Shown piece after piece: positions 1-64,000 of a stretch of 64,000 bases of DNA. The stretch's first letter is position 1. Each line of letters opens with the position of its first letter. A program made the position numbers and the translations under genes. The notes below the pieces were generated by a model, which did not search any database, was not told the DNA's origin, and saw only the letters and a list, made by a program, of their open reading frames with translations. Where the stretch lies: NCBI GenBank assembly GCA_029204225.1, contig CM055092.1, forward strand, positions 99,884,651-99,948,650, read 5' to 3'. Source of the stretch: Diphasiastrum complanatum (taxonomy: Eukaryota; Streptophyta; Lycopodiopsida; Lycopodiales; Lycopodiaceae).

Positions 1-280
1 GGTTCAAGGACTGCCATGGGCCGACACACCATACTCCTCTTTTGTGTCTTCATATAAGAGACACCCTCTTGTTATATACGAGTCACTTGTGGGGCTAGTG
101 AGCCTCTTATTGATGTCTATTCCTCAATGTGGTTCAATTTGGATCATCATTGTTCCTTGAACTTGAAATGATCGTGAACGGACAATATGTGTGTTGTATT
201 GACGTTGTAGCTATGAGTCAGTATACATAAAATTTTTGGCATCTCTTTCACCGAACTCTATTTTTTTAAGTCCACGAGAT

Positions 281-281
<1 letters not shown>

Positions 282-334
<53 letters not shown>
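282..334. repeat. (GA)n microsatellite, about 26 units
   Basis: Uninterrupted GA run. The mirror copy is the CT run at 59,564-59,626, which is about 10 bp longer, so the two have changed length independently. Confidence 0.97.
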
Positions 335-338
<4 letters not shown>

Positions 339-429
339 CATGGTGATGTTATTTTTTTACTATTTTTGAGACTCCCCTTGGTTGTCTGCAGTATTTATCC
401 CTTTTATTCCATTGCACCCATTATATTAG

Positions 430-2172
430 ATGATGGATCCCCTACTCAGAGGTCAGGCCATAGTCGCAGATCATCCCACCTTTCCTCTATGAGCGAGAGT
501 GATCTCATTAGCTATCTTGATCAGTTGCGTTCCTCGCAGCAGTAGAGGGTCTTACAGCGATTGAGGGCTCGATGTGAGGCTCGTAGCTCCTCTCGATTGG
601 TTGAGTACATCGCACCTCCATCCGGCATGGTGCTACTGCAAGTTCTTCCTCCCTACATTCTCGAGAGAGGAGGAGGAGCCGCCTGGGTGTCTCCTGTTGT
701 GGAGGATGTGGTGATAAGCCTGATATTCTCGATGTGCTCGTGAGTGCTAAATGTCCTCATAACACATGTCATCATGGGGGGTCCCTACTTGGAGATACAC
801 TGACCCAAGAAGTAGCACGTATGTCACACGATATTGAAACTCCTGCATCTGTCACACCTCATATTTTCGGCATCTACACTTTCACCCCTCACATTCTCCC
901 TCCCTCTAGACCCACTACAACTGAGTTTTGTCCTTTCTACTATACTCCATGAGGTCACATTTCACCATGGGATTTTGAGCCCACTCCCTTATAGTCTCCT
1001 CCTATCTATCTCCCATCCCGACACCCCCCCTTGGCTATCCTCCCCTTGGTACTCCCCCCCCCCCTCCCCTTTCCTATTCCCCCCCCTAGTACTCTACGTA
1101 CACCCCACAACATCAGTATTCTCCCATCAGCGGGGCATCTGCCACACCCGAGGCCACCCCCATAGACACTCACAGAGCCACATCTCCCTTACTGGAGGCC
1201 ACCCCCTTAGACAGTCCCATGGCTACATCGCCACCAGCTGCCATCCCACCGTCGTATGACATAGACAGGGTTGGTCAGATCATTCAGAATAATCGTGATA
1301 AGGGGGTCATCTTGCGCATGAGGATGCTCATGTATATCCACTTTTCCAGAGACATTTTTCATGACTGACACGGATGACACATGATACTATGACTCCTGCA
1401 TCTGTCACACTTGATTATCCTGACACTCTCACGCTCTCTCCTCACATTTTTCTTTCTTCGATACCCACGCCCCCTATGGGGTCTCCATGGCAACGTGATC
1501 CCTCTTGTTAGGCCACTCCACCCATTTTTCTCAAATTCAAATCCTTATTGGTTACACTCTCGCTCAAACTCCTCCCCAACCTTCTCCTCTTTATTCCCCT
1601 CCCCACTATTCTCGTAATCACCTTTAAACTCCTCCCATTTTTCTCCCATTCAAATTCTTATTGGTTACACTCTTGCTCAAACTCCTCCCCAACCTTCTCC
1701 TCTTTATTCCCCTCCGCACTATTCTCGTGATCACCTTTAAACTCCTCCCAAAATCATTTCCATTGTAATCAACTCCCCCACTCTTTTTGACACTCCCTTT
1801 GCCACCTCTCCATCAGCTGACGTCTTGCCATCCTATGATATAGATGCAGAAAAGCACATAGTGGAGGATGATCGCGGTGGTCGCGTCATCACTTGCATAA
1901 GGCAACTCACGCATGTGGTCTTCAACAAGGACATTCTCAAGGACTGGCGCAAACAAAGTGATGAGAAAAAAAATTATGTCATTGACCAGTTGTATAAAGA
2001 ATTTCCAGTCCCCTCCCCTGATTTGAAATTTGACCGAATATGGATGGAAAAACACATGGAAAGTGTGAGGAGCGACCGCAAATCAGAGATCCGAGATGCA
2101 GTGAGAGTTGGCAAATCTAGGCCATACAACGTGCACAAAGATGATGGGAAGTTTGCAAATAAAGAATTTTGA
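430..2172 (+). pseudogene. Transposase_24-like (Ptta/En-Spm) gene, left copy
   Basis: The clearest part is the 115-codon frame at 1,825-2,172. It has the pattern of plant transposase family 24, a CACTA-associated protein: a tryptophan-basic stretch (ILKDWRKQSDEKKNYVI), then LKFDRIWMEKHM and a basic KSEIRDAVR tail. Weaker coding continues upstream (561-743, RSSSRLVEYIAPPSG), separated by a low-complexity Pro/Ser/His stretch (about 834-1,800) with C-tracts and a duplicated 'TTATTGGTTACACTC' phrase near 1,540 and 1,660. Frame changes between the pieces mean it is no longer one gene, although unrecognised introns could explain some of the gaps. The right copy (57,767-59,480) differs at about 15 of 115 residues, which suggests loss of constraint. 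The family role is DNA binding or transposition of CACTA elements. Confidence 0.6.
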
Positions 2173-3054
2173 GAAGATTCAAATTGTCTCAAGCAACAAA
2201 GAGAGGTTGCTAAGAAGTGCACAGAGATGGCAGGGCCCTTGCACCTAGGCAATGGTGGCCAAGGTTCTTTTCATGCCCTTTTCGTAAATCTCTCCACCCA
2301 TAAGTTGAACTTGTTTTTGTCATAATCATATTACAGTCACTGATTTGTCAATTCATGCAGAAATCTACTGTAAAGTTGTCCTCTTTCAAGCTTAGTTGAC
2401 CAGTTTCAAACTGGTCAACTGAACTTGAAAGAGATATCGGGTTGACCAAGCGTTGACTGACCAAAACTTTTGACTGGCCATAACTTCTTTCTCGGAACTG
2501 GATCATGTTGGGTGTTGTTGAATAGTTCTCGTTGAGGGATTTCTAATGGCACCATAATCGTCGTTCAAAAGTTACACTGTTTTTTTGTTGAGTTGCATAC
2601 TATACTACAAATAAAATGGCTTATTTACGGGATGCCCCTGACGCAAAATTATAGTTCTTTTAAACAAAAAAAAAAACCAATTTGAAGGAGGTACATTGAG
2701 AAAAAAAATAAAGAGTATCCTTCTGAAAGACCTCTTTTGTGTTCAGATTTTCTCTAATGATGGGGACGATTCAGCTGCAACCTTGCTGGTACCCAATCTT
2801 AGAATTGGCATTAGTGTATTTTCTCTCAAAATCTCTTTGCTATAAAAACACGAATGCAATCATTTAGATACGAAACATGATTGGTAATAAAAAACATATC
2901 TAAAATAATTATAATAAAATCAAACTAAAAAAGAAAAACTTACAAATTGGGCTTGTAAATTGGATTTCCCACCCGAGCCAAGGTGAGATTGGCCCAAGAG
3001 ATTGATCTCGTTGTTGTTTGAATCGATCAGGATTGGGATGCTTGGACTTGTGTA
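2173..3054. other. Non-coding stretch between two CACTA-type genes
   Basis: No supported gene. It holds the palindrome at 2,394-2,420, an AT-rich part (2,640-2,960) and the 3' flank of the minus-strand frame that follows. The whole stretch is mirrored at about 56,886-57,690. Confidence 0.6.
2394..2420. promoter_or_regulatory. Perfect 27-bp palindrome in a cluster of TTGAC motifs
   Basis: Thirteen bases on each side of a single C (AGTTGACCAGTTT / AAACTGGTCAACT). Over the next 80 bp come more TTGACC or TTGACT cores (GGTTGACC, CGTTGACTGACC, TTTGACTGG). TTGAC[C/T] is the W-box core bound by WRKY factors. The mirror copy at 57,518-57,544 keeps the palindrome except for one base. It could also be a subterminal binding site for a CACTA protein. 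Confidence 0.5.
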
Positions 3055-3462
3055 TCACCTTTGCCCAATCTTTCTTTGAAGCCCACGCTGGCCTTTTTTT
3101 GCCATTTTAACATATCTTCGTAAGGATTGATGCTTATGACGAATATGCATACACATATTCGTCAATGCCCACACCTCCCCAGATCTATTTGATTGAAGAA
3201 ACTCACTATTCAAAATCGCAAGTATCTTATTCTTGTCATCTTGGTCTTGTTGCTCCCAAGGAGTGAATAAGTTGTGGCCAAAATATTTGAGTGCAAGGTC
3301 ATGCATCCTATTGATGACGACATTTCCCTTGGTATCTTTGATGATGGAACCATCATCTTCTAAATTATAAAACAAATTGTATGATTCCTCCAATGGGATA
3401 TCCATCGAAAGATTACCTCTATTGAAATCGGGCTCTTCTTCGAAAAGACAAAGATATTTCAA
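3055..3462 (-). CDS. Conserved 135-residue frame, CACTA-associated (left copy)
   Basis: An open frame of 135 codons whose right-arm twin at 56,478-56,885 has only 4 amino-acid differences. The middle resembles the Trp-containing N-terminal block of plant transposase family 24 proteins: FTPWEQQDQDDKNKILAIL, then NSEFLQSNRSGEVWALTNM, then a basic tail (RRYVKMAKKGQRGLQRKIGQ). Upstream on the same strand is an acidic segment (EEEPDFNRGNLSMD, NLEDDGS). The assignment rests on this pattern alone and is tentative. The frame converges with the plus-strand Transposase_24-like piece. It may be the last exon of a larger gene, because the start codon sits inside readable sequence. It could be a CACTA accessory protein, or a remnant kept open by youth. 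Confidence 0.5.
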   Translation of the reverse strand: MKYLCLFEEEPDFNRGNLSMDIPLEESYNLFYNLEDDGSIIKDTKGNVVINRMHDLALKYFGHNLFTPWEQQDQDDKNKILAILNSEFLQSNRSGEVWALTNMCMHIRHKHQSLRRYVKMAKKGQRGLQRKIGQR

Positions 3463-3489
3463 TTTCTATGTTGACGGCACAGAAGTCAA

Positions 3490-3976
3490 GCCAGAAGGTG
3501 ATGTAGCCATTATCACCAAAGCAATATGCAACCATGATTGAATTTTGGCTCTAGGTTGAATTCTGACTCAGGGTTGAATTTGAATCCTTCATCTTTCCAA
3601 CCAAAGTAGAAACTATTCTACAGATACTATAAGGACTTGGACATGAAATCAAGGGCTGCAAAACTTTGAAATATAAAAATGAGAAGAAGTAGTACCAACA
3701 ACAAGCCCATATGACCAAGGTCGGAGAACAACATGATATCTATTCCTGATATTTCGATTCTGGAGCAACACAACATATGACTCACCACCAAGACTGGTTC
3801 AAATATTATAAATCTTTCACCCACTCTCGAGTTGTGCAACTAGGAGACAACTCATCACATTCGATCCATGGTGAAGGAACAGTAAGGGTCGAATTTTAGA
3901 AGGGTGATGTCAAGTTGCTATCCAAATTTCTCCACGTACTAAATCTAACCAAGAACCTACTCTCAGTTAGTAGAAT
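3490..3976 (+). mobile_element. Copia fragment (gag end and protease part)
   Basis: A short fossil with the protease-type signature DSGATQHMTHHQDWF (about 3,760-3,800) and the downstream LGDNSSHSIHGEGTVRV and LTKNLLSVSRI blocks that precede the Copia integrase. It is related to the Copia remnant at 9,901-11,370 but is a separate copy. It is broken and present only in the left arm. Confidence 0.75.
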
Positions 3977-4213
3977 TGTGAAAATGTTTTATTCTTGGTG
4001 TGTGTGGTCGGCGGGCTAGGGATTGAACCTATGACCTCCCCCATTTCAGTGGGGTGCTCTACCACTAACCTACCCGTCCATTTGTATTCCAAGAGGGTTG
4101 TGCAAGGGCTATAGCCTTGACACTTTCCAACACTCCCCCTCAAGGCATAGCCCTTTATAGCTACTACCCGCCTAAATCACACCCACAACCATGGCTCTGA
4201 TACCATGTGAAAG
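3977..4213 (-). mobile_element. TRIM-like miniature LTR element carrying a tRNA-like segment
   Basis: Read on the minus strand there is a primer-binding site TGGTATCAGAGC (4,194-4,205, matching initiator tRNA-Met as in Copia and TRIM elements). A very short internal region follows, then the purine tract TTGAGGGGGAG (4,133-4,143), then an LTR-like block of about 156 bp (4,132 down to 3,977) beginning TGTTGG and ending TTTTCACA. The internal region is only about 73 bp. The other LTR is not clearly recognisable beyond its last bases (CTTTCACA). It is non-coding and has the layout of terminal-repeat retrotransposons in miniature. Confidence 0.6.
4006..4080 (-). other. tRNA-like sequence inside the TRIM LTR
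   Basis: The minus strand shows an A-box-like TAGGTTAGTGGTAGAGC, a GC-rich anticodon-type stem (CCCCA / TGGGG) and a perfect B-box GGTTCAATCC (4,020-4,029), in tRNA order and spacing. The anticodon loop between the stems would be 6 nt rather than 7 and the acceptor stem pairs poorly, so this is a tRNA-derived RNA polymerase III promoter module rather than a tRNA gene. Confidence 0.65.
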
Positions 4214-4233
4214 TTTACAAGTTGTAATATGAA

Positions 4234-6655
4234 TTGCATTTGATTTCTTTAGGTTTTACAACTTCCATATATAACACGTGTCTCGTTTGGGGACCGAATA
4301 TTGATGCTCGACACTCACATTATCTAAGCAAAGTTGTATATGAAAATCATCGCAAATACTTGCGTGAGAATCATTCATTTCGAAATACACAAAGAAAGGG
4401 ATTAGGAGGAAAGAAGGAAACAAGGATGCCTCCAAAGAGGATGTCCATGGAAGATCGGCACAAGCTCTAGATTGAATCTGAGATCAAGCCAATCAATGGT
4501 ATGAAAAGAGTATCTATCTTTCATTGTCTACCATATTGGAATAAACTTTTGCTCAATCACTTGCTTGATCATATGGATATATTCAAAAATGTGAGTGAAT
4601 CATTATGGAAACACTTGGTGGGCAAAAAAGATAGTATTAATGCAAGACAAGACCTACAAGAATCAAAGACAAAAGAAGAGTATTGGCGAAAGTTGGGTAT
4701 AGATGAAAATACTCATATCATTCAAAGAGCCCCTTGGATTCTTACCAAGGAAGAGTACAAGTATGTACGCATTTGCGAGATGAGAACGCCAATTGGTTTT
4801 GCTCATTCACTACGAACATCATTCACAACAAAAGGAGAACTTCATGGTCTTAGATCTCATGATTGCTTGAAGATGCATGAGTAAATCTTTCCAATGTGTG
4901 TTCGTGGTTGTCTAATTGATCAACTTCACAATACCATTTTCAAATAAGCATCCATTGTCAAGTACTTACATTTCTTTCATTTACGTTTTATGCTACTGTA
5001 TATTTATTTTACATGCAAGTTTGATAAAGTCATATGATGATGATCATATACCACAAATATGATGTAGATGGATGTGTGACAAGGAGATTCGTGAGATAGA
5101 TGAGGAAAAAAAACATGAAGATATAGTGGAGGCTATATGTATGCTTGAGAGATATTTTCCAACCTCCATCTTGGACATACAAGTGCATCTGGTTGTGCAC
5201 TTGGTCCAAGAAATTGATATTGTTGGTCCTATGTGCACTCAAGGTACAAAATATACGATTTTGATTTTTTTGGCCTCAATGTATTTAGCATCATTTTTTT
5301 ACTATGTCATTGACCACTGCTCTCATTATTGCAATAAATGTTTATAACTAGATTTTTTTTTTGGAGAGATTCATGAAAGTTTTGAAATATTTTGTGCGTC
5401 AAAAGACAAGACCAGAGGGAAGCATTGTCGATGGGTGGTTAGTGCAAGAATCTCTTATCTATGTCACTGAATTTTTGCTTCAAATACATTCATCTACTCC
5501 ATGGCTATGGAATGATGAGGAGAACAATGAGGTAAAAGGCAAAAGACCCCAAGGTATAGGTTCTCTTAAGAAAAGGAGCCTTTTCTAAGAGAAAAAATTT
5601 CTACTTTCATGCTCTATAATTCTAAAGTGATGGATAAGTGGTTGGAATTATACGAGAGAAGAAAAAAAAAATGTTGTCTAGAAACAAACACCGACATAAT
5701 AGGCATAGTAGGGGCCATGCTGCACCTTCACGTGATGTTGACCAATGCACCATAGACAGACAAGATCAAAGGGACAAGTCATATCTGACACAGAATGGGA
5801 ATTTGCAAGAGGATGTGATTGGAAGGTTTCTTTATTGTTTTTTTTTTAGTAAAAATACAATGTACATGTATAATAATTGATTATTGTCCTAATTACAGTT
5901 AATATGTGGCAGTATCGAAAGTATAGTGCAATGTAGGCATATGGTTGTTGTCATCGCGTTGAACGAGTTGACATGAAACGAGAAACTTATGATTGTGTTG
6001 TGATGGCATCTTTCAATCAAGAAAGTCCGAGTAGTGCCAGACCAAAGTCCAATCTCTAGAGAGCTTGAGTATGTAGGAATTATTCAAGATATATATGAAG
6101 TGTGTTTCGGCAAAAATGGTAAATAGTTTTTGTTTGATGTGAAATGGTTCAAAATCAATTATCAAGGGTCAAATGCAACCGTGAAAAGAGATCGTAGTGG
6201 ATTTTTTGCTATCGATTCAACCAAGATATTAAGCATGGATTTTTCAAACACATTGGTGTCGCCTTGTCATTGTGAACAGGTTTGTCAGATGAGTTTGACA
6301 TCCATTTTTCCTCAATCATAATCAGTGATATACACTATTTCATTGCAATTCCATGACATTGTTTGAACAAACTTTATAACTTAACATTGTTAAATATTTG
6401 AAAATGCATACATTGAGAATGAAATGGATGACTTGAATATTGACAACACAAACATGGATGTTGATGAGAATATAAAAATATCTCCAAGTTTTCTAAATAT
6501 TATAGAAAATACTATAAATGAATCGAATGATTCTGACACAAACGACAATATCGAGAGAGTCCGATTACTATAGTATTGATGATGAAATTCATCTAAGCGG
6601 AGATGAGTTGCAAGATTCACTAGGTGATGAATTTGAATCTTGTTATGATGAATAA
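4234..6655 (+). pseudogene. CACTA (En/Spm) tnp2 transposase, left copy, 3' half
   Basis: Three blocks of a tnp2-type protein lie in order. First, 4,501-4,884 has LNHLLDHMDIFKNVSESLW, APWILTKEEYK and the HSLRTSFTTKGELHGLRSHD signature. Second, the DUF4218 block spans 5,072-5,588 (EAICMLERYFPTSILDIQVH, then MERFMKVLKYFVRQKTRPEG, GWLVQESLIY). Third, a DUF4216 block at about 6,060-6,320 has DVKWFKINYQGSN and FAIDSTKILSMDF, and an acidic tail runs to 6,655. The pieces are in different frames with AT-rich intron-like gaps and some stops, so the gene is broken. The family enzyme cuts and moves CACTA elements. The right copy (54,890-56,430) lacks the first block. Confidence 0.85.
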
Positions 6656-6661
6656 ATTATA

Positions 6662-6712
<51 letters not shown>
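6656..6712. repeat. (AT)n microsatellite
   Basis: AT/TA run of about 57 bp directly after the tnp2 remains. The mirror run is at 54,835-54,878 and is shorter. Confidence 0.95.
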
Positions 6713-6715
<3 letters not shown>

Positions 6716-7440
6716 AACCATTTATGATAAAATAATAGTTTGCATAATTATTGCATCTTTATAATGCATTCTTGTATTTTTCAAGTTCATCTTGAGTTAT
6801 ATCTGACAATCACTTATGATTCATTCTAAATCAAATGCTTTCACTGCAATCTATACCTTATTAAAGATCTAGCTAAAATTGATTGACCAAATAAAACAAT
6901 TAGTGAACATACGTTGATCATTTATATACGCTTCAAAAATAATTTTCTTTTGAAACATCCTTACTATACTGAAAATCTATATATTAAAGCAATATCTTCA
7001 TATCTTCACTCTGGTTGAAATAATTTTCCTTTTCAAAGAAAAAAAAAATTGTAGATATATACTTGTTGGTTTCAATATTCTTTTTTTGCTTGTTTGCTCA
7101 GTCCACAATGTTGACATTGCAATTCATCACAATCAAGTATGCACAATCATGCGAATTATATATTCACATAGTCATGCACAATCATGCAAATTATATATTC
7201 TCATAGTCATCATATATTCACATTATAATATGAGAGATAATAATACACTTTTTCATAGTGTTCGATTATTCATTCATCTTTGCTACCACACAAATGTATA
7301 TAACATTGCTTTTTTTTCATCAACAAATTTTTGGAACATAACAATTTCGTCAGAGCATAATAATTTGACATCATAATCATTTAATTTCTAGTTCAAAATC
7401 ATGATCATATAATAATCATTTTATTATTAGTTAGCACTTA
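6713..7440. other. AT-rich intergenic stretch, no gene
   Basis: No supported coding sequence. It contains short direct repeats around ATCATGCAAATTATATATTC (7,145-7,215). It is mirrored at about 54,190-54,830. Confidence 0.6.
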
Positions 7441-9300
7441 TTCAAAATCTCAAAAGAAGTCTTATTCAAATTAATCCAACTTTGGAATTCTCTGGAAATT
7501 TGCCACGCGTGGCAAATCTCTAGAATTACACTTATAGTGAAAGTTGGTTAAATAACAGTCATGCATGGCACTTCCACGCGTGGCTCAATCATGACAATCA
7601 CTTTGGCACTCATTTTTTAAAACTCTATTTTTAAAACATCTCTAGTCGAGTTTTCTCACATGGATTTCTCTCTACCTGAGAGAGGGCATTTCCAGACTTA
7701 TATTTCAGTTGGACAAGTATTCACACTTGTGAATGTACTTGTCTTGATGATTTATGCATGGTAGAAAGTGCTCTTGCCTTAGATTTATGCAATAGATCTT
7801 GATTTTCAATCTATGTGTGATCTATGTGCAATCACAAAGTCTCAGGAGATCAATAACACACTTTGTGGCACTCCCACATGTGTGAATTTCAACATGGTAT
7901 CAGAGCTAGCCTAAGATATCCATGCATATGTCAATTGGATGTGAAAATTTGCCTTGAAATCAAGAACTTTTGAGTGTACTTGCATCTACCAAAATTTGAA
8001 TGGTTGGTGTTTCTCCAAGGTAGATCCGAATCGAGTGCTTGATTGCTTGTTGGAAAGCAACTGGTAAATGTAGTTTCTAGTGCAATTGATTTCAAGTCAA
8101 TTGGATGTGCCTTGAAGTGATGTAGGTAGGGCACCTAACCTATGTAGACACATCAATTTAAGCTCACTTCTTGCTTTTTGATCCAAAAACACAAGGGAAA
8201 GCTTGCCAATATTGTCTATTTGAGATCTAGACAATTTTTTGAGGTCATAGCCATATAGTTTCATGCAATACAATTGTATTTGAGTCATTTGTGAATGTTT
8301 TTGAGTGCTTTTGAGTTGTTGAGTCAAGTTGACCCAAACTTTGTCCATGCTCCATCTTGGGATGAGAGTTTGATCTAGTCTGAGAGAGATTGGTAGAGCT
8401 AGTGAGATGGGTCTCACACCAAGTCTCATATTGGAGTTAGTAGTGCACCTTTTAATGATCCATTATTGAGAGAGAAGCAACACCTTCTGATCTATTACAA
8501 GACATCATTTTCACTTTTCATGGCTTCCATAGGTTCCTTCCTATTAATGTCAAGTGAGAGATTGAACACCTCCAATTATGACATTTGGAAGGTGAGGATG
8601 GACTCCATTTTGGTGCCCCAAGATGTGATGGAGATTGTGCTAGGACTTGAGGAGGAGTCTCAAGAGCTCCAAGAGGTCCAAAAGTACAAGAAAAGGGCTA
8701 GGTTGTCCCTACATATCATAAAGATGAATGTTTCCAATGAAGTGTTGTGGGAGATTGGCTCATGCACCTCATCCAAGGAGGCTTGGGACACATTGGAATC
8801 CCTCTATGAAAAGAACACATTGAAGGATGATGGAGAGGTGAAAGCTTACTTCAAGAAGGACAAGCCAAGAGGAAGGGTCGAAGAGCAACATCAACATTTC
8901 AAGAAGGACAAATCAAAGGAGGAGAGTGATGAGGAGTCATCACAAAAAAGTTGCAAATCCAACAAGAAGTGCTACTTTTGTGGTAAGAATGGGTATTTTG
9001 CTTCTAATTGTTTCAAGAAGAAAGAGTTTAAGAGGGATGGTGATGTGGTAGCAAGTGAGACTAGATGTGGTAATATTTCAAGATTGATGTTAATCCTTGT
9101 GGACGTGTGGCCAAGAGGAGCTTGGATCATCTCAAGGAGGAGAAGGCAAGTAATCTACCTCAACCTATGTTCCAAGACGGTGAGGCTCATGAAGATGGTG
9201 CTTTGGCAAAAACACATGGAGAGTTATTATTTCATGTGACTTATTACTTAAAGACTTCAAGTGGAGGTATCTCTTATCAAAGGTGCTTGATATGAAGATT
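7441..9300 (+). mobile_element. Copia remnant A: LTR end, primer site and gag (left copy)
   Basis: A primer-binding site TGGTATCAGAGC at 7,895-7,906 follows an LTR end in ...TTCAACA. Downstream, from about 8,520, is a Copia gag with the UBN2-type opening (MASIGSFLLMSSERLNTSN, then YDIWKVRMDSIL, IIKMNVSNEVLWEIG) and a CCHC-like knuckle near 8,970-9,010 (CYFCGKNGYFASNC). The LTR 5' boundary is not certain. No protease, integrase or reverse transcriptase of this element is visible, so it is broken. The right copy is 52,257-54,190. Confidence 0.8.
7502..7513. promoter_or_regulatory. CGCG-core palindrome in Copia A LTR
   Basis: Perfect 12-bp palindrome GCCACGCGTGGC, with a second partly matching copy (CCACGCGTGG) at 7,574-7,583, both inside the presumed LTR. 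CACGCG / CGCG cores are bound by plant CAMTA-type factors, so an LTR enhancer role is possible. The right arm keeps the pair, the first one as GCCACGCGTGGC near 54,123. Confidence 0.4.
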
Positions 9301-9900
9301 GCAATAGTTGATACGTTGGGGATCTTTAGAGCCATATGCTTTGTCAACATTCATTTGAAAGTAAGGAATAAGGAGGATCTAATCTCAATCTAGAGGATGA
9401 TGGTAGGATTTTCAAATCTACCAAAAATCCAAGTGTATGATGGAGAGTTGCCAAGGCTTGAGGAGGAGGCTTCTCAACACATGGTTTTATGGAGATATTC
9501 AAGAGTCAAGGCCGAGTCTATGTGGCTCACTTCTCATGGCAAAGAGGGGCAAGTTTCAGGTGGTATCTACTCCAACATTCTCACTTATGCTTCTCTTCCA
9601 TTATTTGATATACCATCTTGATTTATTGAGGATTCTACATCTCAAAGTTCAAGTCAGGCAATACTAGTTTTGTATGATGCCTATTACATCAACATATTTC
9701 TTGTCATTGATGGCTTAGATATGTTTCCAAATCATTTTGAAAGCAAGTGGTTGTCTCATCAAATGTATGCTCTTGGATCTACTAAGAGCAAGAATGAGTT
9801 TGTTACTCATAGTGTGAAAAATCATGTTTTTACATGTTTTGAGGCAATTCTTAAACTTCTCTTGAGATTAAGTGAAACATCCTTGTAGTCTAGGTCAAAT
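9301..9900 (+). other. Unassigned stretch kept in both arms
   Basis: Between the two Copia remnants. A frame at 9,397-9,621 (LPKIQVYDGELPRLEEEA, HMVLWRYSRVKAES) continues as 9,670-9,888 (DGLDMFPNHFESKWLSHQM). The mirror at 51,799-52,257 is a single longer frame. I do not recognise a domain. Probably part of Copia A or of a nested insertion. Confidence 0.35.
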
Positions 9901-11370
9901 TTTAACTTAGGGTCAAATACTAGCTCGAGTGAAATTTGAATTCTTCTTCATCATTCCAGCCAAAGCAAAACCTGTTCTACGAATATTGTAAGAGGATTGG
10001 CCATCTCATCAAGAATTGTAGAATACTCAAGTACAACAATGAAAAGAAGATGCAGTCCCAACAACAAGCAAATGCTGCTTCAACCAGTTACTCGATCTAG
10101 CATGAAGAGAAAGATGAAGCTACATTTTTTGACCAAAGTCAAAGAACAACATGATATTGATTCTTGGTATTTGGACTCAGGTGCAACACAACACATGACT
10201 CACAATCAAGACTGGTTCCATGACTACAAGTCATAAACCCATTCTAGAGCTGTGCAACTTGGAGACAACTCACTCATTCCATTGCGGATGAAGGAACAAT
10301 TAGAATCAAATTCCAGAAAGGTGATGTAATGTTTTTGTCCAATGTTCTTCACATTCCAAATCTGACCAAAAACTTGCTCTTAGTTAGCAAAATTACAGAT
10401 TCAGGTCAGAGGGTCGAATTCGATAGACAAGGCTGCACTATTCTTGACAAATTCAAAAAAATTTTGCTTTTAGTAGAAGATGTGGCAATTTGCACAAACT
10501 CAGTCACTCCTATTCTACAAGTAGTCAAGCTCTCTTTACTACTACTTCTGATTCAAATGATATATCATAGATTAGGCCATTTAAATTCTAGTTGTAATCG
10601 ACAAATGTTAAAACAAAACTTAGTACAAAATTTACCCTTCATTAGCAAATCTAATACTCCATGTAAAAGCTGTATTTCCAGCAAGCATGTTAGAAGTTCA
10701 ATCATTTCAGATCCAGAATGTATTTCTAAAAATTTGCTAGATCTTGTACACATGGACATTTGTGGTCCTATGTAGACTAGTTCCACAAGAGGAGCTGTCT
10801 ATTTGTTGACTATTATTGATGACTTCGCTCAAAGGACTGTAACATATTTCTTGAAGAACAAATCCAATACTCTCAAGTTCTTCATGCAGTTCAAGGCATC
10901 ATCAGAAAAATCGACCCAGAGAAGAATCAAAGCTTTTACACTCAGATGCAGAGGGAGTATTTATCTCCAACAAACTCGAAGACTTCTACAAGGCAACCGT
11001 GATACAACAACATTTTACAACAAGCTCACCTCAGTTAAATGGTGTAGCTAAATGGAACACTCAGTCACTCATTGAAAGTGCAAGGAGCATGCTGGCCCAT
11101 GCATCTCTTCCAAAGAAGTTCTGGGCAGAAGCTGTTACTACAACAGCCTACCTTCAAAATCGATCCATTTCATAGGCCCTGAATGGCAAGACACTTTATC
11201 AGGTGTGGACAAGATCGAAGCCATTACTCAACCATATCAGAGTGTTTGGATGTTTCCCTTTCAGTCAGATCACTACTTGTGAACCTCAAGGGAGGATTAC
11301 TTACAATCTTTAGGATCTTGAACTTACTAACTTTACTTTTACATAAAACAAGTCTTGAAAAAACTTAAAT
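9901..11370 (+). mobile_element. Copia remnant B: zinc knuckle, protease, integrase part (left copy)
   Basis: In order: a second CCHC-type knuckle near 9,980, the protease-type WYLDSGATQHMTHNQDWFHD (about 10,165-10,230), the LSNVLHIPNLTKNLL block, a pre-integrase motif (YHRLGHLNSSCN, about 10,563) with CKSCISSKHVRSS, and integrase-core traces (LLTIIDDFAQRTVTYFLKNK; later SPQLNG-like text near 11,030). It belongs to a different Copia lineage from remnant A. It is broken in several places. The 3' half is not visible. Confidence 0.8.
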
Positions 11371-11770
11371 GAAATAAAATTAAACTTGAAATAATGAATC
11401 CAAAATTCATTCACAAAATCATTCACATGCAACAAAAGCATCTAGATTTGTTGCTTTCCTAGAGTAATTTAGTTTTTTTTTCTTGTTTGTGGATTAATGT
11501 AGGAACCAACATTCAAGTAAACTAAATAGGCTAGAAATGTGGTATAAATCTTGCATATCCTCCAACATTCTAGTTTTTGATGTTCTTGGGATGTCCAAGA
11601 ATCAAAACATTGATTGGTTTCTTGATTCTTGGACTTCTTAAATGCTGTAGATTAGTTCTTGTTTTAGCTTTGTGGATTAATGCAAGTGTAGCTCAGTTTT
11701 AGTAAAGTGTAGGATCTGATTCAAGTCGTTTTTAGAGTAGGTAGCTGTAGAATCAATTGAATGTTCATTT
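11371..11770. other. Non-coding stretch with a hairpin
   Basis: No gene supported. A stem near 11,593-11,636 pairs TCCAAGAATCAA with TTGATTCTTGGA. Two similar 'GTGGATTAATG' phrases lie at 11,489 and 11,673. It is mirrored at 49,150-49,560 and may be LTR or leader sequence of a Copia. Confidence 0.4.
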
Positions 11771-11773
11771 GGG

Positions 11774-12181
11774 CTACATGTTGATTTGTAAATGAATGCT
11801 CATGGCTTGCATCTCTGTTTGAATGTGAGTGTTTTCAAGAGAGAATGACCTTGAGTGGTACTCTGACATGCAGGACATAATACTACAAAGATATTCAGTC
11901 AGCTTCTGCTTGGCCTGGGCATTGTAACAAATAAGAAAATAGCCAAGTAATGCCCAAACGATTCTGGTAATAGACAAGAAATAGTTCTGAAGAAAAAGCA
12001 AAGAAATAACCAACAGATCCTCTGGAGTAGGGGATCTGTCAACATTTGACACCGTTGCCACTTGAACTCCAATGCATTCTACATCCCAAAGAACTGCAAT
12101 ATTGTCCACACTCAGATCCATGCAAACAAACTCCCAATCTCTCGCCACATCTAGGTTTCTACAAACTGGACATAGCCACAT
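11774..12181 (-). CDS. Unknown 135-codon frame (left copy)
   Basis: Open frame with CPVCRNLDVARDWEFVCMD at the start and a hydrophobic middle (LLVISLLFLQNYFLS, then IVWALLGYFLICYN) that could span a membrane. I do not recognise it. The right-arm twin at 48,748-49,143 stays open but differs at about 15 of 131 residues, more than neighbouring paired frames, so selection for the protein is doubtful. A third partial copy of the middle lies at 47,531-47,641. It could equally be a non-coding repeat that happens to be open. Confidence 0.3.
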   Translation of the reverse strand: MWLCPVCRNLDVARDWEFVCMDLSVDNIAVLWDVECIGVQVATVSNVDRSPTPEDLLVISLLFLQNYFLSITRIVWALLGYFLICYNAQAKQKLTEYLCSIMSCMSEYHSRSFSLENTHIQTEMQAMSIHLQINM

Positions 12182-12329
12182 ATATGGCTACATCATTGCC
12201 CATATCCACTGACTGATACACTCACAAATCTATTGGCTACCTCATTGTTAGCAAATGCACTAACAGAGCTAGATTTCCTTCAACACAAGCTCACGTTCCT
12301 CCCGTCCCCTCACGCTTCCATTCTCAACT

Positions 12330-13365
12330 GAAGCCCCTCAGTGAATCTCAACCGAAGCACCTGTATCAAATCTCAACCGGAGTGATCTATTAAATCTCAA
12401 CTGACACACTCTGTCAATTCTCAACCAATGCACTCTGTTAAATCTCAACCAGAGCCCATTGCTCAATTCTCAACCGAAGCGCTCGTTCAAATCTCAACCA
12501 AAGAGATTCTATCATGTCTCAACTAACGGGGTTCCTCACCATTGCAACTAGACCACCTTCCACCTCTATCCACCATTGAACCGCAACAGCTGCATTCCAT
12601 CACAAATGGATCACCTTCCACCTCCATCCGTCATTGAATCGCATAAGACCTCATTCCATCGCAAATGGATCACCTTCCACCTCCATCCGTCGCGACCGCA
12701 TTCCATCGCAACCATCCGCATTCACCCGTTGCGACCGCATTCCATCCCAACCGACCACATACACCCATTGCGACTGCATTCCATCCCAACCAAGCCCATA
12801 CACCCGTTGCGACTGCATTCCATCCCAACTGACCGCATTCAACTGTTACCCCGTATTCCTCCCAGATAGACCTCCACGCTAACCCCCTAAAGCCCCACAC
12901 TGCTTCAGCTGCCCTTCATGCTCCATTCCCTTCAAATCTCAACCGATGGCCAGTGTTAAATCTCAACCGAAAGCTAGAGCTAAATCTCAACCGACAGCTA
13001 GTGTCAAATCTCAACCGACGACCAGTGTCAAATCTCAACCGATGGCCAGTGTTAAATCTCAACCAACAGCCAGTGTCAAATCTCAACCGATGGCCACTGT
13101 CAACCTCTTAACCGGAGCCTCGACAGCCAGTGTCAAATCTCAACCGACGGCCACTGTCAACCTCTTAACTGGAGCCCACTGTTGAAATCTCTACCAAAGA
13201 GACTGTATCAAATCTCAACCAAAGAGATTCTATCAAATCTCAACCGAAGGGGTCCCCCACCATCTCAATCGGACCAAATCTAGGCCAGATCACAAAACTT
13301 TCAAGCGAGATCCCTGATTGCCATTTCGACCGAACTACCATGTCCCCCAAGTGACACCGCATTTT
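12330..13365. repeat. 24-bp minisatellite block (AAATCTCAACCGA type), left copy
   Basis: Degenerate tandem units built on AAATCTCAACCGA plus ACGGCCAGTGTC, most regular at 12,946-13,160, with looser units before. A second unit type (CGCATTCCATCCCAACCGAC) runs through 12,640-12,840. On the plus strand G is scarce. Because 24 is a multiple of three, the block keeps a long open frame reading ASVKSQPT repeatedly, which is a by-product of the unit length. Mirrored at 47,650-48,620. Confidence 0.9.
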
Positions 13366-15200
13366 GCTTGCATCCGACTCCCTCTATCTCTATTTGCATC
13401 TAATGCCCTCTGACTTTGTTTGCATCCGACTCCCTCTATCTCCATTTGAATCTAATGCCCTCTGACTCTGTTTGCCTCTGATGCCTCTACACTTGTTTTC
13501 ATCCGACACCCATCTGCATCCCATTTATATTTTTTGAATCGATGGTACATCTAATAGCTTGAATCGACGATCTATATCAGACGTTGTTCGGAGTCATATT
13601 TGATGATCCACACAAACCACCAACTACACTACCCGGAAACAAACCACATTCATCTGCAGTCGCATATAAACCGCATTCATCCACACATAGACCACCTTCT
13701 CACTGCATCTGCCTTGAATCGCAACAGTCGGCAAACATCATGACCACACTCGCACCACCTTACGACTGCACTCCCACCGCATTACACCGTAACAGACTGC
13801 ACTCGCATAGCCTTACGACTGCACTCAGGCCACATTCAACCACAAACATCATGACCGCACTCACATAGCCTTACGACTGCACTCAAGCTGCATTCAATCG
13901 CAAACATCACGACCGTACTTGCACAGCCTTACGACTGCACTCAGGCCGCATTCAACCGCAAACATCATGACCACACTCGCACAGCCTTACGATTGCACTC
14001 AGGCCGCATTCAATCGCAAACATCATGACAACACTTGCACATCCTTATGACTACACTCAAGCTGCATTCAACCGCAAACATCACGACCACACTCGCACCA
14101 CCTTATGACTGCACTAGCATAGCCTTACGACTGCACTCAGGCCACATTCAACCACAAACATCACGGCCGCACTCGCACAGCCTTATGACTACACTCAGGC
14201 CGCATTCAACCACAAACATCTCGACCGTACTCGTACAGCCTTACGACTTCACTCAGGCTGCATTCAACCGCAAACATCACGACAACACTCGCATAGCCTT
14301 ACGACTGCACTTAGGCTACATTCAACTGCAAACATCATGACCACACTCGCACAACCTTATGCCTGCACTCAAGCTACATTCAACCGCAAACATCACGACC
14401 ACTCTCGCACCACCTTACAACTGCACTCAGGCCACATTCAATTGCAAACATCACAACCACTCGCATAGCCTTACGACTGCACTCAGGCCGCAATCAACGT
14501 CAAACAACACAACCACACTCGCACAGCCTTACAACTGCACTTAGGCCGCATTCAACCACAAACATAATGACCGCACTCACACCACCTTATGAATTCACTC
14601 AGGCTGCATTCAACCGTAAACATCACGACCGCACTCGCACCACCTTATGACTACACTCAGGCCGCATTCAATAGCAAACATCACGACTGCACTCGCACCA
14701 CCTTACGACTGCACTCAGGATGCATTCAACCGCAAACATCACATTACAACCACACTCGCCCCACATTACGACTGCACCCACCACAAACAGACCACATTCT
14801 GCCCTTGAAACGTAGCTAGTGCATTCCGACTGCCCTAACACCGCTTTTCGACTGCCCTTGCACAGCATCCCAACCTTGCAATGCATCCGACCGTCCTTGC
14901 ACCGCATTCCGCCCTTGCACTGCATCCCAATGCCATAGCATCACATTGCCACTGCACCCGCACTCCATTACCACCGCAATAGACCACACCTACACTATAA
15001 TGAAGATGCAACATAAATGATCTTGCATCTGATGATCTTAAACCCAATGTTGCATCTGACGTTGCATTCCAACGCTACATCCAACAACTTGAATCTGACA
15101 TTGCATTCCATTTGCATCCCACATTTTTGCATCTGACGTTGCATTCCAACGCTACATCCAACAACTTGAATCCAACATTGCATTCCATTGGCCTCCACAT
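13366..15200. repeat. Left-arm-only satellite block, mainly 58-60 bp units
   Basis: It begins with short CTCCCTCTATCTC / GCATCCGAC repeats (13,370-13,510). About 16 units of 58-60 bp follow between about 13,735 and 14,760, each with CATTCAACCGCAAACATCAC and CCTTACGACTGCACTCAGG. A pair of about 105-bp units around GCATTCCAACGCTACATCC lies at 15,055-15,190. All are G-poor on the plus strand. Nothing matching is seen in the right arm. Confidence 0.9.
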
Positions 15201-15690
15201 TTTTGCATCTGACACCACAAAAATTTCCAAAAAAATAAAACCCATACCATTAGGAAGCCCTTTTCATATTAAGTCTCCAATTGCCTTCCTTACAAACCCT
15301 TAACAAATCCAAAAAACACCAAAAACACCAAAAATTAAACCACCAAAAAAAAAAAAACCCACAAAAAAACAAAAATCCAAAAACAGCAGAAACACATACA
15401 CAACACAAAATAAACACACCAGTACCCAATGGACCAACAAAAATATCCTAAAATCCCAGGAGATTATCCATACGAGGTAAGGTCCCCTACAGTTGAACAA
15501 ATCTAACATCATACGTTCTACCGAATGCGGTCCCAACTCCAAGAGCCATGCACAAACCCATTCGAGGAACAAGAACCTGATAGAGCTGAGTCCTCACGCG
15601 CACGACCCCATTTTTATGCTGCTGAACCCTCACAGGACAGAATCAACATTAATGGTGCTTCTGCTACCCACAGTGCTCATCTTGAGTAAT
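15201..15690. other. A/C-rich low-complexity stretch, no gene
   Basis: Strongly A- and C-rich, with runs such as CACCAAAAACACCAAAAA near 15,320. No coding signal that I trust. Confidence 0.5.
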
Positions 15691-15699
15691 GTACACCCA

Positions 15700-16740
15700 A
15701 GCTAGATCTACCAAAGGTTGACGGTAGTTTGGCCCCTCAACAATTTTTGCAAATCTTTGAGAATACATGTGATGTGTATAGCAAAACATCTCCCGCTGCT
15801 ATGGTCCAACTATTTTCGATGACCATGATCGCTACAACACGTGATTGGTTTTTCAACCTTGATCATGAAGATAAGATAGACTGGTCAGTTCTAAAAGAGT
15901 CCTTTATCACACGCTTTAAGCCCTTTCGCTTAATAGAGAGTCCTTTTGTCAAATTGAGTAATATCAAGATGGCGAAAGATGAACGTGTATGAGACTATAT
16001 CGAGCATTTCAAATGCCTCAAAAGTCAAGTACAAGAACAGCCCTCTGAACAAATGCTCAGCATATGGTTCTTAGTCGGCCTTCCAAGTGGATTAGACTCG
16101 AGCTTAAATCTAGTGATGAATATATGAGCCTAAGGTTAGCTATGTCTGATGCCATCAAAGAAGAAGACGAGGGATCAGATGTTGATGAATCCAAAGAAAG
16201 GAGAACACCACGTGCTCTTGTCCATGAGTCAAAGGCGATCGAGGACACCCGAGATCAACTTTGAAAATCCCAGTTGGAGTTGCTTAATAAGAAACACCAA
16301 CTACAAATGGAGAAACTCACCAATGAGTTTCAAACTACCTTGAAGTCTATCCAAAGCAATATGCCTGGTCATCCAAACACTTCACAGGTACCTTATAGAT
16401 GAAAACCAATATGGTGCCCACACTTCAGGGCTATGCATCCTGCTGATGCTTGTCCTTCATATCAACCTATCCACACACATACGGTACATTCTTTGACTTA
16501 TCCCGAATATCCATATGAAATTCTAGAACCATTAGTCATACAAGACGGCTATGCCGTTATACAAGGGCCATTGAACAATGGATGTTTCATCTATGGAAAA
16601 ACTAGCCACTTCATGGTTGATTGTCCAGTCAAGACCAAGTACCATGCTGAGTGTCCCGACTATGTCAGAAAACACAATTTCAAGGACTATCTGAAACAAC
16701 CAACTAAGATCCTACCTACCTGTTATGAATCACAATAGGA
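15700..16740 (+). mobile_element. Gypsy gag fragment
   Basis: Retrotransposon-gag type text: APQQFLQIFENTCDVYSKTS, then RDWFFNLDHEDKIDWSVLKE and FITRFKPFRLIESPF, followed by YIEHFKCLKSQVQEQPSEQM and a zinc-knuckle-like remnant near 16,585-16,640. It is a broken Gypsy copy in the opposite orientation to the Gypsy remnant next to it. Seen only in the left arm. Confidence 0.8.
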
Positions 16741-17990
16741 TCCTCACGACAACCACACGGGCACCATAGCAACCAACAGTTAATCTTGCTGCTCCACCGG
16801 CTCCATAATGCAAAAAGACAATATGAAATGAGTCCTTGTCGAAAGAAAGTGAAACCGATATGCCATCATCTGCTACAATGTCCAACCACTAGCAACCTCC
16901 ACAGAGAATTGACAATTTTTCTCCCATTATACAACTTGAAATCTATTTGTCTTTCCACATGCTGATAAGATGTCCAATGTGCGAATACACAATAAATCTA
17001 GGATTCAAAAATCAAGATAGAGATTTGGTTCTGAATCTCTTGTTCAGAGAGGTACTCATGACATAGTACCTCAACCATACCTGCATCTCAAGCTATATTT
17101 TACATCATCTGCTATCAATGATGGTAGGTTTTAGTATCACCAACCTTGTCTTGTTTTGACAAGGGCATGTGAGAGTAAATCTCCTTACTCTACAAACAAT
17201 GGAATATGGCAATTGTCATTCTCCATAGTGAGAAGATAGAAACTTTTTGGAGCCTCGAGGAGAAAGTCGAGTTTTCTATCATTGTATGGTGATTACTTTT
17301 GATTCCAATGAAACCCAGCTTTGGAACATCCTAAACACTGCCTACAGGCCGTACTACAGCCTCATTTCCACATGTGTGGAGTTGGATTATAGTTTTTGAT
17401 CAATGCTCTGATTGTCTCTACTTGTTTTCTATCAAGCTGCTAAACTGGATCTTGTTTTCTGATGACTAGTTTCTGATAGATTGTTTAACAAGCACACAAT
17501 CAACCTTGTGGATCATTCAAAGATCCATTTATGGTCCTTAGTACTGTATTTTTCACAAGTTGGTCGCTAAACATTGATAGTGCTACCTCCTCGGACTTAG
17601 TGGCCTTCTCAAGACTCACCTGCCTATTACTCTCTTGCATCCACACTTAGGTAAATTATCAATATTGATAAATGCAAGTTTTTTTCGACATGTGCCATAC
17701 AGTTCTCACTCTATAATGTTTGTTTATTTCATTGTTTCTCTTCACCTATTTTGTGTGATTGATTTTTGCATGAGGAATAGCTACTGCACGAGAGTCTTCT
17801 ATAGAGCATCTCCAAAACACATTTTCATTCATCTATCCATCTTCAGATCCCCTTGTATAGCAGCTTAGGACTTTTGAGAAATATGAGAAACCCATGTCAA
17901 GTTAGAGTTGATTCTTGCATCTCATTGCCATATTAATCTTTGAGTCAACTTCAGCAAGATCGAAATAAATTTAGTTAAAATTTGTTCAAT
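16741..17990. other. No recognisable gene
   Basis: Sequence without a supported feature. Possibly the decayed rest of the plus-strand Gypsy or unrelated filler. A 77-codon hydrophobic frame at 17,635-17,868 has no recognisable motif and I do not call it. Confidence 0.4.
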
Positions 17991-19610
17991 TCCGAGAGTC
18001 GTCAAACCTGTTCGGTACAGATCGGTTCTAATTTTTTTGACCCTGAAAAAATACGAGCCTTTGTATATTTTTTGACCCTTTATATATTTTTTGACCCTTT
18101 GTATAAATCAGACCCTTTATAATATTCCGACACTTTGTACTGTCAACTCAAAAATCTGACCCACGTCGCGACGTTGACAGTCTGCCTACTTCTATACATA
18201 ACTCTTTGGAAAAAAGGACTGCTCTCTGCTGTAGGACAAATGTAGTTAATCAAGTAGATTAATGGTAGCTTTTAATGTACTGATCATCTGACTTCCATTC
18301 ATCAAGAAAGATCTACTGGAGTCAGCTCTCTGATCAGGTTATTATCTTGTAGGCGTTCTATTGTAATTAGTTAGGTTAAGTTTTTGAATCAATTAGCTAG
18401 CCATCAACGAACTCACCTAAAGACTTATTAGCGCCCACTGATTTGCACTAGCTTCAAGCTCTTGTACTAAGTGTCAATTATTATCAGAGTGCATTTTTTG
18501 TTTCTACACTACGATTTTTTTCTATTGCGCATTGTAGTTATTTCATCCATCTTCAACCTGCTCATAGTTGGTAACTGACGCACTTCCAGTAAACACTTTA
18601 TCGTTTGATTAGCAAAGTGTATACCTCGGTCACTGACAATCTCGATCGAACATCCAAATCTAATAATCATATCTTCATAGAGAAACTTGGCCGTAGATTT
18701 CGCATTAGCAACTTTGACAGCTTTGGCTTCAACCCACTTGGTCATATTATCAGTTGCTACGATAATATATCGGGCCTGAGATCCTCGCGCAGTAGGATGA
18801 ATAGAACCAATATAATCCAGTCTCCATTTTTCAAATGGTGCTTGCGATAAAACTAGACGTAAAGGTTCATAGTTCTGTCTAGTAGGCCGTCGTGCTCACT
18901 AGCAAACAGCACACGTCTGAATATAATTTTCTATGTCCTTATGAAACGTAGGCCACCAACAACCTGATTGCAAAAGTTTGCGGATGGTAATATCTATAGA
19001 GAAGTGTCCTCTGCCCATGCCATCATGTGAAAACGTGATTAAATCTGATATTTCATGCGATAAAACACATCTACGTAGAATATTGTCTGATCCATGACGA
19101 TACAATTTTTCTGCAATCAATTGATAAGGTTCAGCCTTATGAATCAATTGCATCTTTTGTACTTTTGTCAAAGAGTCATTCGGTTGTCCTAGCATCAAGT
19201 ACTCAACAATATCCGCTGCCCACTCAAGTACTGCCTGTACATAGAATAATGTAGCGTCTGGTAATTCATCATCCACTTCAATATTAACTGGTGCGGATTC
19301 AATTTGCGAAACATGGTCATCTAGATAATGTTGCTTTTCCTTATGAACCACAATTCAAAAGTCAAATTCAGTCAGTAATAGTAACCATCTTGCAATACAC
19401 CCAGTATTGCACGTCTTGTTTACCAAGTAAAGTAACAGCTGGTGATCCGTATAAAATGAAAAGTACATTTCCATGAGGTAATGCTGAAATGGCACCAACT
19501 TCAGGAACTCTCCCAATGAAATATTGATCTTACTAGACAAAATATTCATGAGCAGTTCTGTTTGCGGTGCTTCTGGTTCAGTCATCTTGAAGGGTTCTTC
19601 ATGATGATGC

Positions 19611-20264
19611 CGTGAAAATTGTCAACATTTCCTAGCTAGTTTGAGGCCTAAATTGGCAATTTTTGTACATAGTTTTGGATCTAACCTTTCACACGTGTGA
19701 AAGAGACCTAGATACTTTTATTCTAGTATATATTTCATGTTGAAGAAGTCTCAAACTTCGGGACCTTCTAAATGACACTAAAATCATGTTATTTGGACAT
19801 ATAGGCCAAAATTGGCTATTTTAGGTTACTGGTGTCCTAAAATTGGGTCCTAAGTTCTAGAGAGAGGAGAGAGAGTCATCTCTCTCACCTATATTAGGCT
19901 GAAATTCGTGGAGAACAGGTTGGAGAAACCTTTTGTATGCTTCATTGAGATCAATAGATCATTGTCATTGTTTCTTCCTCCATTGAGAGCATTGTTGTGT
20001 GTATTGTCTTCAAGCTATTGTGTATGATCTTAGGTGCTTTCCAAAAGTAGTAGGCTGATGTATTATGGACTGTATAATGCTATTTTGGGCCGCACTTGAT
20101 GTTTATGGAAGTTTTCATTTGTGGTAAATGCTTTTTGATCAAGTTCTTTGCATTCTAGGTAGCATAGAATGTGTTGCCAATTCCTAGCTTATGTAGTTTG
20201 GAGTGCAAGCATTCAAGCCAATGATCTTGGAGTTTAGATCCACTTAGGATCTGTATTTTTCACA
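19611..20264 (+). repeat. 5' LTR of the Copia element
   Basis: Its U3 differs strongly from the 3' LTR while R-U5 (from GTGGAGAACAGGTTGG onward) differs at only a few bases. It contains the 16-bp palindrome TTTCACACGTGTGAAA (19,687-19,702) with a CACGTG G-box core, and a GA-rich AGAGAGAGGAGAGAGAG stretch (about 19,860) just upstream of the likely transcription start. Confidence 0.93.
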
Positions 20265-20276
20265 TGGTATCAGAGC
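20265..20276 (+). other. Primer-binding site (initiator tRNA-Met type)
   Basis: TGGTATCAGAGC begins at the first base after the 5' LTR, the standard Copia primer site complementary to the 3' part of initiator tRNA-Met. Confidence 0.92.
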
Positions 20277-21508
20277 TGGTTGGCTTCTATTCATAGTAAG
20301 TATTCCATTTTTGGTGATATTTGGATGTTTGATCAAGTTCTAGCATGATTTTGCATTGCTTTGTTGATCAAATCTTACTAACCTTTGTTTTGTGAGTTTA
20401 GGGTGTGGATCAAAAGCATATTTCAGGTCTATTGAAGATCAGAGGCTGAAAAGAAACTATTTTGGATCAGATCATAACACCTAATCATTTGTGATTGTGA
20501 GGCTTGTGCATATTCAATACTAACAATGTTCTTTTCAATCCTATTGTTGACAATCTCCATTCTTGGATGAACACTCTCCTTAAGTGGATGAAACTTCTCC
20601 TTAAGTGGATGACAAATGCTCTTTTGAGTGAGTTGTAATTCTCCTAAAGGCTGAGCAAAGCTCCCATTTGGATGAAAGATCCCCTTTTTTGGGTGAACAT
20701 ATTGTAAGCTCCATTGTGAAGAGCATATTGTAAAGATTGTCATCAATTTTGGCATAAATTTTGGTGTACTTTGTTGAGCATGTAAGTAACTCTCCTTATG
20801 TAATTTGATTGGAGCATTTGCTGGAAGGTGTTAACCATTATGCAAGTGTGTTTTCAGGTTCTTAACAGGTTGAGGAACATTCTCATGTGAAGTGATCTTA
20901 GATCTACATCTAAACACCAAGATTTGACAAGATAGTGAAGCTAGTCTTGTGATTCACTAAGTGTGCTCATTCATTCACCTCTAAATCTTGTATTTATCAC
21001 TTGCTGGAGTTTATAAACTTTTAGAAGTGTGGTTTACATGTGGTTTTACAGGTTGAATCAATATCTTAGTGTGTTGATCATATGTTGATCAAGTTTGTTC
21101 ATTACTAGGTAATCTTGGCATCCTAGTTTTGGGTATTTTCTAAGAATGCAAGTAACTCTTCACACCACAACTTGATTTGGTCACTTGCTGGAAAGTTTGA
21201 GAGCTTAAGCAAGAGTGTGTTCAGGTTGGTTTGATTTTGTAATCCATTCTTAGTGTGTGCAAAGTGTTGCATGTGTTTCAATCTTCCTTTCTATGCTTGG
21301 AAACCATCTAGGTTCAAGATAGAAGTGTTTTAGGGTCCTAAATCTTCATAGATCTCTTTATCTATCATTTGTTGAGAGAAAAGTGAGTGCTAAGTGCTTT
21401 AGGACAGAACCTAAAAGTTGAAGAAACATTAGAATCATGGCTTCCAATGGTGGGATCATGCTAGAGTCTAGTGAAAGGTTGAGTTCATCAAACTAATCTA
21501 CTTGGAAA

Positions 21509-24500
21509 GTGAGGATGGAGTCCTTACTTGAGTTGAATGAACTCATGGACATAGTTGCAAAAATTGAAGAGAGACCTCTCACACTTCAAGAGCAACAAAG
21601 GTTTGATAAGAAGGCCAAAAGGGCTCTTCATATCATTAAAATGAATGTTACAAATGAACTTCTCAAGGAAGTTGGAAAGTGTCAAAGTGCAAGTGAGGCA
21701 TGGAATGCCTTAAAAAAGCTCTTTGAATCAAAGTCCACATCTAGGGTATTGACCCTAAGGAGACAAATATTTTCTAGTAGGCAAAGAGAGGGTGAAAGTG
21801 CTCATGCATTTATCTTGAGAGTTAAGTCCCTAAGTGATGATTTAGCATGCATTGATGAGAACATAAAAGATGGTGAAATAGTCCAAGTTATGTTGAATGG
21901 TTTGCTAAATGAACATGCTAACCTTGTGCAAAGTTTTGCCATTCAAAGAGTCTTGCCAAGTGTGGTTGACTTGCAAGAAATCTTATTGGCTGAAGAACAT
22001 AGGTTGCAATCAAAGCTTGATGGTGCATCCTTGCAAGGTGGAGGTGAAGAGGCTTTCTTCACAAAAGGCAAATTCAAGGGCAAAGGTAAAGGCAAAGGGA
22101 AATGGTCCAAAGGTGGTAACTTTGATCATGATGATCACTCTTCCTCTTCCTCTTCTACTAAGAACAATAAGTCAAAGTTCAAGTGCTTTTATTGTGGGAT
22201 AAAAGGTCATTTTGCAAATGAATGTTATAAGAAGAAAAGAGAGCAAGGAGAGAGGCAAGGAAATCTTACAATAGATGAGGAAGAACATAACACATGTGAA
22301 TCACTTGTTATGACTTCAAGTTTGTTAGCCAACATAGATGATAATGATCCTTGGTGGATTGATAGTGGAGCCTCATCTCACATGACAAGACATAAGGAAT
22401 ACTTTACATCCTTATTGTCTTATGAGGGAGAAGGTAACATCATCTACACTGCAAATGATGGTCAATGTGACATCAAAGGCATAGGCACTATTCCTAATTC
22501 CCTTTCAACAAATAGGAAAGCAAATCTTGAAAATGTTTTGTACATTCCTTCAATCACTAAGAATTTGCTTAGTGTAAGTCAAATGATTGACAAAGGACTT
22601 GATGTGGAGTTCATTGGAGATGCATGTTTGATAAGTAAATGTGGATCCTTGATTGCTCAAGGTAGGAGGCATGGTAAACTTTTCAAGCTTGATGCATGTG
22701 TGATCTCTAATCATGAAGGATGTATGGCTAGGGAGCAATTGACAAACCAAGAAGTTTGGCACAAGAGGTTGGGCCATCCCAACTTCAAATCTTTGGAGGT
22801 GATGGCAAAGAAAGAGCTTGTTCTTGGTCTCCCTAAAAGTCTTGTTGCAAACAATAGTGTTTGTGAACATTGTGCCTTGTCCAAATCTCATAGACTTGCT
22901 TATTCTAGATCTACTTCTAGATCTAAAGAAGCTTTTCAACTTGTGCATTCTGATATTCATTCTTCTAGTACAACTAGCAATGGTGGGGCAAAGATGTATG
23001 CAACTTTCATTGATGACTTTAGTAGGTATACTTGGATCTATCTTCTTAAAAGTAAGGATGAAGTGTTTGCTGCATTTGTCAAGTTCAAGAATGAAATGGA
23101 AAACCAATTCAATACAAAGATCAAATGCTTAAGATCTGATAATGGAGGGGAATACACCTCAAATAGGTTCAAAGACTTTTGTATAGCACATGGGATTAAG
23201 AGGGAGATGTCTAGTCCTAGGACTCCACAACAGAATGGAGTGGCCGAGAGGAAGAATAGAACCCTTTGTGAATGTGCCAAGGCAATGAGACTACATGCTA
23301 ATCTTGCTAAGTCTTTTTGGGGGGAAGCTTTAGCATGTGCTAACTATCTATGTAATAGATGGACAAGTGCTTCCTTGGATGGTGAAACTCCTCATGAGGT
23401 TCTTTATGGTAGAAGGCCGAGTGTCAAGCATTGTAGGATCTTTGGATGTACATGTTTTGTCAATATCACACTTGATGATAGAACTAAAGAAGATCCTTCA
23501 TCAAAGAAGGGTGTGTTTGTTGGCTATAGTGAAGTAAGCAAGGCTTACAAAGTGTACATTCCTTCTACAAAGAAAGTTGTCATAAGTAGGGATGTCATCT
23601 TTCATGAAGAGAATGTTTCAAATGTTGTTGATGTTGATGTTGATGTGCCTACTAATCATCATGATGTGCAAGATGTCTTGGATGAAGATGGAGATGCCAC
23701 TCCAAAGCAAACTTCAAGGAAGACTCAAAGGCAAAGGGCTAAGCCATCAAGGCTAACCTATGATGAAAAAGGAAAGCAAGTGGTGGACAACTCTAACTTT
23801 GCTTTTCTTACCTCTTTTGATGAACCAACTTGTGTAGGTGAAGCAATTCAAAAGAAGGAATGGATCCAAGCCATGGATCATGAGCATCAAGCACTCATCA
23901 AAAGCAACACATGGAGGTTGGTAAAGCTTCCAAAGGACAAGAAGGCAATTGGTTGTAAGTGGATCTTCAAGATCAAGACAAATCAAGATGGATCAATCAA
24001 CAAGTACAAGGCAAGGTTGGTGGCAAAGGGGTATGCTCAAGAATATGGTATTGACTATGATGAGACCTTTGCACCCGTGGCAAAGATGGTAACTATTCGA
24101 ATCCTAATCTCTCTTGCAACTCTTTATGATCGGGATATGTGGCAAATGGATGTTACTAATGCCTTCTTGAATGGTGATCTTGAAGAAGATATTTACATGG
24201 AGCAACCCGAGGGCTATGTTTCACATGATGAGCCTAATCATGTGTGCTATCTCCAAAAGAGTTTGTATGGGCTAAAGCAAGCACCAAGGAGTTGGTATGC
24301 TAAGCTCAATTCCTTCTTACTTTCTCAAAACTTTGTTATGAGTGAGTATGATCATTCTCTCTACTTTAGATTGAATGAAAATGATATCACTTTACTTTTG
24401 ATCTATGTTGATGACATTATCTTAAGTGGTGGTAACAATCTAGATATAGATGAAATCAAGATGGCACTCAAAAGAGAGTTTGAAATTCAAGATCTTGGTA

Positions 24501-25390
24501 AACTTCATTATATCTTAGGAATAGAGATTATTAGAACTTCTAAATCTACATTCATATGTCAAGAAAAGTATGTTAACTCTATTCTAAAAAGGTTTCATAT
24601 GGAAGATTGTAAAGTTGTTTCTACTCCTATGGAATCAAATGTAAAGCTAACTACAAGAAGTAATGAAAGATCCTTCAAGGACATTACTCTCTATAGAAAG
24701 CTAATAGGATCTCTTATATGGTTAACCATCACAAGACCTGATCTAAGCTTTGTGGTTGGTAAACTAAGTCAATTTATGCAAGATCCTAGTGAGGCTCATT
24801 GGAAGCTAGGAAAGAGAGTACTTAGATACATCTCGGGATCTAGAGATTTTGGCATCTTGTATGGAGGTACTACACCTAGCCTTTGTGGATTTTCAGATTC
24901 AGATTTTGCAGGTGATCAAATGGATAGGAAGTCAACAAGTGCCTTTGCAATCTATCTTGGAGATGGAGTGGTCTCATGGCTATCAAAGAAGCAACCAACT
25001 ATCTCTCTATCTTCCACCGAAGCCGAGTACAAGGCATTAACAACATGCACCAAGGAGATTCTTTGGATCAAGAGGATGTTATTGGATCTTCACTTGCTGG
25101 AACCAGAGAAGACTCCAATCATACTTTGTGATAACCTTTCAGCCCAAAGCTTGGCAAGCAATCCTGTTTTTCATGCAAGGAGCAAGCACATTGAGATTGC
25201 TCACCATTTTGTGAGAGATCAAGTCATTGCCAAAGAGGTGGAGCTTCAACATGTCTCTTCAAAGGAGTGTGTGGCTGATATCTTCACCAAACCATTGGGA
25301 AAGGACCTATATTTAATGCATAGATCTAATCTTGGAATGTGCTCAAAGACTATGTTGAAACTAGCATCCAATGTTGAAGAGGGAGTGTGA
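21509..25390 (+). CDS. Copia gag-pol polyprotein
   Basis: A 1,293-residue frame with all Copia parts in order. Gag with a UBN2-type region covers about residues 1-200, and a CCHC knuckle CFYCGIKGHFANEC lies near 226. The protease site WWIDSGASSHMT is near 282. The pre-integrase block has VWHKRLGHPNFKSLEVM near 415. The integrase core has FIDDFSRYTWIYLLKS, then LRSDNGGEYTS near 544, then SPRTPQQNGVAERKNRT near 575. Reverse transcriptase runs from about 785, with IYVDDIILSGG near 966. RNase H has GFSDSDFAGDQMDRKSTS near 1,127. Family function: packaging, cleavage of the polyprotein, copying of element RNA into DNA and its integration. The frame ends at the first bases of the 3' LTR. The start codon used by the family probably lies somewhat upstream of 21,509. 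Confidence 0.95.
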   Translation: MRMESLLELNELMDIVAKIEERPLTLQEQQRFDKKAKRALHIIKMNVTNELLKEVGKCQSASEAWNALKKLFESKSTSRVLTLRRQIFSSRQREGESAHAFILRVKSLSDDLACIDENIKDGEIVQVMLNGLLNEHANLVQSFAIQRVLPSVVDLQEILLAEEHRLQSKLDGASLQGGGEEAFFTKGKFKGKGKGKGKWSKGGNFDHDDHSSSSSSTKNNKSKFKCFYCGIKGHFANECYKKKREQGERQGNLTIDEEEHNTCESLVMTSSLLANIDDNDPWWIDSGASSHMTRHKEYFTSLLSYEGEGNIIYTANDGQCDIKGIGTIPNSLSTNRKANLENVLYIPSITKNLLSVSQMIDKGLDVEFIGDACLISKCGSLIAQGRRHGKLFKLDACVISNHEGCMAREQLTNQEVWHKRLGHPNFKSLEVMAKKELVLGLPKSLVANNSVCEHCALSKSHRLAYSRSTSRSKEAFQLVHSDIHSSSTTSNGGAKMYATFIDDFSRYTWIYLLKSKDEVFAAFVKFKNEMENQFNTKIKCLRSDNGGEYTSNRFKDFCIAHGIKREMSSPRTPQQNGVAERKNRTLCECAKAMRLHANLAKSFWGEALACANYLCNRWTSASLDGETPHEVLYGRRPSVKHCRIFGCTCFVNITLDDRTKEDPSSKKGVFVGYSEVSKAYKVYIPSTKKVVISRDVIFHEENVSNVVDVDVDVPTNHHDVQDVLDEDGDATPKQTSRKTQRQRAKPSRLTYDEKGKQVVDNSNFAFLTSFDEPTCVGEAIQKKEWIQAMDHEHQALIKSNTWRLVKLPKDKKAIGCKWIFKIKTNQDGSINKYKARLVAKGYAQEYGIDYDETFAPVAKMVTIRILISLATLYDRDMWQMDVTNAFLNGDLEEDIYMEQPEGYVSHDEPNHVCYLQKSLYGLKQAPRSWYAKLNSFLLSQNFVMSEYDHSLYFRLNENDITLLLIYVDDIILSGGNNLDIDEIKMALKREFEIQDLGKLHYILGIEIIRTSKSTFICQEKYVNSILKRFHMEDCKVVSTPMESNVKLTTRSNERSFKDITLYRKLIGSLIWLTITRPDLSFVVGKLSQFMQDPSEAHWKLGKRVLRYISGSRDFGILYGGTTPSLCGFSDSDFAGDQMDRKSTSAFAIYLGDGVVSWLSKKQPTISLSSTEAEYKALTTCTKEILWIKRMLLDLHLLEPEKTPIILCDNLSAQSLASNPVFHARSKHIEIAHHFVRDQVIAKEVELQHVSSKECVADIFTKPLGKDLYLMHRSNLGMCSKTMLKLASNVEEGV

Positions 25391-26040
25391 AAATTGTTAA
25401 CATTTCCTAGCTAGTTTGAGGCCTAAATTGTCTAAAATTGTAAATAGTTTTGGTTCTGGAGTTTCACACGTGTGAACCAGGCCACAATGTTTTTATTTAC
25501 TGTATTTTTTCAGTATGATGAAGTGTCAAACTTCATACCCTTCAAAATGAGATCATTTTGATGTATTTTGGTCATATAAGCCATTTTTAGCTATTTTTCC
25601 TATATAGGGAATATCTAGGGTCAAGTACCTTCTAGAGAGAGGAGAGAGAGTCATCTTCCTCATCCATAAATAGTAGGGAAGTCGTGGAGAACAGGTTGGA
25701 GAAACCTTTTGTATGCTTCATTGAGATCAATAGATCATTGTCATTGTTTCTTCCTCCATTGAGAGCATTGTTGTGTGTATTGTCTTCAAGCTATTGTGTA
25801 TGATCTTAGGTGCTTTCCAAAAGTGGTAGGCTGATGTATTATGGACTGTATAATGCTATTTTGGGCCGCACTTGATGTTTATGGAAGTTTCCATTTGTGG
25901 TAAATGCTTTTTGATCAAGTTCTTTGCATTCTAGGTAGCATAGAATGTGTTGCCAATTCCTAGCTTATGTAGTTTGGAGTGCAAGCATTCAAGCCAATGA
26001 TCTTGGAGTTTAGATCCACTTAGGATCTGTATTTTTCACA
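25386..26040 (+). repeat. 3' LTR of the Copia element
   Basis: It shares the first 45 bp, the palindrome core TTCACACGTGTGAA (25,463-25,476), the AGAGAGAGGAGAGAGAGTCATC stretch in pieces, and nearly all of R-U5 with the 5' LTR. The rest of U3 is clearly diverged. Confidence 0.93.
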
Positions 26041-28486
26041 ATGCTTTGGTGGGGCAAGTAAGACTAGCCGTTCCGAGTATCCAAGAGTAGATTGATGAGG
26101 TCTAGCTGCCGGATTTCCTCCATAATGTGGTTCTTCATATCCCATATGGGCATACCGTTGCTGAATTATCTGAGGATTGAAGTTGCAAAAAGCAGTCTCA
26201 TGATCAGGCGAATTACACAAATGGCATATACTGATTTCCATTCATTTTTTCAATTGAGGACACTCATTCATTGTGTGATTTCTTGTACCAATAGAACATC
26301 AGAAATTTTTTCTAGTAGGAAAAGTCTTTGCAAACTTCTCAGGTTCCTTGTTGGCTTCTCCGTGGAAATCTTCCAATGCTTTGATCTTCTCATCAAATTG
26401 TGACTACAACTTTTTCATCTGTTTCTACTAGTTCTTCCCAAGTTTCTCGAACTCATCGAGCATCATTTCTGTAGTACCGTTGACATTCGTTGATGCAATA
26501 GTGGTGGATGTCGTAGTGGTCTGCCCTACTGTATAAGACAACATATTGATATTCGGCTCATCGTCTGAATCTTCATCCTCCTCCCGAATTGCATCATCCA
26601 TAGCATGTTGCAAAAGTGTGTACTCATTATGGCGTTTCAGCTCACGTTTGATCCTTTTAGGTAAACCTGACAGCATCACATAATCATGACAGTTTCGTTA
26701 ATTAGCTCAGGTTCGCACTCAGATTTGAGACGTTTTACCAATTCAATGTAATCTCAAACCATTTTCTGCCTTTCGATTTTAATTTTACTTAAAAGTAGAA
26801 AAGGGTCTTTCATAAACTTCCAAGGTTTGAACCGTGTGATAAGGGCTCGTTTAACAGTTTTCGAATCTGTGTGCTAAGTTTCATCTTGATTATAGTACCA
26901 ATCTTGTGCTGCGCCTGTTAAGGCCATAGAAAAAAAGCTTAAGTTTACCCTGGGAAAAAACTTCACCATAGATTTCACAAGATTCAGAATAGATCTGAAG
27001 AAATCTAACTAGATCTACTAATCCATTATATTTGGGTAGATCCAAACGGGGTGCTCTTCTAATAATGATTGGATTGACTTCTCGAGGAGCACCTCCATGG
27101 GCAGCCATTTTTATAGATTAAATCAAGTAGACAATGAGATTGGATCTAGATTTTCAATCAAAATTGTCTCAGATCAGATCTGCTAGATCTCTTCCACTCG
27201 ACAAGAATTAGATTCCTATATCGTAAATTCTCAAAAATAAAAAAATTCTTAGAATCAAAATTAGACTGTATCAGATTTGACTCAAAATTTGACAAGGACT
27301 TGATCTAGACATCAAAACCTAAAAATAGAACTAACGAAGGTTCCCCAGGGGAAGATTCACTTTGCAAACATTCAATAGTGCTATTTTTGAAAAAAAAATC
27401 CTTTAATCAGGTTTTTTTGACAAATTCTATGGAAATAACCTTTGCCGCACTCTCAGACTCAGAATCTGAAACAAGATAAAGCTAGGGTAGAACTAGCGAA
27501 GGTTTCGAACAGACAAAAGCACAGTTTTTGTAGTTTGACGAGGGTAAAAATAAAGATTTTCTATGATATGAATAGGATGAATATTCGCCAAACTCAAAAA
27601 TAGTGAATTATTTTAAATAGAATAATATGAAAACTCGGCGAAGGTTCTGGCAAAGAAGCAAGAGTAATACTAGTATTTTTGCAAAAAAGAGACTTTTTTG
27701 ACAAAAATATGACAATATGACAACTGATCCTCTGAGAAACCTTCTATTTATGATATAATTCTTCGTTGACCTGGCAGTAGATAGATACAAATCACACCTA
27801 TGCACAGTGAATCGAGTGAAGGTTCTTTTTTTGTTTGGGATTTTTGTGATTTTTTGATGGTTTTTGATGGTTTTTTTTATGTTTCTAGAAATCTGTTGGG
27901 AAGGATTGTTCGCCTTTCAAACTGAAGGTCATGTGATCAAAACTGAAGGGGCCTGCAACTCGGCGAACGTTTTCTGAAATAGGAAAAAAATCTATCAGCT
28001 CTGATGACGATTTTTGTCTCCTTTTGGCCAAAATATAACAGACTTGACCGATTTTGTTGTTTTTTCTGATATCTCAAATCCAAATGGATCTTAAGGTTGG
28101 TGATTTGAATAGCTTTCCCTGTTTGACAATTAGATAAGATTTCACACAAGAATATTTACTTAAATCAGGCATTAAAAGTCTCGGCAAAGGGCCTAAAGTC
28201 CTTTTATTAACTTTCTAATTAATCAAATCTCTATGCTATCATCAGGTTGGACTTACACACGTAGGGTGCCAAATCCCTCTCACTTATAAACTAGAGTTAG
28301 GGTTGCCTTGGGATCCGCAGACCCTCCAACAGAGTTAGGGTCCAATCAAAAGAGAGATATTCATCAATTTGGCCCAATCAAGTTTGAGGGCTCATATGTC
28401 ACTCAACCAATAGGATTTAGAGGAGAATACCCAAGATCTCTCTTCATAATCTTTATAGTCATTGTTGCCACCTGCATTAGTCTTGC

Positions 28487-28524
28487 CATGCATATATAAA
28501 GGTTCTCATGCATATATAAAGGTT
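28487..28524 (+). promoter_or_regulatory. Tandemly duplicated TATA box of the dioxygenase gene
   Basis: A 20-bp unit CATGCATATATAAAGGTTCT occurs twice in direct tandem (the second copy is complete through GGTT). Each carries TATATAAA. The pair lies about 60 bp inside the end of the left arm. No ATG occurs between the second TATA box and 28,880, which fits a 5' leader of roughly 330 nt. Confidence 0.6.
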
Positions 28525-28879
28525 GGGCGTTGGTTCTCTCCGAGAAGACTTAGGCTGCAGTGCCACCGCCACCTCTCCTTCACCCTTAACCCTTCATCCC
28601 TACAAGCGGCTCTGACCTTCTCGATCTATTACGCTACTTCGAAATCTGGGAAATCTCTCTCTCGATCTTTTGGTTGCTTTTGCTCTCGTGCGCGCATACA
28701 TATCACTGACGGTGGAGAAACTACCACACTATTGCTCTATAGCTAAAGATACTGCTAGCTAGTCCGCTGCTATTGCTCAAAAAACTACTCCGCCGCCCAC
28801 TGATCGGGAGAAGTTTCCTGTCTCCAACGCCACCACTGCACTGCTGCTCTCTGCACCACCGATACCAGGACCAATTCTG

Positions 28880-30763
28880 ATGCATTGTTCCTGTATAAAG
28901 CCTACATTGGCACTCACTAGCTCTAACAGCATTTTGGGCTTCTGCTGCATAGTGTTTTTTGGTCGGTCTTATCTCAGTATATTCAATTTCAGCAAGGATA
29001 TTGCCCAGATTCACGTTCAGGTGCGTGTTTACACACTTGTTTTTGTGATGCTCGTTCGCAGCAGGAGTTTTCGTCTATGCTATGTCTCGATAGTTGGTTG
29101 TAACTAATTGTATATTGGGTAGCTATTTGGGAGTGTGTACGGGCACCTGGGTGGTCATTGCTTAGTAGTGTGGGATAATTATTGAACATAGACTGGCCAG
29201 AGTGTGAGTTTAATTCAACTTGCTGTTCCACGATCCGTCACTTACTCTAATTAATTTCTCTTGCATTCGGTTGCACTTCTATATATTAGCTTGTCAGAAA
29301 AGGTTTTTCTTTCGGAATTGGTGAGAACATGTTTTTGAGTCGAAAGATGGTTTGATCCAAAGCCCATGCAAGCAGTGCACATCGCTTTCTTTCCTTCATA
29401 ACTTCACATAGTCTTGCCAGCATTTTTTTAATATGGACACATCAACCTATAAATTGACTGATACTGAATGGTTGATCAGTTATGACATTTCAGTTACAAA
29501 AGCTTTTGCTAGTTAAGACGTTCTAATTATATTGTTTTCACTGAATGTAGAAAGAGTTGGAAGCTTGGGAGTACAATGCAAACGATGAGGATCACCGGCG
29601 TACGCACAAGTTTAGTCCCAATCGTCCAGTGCCACAGGAACACATCCACGGTATTCACACTCAACAAGCAACTACTAAGATTAGTTTTGCTTGTACCTAT
29701 TGGAGATATTGGAGAGGATATGAAAGGAGCAAATTCAAGCTCAATTTACTAACTATGCAAGTTTTGACTGTCAGAGCTGGGAGTGCTGACATGGAAGCTT
29801 GATGTAGACGCATGGGAAAAGAACACTTTGCTAGAAACAATCAAGATGGATCGTGGGTACAAATACTCGGTATTGTTCTCGCCTAAATTGATTCAGTTGG
29901 TTTGTGACTCTGGAGTTTCTATCAGCTTGAGTTTGTTATTGGAATCGCTATATTAAATCATAGGCCATAAATAGGAGGGAGATGCTAATATTCTCAATGA
30001 TGTGTGGCACTAGGAGGTTGTGACTGTTTGCCCCAAAGAGATGGAAGATTTCGAAGAAAAAGTGAAAGGATTTTTCCAAGAACATATGCATTCTCAAGAG
30101 GAAATACGGTTGATACTTGATGGCAACGGTCAGAAGAGGCCATTAACGAATACTAGCTTAAAAATTAGAATATGTTGTTTTGTCTGTATTTTCAGTAAAA
30201 TTTAGTGATTGCAAGAACAATTTAGCCGTAATGGGTTGATCTTGCGTTTGCAGGCTACTGGGACATTCGAGATTATGACGGTAAATGGATTCGTTTCCGA
30301 GTAACTAAGGATGATATGATTGTTCTTCCTCCAGGAATGTTTCACAGGTTTACGATTGATGAGAACAATTATATCAAGGTAATGCAACCATGTATGAAAC
30401 TTTTTCCCATATAACGATTTCAGAGTCTTGTTGATTGCAGTGCTAGTGTTACACTCTAAAGCCTGCATACTTGGGTACATGCACTTCTCTTGTACACAGA
30501 CGTTCCATACAGGACTCAGCATGGAGCGGAGAGTGAAAGTGCTGCAAGGTAAGTAAGCCAGCTTGAGCATGGGTAACATTTGCCAATTGTCTTAGCATTC
30601 ATAAAGTTCTCGACTAACACGAAAAAAAGCAAGCTCTTTTACGCTGCTCTCATTGTCTGGATCGTGGTACAGGAAAGAATACGTGGACAAAGTGCTGAAT
30701 AACCCTGCGGCCGTTCATAGACACCTGGATTACCACTCAGTGAAAGCCAGTCTAGTCTGTTAA
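28880..30763 (+). CDS. Acireductone dioxygenase (ARD) gene with introns
   Basis: ARD oxidises acireductone in the methionine salvage cycle. I read exons 28,880-29,020, 29,551-29,650, 29,775-29,869, 30,014-30,128 and 30,254-30,378, which join in phase at GT-AG borders. The spliced product contains KELEAWEYNANDEDHRRTH, ELGVLTWKLD, TVCPKEMEDFEEKVKGFFQ, the metal-site EHMHSQEEIRL (His, His, Glu) and KDDMIVLPPGMFHRFTID with the fourth ligand His, all as expected of the cupin fold. Tail exons ending at 30,548 and spanning 30,673-30,763 read VPYRTQHGAESESAAR and KEYVDKVLNN, matching the family's RKEYVDKV end. They do not join exon 5 in phase by any border I can see, and the usual LFVGEPVWTPYNRP segment is not recognisable, so the 3' end is misread or damaged. 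Exon 1 adds an unusual 47-residue hydrophobic N-terminus. It starts at the first ATG after the TATA boxes. Confidence 0.82.
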
Positions 30764-32100
30764 CAGACTTTTTCAAGCCAAGATGGTGGCTGTTGGATCT
30801 CTTATATAGCTGTCCTAAAAATATCTCTAGCGGCTGTGGCCGGACCACATAAATACCCAGTTATAGATTGGTTTATATCGGCATATCTCGTTTTTTAAGA
30901 CGCTCCTAATTCGCAGGATATATTAGTTAGATATACTATTGATTAGTACAGTACAAAACTGATACAATCATAGAAAATGAGCGGGATTCTTCCCATTCAA
31001 CTGGATAAGTTCTGTGCTTGTACAAGGCATATATTTATCTATATGATGAATTGTCACACCAGGGAGTTCTGGAATATAACTATGAAGTTAATTTTCTGTC
31101 TGCAGAGCTCATAACATTCTATTTTATTACCTTTTTGAGCATTAACATGCTGTCCAATTTCTTTTTTTTTTCGGAATCAAGGGCTGCATGGAAGGTGAAA
31201 TTTTCATGACGATCCCACATGAAGCTACTTGATCTACAATGCCCACATAAAGCTACTTGATATTTAATATGACAAATTCCCTGAAATATACTTAACGATA
31301 CCTTTCTGAATTTCTTCTCTCTTGTAGAACTATATCTTAATTCACTTGAGCTTCAACATAATACATATTCTTGTTTATCGGAAATTATCTTCAGATCTAG
31401 ATGTATTTCTATGTGCCGAATCTCAGAGGTTATTATTCCTTCTTTGGATAACTGCAACAAGAAATAATAACTTCTGAGGGCATTGTAGATCAAACAACCT
31501 GAACTATTATTCTACCCTGAAGCAAAATTTGAGGCTTGGCATATCCTTCAAACTCGTCGTGGTTTAGATCCCATACATTCTTACGCGCTGAAGGTTTGAA
31601 TTCTTATGTGAAAGTGCATACTATGGCTATAGTCACTTGGATGATGATCATAGCTTGCCTGGAATCCTTTGTTCTTGGAGCTTTTGAGATCATTTTAGTA
31701 TCTTTCTATGAATCGTGTAGATGCAAACAATTGGGGATCGAAAGGAGCATTGCAAGTATTATTAGCTATATTACGAGGAGTTGCATTACTAATTGCTCGC
31801 TACATATACTAGAAATCTTGGTGTATGACACCAAGGAATGCCCTTTAAATTAACATAGATGTGACTAATTGAGGCAACTTTTGTCTAACAAATTAAAAGG
31901 CCAAAAGTAAATTCTAAAAAATGATTCATGAATCCATTAGTTGTTAACTATATGAGCCTGCTCATTAGCTTTTATAGAGAGTAGTGTCTTCAGAGGTTGC
32001 TTCTCTATCTCTTATACCTCGCTTACTATCTCTTAAACCAAGCTTTATTTCAAAACACTTGGCTAAGTGCTAGCTTCGTCTTTACAATTTATCCATGACT
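30764..32100. other. No recognisable gene
   Basis: 3' flank of the dioxygenase gene and AT-rich sequence. A 105-codon frame at 31,536-31,853 is rich in hydrophobic residues but matches nothing I know and is not called. Confidence 0.4.
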
Positions 32101-33460
32101 ATCTTTCTTGAACAGTGTCATCAACATATAGTATAAAAATTTGATGTTAAATTCATCAAATATAAATGTGATGTTAAGAAAATGCATTATGCTCACTCAC
32201 AATGAACTAAAGCCCACGCTAGAAATTTAGAATCAAGCATTCAAATATCTTGGGGCTTGCTTGAGCCCATACAAGTGTTCTTTTGTTTTAAGGCAGACAA
32301 GCTTTTTGCATGAAAACACTTTGAGGTAATTACCTTAAAGAATTGAATAAGATAACTTACCATCAAGTGGAGCAAATGGTGGCCTATTTGAAATGAAGTT
32401 AAGTGTAATTGATTGTCTCATCCACCTAAAGTGGGAGCTTTAGAATACATGAAAACTTCTATTTTATCTCTTGTCCATTTCATTTTGTTGAGGAGTCTTT
32501 GGGCAAGAAATTTGGCTTTGAATACCATGTGTTGTCACAAATTTTGATAGAGTCTTTAGAAATTTACTCATATTGATTAATCTCAATATTTTCATCTTGA
32601 TGCTGAGTTGGTTCTCCATCATAGATTTAAACTTAAAGAATGTCTCCTTCACTTGTTCCATGCTCTTAAGTAAGTATATCCATGTATGCCTACTATTGTC
32701 ATTAATAATCAATGTATCAAATGTGTTGTATATTGTTTTGTAGTAAACATGTGTTGTAAAACACTCTTTTACTAGAAAATTGAACATGTGTTGTATATTG
32801 TAAAAAAATCAAGAGGTAGCCCGGTTAGATTATAATTGACCAAATAATGTATGCATTTAAATCGGATGTCCCAATCTCTTGTGCCACAACTCAACCAAAG
32901 ACACAATTTGCATAACATTCTTAACTTCTCCATGCTTATAAATAGAAGCTTCTAGCTTATAAATCTTACTATGTTGCATAATATTATGTTTTTCTCCTAA
33001 TTGTGACTAGTCATGTGAGAACTAGTAGAAGCACCTACCTATCCACCTTGAATCCCGTGATCCATTAGATAACACATAACATTTGAAGATATCATAAGGG
33101 AACTCCCATCACCTTATCAAACGTAAAGTTACCTTGCCTACCGACCTTTTATTAAAGTCATCTTCCTCTTAAAACATTCACTTGTAAAATGACCAAGCCT
33201 TTTCTTGTAAACGAAATTCACCTTTGATTTGTTTTTTTCTACTACTTGCTTATTGGATTTGAATCTCTGATTTTAACTCCATGTTATCTTGCCCTTGGAA
33301 CTTATATCTATAGTAAAAATTTTGCATCATCTTCCTTGATGTTGGAAGATAATTTCTAATGTGGCGTTCATGTTGGCAAGTTGATTCTCCAAGGTAGTAA
33401 ATTCTTTTTGGATTGCAATACTTTAAGAAAAGTATTCATGGCCTCTTCCAAATCCATCGG
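32100..33460 (-). mobile_element. Copia remnant (integrase part)
   Basis: The minus strand shows an integrase-core fragment in 32,464-32,787 (NDNSRHTWIYLLKSMEQVKE, then GIQSQISCPKTPQQNEM). Weaker pre-integrase and gag-like text follows upstream to about 33,430. Old and heavily broken. Confidence 0.7.
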
Positions 33461-34515
33461 GGAGAATTTGAACAAGTTTTCACAAACGAGTCAGTGAGAG
33501 TACTTTACAGTTTAAGACCCTCTACAAGAGTTCCCAGGTCCCAAAATGAGCCAAAATGAAGCCAGAACCCTCACAAACAATAATTTCTTCAAGTCTTTGT
33601 GGCAACTAACTCTCGCTGGACCTCTTGTAGCTAAATTTCACTGAGATAAGCTGACACACGAGTTTGCGAGAGTTCATCTTGGTCCAGTAAGCTGTAAAGT
33701 GGTTCCAAGTGCTGAAAAAAGTAGAAAATCATCCAAAAAAGAGAACCCTCGCACAAGTAACTCTCGTTGCAAGGTCCAATAAGTTCAAAAAGGCTTTTTT
33801 CATCAGTGATCAAGTCTGTGAGAGTTAGTATTAAGTATGGATAAGTTTGTAAGCTAAAAAATTCCCAAAAACATCATCAGACATAAATAAAATTTAGATC
33901 TATGAGAGTTAACCTTTGCCGCCTTCTACAGAGCCAGATCTAGATTCAGTTAAGAGGGTTTAGGGTTAGTTAAGAGAGTTAGATTTCAGCGATCACAAAA
34001 TATCAGAGTTTTTTACTATAATATAGTGCAAAGAACTGTCGCATAGCCAACCTCGCATGTCATTGAATAACCTTCATAGATAGGATCAATTGAAAAGAGG
34101 CTAAAATTGCACTAATAGCCATCAAAACTGATCAGAATCTTACATATCCAGATTGCTTTCCCTGCATGCATCAAGATCTAATAACCAATATCCAGTAACC
34201 CTAGACTTCTCTGATGAATGAATATGAGATCAAGATGATCAGTACCCAAAAAAGTAGGAAATCAAGTACCAAACTTTTCCCGAGTTGCAGCCGCACAGAT
34301 TAAAGCAGAAGTAGGACCAACAGTAATGGACCCAATAGATCAACCCGTACCTATTGTATCCTTGCAAGTAGTTTGGAGGTCACCTTTTCTCGAAATGCCA
34401 AGATACAATGGATCAACAGATCTTATCAGGTTTCTCTAGATCTACGAACAAGCGTGCAAGATTTATGAGGAATAGACTCTTGAGAAAAAATTAAAGTTGT
34501 TCCCAAAAGAAATAC
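33461..34515 (+). mobile_element. Gypsy leader and gag start
   Basis: A leader-like region with iterated CTCTCGC / GAGAGTT phrases, then gag text near 34,370-34,510 (LEMPRYNGSTDLIRFL, YEQACKIYEE) that closely parallels the gag of the arm Gypsy (LDLPKYNGLVDLVRFL). Same family, opposite orientation to the left-arm copy; broken. Confidence 0.65.
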
Positions 34516-34564
34516 CCTCAGCCACACAAATTTGGCTCTTACCCTCTAACACTATGATTCAACC

Positions 34565-37500
34565 ATGGCTTCAAACAGTCGGCCCACTTCTTGAGGCAAC
34601 GGGCTTTTCTCGGCGCTTTTCCATTCTGAGATTAACATGGGCCTCACCCTTCACACTTACACCACCTGGGACGCGTCAAAGTTGCGTTTCCACTTCTTGC
34701 ACCAAGGTACCACCTCGTACAAGGTTAGGATTAACGCGGACTCGATGGTCACCATTGGCATTATGTTCGGTGACCGTCAGCCCATTACCCATCGTCAAGC
34801 AAAAAGCCTAATCAAACCTGTCATTGCCAAGACTGCACCAGAGATCCCCATCCAAACTAACAACGGTTACCTGATAGAGGCTACCACTGAACCAATCAAA
34901 TAGGTGGCTGCGCATCTGTTGAACAACTTTCTAGTTATTTCAACATTTTGGAAGGACAGAATCTAGTCCATGTTCTTGAGTCAGATAGTGGAATCCTTTC
35001 TGGCATTCTCTGGCCCCATGGTTGTGCCATACGCCTGGCATGCCTTCCTCATTCATGAACTAACCATTTCCATCAAACCCAACAATCGTGAGCATATCAC
35101 AACAAGTCCCCTGTTGCATAATTTTGCTTGCGCACTTCTCGAGGCAAAAGTGCGCGGTTTTTGTTGCTCAAGCCTTCTATCTTCCATCATGCTGCACACT
35201 AACCTTTATCTGCCATCTGCCACATCCACATCATCCCAACCTGCAGTTACTACACAACGACCAGCAAAAGAATGCGTGTCACTACCCCTTCCTCCTCACC
35301 TCCCACCTACCACTAGACGATGTACCACAGCCACATCAGTAACCACTCCATCAACCACCGCCACTTCTTCTTCTGTACAACCTCCTCCTCTTGTCTCTGT
35401 TGTCACTACTCCTCTTTCTGTTCCATCCACGACTACTTCTATTTCCATTCCCGCTTCCTCTGTTGATACCACTTCCATTTTTGTTCCATTATCCACTACC
35501 CCTTCCATCATTATCGCATCCTCCATTGCTCCCGTAGCCACCATTGCTCCTCTCCAGTTTAATCCCTTTGATTCTCAGTTATCTCTGGACACTCTGGCAT
35601 GAATTCAAGTCAACTTTTCACCCCCATGTCAGACCATTTCTGCTCCATCCTCACCTTCTGTGCTCCACACCACACTTTAGTTCCTCTCTGTTGCTCCCAT
35701 CCTCTCGTTTGGACAAACAGTCCCCACTCCCGTTTCCACTACTTTTTCTCTCACACCACTTGTTTTGCCAGCAAAGGTTGCCAAGGGCAACCAACCGTTG
35801 CCTGATGACGCATTTGTTCAAACAATTTTCATACCATCGCCAGATCGAACAGATCCCACCGCCTCAGATGACAAGAGGTCCCCTGAGAACCTGATTGAAG
35901 AAAACGACAACGGCGTTCCACAAGTCATCGGGGCTGCTACCACACAAGCCCCTATTAGTGCCAGCATACCGGTTATTCCAACAAACTTAATGACAACGTA
36001 CCAAACCTTGGGGACATACATCTTGGAGGTGGTAGTAGCTAAGGCCATTTTAGACAGCCGGGTACTCCACCTGGCGACAAGCAACACCCAGCTATGAGTG
36101 GAACTTGCAAAGCTGTAGCAAGAGCTTATTGTAACTCAACGACATGAACAAGAAAGGAACCGGGAGATTGCCAAGTTGCAACAGAAGGAGGATGGCCTCA
36201 ACCTATATATCCAAAGCCTATCCAAAGTGTCGACAGAGGCCTCCACGAAGGTGCGGGAGCTTCAATCAGAAGCGTCCCAACTGCTGGCTCCCCTCCAGGC
36301 GCAACTACAAATTTATGAAGAAGTAAAAAAATCTGCCTAGGTTTGGAAGTGAAAGCCTTACAAAGTGAAAAACTCGTCTGGATAGCTCAACCTGCACCAG
36401 ACTCAATGCCGCTCTCTCAAGCATAGATGAATCTCTCCAGGTGTCAGGTACAGGTATATAGCCAAATGTTAAACAGCTACCAAGCAGAGTTCGACAAGTA
36501 CCAAACAAGCGCAACTCAAGAGCTTGCCCAGGCCATACAAGCCCTCAAGGCTTGCCAGTAGTATATGGAGAAGAAGACCCAACTCACCCCAGTGGTGATG
36601 CCAGCGCCACTTGTTTTTTATGCTGCATAGATAATCACAAGCCAGGACCAAGGCTAGCAAGCAGCAGAGGGGTTCAGTCAAGATCAAGGGTCCGAAGGCC
36701 AAGACCAAGGACCAGTTGATACGGGTGCTGAGATGCGAGACCAAGGCCGGGATGCAGGTCCAAGCCAAAGCCAAGATGAAGGACAAGCCTCATCATCAAG
36801 AGGTTCGCGCACCATATCTACCACCCAGGCCTTCCGAAGACCAAAGTCTTTGGAGGAGAAAATAAATGAATTTCTAGCTAAGTATCCACACGAGTCATCT
36901 AGAGGCGGCTGGCAGATATCATTTTTAGCTCAGACAATAAAGGCGAACGAGCTGCAAGCACTACCCGCCCTCCAACCACAACCAAAGTGGCGTCAGCAGC
37001 TCTCTGAAAGAGACCCAACGACCATTAGGGCCTATGGGACAAGTCGGTGAACACGCACTTCATGTCCTGCACACGACAATCCAAATGGGCGAAATGTGGC
37101 ACCCCTCTAGACAAGCTCACAATTCAAAATTTCAATTGGCCACGATATCCATCAGAGCATGTCTGGGATACAGATGTAGATGCCCAAAGGGCTCTCACCA
37201 TATTTGCCAATAAATATTTCAACTGCCCTGATCCAACAGTCTGCGCGGCAGCCACTTATGCCCGGGACTTAGAACATTTAATGGGGATTGAAACCAAATG
37301 GGACAATTTTCTCCCTCCCATATTCTTTGATCCTAATAAGGCGCTCGCCTCCGACAAAGTCAAAGTTCAGCTGCCAATCCTTTGAGTCTATTACTGAGCT
37401 GCATTCCTTGGTGATCCCTGGACGCGCAGATTCCAAGCGTGGGTCGACCAAGACTGGCTGACAGACGTCCACAAGTCCCTTCAAATGCCCAAGGACTTGA

Positions 37501-37680
37501 AGAAACTGGACCGCATCAATTTCATGGAAGACGTTACAGGCTACCTGATCCACCAGACACGGGCCAAGAATACTCTTTACTGAACCGGCAGAGTGTCGAG
37601 GGATCGGCACTACTTCAGGTCGTGAAACCTGTTGGGGGTATTCCCGATGAATTGTATATAAATAAAATCAACCAATAAAA
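34565..37680 (+). pseudogene. Decayed coding region of an unrecognised multi-domain protein
   Basis: Coding text continues in several overlapping frames for about 3 kb. The N-terminal part has YTTWDASKLRFHFLHQGTTS and DSMVTIGIMFGDRQPITHRQ. A long Ser/Thr/Pro-rich linker covers about 35,200-35,800. A charged, heptad-like segment follows at about 36,100-36,350 (QERNREIAKLQQKEDGLNLY), probably a coiled coil. A Gln/Asp/Gly-rich stretch comes next (about 36,640-36,800), then a Trp-rich C-terminal part (YPSEHVWDTDVDAQRALTIF, then QAWVDQDWLTDVHKSLQMPK). Composition is richer in G+C than the flanks. No domain is recognised. It directly follows a Gypsy gag start on the same strand, so it may be an extra gene of an LTR element; I treat it as a fossil with roughly ten breaks. 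A host gene of unknown function is the alternative. Confidence 0.5.
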
Positions 37681-38360
37681 TGTGTTGCGAGGGCATGGCA
37701 TCCTACGCGTATAAGCCCATGGCTCAATGAGCACGCAAGCTTAAGTTGTAAATAAAATAAAATAGACTTGGGCCTTTGTAATTAAAATAAAACTCGAGGC
37801 CCAAAGTCAATTTCAAACTTAGAGTTTACTTTTTCCAGAGCTGCATCCAATTTTGGACTCACATGAATCTTGTGATTTCCAATGTACTTTTTGTGGACCC
37901 TTGGATCAAGTTGGGTCCAAGATGAATGGATAGGATCAATGTAAATATTAGCCAATAGGATTGTGGGATAAGGGCCTTTTCCATTTTATTAAAAGACACC
38001 ATTTGTACTCTATTTCCATGCTTAATGAGGAGGAGGAAACTCTACCACTTTTTGGAGAGAAGCATCCTCATTTGCTATTCACTACTTGCTAATGCTTTTG
38101 ATTGTGTTTTCTATTTCTATCTATTTTCATATTATTGGTTGTCTTAGTTAATGTTTCTCCATTAGCAAGCATAAGGAGCATTTGAGCTAACCTCCACTCT
38201 CACCCTCTATCTCTCTCTTTCTCTCTTCTCTTCTAATCTTCTCTTTCCTTTCACCTACAATCATGATGAAGGTAGTTTAGGGGAGTAGAGTTAGTGGAAG
38301 TAGTGTTAGTGGTGGTAGAGTTAGATAAAAAGTAGGAAACTAACTAAAAGTAACATCTAT
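37681..38360 (+). other. LTR-like flank
   Basis: Non-coding, with repeated AATAAAATAAAA / AATTAAAATAAAACTCGAGGCCC text, a CCAATAGGATT motif and TTTTATTAAAAGACACC, then a T/C-rich run. Motif order resembles 40,407-40,690, as expected of related LTRs. No terminal pair was found. Confidence 0.4.
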
Positions 38361-39150
38361 GCATAGTTAGGTGCCTATCCAGTGAACTAACCCTTGTTGA
38401 CAGGCGGGAGGCTACTACTACATCGGATTGAAGACCCTATATCGAAATTTTCGATATCTTTCAAGTCAAGCAGCTCTATCTGACATGCATTAGGGATGGA
38501 GATAGAAATGTCAGTTTGCATTAACTTGTTTGGTAATCCTTGACAATGGTGCCAAAAATTGGTATATGTCATCAGACATTTTGTAAGCAGCCAGTACACT
38601 TTTAGAAAAGGTGTGTAGAGAAATGAGTGCTAAACTACATTCTTCAGTTATCAAACCGAATGTAAAGCGTTCTGCAAATGAAATGTTATCAGAATAGCTC
38701 AAAGGAATTACACTCTGACTGATTAAGTTGTCTGCAAGGATCTGTGATTTGTTCCATGCAGGCGCATATGAACAGGCAAAATGTTAATCTTATTCTTAAA
38801 CCAATGTGTTCTAGGCAGAAGTCCTTAACAACTAAAGTCCAATTATGGTTAAAGAACTCAAGTAATTTGCAAATATGTTAGAAACATTTATCTTTGTTAC
38901 TAAGATGAATACAGATCAATAACTCGGTTCCTCAGTCAGGGACTATCATTTCACAACATACATACTTTTCTATTAGAAATTGTGGAAAATTGCACCAAGA
39001 GTATGTTTACTCGAATGCCAAACACAAAGTATTCACTCATACGGGCAAAGCGATTTTAAGATAGTACTTTAAATCAACTTTACGAATACTCAACAAACAA
39101 CTATATTACCCTTGGTCACTCTATTCATTTCTCCAATCTCAAACATACAA

Positions 39151-39153
<3 letters not shown>
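38361..39153. other. No recognisable gene
   Basis: Short minus-strand frames at 38,387-38,702 (FAERFTFGLITEECSLALIS) match nothing I know. Possibly an exon remnant, not called. Confidence 0.35.

Positions 39154-39234
<81 letters not shown>
39154..39234. repeat. (CT)n microsatellite
   Basis: CT run of about 80 bp with one interruption near its right end. Confidence 0.97.
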
Positions 39235-39499
39235 TTCGATAATGTGAGAATGAAGAGTGTCTAGTTTTATAACCTACGGAGCAAACAAACACACCTCTAG
39301 GAATTCATGGTGCGTCGCTCCATTTACAAATTCTAATTATCATATAAGTTACAAGTACAAATAAATTGTACAGTTGATGATTCATTACGACGATTTGAAA
39401 TCAATCGCTTCGTATCCAAGTGGTGTTTCATTTCAGGAGGTCATGAATTCCTAAGTATAAATTGTCATTTTTTATTAAGTATACAAATATGTGATATCA

Positions 39500-40400
39500 C
39501 ACCTCAGGCCTTTCTCTTTGTCTTACAAAGCCTTTCAATGTTTTCATGAATCGTTCCAAGAAAAACATCCAACGACTATGGATAGTGCCTGAATTAAAAA
39601 AATAAATCAATGTTAATGCGAGAACATGGGAATTACCACAATAACAATAGTCTAGCATGGACTAAGAATAGGTAATTGACGCAAGTATATGATGTACCTG
39701 CAATGCCCATCGCAACTACCAAATGCACAATGAGATGCATTTTGAATGGTGAGAATGGATGTGGAAAAGTGATTCTCGATCAAACACATTGCCTCGATGG
39801 AGCTTTGTCTTGTCGTCTCAATGGATGCCAGCGGTATCTCTTTGGATGAAATGTACCTTCATAAGAAAGAGAAACAACAATGACATATGTGTTAGTAAGA
39901 TCATCATCTTGAATCACCCCAAGAAAAAATGATGTGAATCGCATGCGCATTCACCGTATCTCACCAAACCGCTGATTTTGTAGATTGCACTCCTTAACTC
40001 CTCTATCAAGAACCCTCTCAACACCAAGGGAAGCACAAACTGCATGCACAAAAACAATTTGGTCATCGAGATACATATATGCACAATGAGATCATCATGA
40101 AATCACAAGACATGCTATAAAATGTGATTGACAATGTAAAGATGGATGAAATGTCAAAATACATGCCATGCCAACCTGTCAAAATTTATGTCAGTCATGA
40201 GACTTTAGTCCACTTAGCTTGTTGTCCCTTGTGAGGACACCCTTTATACATCGCATGTGTCATGTTGGAGTTTGAAAAGAAGCTATTGCCCTCTTTACAA
40301 TCGTCTCTCCTCGAGAAGATCCATGGGGCCTTTGGTAGGACAATGAGAGTCACCACCATTTGTGGCCATAAACTAGCCATCTTTGCCACTTCTTTTAAAT
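39500..40400 (-). pseudogene. CACTA tnp2 fragment in the spacer
   Basis: The minus strand carries a PKAPWIFSRRDD block (40,195-40,389) like the APWILTKEE block of the arm tnp2 gene. It is followed by a DUF4218-type segment near 39,680-39,790 (FPHPFSPFKMHLIVHLVVAM, GIAGTSYT). Frames change between blocks and the ends are missing. A different, older copy than those in the arms. Confidence 0.6.
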
Positions 40401-40406
40401 CATCTC

Positions 40407-40690
40407 GTACTTTAGGCCTTTTTGCAGAACTTTTATGTCGTAGGGCCTAAATGTCAAGTTAGTAAATAAAATTGGGTTTCCCTCCAATTTTGGATAGTTC
40501 CCACTCTTTTTTAAATTTGAATAATTAGGGAGCTAGAAATGGACCAATAGGATTATGAGGCCAAGGTTCTCCTCTCTTTTATAAGAAGGTACCAACTCGA
40601 GTTATCTTTATTGTGCATCTTAGTGTTAATGATTGTAGTGTTAATGCTTAGGGTTAATGGATGTTAGAGTTAGATGTGGATCTTCCATTC
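40407..40690 (+). other. LTR-like fragment shared with the right arm's inner end
   Basis: ACTTTAGGCCTTTTTGC followed by AGGGCCTAAATGTCAAGTTAGT is repeated in the same direction at 43,653-43,720. CCAATAGGATT and TTTTATAAGAAGG follow, a promoter-like layout. Probably the start of a Gypsy LTR. Confidence 0.45.
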
Positions 40691-41530
40691 ATGCTGAAAT
40701 TTGAAATATGCTATCGCTCTCTTGGGATTCATATGCTGACACTCATATAGTAGATGCAAAGTGTTGTGATACACCTATGGAGTCAAATGTAAAGCTAACT
40801 ATAAGAGGTAATGAAAGATCCTTTGAGGACATTACTCTATATAGAAAGCTAGTTGGTTCACTTACATATCTAACCATCACAAGACTAGATGTAAGCTATT
40901 TTCTTGGTAGATCAAGCCAATTTATGTAAGATCCTAGTGAAGAGCATTCGAAGCTAGAGAAAGGAGTTTTGAGATACATAATGGGCACTCGAGATTTTGG
41001 CATATTGTATGAGGGATCATCACCAAACTTGTATGCTTTTTCAAATTTAGACTTTGCTAGAGATCAAATGGATAAAAAATCCACAAGTGCACATTGTATT
41101 TTCATAGGTGATGGAGCTATATCATGGATTTTGAAGAAACAAGCCACTCTCTCATTGTCATTTAGTGAGGCCGATTACAAAGTTCTTACTCATTACACAA
41201 AGGAGATATATGGATCAAGAGGATGATAAAAGATCTTAACTTGTTGGAATTTTTAGAGAGCCCAATCATCTTTTGTGACAACCTTTCAGCCCAAAAGTTG
41301 ACAAACAATCCTATCTTTCATACTAGGAGCAAGCATATTGAGGTGGCATATCACTTTGTGAGAGAACAAGCCATGGCAAAGGAGGTGGAGCTTCAACATG
41401 TGTCTTCAATGGAATGTGTAGCTGATATCTTCACCAAAGCACTTGGAAAAGACATGTTTACCTTTAAAGCGGAGGACTTCACTTGGAGTATTGTCAAAGT
41501 CTATTCTAAACTAGTTGAAGAGGGACTGTG
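40690..41530 (+). mobile_element. Copia fragment (end of reverse transcriptase, RNase H)
   Basis: Frames at 40,708-40,929, 40,969-41,226 and 41,223-41,531 read DTPMESNVKLTIRGNERSFE, AFSNLDFARDQMDKKSTSAH and VSSMECVADIFTKALGKDMF. They closely follow the last third of the whole Copia in the left arm (GFSDSDFAGDQMDRKSTS). An LTR start is plausible after GAGGGACTGTGAG at 41,521. Broken, 5' parts absent. Confidence 0.85.
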
Positions 41531-41704
41531 AGAAACCATTAACCAGTTTGATCTATTTTGGTCTATGTGGATTAGTTGGAAATTTCAGCCAATATGCATT
41601 TCATACTTAGAGATAAACATTATGAAGTTTTTTTTAGCCAAAATACATGTGAAATTACCACTTTTAGAAAATGAGAGAAAGTAGAAAGTCGAATTAGGAC
41701 ACAT

Positions 41705-43010
41705 TCAAATGTGAATGTTAGATATATTGAATCTAGTGATCTTTCCATTTACTTGATGTTCGTCTAGTTTATAGAATCGAATAATATATTTTAGAACATT
41801 TTCAATATCAGGATAAATATTATTGCAATCGTTGTAATTGCACTCACTATATTCTGATTTGTATAATTCAGCTATATGAAGTGGTTGCCCAACTACTTTG
41901 AACATTATGTCATTATAATAATTTCTTGCTAATCTTACCTGATATGGACGAGGAGGATAAATTTTCTTCACCATCACTTGAGAAAAGACTTTTTTAACTA
42001 ATCTAAAAAAAGTAGGATAAGCATTTCTGCTCATTCCAGAAACATCACATGCACCTAGTATTATAGTTGCATCCAAGTAAGTTTCAACCTTATTCAAAAC
42101 AGTCTCTACAATTTCATTTTCATTTTTAGAGACTGAGCATTTTTCATCATTGCCTTTATTGACTTTCTTGGTAAAACACGACTTAAAGAAGATCTGATGC
42201 ATGAACGATCTGACATGATCTGCAAAAGACATATAAAATTCAAATTATGTTTAATAATTTGATAATGCATATTATCAAATGCAATTGAAACTTCTATGAT
42301 GAAAACAAATCAAATAAATTGTTTATAAGAAACAAAGAAAACATACTTAAATGCTCGAATCCTTTTTTTTTTACTGCCGCTATCTGAAGACAAGTCATTA
42401 ATATTCTTCTTCGGTACTCTCTTTCTTTTCCTTTTCATCATTGCCTTTTCGATAACTTTTATATCAACAAACATATTTTAAACTATCAGATCGCAACTTC
42501 TCCAGGGATTCAAACATTTTTTGGTTTGATCCCCGAAGAGTAGTGACTGTAGCATTCAACTCTGACATAGCATGCTTGAGTGCATTATTTTCAGCACTAG
42601 TGTATTGCACATTATGAAACAATTGTTGATTTCCATGTTGCAATTGTTGATTAGCAAACTGTAATTGCTTATTAAGACAAGATATGCTATGCATTTCAAT
42701 ATCATGCAACCTTTGACAATATCCAAGTAAGCCGTTATTTTCTTCACATACAAATCTGAGAAGATGAGTTACGGACTTAAAATTTGGACACAAATTCATA
42801 CTTGGATCATTAGGATAAACTGATCCATCCACCCACAAATCTATGTTCTTATGATTATTCATTCTCAATTTTCTAACTATTTCAACAACATTCTCTACAG
42901 CTTTCGAATTTTTCTTAATAATTGGAGTGCATTCCATAGGAAGTGCAACATGCAAATGGAACATTGCCATTGTTGCAAGCTATGATCCATAAATATTTCA
43001 AACTACAATA
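41705..43010 (-). CDS. Unrecognised gene with coiled coil, basic stretch and conserved-looking C-terminal domain
   Basis: Minus strand. The first part (42,970-42,464) encodes MAMFHLHVALPMECTPIIKK, a middle with LCPNFKSVTHLLRFVCEENN, and a Gln/Asn-rich amphipathic stretch (LNKQLQFANQQLQHGNQQLF) that should form a coiled coil. A short basic segment follows at about 42,350-42,460 (MKRKRKRVPKKNIND, SGSKKKRIRAFK), a likely nuclear signal ending at a GTATGT donor. After an intron of about 120 bp, the last part (about 42,220-41,705) encodes KVETYLDATIILGACDVSGM, NAYPTFFRLVKKVF, YPPRPYQVRLARNYYNDIMF and a short acidic tail. Using the AG just before ATCGTTC the two join in phase. How the first part joins the basic segment is unclear, so one more intron or a frame break is possible. 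I do not recognise the family. A nuclear DNA-binding or regulatory protein is only a guess. Confidence 0.5.
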
Positions 43011-43559
43011 AGTCAAATTGAATAGATCTAGCATATCTTACTTTTGTAATGTCTATGTTGCGCTGAAAAATCGTCCTGCCTCATATTTCACTATAAGCAT
43101 ACAAAGATTTCAAAAGTGCTGCTACTCTCACTTCAGTTTTTGCAATGAGCACCAAGATTTACAATGTTAAAGCTCTAGTCTCGAATTTTGAAACGAGCAT
43201 ACAGAGAAGTTATTATATCTCATGCTTAACTAACTAATGTTTGAAGTTAACCATACTAGTTAAACATCAATCAAGGCTAAAAACTCAAAAAATGATGACC
43301 AAAAGTTATCGATTCGTATTATGTCTCTACATGACCTCTCTCTAAAGTGAAATTTTTTAAAGGGCCCATTTTGAGCCATATTTTTCCTAATGTAGTGATC
43401 TAACATGAAAGGGACCCCTTCTTTTCCTCCTTTGAATGCTATTGGTTGAGTGACATATGAGCCCTCAAACTTGATTGGGCCAAATTGATGAATATCTCTC
43501 TTTTGATTGGACCCTAACTCTGTTGGAGGGCTTGCGGATCCCAAGGCAACCCTAACTCT

Positions 43560-46530
43560 AGTTAATAAGTGAGAGGAATTTGGCACCCTGTATGTGTAAG
43601 TCCAAACCGATGATCACATAGATATTTGATTAATTAGAAAGTTAATAAAAGGACTTTAGGCCTTTTTGCGGGACTTTTAATGTCGCAGGGCCTAAATGTC
43701 AAGTTAGTGAATAAAGCTAGGGGTGTCGTGGCATGAAGAGTGTTAAATCTGCATTTAGGATTAGTTTGGGAGTGATTTTGCCTGATTTAATTGGATTTTC
43801 TTGTTTGAAATCTAATCTAATTGTGAAACAAGGAAAGCTATTCAAATCACCAATCTTAAGATCCATTTGGATTTGAGATATTAGTAAAAACAACAAAATC
43901 GGTCAAATCTGCCAGATTTTGGTCAAAAAGAGACAAAAATCGTCATCAGAGCTGATAGATTTTTGCCCTATTTCAGAAAACGTTTGCCGAGTTGCAGAAG
44001 CCTTCAGTTTTGATCACAGAACCTTCAGTTTGAAGGGCAAACAATCCTTCCCAGCAGATATCTAGAAACATAAAAAAAAACCATCAAAAACCATCAAAAA
44101 ATCACAAAATCCCTAAACAAAAAAAGAATCTTCACTCGATTCACTGTGCATATGTGTGATTCAGATCTATCTATTGCCAGGTCGACAAAGAATTATATCA
44201 TAAATAGAAGGTTTCTCAGAGGATCAGTTGTCATATTGTCATATTTTTGTCAAAAAAGTCTCTTTTTTGCAAAAATACCGGTATTACTCTTGATTCTTTG
44301 CTAGAACCTTCGCCGAGTTTTCATATTATTCCATTTAAAATAATTTACTATTTTTGAGTTTGGCGAATATTCATCCTATTCAGGTCATAGAAAATCTTTA
44401 TTTTTACCCTCGTCAAATTACAAAAACTGTGTTTTTGTGTGTCCGAAACCTTTGCCAGTTCTACCCTAGCTTTATCTTGTCTCAGATTTTGAGTCTGAGA
44501 GTGCGGCAAAGGTTATTTGTTAGAAAAACCTGATTAAAGAGTTTTTTTTTAAAAAAACACTATTGAATTTTTGTTGAGTGAATCTTCTCCTAGGGAACCT
44601 TCGTTAGTTCTATTTTTAGGTTTTGATTTTCCAGATCAAGTCCTTGTCAAATTTTGTGTCAAATCCGATACAGTCTAATTTTGATTCTAAGATTTTTTTT
44701 ATTTTTGAGAATTCACAATATAGGAATCTAATTCTTGTCAAGTGGAAGAGATCTAGCAGAGGACACTTCTCTATAGATATTACTGTCCGCAAACTTTTGC
44801 AATTAGGTTGTTGGTGGCCTACGCTTCATAAAAACACAGAAAACTATATTCAGACATGTGATGTTTGCCAGCGAGCACGACGGCCTACTAGATAGAACTA
44901 TGAACCTTTACATCTGGTTTTATCGCAAGCACCATTTGAAAAATGGAGACTGGATTATATTGGTCCTATTCATCCTGCTACGTGAGAATCTCAGGCCCGA
45001 TATATTATCGTAGCAACTGATAATATGACCAAGTGGGTTGCAGCCAAAGCTGTCAAAGTTGCTAATGCGAAATCTACAACCAAGTTTCTCTGTGAAAATA
45101 TTATTATTAGATTTGGATGTCCGATCGAGATTGTCAGTGACCGGGGTACACACTTTGCTAATCAAACAATAAAGTGTATACTGGATGATTTTTTTGTTAT
45201 ACAAAGATTTAGTACTCCTTATTATCCTAGAGGGAATGGCCAAGCTGAATTTTCCAATAAGATTCTCTACACTATTATGATGAAAACAGTGAGTCGATCT
45301 GATTGGGAGCATAAACTGCATGCAACATTATGGGCATTCAGAACTGCTTACAACAGTAGTACAAATCAAACACCATTTCAACTAGTCTATGGTCAAGATG
45401 TTGTCATGCCGATTGAATTTTTAATACCATCTCTACGTATAGCATCGACAAAGCAGCTAAATGATGATAAGTCTTTGCAGCTATGTCATGAAGCGTTGCA
45501 CAAATTGTGTGAAACAAGATTGATGGCAGTTAAGTGTTAGCAGTAGAGAAAGCCCGTCGTAAGGAAATTGAGGTTTACCGATGAAGGCCCGTATAGAGTG
45601 AAGGAAATTCTGAACTATGGAGTAGTGATTATTGAGCACTTGGACGCAAAACAGTTTGATACTTTTGTGAATGGTAGCTGATTATGCAAGTTATGGCAGC
45701 CTGCTCCGCCAGTTCAACAAGCATGATGCAAATGATCTCATGCCAAGACATAGGGTCATGCCACACACCAAATCTCTACTTGACAATGTTGGATTTTAGT
45801 GGATTCAGAGATGATCGGCTGGTGTCGGATTAGTCGATATCTAGACAGATTATCTGATACGAAGTCAAAAATTAGTGAAAATGGTGGTGAGCAGTGGAAG
45901 TGGTGAGCAGCGGAAGTTGAGTAGGTGGTGCATGGATCCGAAGTGCGTCAGTTATCAACTATGAGCAAGTTCAAGATGGATCAAATAACTACAATGCGCA
46001 ATGGAAAAAAATAGTAGTGTAGACACAAAAAATGCATTCTGATAATAATCGACACTTAGTACAAGAGCTTGAAGCTAGTGCAAATCAGTGGCCGCTAATC
46101 AGTCTTTAGGTGAGTTCGTTGATGGCTAACTAATTGATTCAAAAACTTAACTTGACTAATTACAACAAATTGCCTACAAGATAATAACCTGATCAGAGAG
46201 CTGACTCCAATAGATCTTTCTTGATGATTGGAAGTCAGATGATCAGTACATTAAAAGCTACCATTAATCTACTTGATTAACTTCATTTGTCCTATAGTAG
46301 AGAGTCGTCGTTTTTGCCAAAGAGTTATGTATAGAAGTAGGCAGATTGTCAACGTCGCAACGTGGGTTGGATTTTCGAGTTGACAGTACAAAAGGTCGGA
46401 ATATTATAAAGGGTCTGATTTATACAAATGGTCAAAAAATATATAAAGGGTCAGAAAATATACAAAGGCTCGTATTTTTTCAGGTTCAAAAATATTAGAA
46501 CCGATCTGTACCAAACAGGTCGACGGCTCT
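43560..46530 (+). mobile_element. Gypsy remnant, right copy
   Basis: Leader/LTR sequence (43,560-44,750) matches the left arm. It is followed by the zinc-binding integrase head (HFSIDITVRKLLQLGCWWPT, CDVCQRARRPTR), the integrase core at 45,025-45,540 (MTKWVAAKAVKVANAKSTTK, VSDRGTHFANQTIKCI, YYPRGNGQAEFSNK) and a non-coding tail with TATAAAGGGTC repeats (46,400-46,480). Gag, protease, reverse transcriptase and RNase H are not seen. It is broken. It shows more of the integrase C-terminal part than the left copy does. Confidence 0.82.
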
Positions 46531-46949
46531 CAGAAAAATTAGACTTGATCTAGGGTCAAAAACATTAGAACTGATCCCACCCGACCCAGGGTTGAAAAAT
46601 CTCTCTTTGACAAGAATGACATTGGGTCAAAAATAGTCTTGGGTCGAAAAAATTTGATACTGAATTTTTTTTATCTTCAAGTAAAAATCAAGCCCCCTCT
46701 ATTTTTGTAGTTTTTCAAGAATAAGTATAAACAGGTTTTTCAGGATGTTCATTACCTAATGGAATTGGACTTGAGCATAGAATTCCAACTCTCCCCCTTG
46801 ATGTGGATCTTGAAAAATTTTGATCTTTAGATTTAATAAATTGTTAAATCTGAGTTGGTACTCCATGGCAAAGTAATCTGCTGCCATAAACTCTGTCCTA
46901 TAGTAAACCAGAGAAATTATCCTTGTGATTTGGTTGTCATAGTAGATAA

Positions 46950-47480
46950 ATGTCAAATGTGACTGAATAAAATTGGTATCTACAGGTAGGTTCTTTAGTC
47001 AAGTCGCCTCCTTGGTAGCATTTGTGCAAGCTATAAAATATGACTCTATTGAGGATAATGTTAGTGAGGTCTAGCTATTACATGATATTGGACCTTGATT
47101 GAACATAAATCCAGAAGTTGATATTCTAGTGTCAATACTTTCTATCCAATCTACATCTGTGTAGAATGTTGGCTGATGGGCCGGCTTTTTGTTGACTGAT
47201 AGAAATCAGTCTACTGGGCCGGATTCAAAAAATGTACTCCAGTGCTGACATGTATTTCAGATCCTTCATTGAGTTCAAATTGTTACTGAGTAATAAAACT
47301 CATCTACATAATGAGCAGTGATAATAGAAAGATCTGATATAGACTTAAAGTAGATATTCGAGTCTACTGAGTTCAGCTAGAAAACATTCTCATTTTGAAG
47401 TGCAAGTTTGGTGTCATCTTTTGTTTTGCACTAGTCAGATATAAAAATAGTGTTGAGTTACTGCATAAAGTAGTAGGCCG
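46950..47480 (-). mobile_element. Copia RNase H fragment
   Basis: The minus strand reads YTDVDWIESIDTRISTSGFM followed by SLTLSSIESYFIACTNATKE, the RNase H signature of Copia pol (compare YTDADWAGS...RRSTSG). Old and broken. Seen only in the right arm, where the left arm has satellites and a Gypsy gag. Confidence 0.7.
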
Positions 47481-47530
47481 AATCATCCATGAATCGTGAT
47501 GGAGGCTATCTAGATCGATTTGATCTTCTT

Positions 47531-47641
47531 GTTGACAGATCCTCTACTCCAGAGGATCTGTTGATTATTTCTTTGCTTTTTCTTCAGAATTGTTTCTTGC
47601 CTGTTACCAGGCTCGTTTAGACATTACTTGTCTGTGTTCTT
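47531..47641 (+). repeat. Third partial copy of the unknown hydrophobic frame
   Basis: About 110 bp matching the middle of 48,748-49,143 in the same direction, so the minisatellite block at 47,650-48,620 sits between two direct copies. It contains a perfect hairpin at 47,537-47,559: AGATCCTCT, a 5-base loop, AGAGGATCT. Confidence 0.8.
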
Positions 47642-47649
47642 ATGTCGAA

Positions 47650-48620
47650 TACAAACAAAATGCGGTGTCGCTTGGGGGACAAGGTAGTTCGGTCGAAATG
47701 GCAATCAGGGATGTCGATTGAAAGTTTTATGATCTGGCCTAGATTTGGTCCGGTTGAGATGGTGGGGGACCCCTTCGGTCGAGATTTGATAGAATCTCTT
47801 TGGTTGAGATTTATACAGTCTCTTTGGTTGAGATTTGAACAATGGGCTCCGGTTAAGAGGTTGACAGTGGCCGTCAGTTGAGATTTAACATTGGTCGTCG
47901 GTTGAGATTTGACGCTTGTTGTCGGTTGAGATTTAACACTGGCCGTCAGTTGAGATTTGACACTGGCCGTCGGTTGAGATTTGATACTGGCCGCTGGTTG
48001 AGGTTTAACTTTGGCTGTCGGTTGAGATTTAACACTGGCCATTGGTTGAGATTTGAAGGGAATGGAGCATGAAGGGCAGCTTAAGTAGTGTGGGGCTTTA
48101 GGGGGTGAGCGTGGAGGTCTATCTGGGAGGAATACGGGGTAACAGTTGAATGCGGTCGGTTGGGATGGAATGCAGTCGCAACGGGTGTATGGGGTCGGTT
48201 GGGATGGAATGCAATTGCAATGGGTGTATGTGGTCAGTTGGGATGGAATGCGGTCGCAACGGGTGAATGCGGATGGTTGCGATGGATTGCGGTCGCGACA
48301 GATGGAGGTGGAAGGTGATCCATTTGTGATGGAATGCGGTTGTTGCGGTTCAATGGAAGATGGAGGTGGAAGATGGTCTGGTTGCGATGGTGAGGAACCC
48401 CGTCAGTTGAGACGTGATAGAATCACTTTGGTTGAGATTTGAACGAGCGCTCCGGTTGAGAATTGAGCAATGGGCTATGGTTGAGATTTAACAGAGTGCA
48501 TCGGTTGAGATTCGACATAGTGTGTCAGTGAGATTTGATAGATCACTCCGGTTGAGATTTGATACAGGTGCTTCGGTTGAGATTTCACTGAGGGGCTCCA
48601 GCTGAGAATGGAAGCGTGAG
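47650..48620. repeat. 24-bp minisatellite block, right copy
   Basis: The mirror of 12,330-13,365: GGTTGAGATTT-based 24-bp units, most regular at 47,860-48,060, and GGTTGGGATGGAATGC units at 48,150-48,260. The base skew is reversed, with C scarce on the plus strand. Confidence 0.9.
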
Positions 48621-48747
48621 GGGACGGGAGGAGCGTGAGCTTGTGTTGAAGGAAATCTAGCTCTGTTAGTGTGTTTGCTAACAATGAGGCAGCCAACAGA
48701 TTTGTGGGTGTATCAGTCAGTGGATATGGGCAATGATGTAGCCATAT

Positions 48748-49143
48748 ATGTGGCTCTGTCTAGTTTGTAGAAACTCAGATGTGGCGAGAGATTGGGTGTT
48801 TGTTTACATGGATCTGAGCATGGACAATGTTGCAGTTCTTCGGGATGTAGAATGCATTGGAGTTCAAGTGGCAACGGTGTCAAATGTTGACAGATCCCCT
48901 ACTCCAGAGGATCTGTTGGTTATTTCTTTGCTTTTTCTTCAGAACTATTTCTTGTCTGTTACTAGGCTCGTTTGGGCATTACTTGGCTATTTTCTTATTT
49001 GTTACAATGCCCAGGCCAGGCAGAAACTGACTGAATATCTTTGTAGTATAATGTCCTGCCTGTCAGAGTACAACTCAAGGTCATTCTCTGTTGAAAACCC
49101 TCACATTCAAACAGAGATGCAAGCCAAGAGCATTCATTTATAG
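48748..49143 (+). CDS. Unknown hydrophobic frame (right copy)
   Basis: Twin of 11,774-12,181, slightly shorter at the C-terminus. Start (CRNSDVARDWVFVYMDLSMD), hydrophobic middle and Gln/Glu tail are kept, with about 15 substitutions in 131. No domain recognised. Whether it is translated is doubtful. Confidence 0.3.
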   Translation: MWLCLVCRNSDVARDWVFVYMDLSMDNVAVLRDVECIGVQVATVSNVDRSPTPEDLLVISLLFLQNYFLSVTRLVWALLGYFLICYNAQARQKLTEYLCSIMSCLSEYNSRSFSVENPHIQTEMQAKSIHL

Positions 49144-49559
49144 ATCGGCATGTAGCCCAAATCAACATTCAATTGATTCTATAGCTACCCACTCTAAAAA
49201 TGAACTGAATCAGATCCTACACTTTACTAAAACTGAGCTACACTTGCATTAATCCACAAAGCTAAAACAAGAACTAATCTACAGCATTTTAGAAGTCCAA
49301 GAATCAAGAAACCAACCAGTGTTTTGATTCTTGGACATTCCAAGAACATCAAAAACTAGAATGTTGTAGGATATGCAAGATTTATACCACATTTCTAGCC
49401 TATTTAGTTTACTTGAATGCTGGTTCCCACATTAATCCACAAACAAGAAAAAAAAACTAATCCACTCTAGGAAAGCAACAAATCTAAATGCTTTTGTTGC
49501 ATGTGAATGATTTTGTGAATGAATTTTTGGATTCATTATTTCAAGTTTAATTTTATTTC

Positions 49560-51780
49560 ATTTAAGTTTTTTCAAGACTTGTTTTATGTAAAAGTAAAGT
49601 TAGTAAATTCAAGATCCTAAAGATTGTAAGTAACCCTCCCTTGAGGTTCACAAGTAGTGATCTGACTGAAAGCGAAACATCCAAACACTCTGATATGGTT
49701 GAGTAATGGCTTCGATCTTGTCCACACCTAATAAAGTGTCTTGCCATTCAAGGCCTCTGAAATGGATCAATTTTGCAGGTAGGCTGTTGTAGTAACAGCT
49801 TTTGCCCAGAACTTCTTTGGAAGAGATGCATAGGCCAGCATGCTCCTTGCACTTTCAATGAGTGACTGAGTCTTCCATTTAGCTACACCATTTAACTGAG
49901 GTGAGCTTGTTGTAAAATGTTGTTGTATTCCGGTTGCCTTGTAGAAGTCTTCGAGTTTGTTGGAGATAAATACTCCCGCTACATCTGAGTGTAGAAGCTT
50001 TGATTCTTCTCTGGGTCGATTTTTATGATGATGCCTTGAACTGCATGAAGAACTTGAGATTATTGGATTTGTTCTTCAAGAAATATGTTACAGTCCTTTG
50101 AGATAAGTCATCAATAATAGTCCACAAATAGACAGCTCCTCTTGTGGAACTAGTCTACATAGGACCACAAAGGGCCATGTGTACAAGATCTAGCAAATTT
50201 TTAAAAATACATTCTAAATTTGAAATGATTGAACTTCTAACATGCTTGCTGGAAATACAGCTTTTACATGGAGTATCGGATTTGCTAATGAAGGGTAAAT
50301 TTTGTACTAAGTTTTGTTTTAACATTTGTTGATTACAACTAGAATTTAAATGGCCTAATCTATGACATATCATTTGAATCAGAAGTAGTAGTAAAAAGAG
50401 CTTGACTACTTGTAGAATAGGAGTGACTGAGTTTGTGCAAATTGCCACATCTTCTACTAAAAGCAAAAAATTTCCTAGATTCAAGGCCTCTGAAATGGAT
50501 CAATTTTGCAGGTAGGCTGTTGTAGTAACAGCTTTTGCCCAGAACTTCTTTGGAAGAGATGCATAGGCCAGCATGCTCCTTGCACTTTCAATGAGTGACT
50601 GAGTCTTCCATTTAGCTACACCATTTAACTGAGGTGAGCTTGTTGTAAAATGTTGTTGTATTCCGGTTGCCTTGTAGAAGTCTTCGAGTTTGTTGGAGAT
50701 AAATACTCCCTCTACATCTGAGTGTAGAAGTTTTGATTCTTCTCTGGGTCGATTTTTTTGATGATGCCTTGAACTGCATGAAGAACTTGAGATTATTGGA
50801 TTTGTTCTTCAAGAAATATGTTACAGTCCTTTGAGATAAGTCATCAATAATAGTCAACAAATAGACAGCTCCTCTTGTGGAACTAGTCTACATAGGACCA
50901 CAAAGGGCCATGTGTACAAGATCTAGCAAATTTTTAAAAATACATTCTAAATCTGAAATGATTGAACTTCTAACATGCTTGCTGGAAATACAGCTTTTAC
51001 ATGGAGTATCGGATTTGCTAATGAAGGGTAAATTTTGTACTAAGTTTTGTTTTAACATTTGTTGATTACAACTAGAATTTAAATGGCCTAATCTATGACA
51101 TATCATTTGAATCAGAAGTAGTAGTAAAAAGAGCTTGACTACATGTAGAATAGGAGTGACTGAGTTTGTGCAAATTGCCACATCTTCTACTAAAAGCAAA
51201 AAATTTCCTAGATTCATCAAGAATCGTGCAGTCCTGTCTATCGAATTTGACCCTCTGACCTGAATCCCTAATTTTGCTCACTGAGAGCAAGTTTTTGGTC
51301 AGATTTGGAATGTGAAGAACATTGGACAATAACATTACATCACCTTTATGGAATTTGATTCTGACTATTCCTTCACCCGCAGTCGAATGAGCTGAGTTGT
51401 CTCCAAGTTGCACAACTCTAGAATGGGTGTATGACTTGTAGTCATGGAACCAGTCTTGATCGTGAGTCATGTGTTGTGTTGCACCTGAGTCCAAATACCA
51501 GGAATCGATATCATGTTGTTCTTCGACTTTGGTAAAAAATGTAGCTTCATCTTTCTCTTCATGCTCGATCAAGTAACTGGTTGAGGCAGCATTTGCTTGT
51601 TGTTGGGACTGCATCTTCTTTTCATTGTTGTACTTGAGTATTCCGCAATTCTTGATGAGATGGCCAATCCTCTTACAATATTTGTAGAACAGGTTCTGCT
51701 TTGGCTGGAATGATGAAGAAGAATTCATGTTTCACTCGAGCCAGTATTTGACCCTGAGTTAAAATTCGACCAAGACTACA
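49560..51780 (-). mobile_element. Copia remnant B, right copy, with a tandem duplication
   Basis: Mirror of 9,901-11,370. The protease-to-integrase part is better kept here: one frame (51,093-51,728) reads from the knuckle (YCKRIGHLIKNCGILKY) through WYLDSGATQHMTHDQDWFHD to LTKNLLSVSKI. A 733-bp segment occurs twice in tandem (see next entry). Broken in several places. Confidence 0.85.
49750..51215 (-). repeat. 733-bp tandem duplication inside Copia B
   Basis: Unit one is about 49,750-50,482 and unit two about 50,483-51,215. They are almost identical, and both begin AGGCCTCTGAAATGGATC in plus-strand reading. The left arm has one copy, so the duplication is younger than the inverted repeat. 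Confidence 0.92.
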
Positions 51781-52256
51781 AGGATGTTTCACTTAATCTC
51801 AAGAGAAGTTTACAAATTGCCTCAAAACATGATTTTTCACACTATGAGTAACAAACTCATTCTTGCTCTTACTAGATCCAAGAGCATACATTTGATGAGA
51901 CAACCACTTGCTTTCAAAATGATTTGGAAACATATCTAAGCCATCAATGACAAGAAATATTTCCATATAATAGGCATCATACAAAACTAGTATTGCCTTA
52001 CTTGAACTTTGAGATGTAGAAATCTCAATAAACCAAGATGGTATATCAAATAATGGAAGAGAAGCATAAGTGAGAATGTTGGAGTAGATACCACCTGAAA
52101 CTTGCCCCTCTTTGCGACGAAAAGTGAGCCACGTAGACTCGGCCTTGAGTCTTGAATATCTCCATAAAACCATGTGTTGAAAAGCCTCCTCCTCAAGCCT
52201 TGGCAAATCTCCACCATACACTTGGATTTTTGGTAGATTTGAAAATCCTACCATCA

Positions 52257-54190
52257 TCCTCTAGATTGAGATTAGATCCTCCTTATTCCTTACTTTCAAA
52301 TGAATGTTGACAAAGCATATGGCTCTAAAGATCCCCAACGTATCAACTATTGCAATCTTCATATCAAGCACCTTTGATAGGAGATACCTCCACTTGAAGT
52401 CTTTAACTAATAAGTCACATGAAATAATAAATCTCCATGTGTTTTTGCCAAAGCACCATCTTCATGAGCCTCACCATCTTGGAACATAGGTTGAGGTAGA
52501 TTACTTGCCTTCTCCTCCTTGAGATGATCCAAGCTCGTCTTGGCCACACGTCCACAAAGATTAACATCAATCTTGAAATATTACCACATCTAGTCTCACT
52601 TGCTACCACATCACCATCCCTCTTAATCTCTTTCTTCTTGAAACAATTAGAAGCAAAATACCCATTCTTACCACAAAAGTAGCACTTCTTGTTGGATTTG
52701 CAACTTTTTTGTGATGACTCATCATCACTCTCCTCCTTTGATTTGTCCTTCTTGAAATGTTGATGTTGCTCTTCGACCCTTCCTCTTGGCTTGTCCTTCT
52801 TGAAGTAAGCTTTCACCTCCCCATCGTCCTTCAATGTGTTCTTTTCATAGATGGATTTCAATGTGTCCCAAGCCTCCCTGGATGAGGTGCATGAGCCAAT
52901 CTCCCACAACACTTCATTGGAAACATTCATCTTTATGATATGTAGGGACATCCTAGCCCTTTTCTTGTATTTTTGGACCTCTTGGAGCTCTTGAGACTCC
53001 TCCTCAAGTCCTAGCACAATCTCCATCACATCTTGGGGCAACAAAATGGAGTCCATCCTCACCTTCCAAATGTCATAATTGGAGGTGTTCAATCTCTCAC
53101 TTGACATTAATAGGAAGGAACCTATGGAAGCCATGAAAAGTGAAAATGATGTCTTGTAATGGATCAAAAGGTGTTGCTTTTCTCTCAATAATGGATCATT
53201 AAAGGTGCACTACTAACTCCAATGTGAGACTTGGTGTGAGACCTATCTCACTAGCTCTACCAATCTCTCTCAAACTAGATCAAAGTCTCATCCCAAGATG
53301 GAGCATGGACAAAGTTTGGGTCAACTTGACTCAAGCACTCAAAATCACTCAAAAACATTCACAAAAGACTCAAATACAATTGTATTGCATGAAACTATGT
53401 GGCTATGACCTCAAAACATTGTCTAGATCTCAAATAGACAATATTGGCAAGCTTTCCCTTGAGTTTTTGGATCAAAAAGCAAGAAGTGAGCCTAAATTGA
53501 TGTGTCTACATAGGTTAGGTGCCCTACCTACATCACTTCGAGGCACATCCAATTGACTTGAAATCAATTGCACTAGAAACTACATTTACCAGTTGCTTTC
53601 CAGCATGCAATCAAGCACTCGATTCGGATCTACCTTGGAGAAACACCAACCATTCAAATTGTGGTAGATGCAAGTACACTCAAAAGTTCTTGATTTCAAG
53701 GCAAATTTTCACATCCAATTGACATATGCATGGATATCTTAGGCTAGCTCTGATACCATGTTGAAATTCACACATGTGGGAGTGCCACAAAGTGTGTTAT
53801 TGATCTCCTGAGACTTTGTGATTGCACATAGATCACACATAGATTGAAAATCAAGATCTATTGCATAAATCTAAGGCAAGAGCACTTTCTACCATGCATA
53901 AATCATCAAGACAAGTACATTCACAAGTGTGAATACTTGTACAACTGCCCTTCTCTCAAGTAGAGAGAAAATCCATGTGAGAAAACTCGTATAGAGATGT
54001 TTTTAAAATAGAGTTTTAAAAAATGAGTCCCAAAGTGATTGTCATGGTTGAGCCATGCGTGGAAGTGCCATGCATGACTGTTATTTAACCACCTTTCACT
54101 AGAAGTGTAATTCTGGAGATTAGCCACGCGTGGCAAATTTCCAGAGAATTCCAAAGTTGGATTAATTTGAATAAGACTTCTTTTGAGATC
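52257..54190 (-). mobile_element. Copia remnant A, right copy
   Basis: Mirror of 7,441-9,300: LTR end and primer site (plus-strand GCTCTGATACCA near 53,747-53,758), gag at 52,415-53,188 with 12 differences in 257 residues, and the same knuckle. Broken, as on the left. Confidence 0.8.
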
Positions 54191-54831
54191 TTGAATAAGT
54201 GTTGACTAATAATAAAATGATTATTATGTGATCATGATTTTGAACTAAAAATTAAATGATCATGATGTCAAATTATTATGCTCTGACGAAATCGTTATGT
54301 TCCAAAAATTTGTTGATGAAAAAAAAGCAATGTTATATACATTTGTGTGGTAGCAAAGATGAATGAATAATCGAACACTATGAAAAAGTGTATTATTATC
54401 TCTCATATTATAATGTGAATATATGATGACTATGTGAATATATAATTTGCATGATTGTGCATGACTATGTGAATATATAATTCGCATGATTGTGGATACT
54501 TGATTGTGATTTGAAAAGGAAAATTATTTCAACCAGAGTGAAGATATGAAGATATTGCTTTAATATATAGATTTTCAGTATAGCAAGGCTGTTTCAAAAG
54601 GTAATTATTTTTGAAGCGTATATAAATGATCAACGTATGTTCACTAATTGTTTTATTTGGTCAATCAATTTTAGCTAGATCTTTAATAAGATATAGATTG
54701 CGGTGAAAGCATTTGATTTAAAATGAATCATAAGTGATTGTCAGATAGAACTCAAGATGAACTTGAAAAATACAAGAATGTATTATACAGATGCAATAAT
54801 TATGCAAACTATTATTTTATCATAAATGGTT

Positions 54832-54834
<3 letters not shown>

Positions 54835-54878
<44 letters not shown>
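54835..54878. repeat. (AT)n microsatellite, right copy
   Basis: Mirror of 6,656-6,712, shorter. Confidence 0.95.
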
Positions 54879-54881
<3 letters not shown>

Positions 54882-54889
54882 AACCATAC

Positions 54890-56430
54890 CAAGATTCAAA
54901 TTCATCAGCTAGTACATCTTGCAACTCATCTTCGCTTAGATGAATTTCATCATCAGTACTATAGTAATCAAACTCTCTCAATATTGTCGTTTGTGTCAGA
55001 ATTATTCGATTCATTTATAGTATTTTCTATAATATTTAAAAAACTTGGAGATATTTCTATATCCTCATCAACGTCCATGTTTGTGTTGTCAATATTCAAG
55101 TCATCCATTTCATTCTCAATGTATGCATTTTCAAATACATGTCTTGCGTGTGGCTAACTTGAACAACATACCACAACTTGTTGTTTAGTCGATCTGGTTG
55201 AAAAAATACCTGCACATTTAACAATGTTAAGTTAAAAAGTTTGTTCAAACAATGTCATGGAATTGCAATGAAATAGTGTATATTACTGATTATGATTGAG
55301 AAAAAATGGATGTCAAACTCATGTGACACACCTGTTCACAGTGACAAGGCAACACCAACGTGTTTGAAAAATCCATGTTTAATGTCTTGGTTGAATCGAT
55401 GGCAAAAAATCCACGATCTCTTTTCACGGTTGCATTTGACCCTTGATAATTGATTTTGAACCATTTCACATCAAACAAAAACCATTTACCATTTTCACTG
55501 AAACACACTTCATATACATCTTGAATAATTCCTACATACTCAAGCTCTTCAGAGATTGGACTTTGGTCTCGTGCACTACTCAGACTTTCTTGATTGAAAG
55601 ATGCCATCACAACACAATCATAAGTTTCTCGTTTCATGTCAACTCGTTCAACGCGATGACAACAACCATATGCCTACATTGCACTATACTTTCGATACTG
55701 CCACATATTAACTGTAAATAGGACAATTATCAATTATTATACATGTACATTGTATTTTTACAAAAAAAAAACAATAAAGAAACCTTCCAATCACATCGTC
55801 TTGCAAATTCCCATTTCGTGTCAGATATGACTTATCCCTTCGTATAATTCCAACCACTTATCCATCACTTTAGAATTATAGAGCATGAAAGTAGAAAATT
55901 TTTCTCTTAGAAAAGGGTCCTTTTCTTAAGAGAACCTATACCTTGGGGATTTTTGCCTTTTACCTCATTGTTCTCCTCATCATTCCATAGCCATGGAGTA
56001 GATGGATGTATTTGAAGCAAAATTTCAATGACATAGATAAGAGATTCTTGCAGTAACCACCCATCGACCATGCTTCTCTCTAGTCTTGTCTTTTGACGCA
56101 CAATCTTTCAAAACTTTCATGAATCTCTTCAAAAAAAACATCTAGTTATAAACATTTATTGCAATGATGAGAGCAGTGGTCAATGACATAGTAAAAAAAT
56201 GATGTTAAATACATTGAGGCCACAAAAATCAAAATTGTATATTTTGTATCTTGTGTGCACATAGGACCAACAATATCATTTTTTTGGACCAATTGCACCA
56301 CCAAATGCACTTGTATGTCCAAGATGGAGGTTGGAAAATATCTCTCAAGCATACATATAGCCTCCACTATATCTTCATGTTTTTTTTTCCACATCTATCT
56401 CACAAATCTCCTTGTCACACATCCATCTAC
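54890..56430 (-). pseudogene. CACTA tnp2 transposase, right copy (DUF4218/DUF4216 part)
   Basis: Minus strand: DUF4218 block in 56,146-56,394 (EAICMLERYFPTSILDIQVH, VQLVQKNDIVGPMC) and 55,907-56,101 (RQKTRLERSMVDGWLLQESL). The DUF4216 block in 55,290-55,637 has MKRETYDCVVMASF, LEYVGIIQDVYEV and DVKWFKINYQGSN in a single 115-codon frame, better kept than on the left. An acidic tail follows. The block that precedes DUF4218 in the left copy is missing: the sequence passes directly into the neighbouring minus-arm frame near 56,435. Confidence 0.85.
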
Positions 56431-56477
56431 ATCATATTTGTAGTTCTGGCTTGACTTCTGTGCCGTCAACATAGAAA

Positions 56478-56885
56478 TTGAAATATCTTTGTCTTTTCGA
56501 AGAAGAGCCCGATTTCAATAGAGGTAATCTTTCGATGGATATCCCATTGGAGGAATCATACAATTTGTTTTATAATCTAGAAGATGATGGTTCCATCATC
56601 AAAGATACCAAGGGAAACATCGTCATCAATAGGATGCATGACCTTGCACTCAAATATTTTGGCCACAACTTATTCACTCCTTGGGAACAACAAGACCAAG
56701 ATGACAGGAATAAGATACTTGCGATTTTGAATAGTGAGTTTCTTCAATCAAATAGATCTGGGGAGGTGTGGGCATTGACGAATATGTGTATGCATATTCG
56801 TCAGAAGCATCAATCCTTACGAAGATATGTTAAAATGGCAAAAAAAGGCCAGCATGGGCTTCAAAGAAAGATTGGGCAAAGGTGA
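56478..56885 (+). CDS. Conserved 135-residue frame, CACTA-associated (right copy)
   Basis: Twin of 3,055-3,462 with 4 differences in 135 residues, the best-kept protein pair of the two arms. Same acidic start, TPWEQQDQDD block and basic tail. Tentatively Transposase_24-like. Its flanks also match the left arm, including the downstream CCGAGCC/GGCTCGG text after the stop. Confidence 0.5.
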   Translation: MKYLCLFEEEPDFNRGNLSMDIPLEESYNLFYNLEDDGSIIKDTKGNIVINRMHDLALKYFGHNLFTPWEQQDQDDRNKILAILNSEFLQSNRSGEVWALTNMCMHIRQKHQSLRRYVKMAKKGQHGLQRKIGQR

Positions 56886-57766
56886 TACACGAGTCCAAGC
56901 ATCCCAATCCTGATCGCTTCAAACAACAACAAGATCAATCTCTTGGGCCAATCTCACCTGGGCTCGGGTGGGAAATCCAATTTACAAGCCCAATTTCTAA
57001 GTTTTTCTTTTTTAGTTTGATTTTATTATAATTATTTTAGATATGTTTTTTATTACTAATCATGTTTCGTATCTAAATGATTGCATTCGTGTTTTTATAG
57101 CAAAGAGATTTTGAGAGAAAATACACGAATGCTGATTATAAGATTGGGTACCAACAAGGTTGCAACTGAATCGTCCCCATCATTAGAGAAAATCTGAACA
57201 CAAAAGAGGCCTTTCAAAAGGATAATCTTTATTTTTTTCTCAACATAGCTCTTTCAAATTGATTTTTTTTTTTTTTAAAAGAACTATAATTTTGCGTCAG
57301 GGGCAGCCCGTAAATAAGCCATTTTATTTGTAGTATAGTATGCAACTCAACAAAAAAACAGTGTAACTTTTGAACGACGATTATGGTGCCATTAGAAATC
57401 CCTCAACGAGAGCTTTTCAACGACCCCCAACATGACCAAGTTCCGAGAAAGAAGTTATGGCCAGTCAAAAGTTTTGGTCGGTCAATGCTTGGTCAACCTG
57501 ATATCTCTTTCAAGTCCAGTTGACCAGTTTGAAACTGGTCGACTGAACTTGAAAGAGGACCACTTTACAGTAGATTTCTGCATGAACCGACAAATCAGTG
57601 ATTGTAATATGAATTATAACAAAAACAAGTTCAACTTATGGGTGGAGAGACTTACGAAATGGGCATGAAATGAACCTTGGCCACCATCGCCTAGGTGCAA
57701 GGGCCCTGCCATCTTCGTGCACTTTTTAGCACCCTCTCTTTGTTGCTTGAGACGATTTGAATCTTC

Positions 57767-59480
57767 TCAAAATTCTTTATTTGCAAACTTCCAATCGTAT
57801 TTGTGCGCGTTGTATGTCCTAGATTTGCCAACTCTCACTGCATCTCGGATCTCTGATTTGCAGTGGCTCCTCACGCTTTTCATGTGTTTTCCCATCCATA
57901 TTCGGTCAAATTTCAAATCAGGGGAGGGGACTAGAAATTCTCTATACAACAGGTCAATGACATAATTTTTTTTCTCATCACTTTGTTTGTGCCAATCCTT
58001 GAGAATGTCCCTGTTGAAGACCACATGCGTGAGTTGCCTCATGCAAGTGATGACGCGACCACCGCGATCATCCTCCACTATGTGCTTTTCCGCATCTATA
58101 TCATAGCATGGCAAGACGTCAGCTGATGGAGAGGTGGCAAAGAGAGTGTCGAAAAGAGTGGGGGAGTTGATTACAATGGGAATGATTTTGGGAGGAGTTT
58201 AAAGGTGATCACGAGAATAGTGGGGAGGGGTATAAAACGGAGAAGGTTGGGGAGGAGTTTGAGCAAGAGTGTAACCAATAGGGGTTTGAATGGGAGAAAA
58301 AATGGGTGGAGTGGCCTAACAAGAGGGATCACGGTGCCATGGAGACCCCATAGAGGGCATGGGTATCGAAGAAAGAAAAATGCGAGGACAGAATGTGAGG
58401 GTGTCAGGATAATCAGGTGTGACAGATGCAGGAGTCATAGTATCATGCGTCATTTGTGTCAGTCATGAAAAATGTCTCTAGAAAAGTGGATATACATGAG
58501 CATCCTCATGCGCAAGATGACTGCCTTATCACGATTATTCTCAATGATGTGACTAACCTTGTCTATATCATACGGTGGTGGGACGGTAGCTAGTGGCGAT
58601 GTAGCCATGGGACTGTCTAAGGGGGTGGCCTCCAGTAAGGGAGATGTGGCTCTGGGAGTGTCTATGGGGGTGGCCTCGGGTGTGGGAGATGCCCCACTGA
58701 TGGGAGAATACTGATGTTGTGGGGTGTACGTAGTGTACTAGGGGGGGAATAGGAAAGGGGAGGGGGGGGGGGGGGGGGGGACTACCGAGGGGGGTGTTGG
58801 GATGGGAGATAGATAGGAGGAGACTATAGGGGAATAGGAATAGGAAAGGAGAGGGGGCGGGAGTACCAAGGGGAGGACAGCCAAGGGGGGGTGTCAGGAT
58901 GGGAGATAGATAGGAGGAGACTATAGGGGAGTGGGCTCAAAATCCCATGGTGAAACGTGACCCCATGAAGTACAGTAGAAAGGACAAAACTCAGTGGTAG
59001 TGGGTCTAGAGGGAGGTAGAATGTGAGGGGTGAAAGTGTAGATGCCGAAAATACGAGGTGTGACAGATGCAGGAGTTTCGATATCGTGTGACGTATGTGC
59101 TACTTCTTGGGTCAGTGTATCTCAAAGTACGGACCCCCCATGACAACATGTGTGATGCGGATGTTTAGCACTCACGAGCACATCGAGAATATAAGGTTAT
59201 CACCACATCCTCCACAACAAGAGACACCCAGGTGGCTCCCCCTCCTCTCTTGAGAATGTAGGGAGGAAGAACTGGTAATAGCACCATGTCGGGTGAAGGT
59301 GTGATGTACTCAACCAATCGAGAGGAGCTACGAGCCTCACGTCGAGCGCTCAATCGCTGTAAGACCCTCTACTGCTGCGAGAAACACAACTGATCAAGAT
59401 AGCTAATGAGATCACTCTCGCTCCCGCGACTATGGCCTGACCTCTGAGTAGGGAATCCATCATCTAACATAATGGGTGCA
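57767..59480 (-). pseudogene. Transposase_24-like gene, right copy
   Basis: Mirror of 430-2,172. The C-terminal frame 57,767-58,114 (ILKDWHKQSDEKKNYVIDLL, LKFDRIWMGKHMKSVR) and the upstream piece 59,165-59,353 (REARSSSRLVEYITPSPDMV) are separated by the same low-complexity stretch, here with a long G-tract near 58,760. It is no longer one frame, and the two copies have drifted to about 87% at protein level. Confidence 0.6.
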
Positions 59481-59558
59481 ACGGAATAAGAGGGATAAAT
59501 ACTGCAGACAACCAAGGGAAGTCTCAAAAATAGTAAAAAAAAAACATCACCATGTCCA

Positions 59559-59563
<5 letters not shown>

Positions 59564-59626
<63 letters not shown>
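59564..59626. repeat. (CT)n microsatellite, right copy
   Basis: Mirror of the GA run at 282-334. Translated on the minus strand it gives a run of Glu-Arg, which is not a gene. Confidence 0.97.
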
Positions 59627-59629
<3 letters not shown>

Positions 59630-59689
59630 CCATGGACTTAAAAAAATAGAGTTTGGTGAAACAAATGCCAAAAATTTTATGTATACTGA

Positions 59690-60310
59690 CTCATAGCTAC
59701 AACGTCAGTACCAACACATATATTGTCCGTTCACGATCATTTCAAGTTCAAGGAACAATGATGATCCAAATTGAACCACATTTAGGAATAGACATCAATA
59801 AGAGGCTCATTGGCCCCACAAGTGACTCGTATATAACGAGGGGGTGTCTCTTATATGAAGACACAAAAGAGGAGTATGGTGTGTTGGCCCATGGCAGTCC
59901 TTGAACCTTGCGATTCGTAGCATCAAAGAGAGAAAATGATACTACTACTTTGAACTCAACACTTCAAAGTGGTTACATATGGACACTTGTTTTAATCCAA
60001 ATAAACCTTATGCAACCTTTTAGAGTTATTGAGTTTGAAGTAGCATACACACTCTTCTCATTTCGATGTGGTGAATTATGAGTTCAAGGACGTCAACAGC
60101 CTGCATACCATATGCCTCTTTGGTGTCGTCATTTTTAGACAAGACACCCAATCGGCATAGACAACTCGATCGAGGAGCCAGTTAGCCCCCTTTGCATCCT
60201 CAATGGATTCGTGTCATCATTAATATTGTTAGGGTTATGGTTTGTGGTTAATTGGAGATGGAAAAATGATTTATATGTTGGTATTGCCCTCGTAGCTTTG
60301 ACTCAATACC
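59690..60310. repeat. Old diverged palindrome centred near 59,994
   Basis: Sequence left of the centre (59,908 down to 59,690) reappears inverted at about 60,080-60,310 with clear but imperfect similarity. Examples are GTTCAAGGAC, then CATAC/CACAC text, GTGTC.TCAT, AAGACACCC, TCCTCAATG, and TAGCTATGAGTCAGTATACATAAAA against TAGCTTTGACTCAATACCTATAAAA. The middle is itself a hairpin (ACTTTGAACTCAA near 59,946 against TTGAGTTTGAAGT near 60,026). Confidence 0.65.
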
Positions 60311-61790
60311 TATAAAAGCTCGGACTATGATACATGACTCTAAACCCTAAAACTAAACACACATGAGGAGAAAAAAAGAAAGAACATAGTACAGTGCTAA
60401 TCAAAACTCTCGAACCATACAATTATATCCTATTCTAGAATGTCACCACATGCTCCCTCCCTACGACGTTTGGGCTTTCTTGTGGAACTTATCGTCCAAC
60501 AAGAAACATTTGAACCATGCCTTTAAAGCAAGAAAACAAGGGCTATACACCTTCCTATAATTGGGAGTGTTGGTTACCTTTAACTCTTTCACGATCTCTC
60601 TCTCTCTCTCTCTCTCTCTACAAAATGTGCATCTACAACAAAAGATAGGAGATAAACGTTTATGTAAAAATTTATGAGCAGAGGTATATAGTCCATCATT
60701 TCTGCACTGGTAACAATCTAGCATATATTAATCTATTTATGAACTGTAACAAATGTATGAGCAGAGGTCAGAATGGACCTCACAATAAGAGATGGTATAT
60801 CGTCTTAAACAGATCTACATATTCTGAGGTCTGTTTCGACCTCAACTGATTCCCACCCCAATTGATGGATGTATCCATTATCAACAGATTTATAAATAAA
60901 AGTACAAATTTGTTTCTAATATGTGTAGATATGTTTTCATTAAAATTGAATGTAGTCCTACACTACAAAACGTGCATCTACAACAAAAGATAGTAGATGA
61001 AGATTTATGTAAAAATTTATGAGCAGAGGTATATAATCTAGCATATGAGCTGGTAACAATCTAGCATATAATTTGTTTATGAACTATAGCAAATGTCATA
61101 ACGGACCTCAGAATAAGAGATGGTATACTGTCTTAAACAAATCCAGATATTTCGAGGTTTGTTCTGACCTCAACTGATTTCCACCCCCGAGTTGATAGAT
61201 GTACTCATTATCAACTAATTTATAAATAAAAGTATAGATTTGTTTCTAAGATGTGTAGATCTATTTTCATAAAACCTAATGTGAATAAAATTGAATGTAT
61301 TTCTACACTACAAAATGTGCATCTACAACAAAAGATAGGAGATAAACATTTATGTCAAAAATTATGAGGGTAGCATGAATTAGTATTTCCCTCATAGCTT
61401 TGACTCAATACCTATAATAGCTCGGACTATGATACGGGAACCACACACGCACACACACACATGAATGAATTAAGATCTCACAAATCACGAAACATAAATG
61501 AATGTCATCACACATGCACATGCACACCCTAAACCCTAAAACCTAAACACACAGGAGGAGAAAACAAAGAAAGAACATAGTAGATTGCTAATCAAAACTC
61601 CCGAACTATATAGTTATATCTTATTCCAAAATGTCACCACATGCTCCCTGCCTACGGCATTTGGGCTTTCTCGTGAAACTTATCGTCCAACAGAAAACAT
61701 TTGAATCACATCTTTATCGGAAGAAAACAAGGGGTACACACCTTCCTAGAATTGGGAGTGTTGGTTACCTTTAACTCTTTCATGATCTCT
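60270..61790. repeat. Nested tandem duplications before the last CACTA gene
   Basis: The stretch at about 60,270-60,616 (TAGCTTTGACTCAATACCTATA ... TTGGGAGTGTTGGTTACC) recurs at about 61,380-61,790. Between them a 346-bp unit starting GTGCATCTACAACAAAAGAT occurs at 60,622, 60,971 and, cut short, 61,316. Each outer copy has a telomere-like patch (CTAAACCCTAAAACTAAAC near 60,343; ACCCTAAACCCTAAAACC near 61,528). Copies differ enough to be moderately old. No gene. Confidence 0.85.
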
Positions 61791-61873
61791 CTCTCTCTCA
61801 TGATCTTTCTCTCTCCATATCCCTCGCTCTCTAATTTTGTATTCCATCCATTGTCAACTCCCAAGGTGCACCA

Positions 61874-63690
61874 ATGCAAATGGCGAGTTCACATTCCTCA
61901 TCTTCAGATGATGAGACAAGACCATCACATATAGGATCAGAGGCCTGGTTACACCAGAGAATACCATGCCCATGTGCACGATGTAAGTATGCCCTGCGAC
62001 GAGAGCGACATACCAATATATCACATGTTCACACGTATGGTCAAATTGAGAGAGAGTCATTATTTGTGCGGACGGTCAGTTCTACTTTGCAAAGCTCTTT
62101 GTATTGCTAAAGACATCACTGCATGCTTCTTTTCCAGGTATGTTGTTTGGCGCCCTTTCTAAATGGAGGAATATTCTATTATTCTTGATTGTTTGTTTCA
62201 CTTGTATTGTGTAGGACGATGACTCACACTCACATGACTATGAAAGAATTCAACCCAATGTTGCCATGCAATCCGCAAGATTCAAACATCCAAGTGCACG
62301 AGAGCCACTACTTTCCTCGCGTACACCACCTGTGTACTTGCACAAAGATATGTCCCGAGGAGACACAACACACAAGGATGCATTCTTCACAGACCCACCT
62401 GAGGCCACATTGACAAGGGAAGAAGAGATGATGCATGGCTTGGCATCTATTCCTTTGTATGAGGGTGCGAGCTTGTTTGCTACTTTTGAACTTGCAAACT
62501 AAGTACGGGTGGTCAGATACAAGCATCACGAAGCTGTTTGGGTAAGCTTGCTAGCTTCATGTGTGTTATAAACAAATTGCTCTAATCTCGTTTTATTTTT
62601 AATTCATGCGTTGTGAGAAACTATATATAACTAATTATATAAACATATATTTTGTCACAGTTTGCTCAACAAAATGTTGCTCCCAAATAACACCATGGCG
62701 GTGTCTCGACAAGAAGCTAAGAAAATGCTATCCGCGGTTGGCATGGATTACAAGAGTATTCATGCATGTCCCAATGATCGCATCTTATATCAGGATGAGT
62801 TTGCTAGAGGCAAGCATGTGTCCATGCTATGGGGAACACCGCTACAAGCAAGAGATTTACAAGGAGCGACCATACCTACCAAGGTGGTAACACATTTTTC
62901 CATCATACCCAGGATACGCCACATGTTTAAGGGTAATATCAGCGTGGAGCTAAAGACATGGCATTCAAGCAATCGTTCATCGGACGATACGATGAGAATC
63001 CATATTGATTCTCCAGCAAGGAAACATGTGGATGCTACCTGGCATGAGTTTAGGGATGAGCCTCGCCATTTGCATTTGGCGTTGGCCATGGATGGCATGA
63101 GTCCATTTGGTTTGCACTCCACATCATGGTCCACATGGCCGGTTGTCCTTGTAAACTACAACATCTTGGCAAATTATAAAGAAGGGGCACCTAATGCTCG
63201 TCCTTCTTATCCCGGAAAAATACAAGGTAGAAAATATGGACGTGTATATGGCTCCCTTGATAGATGAGCTAAAGATTCTATGGCAAGGAGTTCAAGTGAG
63301 CGATATATCAAGTCCACCAAGACAAAGAGATTTTGTGGTAAAGGGCATCTTGATGTGGACGATGCATGACTTTCCTAAATATGGGGAATATTCAGGTGAA
63401 ATGTCCTTGCTAGTGGTTTGATTTATGCTAATATATTAAATTTTATGTGCATCCACAAAATTACTTTCAATTCAAACATTTGACCCACGATTAACTAGGT
63501 TGTTTTGTCTCAATGTAGTGCTCTAAACTAGTGGTTACAATGCGTGCCCCGTTTGTGACGAGTATTTGCAAGCACGTCACTCACAAGATCTGCGAAAGAT
63601 GGTTTATGAGGGCCACACACACTCGATACCTTCCACTCGATCACCCTATGCGTGATGGACTTGTTGGTCAACGTCCTCATTCCATGAAGG
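61874..63690 (+). pseudogene. CACTA tnp2 transposase gene, 5' half, with introns
   Basis: Exon-like blocks lie in tnp2 order. First is a transposase-associated domain (61,874-62,110: AWLHQRIPCPCARCKYALRR). A block at 62,214-62,550 ends PLYEGASLFATFELAN and then KYGWSDTSITKLFG in another frame. The core at 62,662-63,267 has RQEAKKMLSAVGMDYKSIHA, CPNDRILYQDEF, FSIIPRIRHMF, LALAMDGMSPFGLHSTSWST and WPVVLVNYNIL. It continues as LLIPEKYKVENMDVYMAPL, DELKILWQG and LMWTMHDFPKYGEYSG to about 63,393. A last exon at 63,521-63,690 has the NACPVCDEYLQARHS block and then RYLPLDHPMRDGLVGQ. Donors and acceptors are plausible (GTAAGC near 62,540, CACAG near 62,660). I see about three frameshifts, near 62,500, 63,180 and 63,620, so it is probably inactive. 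It is younger-looking than the arm copies. Confidence 0.85.
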
Positions 63691-63809
63691 TACAATACAT
63701 ATTTGGGCCAATTAATGGTACATGTCATTTATTTATTTTATAATTACTCTCTTTATATTTCTTTTAACAATATATAATCTACATTAAATGTGTGTGCTTG
63801 TTTGTTAAA

Positions 63810-64000
63810 CTCAAGGTTGAGTTTGACAGTCACAAATGTCTTGTCAAAGACATCAAGAATCACTACAAAGTGATTGCTACAGGAGCTAGAGTCAACGAGA
63901 ATCGACTCTACAAATTGAATGCGAGATCTTTTACTCAAGCTATGGTAAGCACTGTTGATAGTCAAAGTGATCTTTGGCATCAAAGGTTTGGTCATATCAG
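63810..64000 (+). mobile_element. Copia fragment at the window edge
   Basis: Reads VEFDSHKCLVKDIKNHYKVI, then ENRLYKLNAR and SDLWHQRFGHI, the Copia block just before the integrase. It interrupts the CACTA gene in what should be intron or next exon and runs out of the window, so its state cannot be judged. Confidence 0.75.

Follow-up and report, generated by a model that had tools for sequence, protein, structure and literature searches.

To our knowledge, most examples of large palindromes that are multi-copy and show gene amplification come from sex chromosomes. Mammalian Y palindromes combine inverted arms, an amplified gene and exchange between the arms, and their arms are larger and far more alike than those described here. 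In plants, break repair produces inverted segmental duplications, in which TE-rich nearby DNA is copied and joined with microhomology. In Amaranthus palmeri, amplification borne by circular DNA has given many copies of EPSPS, a host gene with TE-rich flanks. On the W chromosome of willow (Salix purpurea), the palindrome W.P1 is ~42.7 kb, with a spacer that the source puts at 2.6 kb in its text and at 3,586 bp in a table; identity averages >99% across four arms and is 96–99% in the other part of W.P2 (PMC7023750). Ampliconic palindromes of mammalian Y chromosomes are named in the same paper (PMC7023750).

The locus of Diphasiastrum complanatum analysed here adds a plant case in which one founding junction can be traced to 17 descendants, distributed over seven contigs, and the passenger gene can be identified as acireductone dioxygenase (ARD), so that formation, spread and decay of palindromes can be followed.

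Structure of the palindrome

Positions refer to the window, the whole stretch of 64,000 nucleotides that was analysed, which contains only the letters A, C, G and T and no N. The window (W) was compared with three fetched copies, K2 (C1:99.43–99.49 Mb), K3 (C1:94.88 Mb) and C7 (C7:44.49 Mb). The palindrome has three parts:

1..28425, plus strand: left arm (L) as visible in the window, with pairing that extends left to -599; probably the source arm, by the junction argument
28426..40409, plus strand: spacer, a multi-copy ARD-bearing repeat unit of ~12 kb
40410..62717, minus strand: right arm (R), inverted; partners of 40410–43426 and beyond 60506 are visible in other copies only

Within the window, the arms are inverted and collinear (L 1–28425, R 43427–59907), with BLAST identities of 90.9–95.6% in the main blocks, K80 of 0.035–0.083 per L/R block, and 683 substitutions at 13,578 aligned sites (5.03%, window alignment). 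Identity on this kilobase scale is far beyond chance, and every match passed E 1e-10. The locus is an inverted segmental duplication, with paired blocks of opposite orientation of at least 1 kb and at least 90% identity, and it resembles an ampliconic palindrome in its large inverted arms around a spacer with an amplified gene. The duplication goes beyond a single TE: the arms form a mosaic around an intron-bearing ARD gene, and the copied blocks include ARD.

A sequence-only reading of this DNA had placed a giant inverted repeat at 1..59908, with ~14 kb of shared sequence. The repeat is real and collinear, but 59908 is no end. L starts at base 1 merely through the window edge, and in the flanks the pairing of W extends to -599 and 60506, at which point L is interrupted by a Copia element; in K2, arm pairing extends to 62717. 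The genome search for further copies, which that reading had envisaged, found the complete left arm–ARD–right arm unit at C1:99.46, C1:94.88 and C7:44.49 Mb.

The same reading described a 15-kb single-copy spacer; in the window alignment the arms have their inner ends at 28425/43427. These are not the original inner ends, because K2, C7 and K3 have ~3.8 kb of extra L arm that was lost from the window. The right inner end is at 40409/40410, and the spacer is ~12 kb in W and in the three fetched copies. It is also multi-copy, with at least 47 genome matches to the piece 30000–32000 (40 of 259 candidates scored).

The ARD gene

Two genes had been proposed for the spacer. One is identified as ARD, which we take to be a methionine-recycling gene; a second host gene was not found in the scanned frames, and several other frames are retroelement-like.

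29551..30378, plus strand: ARD gene, exons 29551–29650, 29775–29869, 30014–30128 and 30254–30378
30500..30763, plus strand: tentative last ARD exons (30500–30548 and 30673–30763), placed by eye and weak, with a 1-bp length difference between the window and other copies

Exon numbers 2–5 are our own, and the first exon was not identified. Pfam PF03079 matches two of the exons, the joined exon peptide matches PDB 5i8s with E 3.8e-44, and reading frame and splice borders also support the exons. Among five divergent ARD copies (10 pairs; L038 and the C2 gene were left out for poor alignment), several pairs showed exons that had diverged roughly half as far as the introns, for instance 4.6% versus 9.2% (p = 0.005).

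The inner junction

40409..40410, no strand assigned: right-arm inner junction, AAATCATCTCGTA joined to CTTTAGGCC, with a 2-bp microhomology AC (our reading)

The junction string is present in all four copies compared (W, K2, K3 and C7). With up to 2 mismatches allowed, it occurs 17 times in the 1.74 Gb genome, on 7 contigs; 13 of these sites are forward and 4 reverse, 12 match exactly and the other 5 have a single mismatch, against 0 for the control. The join interrupts a CACTA-like site, whose unbroken form occurs 80 times at the same tolerance of up to 2 mismatches, again with 0 for the control. An origin of the template-switch type, as suggested before, is compatible with this junction.

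Counts of junction neighbours are lower bounds, drawn from 40 of 80 rows of one match list (40 short ones dropped), 41 of 42 rows of another, and 29 ARD rows. The right arm was found at at least 14 of the 17 junctions, the left arm at at least 10, and an upstream ARD exon at 7–11 kb at at least 12; all three occur together at at least 9, on three contigs. Among the matches listed, there was no arm at the C8 and C11 junctions, which also have no ARD within 13 kb, no ARD at those at C3:13.598, C3:70.77 and C16, and no right arm at C7:44.63.

The ARD array and its spread

Among the matches listed, at least 91 to ARD exon 5 lie in C1:94.46–99.97 Mb, with smaller clusters elsewhere, and their median spacing is 50 kb. 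These 91 comprise 49 in plus and 42 in minus orientation, with 27 switches against 45 in shuffles (p = 2e-4). C7 and K3 are 98.1–99.7% identical over ~77 kb, and their match passes the palindrome by more than 6 kb on both sides, to the fetched edge or nearly. Extents of the copies differ between contigs, among the matches listed.

Part of this distribution might be produced by an assembly artefact, with haplotypes or collapsed and re-expanded repeats set in line or on wrong chromosomes. W and K2 are allele-like, 455 kb apart and ~1% different, and this pair by itself could represent two haplotypes placed one after the other. Six loci on three contigs (L003–L008) differ mutually by only 0.06–0.44%, the genome is in 5,176 contigs, and one ARD stretch (L036) contains 40 N. 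Blocks outside C1 could each singly be misplaced in the assembly. We nevertheless regard an artefact as quite improbable. No N occurs in the three joined 60–70 kb regions that were counted, each copy has its own indels and insertions, and the arms themselves are 5% different. Two haplotypes, which the sequence-only reading had named as the case against itself, cannot yield 17 junction copies on 7 contigs.

Divergence and exchange between arms

We compared six segments in up to eight arms. An arm is mostly closer to its counterparts in other copies than to the opposite arm of its own copy, and therefore the palindrome formed before it spread. Clean grouping of L with L and R with R was seen in only two of the six segments, 1750–3496 and 11185–12500. 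Three segments group by arm except for one arm each, namely the left arm of C7 (5050–5655 and 8701–10461) and the right arm of K2 (5769–7037), and 7126–8700 has no distinct arm grouping. In segment 1750–3496, differences are 4.18–4.95% between L and R, 2.93–3.11% between L arms of different lineages, 1.72–2.18% between R arms and 0.35–0.92% in near pairs.

The left arm of C7 carries the right-arm state at 17 consecutive diagnostic sites (5090–5597), and its right arm carries the left-arm state at 8 (12123–12331). Despite these two exchange tracts, the arms are still ~5% different, and the donors may be other copies. Three further candidates were set aside: a K3 right-arm tract at 5194–5811 (11 sites), for which the same-arm controls were limited to W and K2, themselves near-identical; a tract in the right arm of W at 6952–7967 (5 sites), too thin to count; and an L-like piece in the right arm of K2, where conversion is confounded by a local K2 duplication. 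Decay at CG is 117/282 against 68/448 at GC, and is equal between the arms (57 versus 60).

That the mosaic predates the inverted duplication, as had been claimed, agrees with block A of the arms, which is collinear and uniformly divergent (index of dispersion 1.11, p = 0.32). An identical run of 279 bp in this block (p = 0.01) hints at possible exchange between the arms. The Gypsy block (block B) is more divergent than block A at sites outside CG/CHG (4.8% versus 2.75%, p = 8e-6) and in transversions (2.26% versus 1.45%, p = 0.007), and this gap is not predicted by a single event unless rates differ or exchange came later. The A–B border is unshared, with no clear homology between L 13379–17989 and R 46536–47643, and for the piece 42000–43426, next to the Gypsy block, a first look gave 2,327 candidates, of which 40 were scored. 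Because of the higher divergence and the many candidates for the neighbouring piece, the Gypsy block supports a pre-duplication mosaic less strongly than block A does. The divergence gap, the unshared border and the candidate number would also suit a history in which the same large TE mosaic inserted twice, independently and in opposite orientations, once on each side of ARD. This we consider very improbable, since several nested elements of block A keep one order in both arms at uniform divergence, and the right inner end joins a truncated element to a broken CACTA-like site and is no element end.

Arm contents and outer ends

Losses, insertions and shared elements in the arms are as follows:

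28425..28426, no strand assigned: deletion scar; 3,834 bp of L arm (more repeat and minisatellite) are present in C7 and K3 and not in W
44756..44760, no strand assigned: right-arm deletion scar TCTGC, equivalent to L 19015–27178 (8,164 bp including the later Copia)
19612..26040, plus strand: Copia retrotransposon, absent from K2, C7 and K3, which have 617 bp of other sequence instead
49746..51216, minus strand: right-arm tandem duplication, aligned over 738 bp at 99.2% identity
8406..10772, plus strand: old Copia fragments common to both arms (partner 51093–53206, minus strand)
12344..13378, plus strand: minisatellite common to both arms (partner 47644–48585)
60961..63421, plus strand: CACTA-like element, with CACTACAAAA strings at 60961 and 61306 and tnp2 transposase (PF02992) at 62635–63264 and 63155–63418

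K2 retains a similar length of L arm (about 3.8 kb) at the W position 28425/28426. The right-arm deletion shows a 5-bp microhomology, TCTGC, and parts of the deleted segment persist in the right arms of C7 and K3. Shared sequence had been noted to spread over 28 kb on the left and 16.5 kb on the right, and this asymmetry can be traced mostly to losses and the later Copia insertion. Three other interpretations were rejected. Dating the Copia at 19612–26040 by its LTRs as older than the duplication fails, as the LTRs differ mainly in U3 (~240 bp) with R-U5 nearly identical (by eye); L 19015–27178 is not an insertion with a TCTGC target duplication, as a Gypsy frame continues inside it and parts persist in other right arms; and 28425/43427 is not an element end, as the extra L arm in other copies refutes it.

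By K2 pairing, the right arm includes, at its outer end, the 5′ part of the CACTA-like element. These CACTA-type strings and the tnp2 gene, the junction on several contigs, and a 1.1-kb direct repeat outside both arms (-9053..-7944 and 65052–66161, 95%) would fit a giant composite transposon, in which two CACTA-like outer ends mobilise arms and ARD as a unit, with target-site duplication. We consider it the least probable of the readings weighed here, since the inner arm ends are no element ends and fixed outer ends are not found at the arms: the C7/K3 homology passes them (one pair), and extents vary between contigs among the matches listed. No short target-site duplication was seen in the sequence fetched around the arms, and the outer ends of the amplified blocks lie beyond it. 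The earlier idea of a composite unit carrying host genes thus keeps its unit, which recurs elsewhere with a host gene, and loses a transposon that ends at the arms. Sister-chromatid fusion, also raised earlier, alone would not leave a 12-kb spacer, and a spacer of this length differs from breakage–fusion–bridge products, in which arms meet with no or a short spacer.

Discussion

Our preferred explanation, to which we give a probability of roughly 70%, is one microhomology-type inverted duplication in a gene amplicon, later amplified and spread in larger blocks, with some arm-type exchange. The alignments show a single junction with many copies, and a palindrome that came first and spread later; the molecular route of the founding junction and of the later spread we infer.

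In this mechanism, amplification of an ARD-bearing stretch on C1 would have come first; its sister copies on C5 are more divergent. In a single later event, the end of an ARD unit would have received, at 40409/40410, an inverted copy of at least 22 kb of the left arm with its TE mosaic. The join would have broken a CACTA-like sequence, and its 2-bp microhomology suits template switching or microhomology-mediated break repair. The arms would then have diverged, with CG/CHG decay of the kind that cytosine methylation gives. Repeated duplication of the unit within C1:94.5–100 Mb may have followed, together with copying to other chromosomes inside larger blocks (~77 kb or more, one pair compared), most likely driven by unequal or ectopic recombination between C1 repeats and by broken or circular DNA reinserted elsewhere. 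Finally, each copy would have been shaped by later indels, Copia insertion and local arm-type exchange.

A bolder and unlikely version is that the gene-bearing palindrome is a selfish or selected module, which formed once, multiplies in the 5.5-Mb ARD array, swaps arm sequence and reinserts elsewhere in blocks of at least 75 kb, perhaps via circular DNA, with ARD exons under some constraint. Our results raise the question of why acireductone dioxygenase has so many copies, and the ARD palindrome array may point to a region that is non-recombining or sex-linked, or to an adaptation of dosage. Among the top-ranked literature matches, no published ARD amplicon was found and the term acireductone dioxygenase was absent; the case may still be published.

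Compared with known systems, this locus shares inverted arms, an amplified gene and arm exchange with mammalian Y palindromes, whereas the Y arms are larger and far more alike and only short exchange tracts are seen here. It shares the TE-rich copy and the microhomology with plant break-repair duplications, but here the product itself was amplified and spread. Like the EPSPS amplicon, it has a multi-copy host gene with TE-rich flanks, but most of the listed copies lie in one chromosomal array. Willow W palindromes are alike in having large gene-bearing inverted arms in a plant, multi-copy arms and signs of arm exchange (PMC7023750). Their arms are on average >99%, or 96–99%, identical and lie in a female-specific region (PMC7023750), whereas the arms here are 91–96% identical and the full unit is found at at least 9 of 17 junctions on three contigs.

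The palindromic unit and its junction

The palindrome is a repeated unit, made up of a left arm, a spacer with an acireductone dioxygenase (ARD) gene and a right arm. The further copies fetched, K2 (C1:99.46 Mb), K3 (C1:94.88 Mb, minus strand) and the C7 copy (C7:44.49 Mb), have these parts in the order of the window, with main blocks about 95–99% alike to it in BLAST. They show that 3,834 bp are gone from the window at 28425/28426 and that the right arm starts at 40409/40410; in K2, arm pairing reaches outward to 62717. In an 80-kb comparison, K3 and C7 are 98.1–99.7% identical over about 77 kb apart from some indels, and their match extends outside the palindrome too; a transposon ending at the arms, which the sequence-only reading had left open, is not supported.

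The junction at 40409/40410 fuses ARD-unit sequence to a truncated repeat, with 2 bp of microhomology. The ARD-unit site is unbroken at 80 places in the genome (at most two mismatches; control 0). In the C7 left arm the truncated repeat runs further, for about 150 bp by eye, followed by a minisatellite and then the ARD unit; K3 has the same 3,834-bp length at this place. Since the repeat continues there past the junction, the right arm is probably an inverted copy made from the left arm.

An assembly fault is possible at single places; the junction string is present in all four copies and, genome-wide, at 17 places, of which 12 match exactly and 5 carry one mismatch (none for the reversed control). 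Among the matches listed, at least 12 of the 17 have ARD upstream, at least 14 the right arm, at least 10 the left arm and at least 9 all three.

Places with the junction string, by contig
C1: 8
C3: 3
C7: 2
C8: 1
C10: 1
C11: 1
C16: 1

At C8:15650267–15650452 (minus strand) 157 bp separate the unbroken site from the junction, which suggests that a short stretch is duplicated there.

Arm divergence and order of events

Self-comparison of the window aligns 1–28425 with 43427–59907 as inverted, collinear blocks. In block-wise alignment the arms diverge by 5.03% over 13,578 sites (468 transitions and 215 transversions). Block A (1–13378) diverges evenly along its length (index of dispersion 1.11, p 0.32), with differences at 283 of 10,288 sites outside CG/CHG. 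Block B (17990–28425) is more divergent, both at such sites (93/1,947, p 8e-6) and in transversions (51/2,253 versus 164/11,325, p 0.007). Decay affects 117 of 282 CG sites versus 68 of 448 GC sites and is the same in each arm (57 versus 60), a pattern expected of methylated repeats. The interval between the blocks (13379–17989 on the left, 46536–47643 on the right) is unrelated between arms and may reflect two complementary deletions. An old degenerate palindrome (59675–60317, centre about 59996; 194 of 314 aligned columns identical) lies in the right arm's outer portion, and a tRNA-like sequence in the left arm:

4005–4079, minus strand, tRNA-like sequence (Rfam score 35.2; anticodon unread)

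The arms of the four copies were compared in six segments. In 1750–3496, left and right arms differ by 4.18–4.95%, whereas between lineages left arms differ by 2.93–3.11% and right arms by 1.72–2.18%, and near pairs by 0.35–0.92%. Grouping by arm is clean in this segment and in 11185–12500, clean save one arm apiece in 5050–5655, 5769–7037 and 8701–10461, and not clear in 7126–8700. Since arm types group across copies, formation of the palindrome most likely preceded its spread. In the C7 copy, two tracts, of 17 and 8 diagnostic sites in a row, are of the other arm's type, and at both of them the otherwise near-identical K3 keeps the expected type; the donor could be any copy.

The ARD amplicon

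Two spacer exons match Pfam ARD (PF03079), and four joined exons resemble solved acireductone dioxygenases (5i8s, E 3.8e-44, almost full query length), with introns in place; the remaining spacer frames include retroelement pieces. A Pfam ARD search of the 1.74-Gb assembly, in which the window spans C1:99,884,651–99,948,650, gave at least 154 exon matches (150 of 326 candidates scored). At least 91 exon-5 matches among those listed lie in C1:94.46–99.97 Mb (49 plus, 42 minus). These 91 have a median spacing of 50 kb and run in same-orientation stretches (27 switches versus 45 in shuffles, p 2e-4). A second cluster occupies C5:49.67–50.83 Mb; two of its copies differ from the window by 8–9% in introns, and C5 is absent from the matches listed for the arms. 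Further matches lie on C2, C3, C7, C8, C10, C11, C13, C24 and some short contigs; the top-scoring one listed, at C2:5.58 Mb, is among those outside the clusters.

The ARD unit differs by 0.06–0.44% between six loci on C1, C3 and C7, and by 0.94–1.58% between these and the window or K2. Spacer piece 30000–32000 has at least 47 genome matches (40 of 259 candidates scored). Piece 35000–36500 is, among the matches listed, 90–98% alike within clusters and only 85–88% elsewhere, and hence travelled with the amplification.

Exons diverge less than introns in comparisons among five copies of greater divergence (p <0.05 in 7 of 10 non-independent pairs), which suggests no more than partial constraint in the past. 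Against the gene being kept stand stops within the matched exon in 13 of the 91 listed C1 exon-5 matches, two C3 copies without 4 exon bases, a 1-bp length difference between last exons, a pN/pS of 0.23–1.70 on few synonymous sites in the five divergent copies, and no exon–intron difference in the eight closest loci (variable sites 7/580 and 8/626).

The Copia element

Copia sequences in and around the window
19612–26040, Copia element
−7027 to −600, left of the window
72176–72830, right of the window

The element has an intact frame of 1,297 aa. Most of the difference between its LTRs lies in U3 (about 240 bp), with hardly any in R-U5; no target duplication was seen at its ends, and 617 bp of its target are missing. 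Since each U3 type is also found in separate LTRs nearby, the element is likely a product of recombination between two insertions.

Origin and comparison

Judged from these sequences, it is probable (about 0.7) that an inverted duplication of the microhomology type arose inside the ARD amplicon, and that the resulting unit then multiplied and spread as a component of larger blocks. Among the cases described in the source consulted, the willow W palindromes (PMC7023750) come closest; they differ from ours in arm identity and sex linkage.
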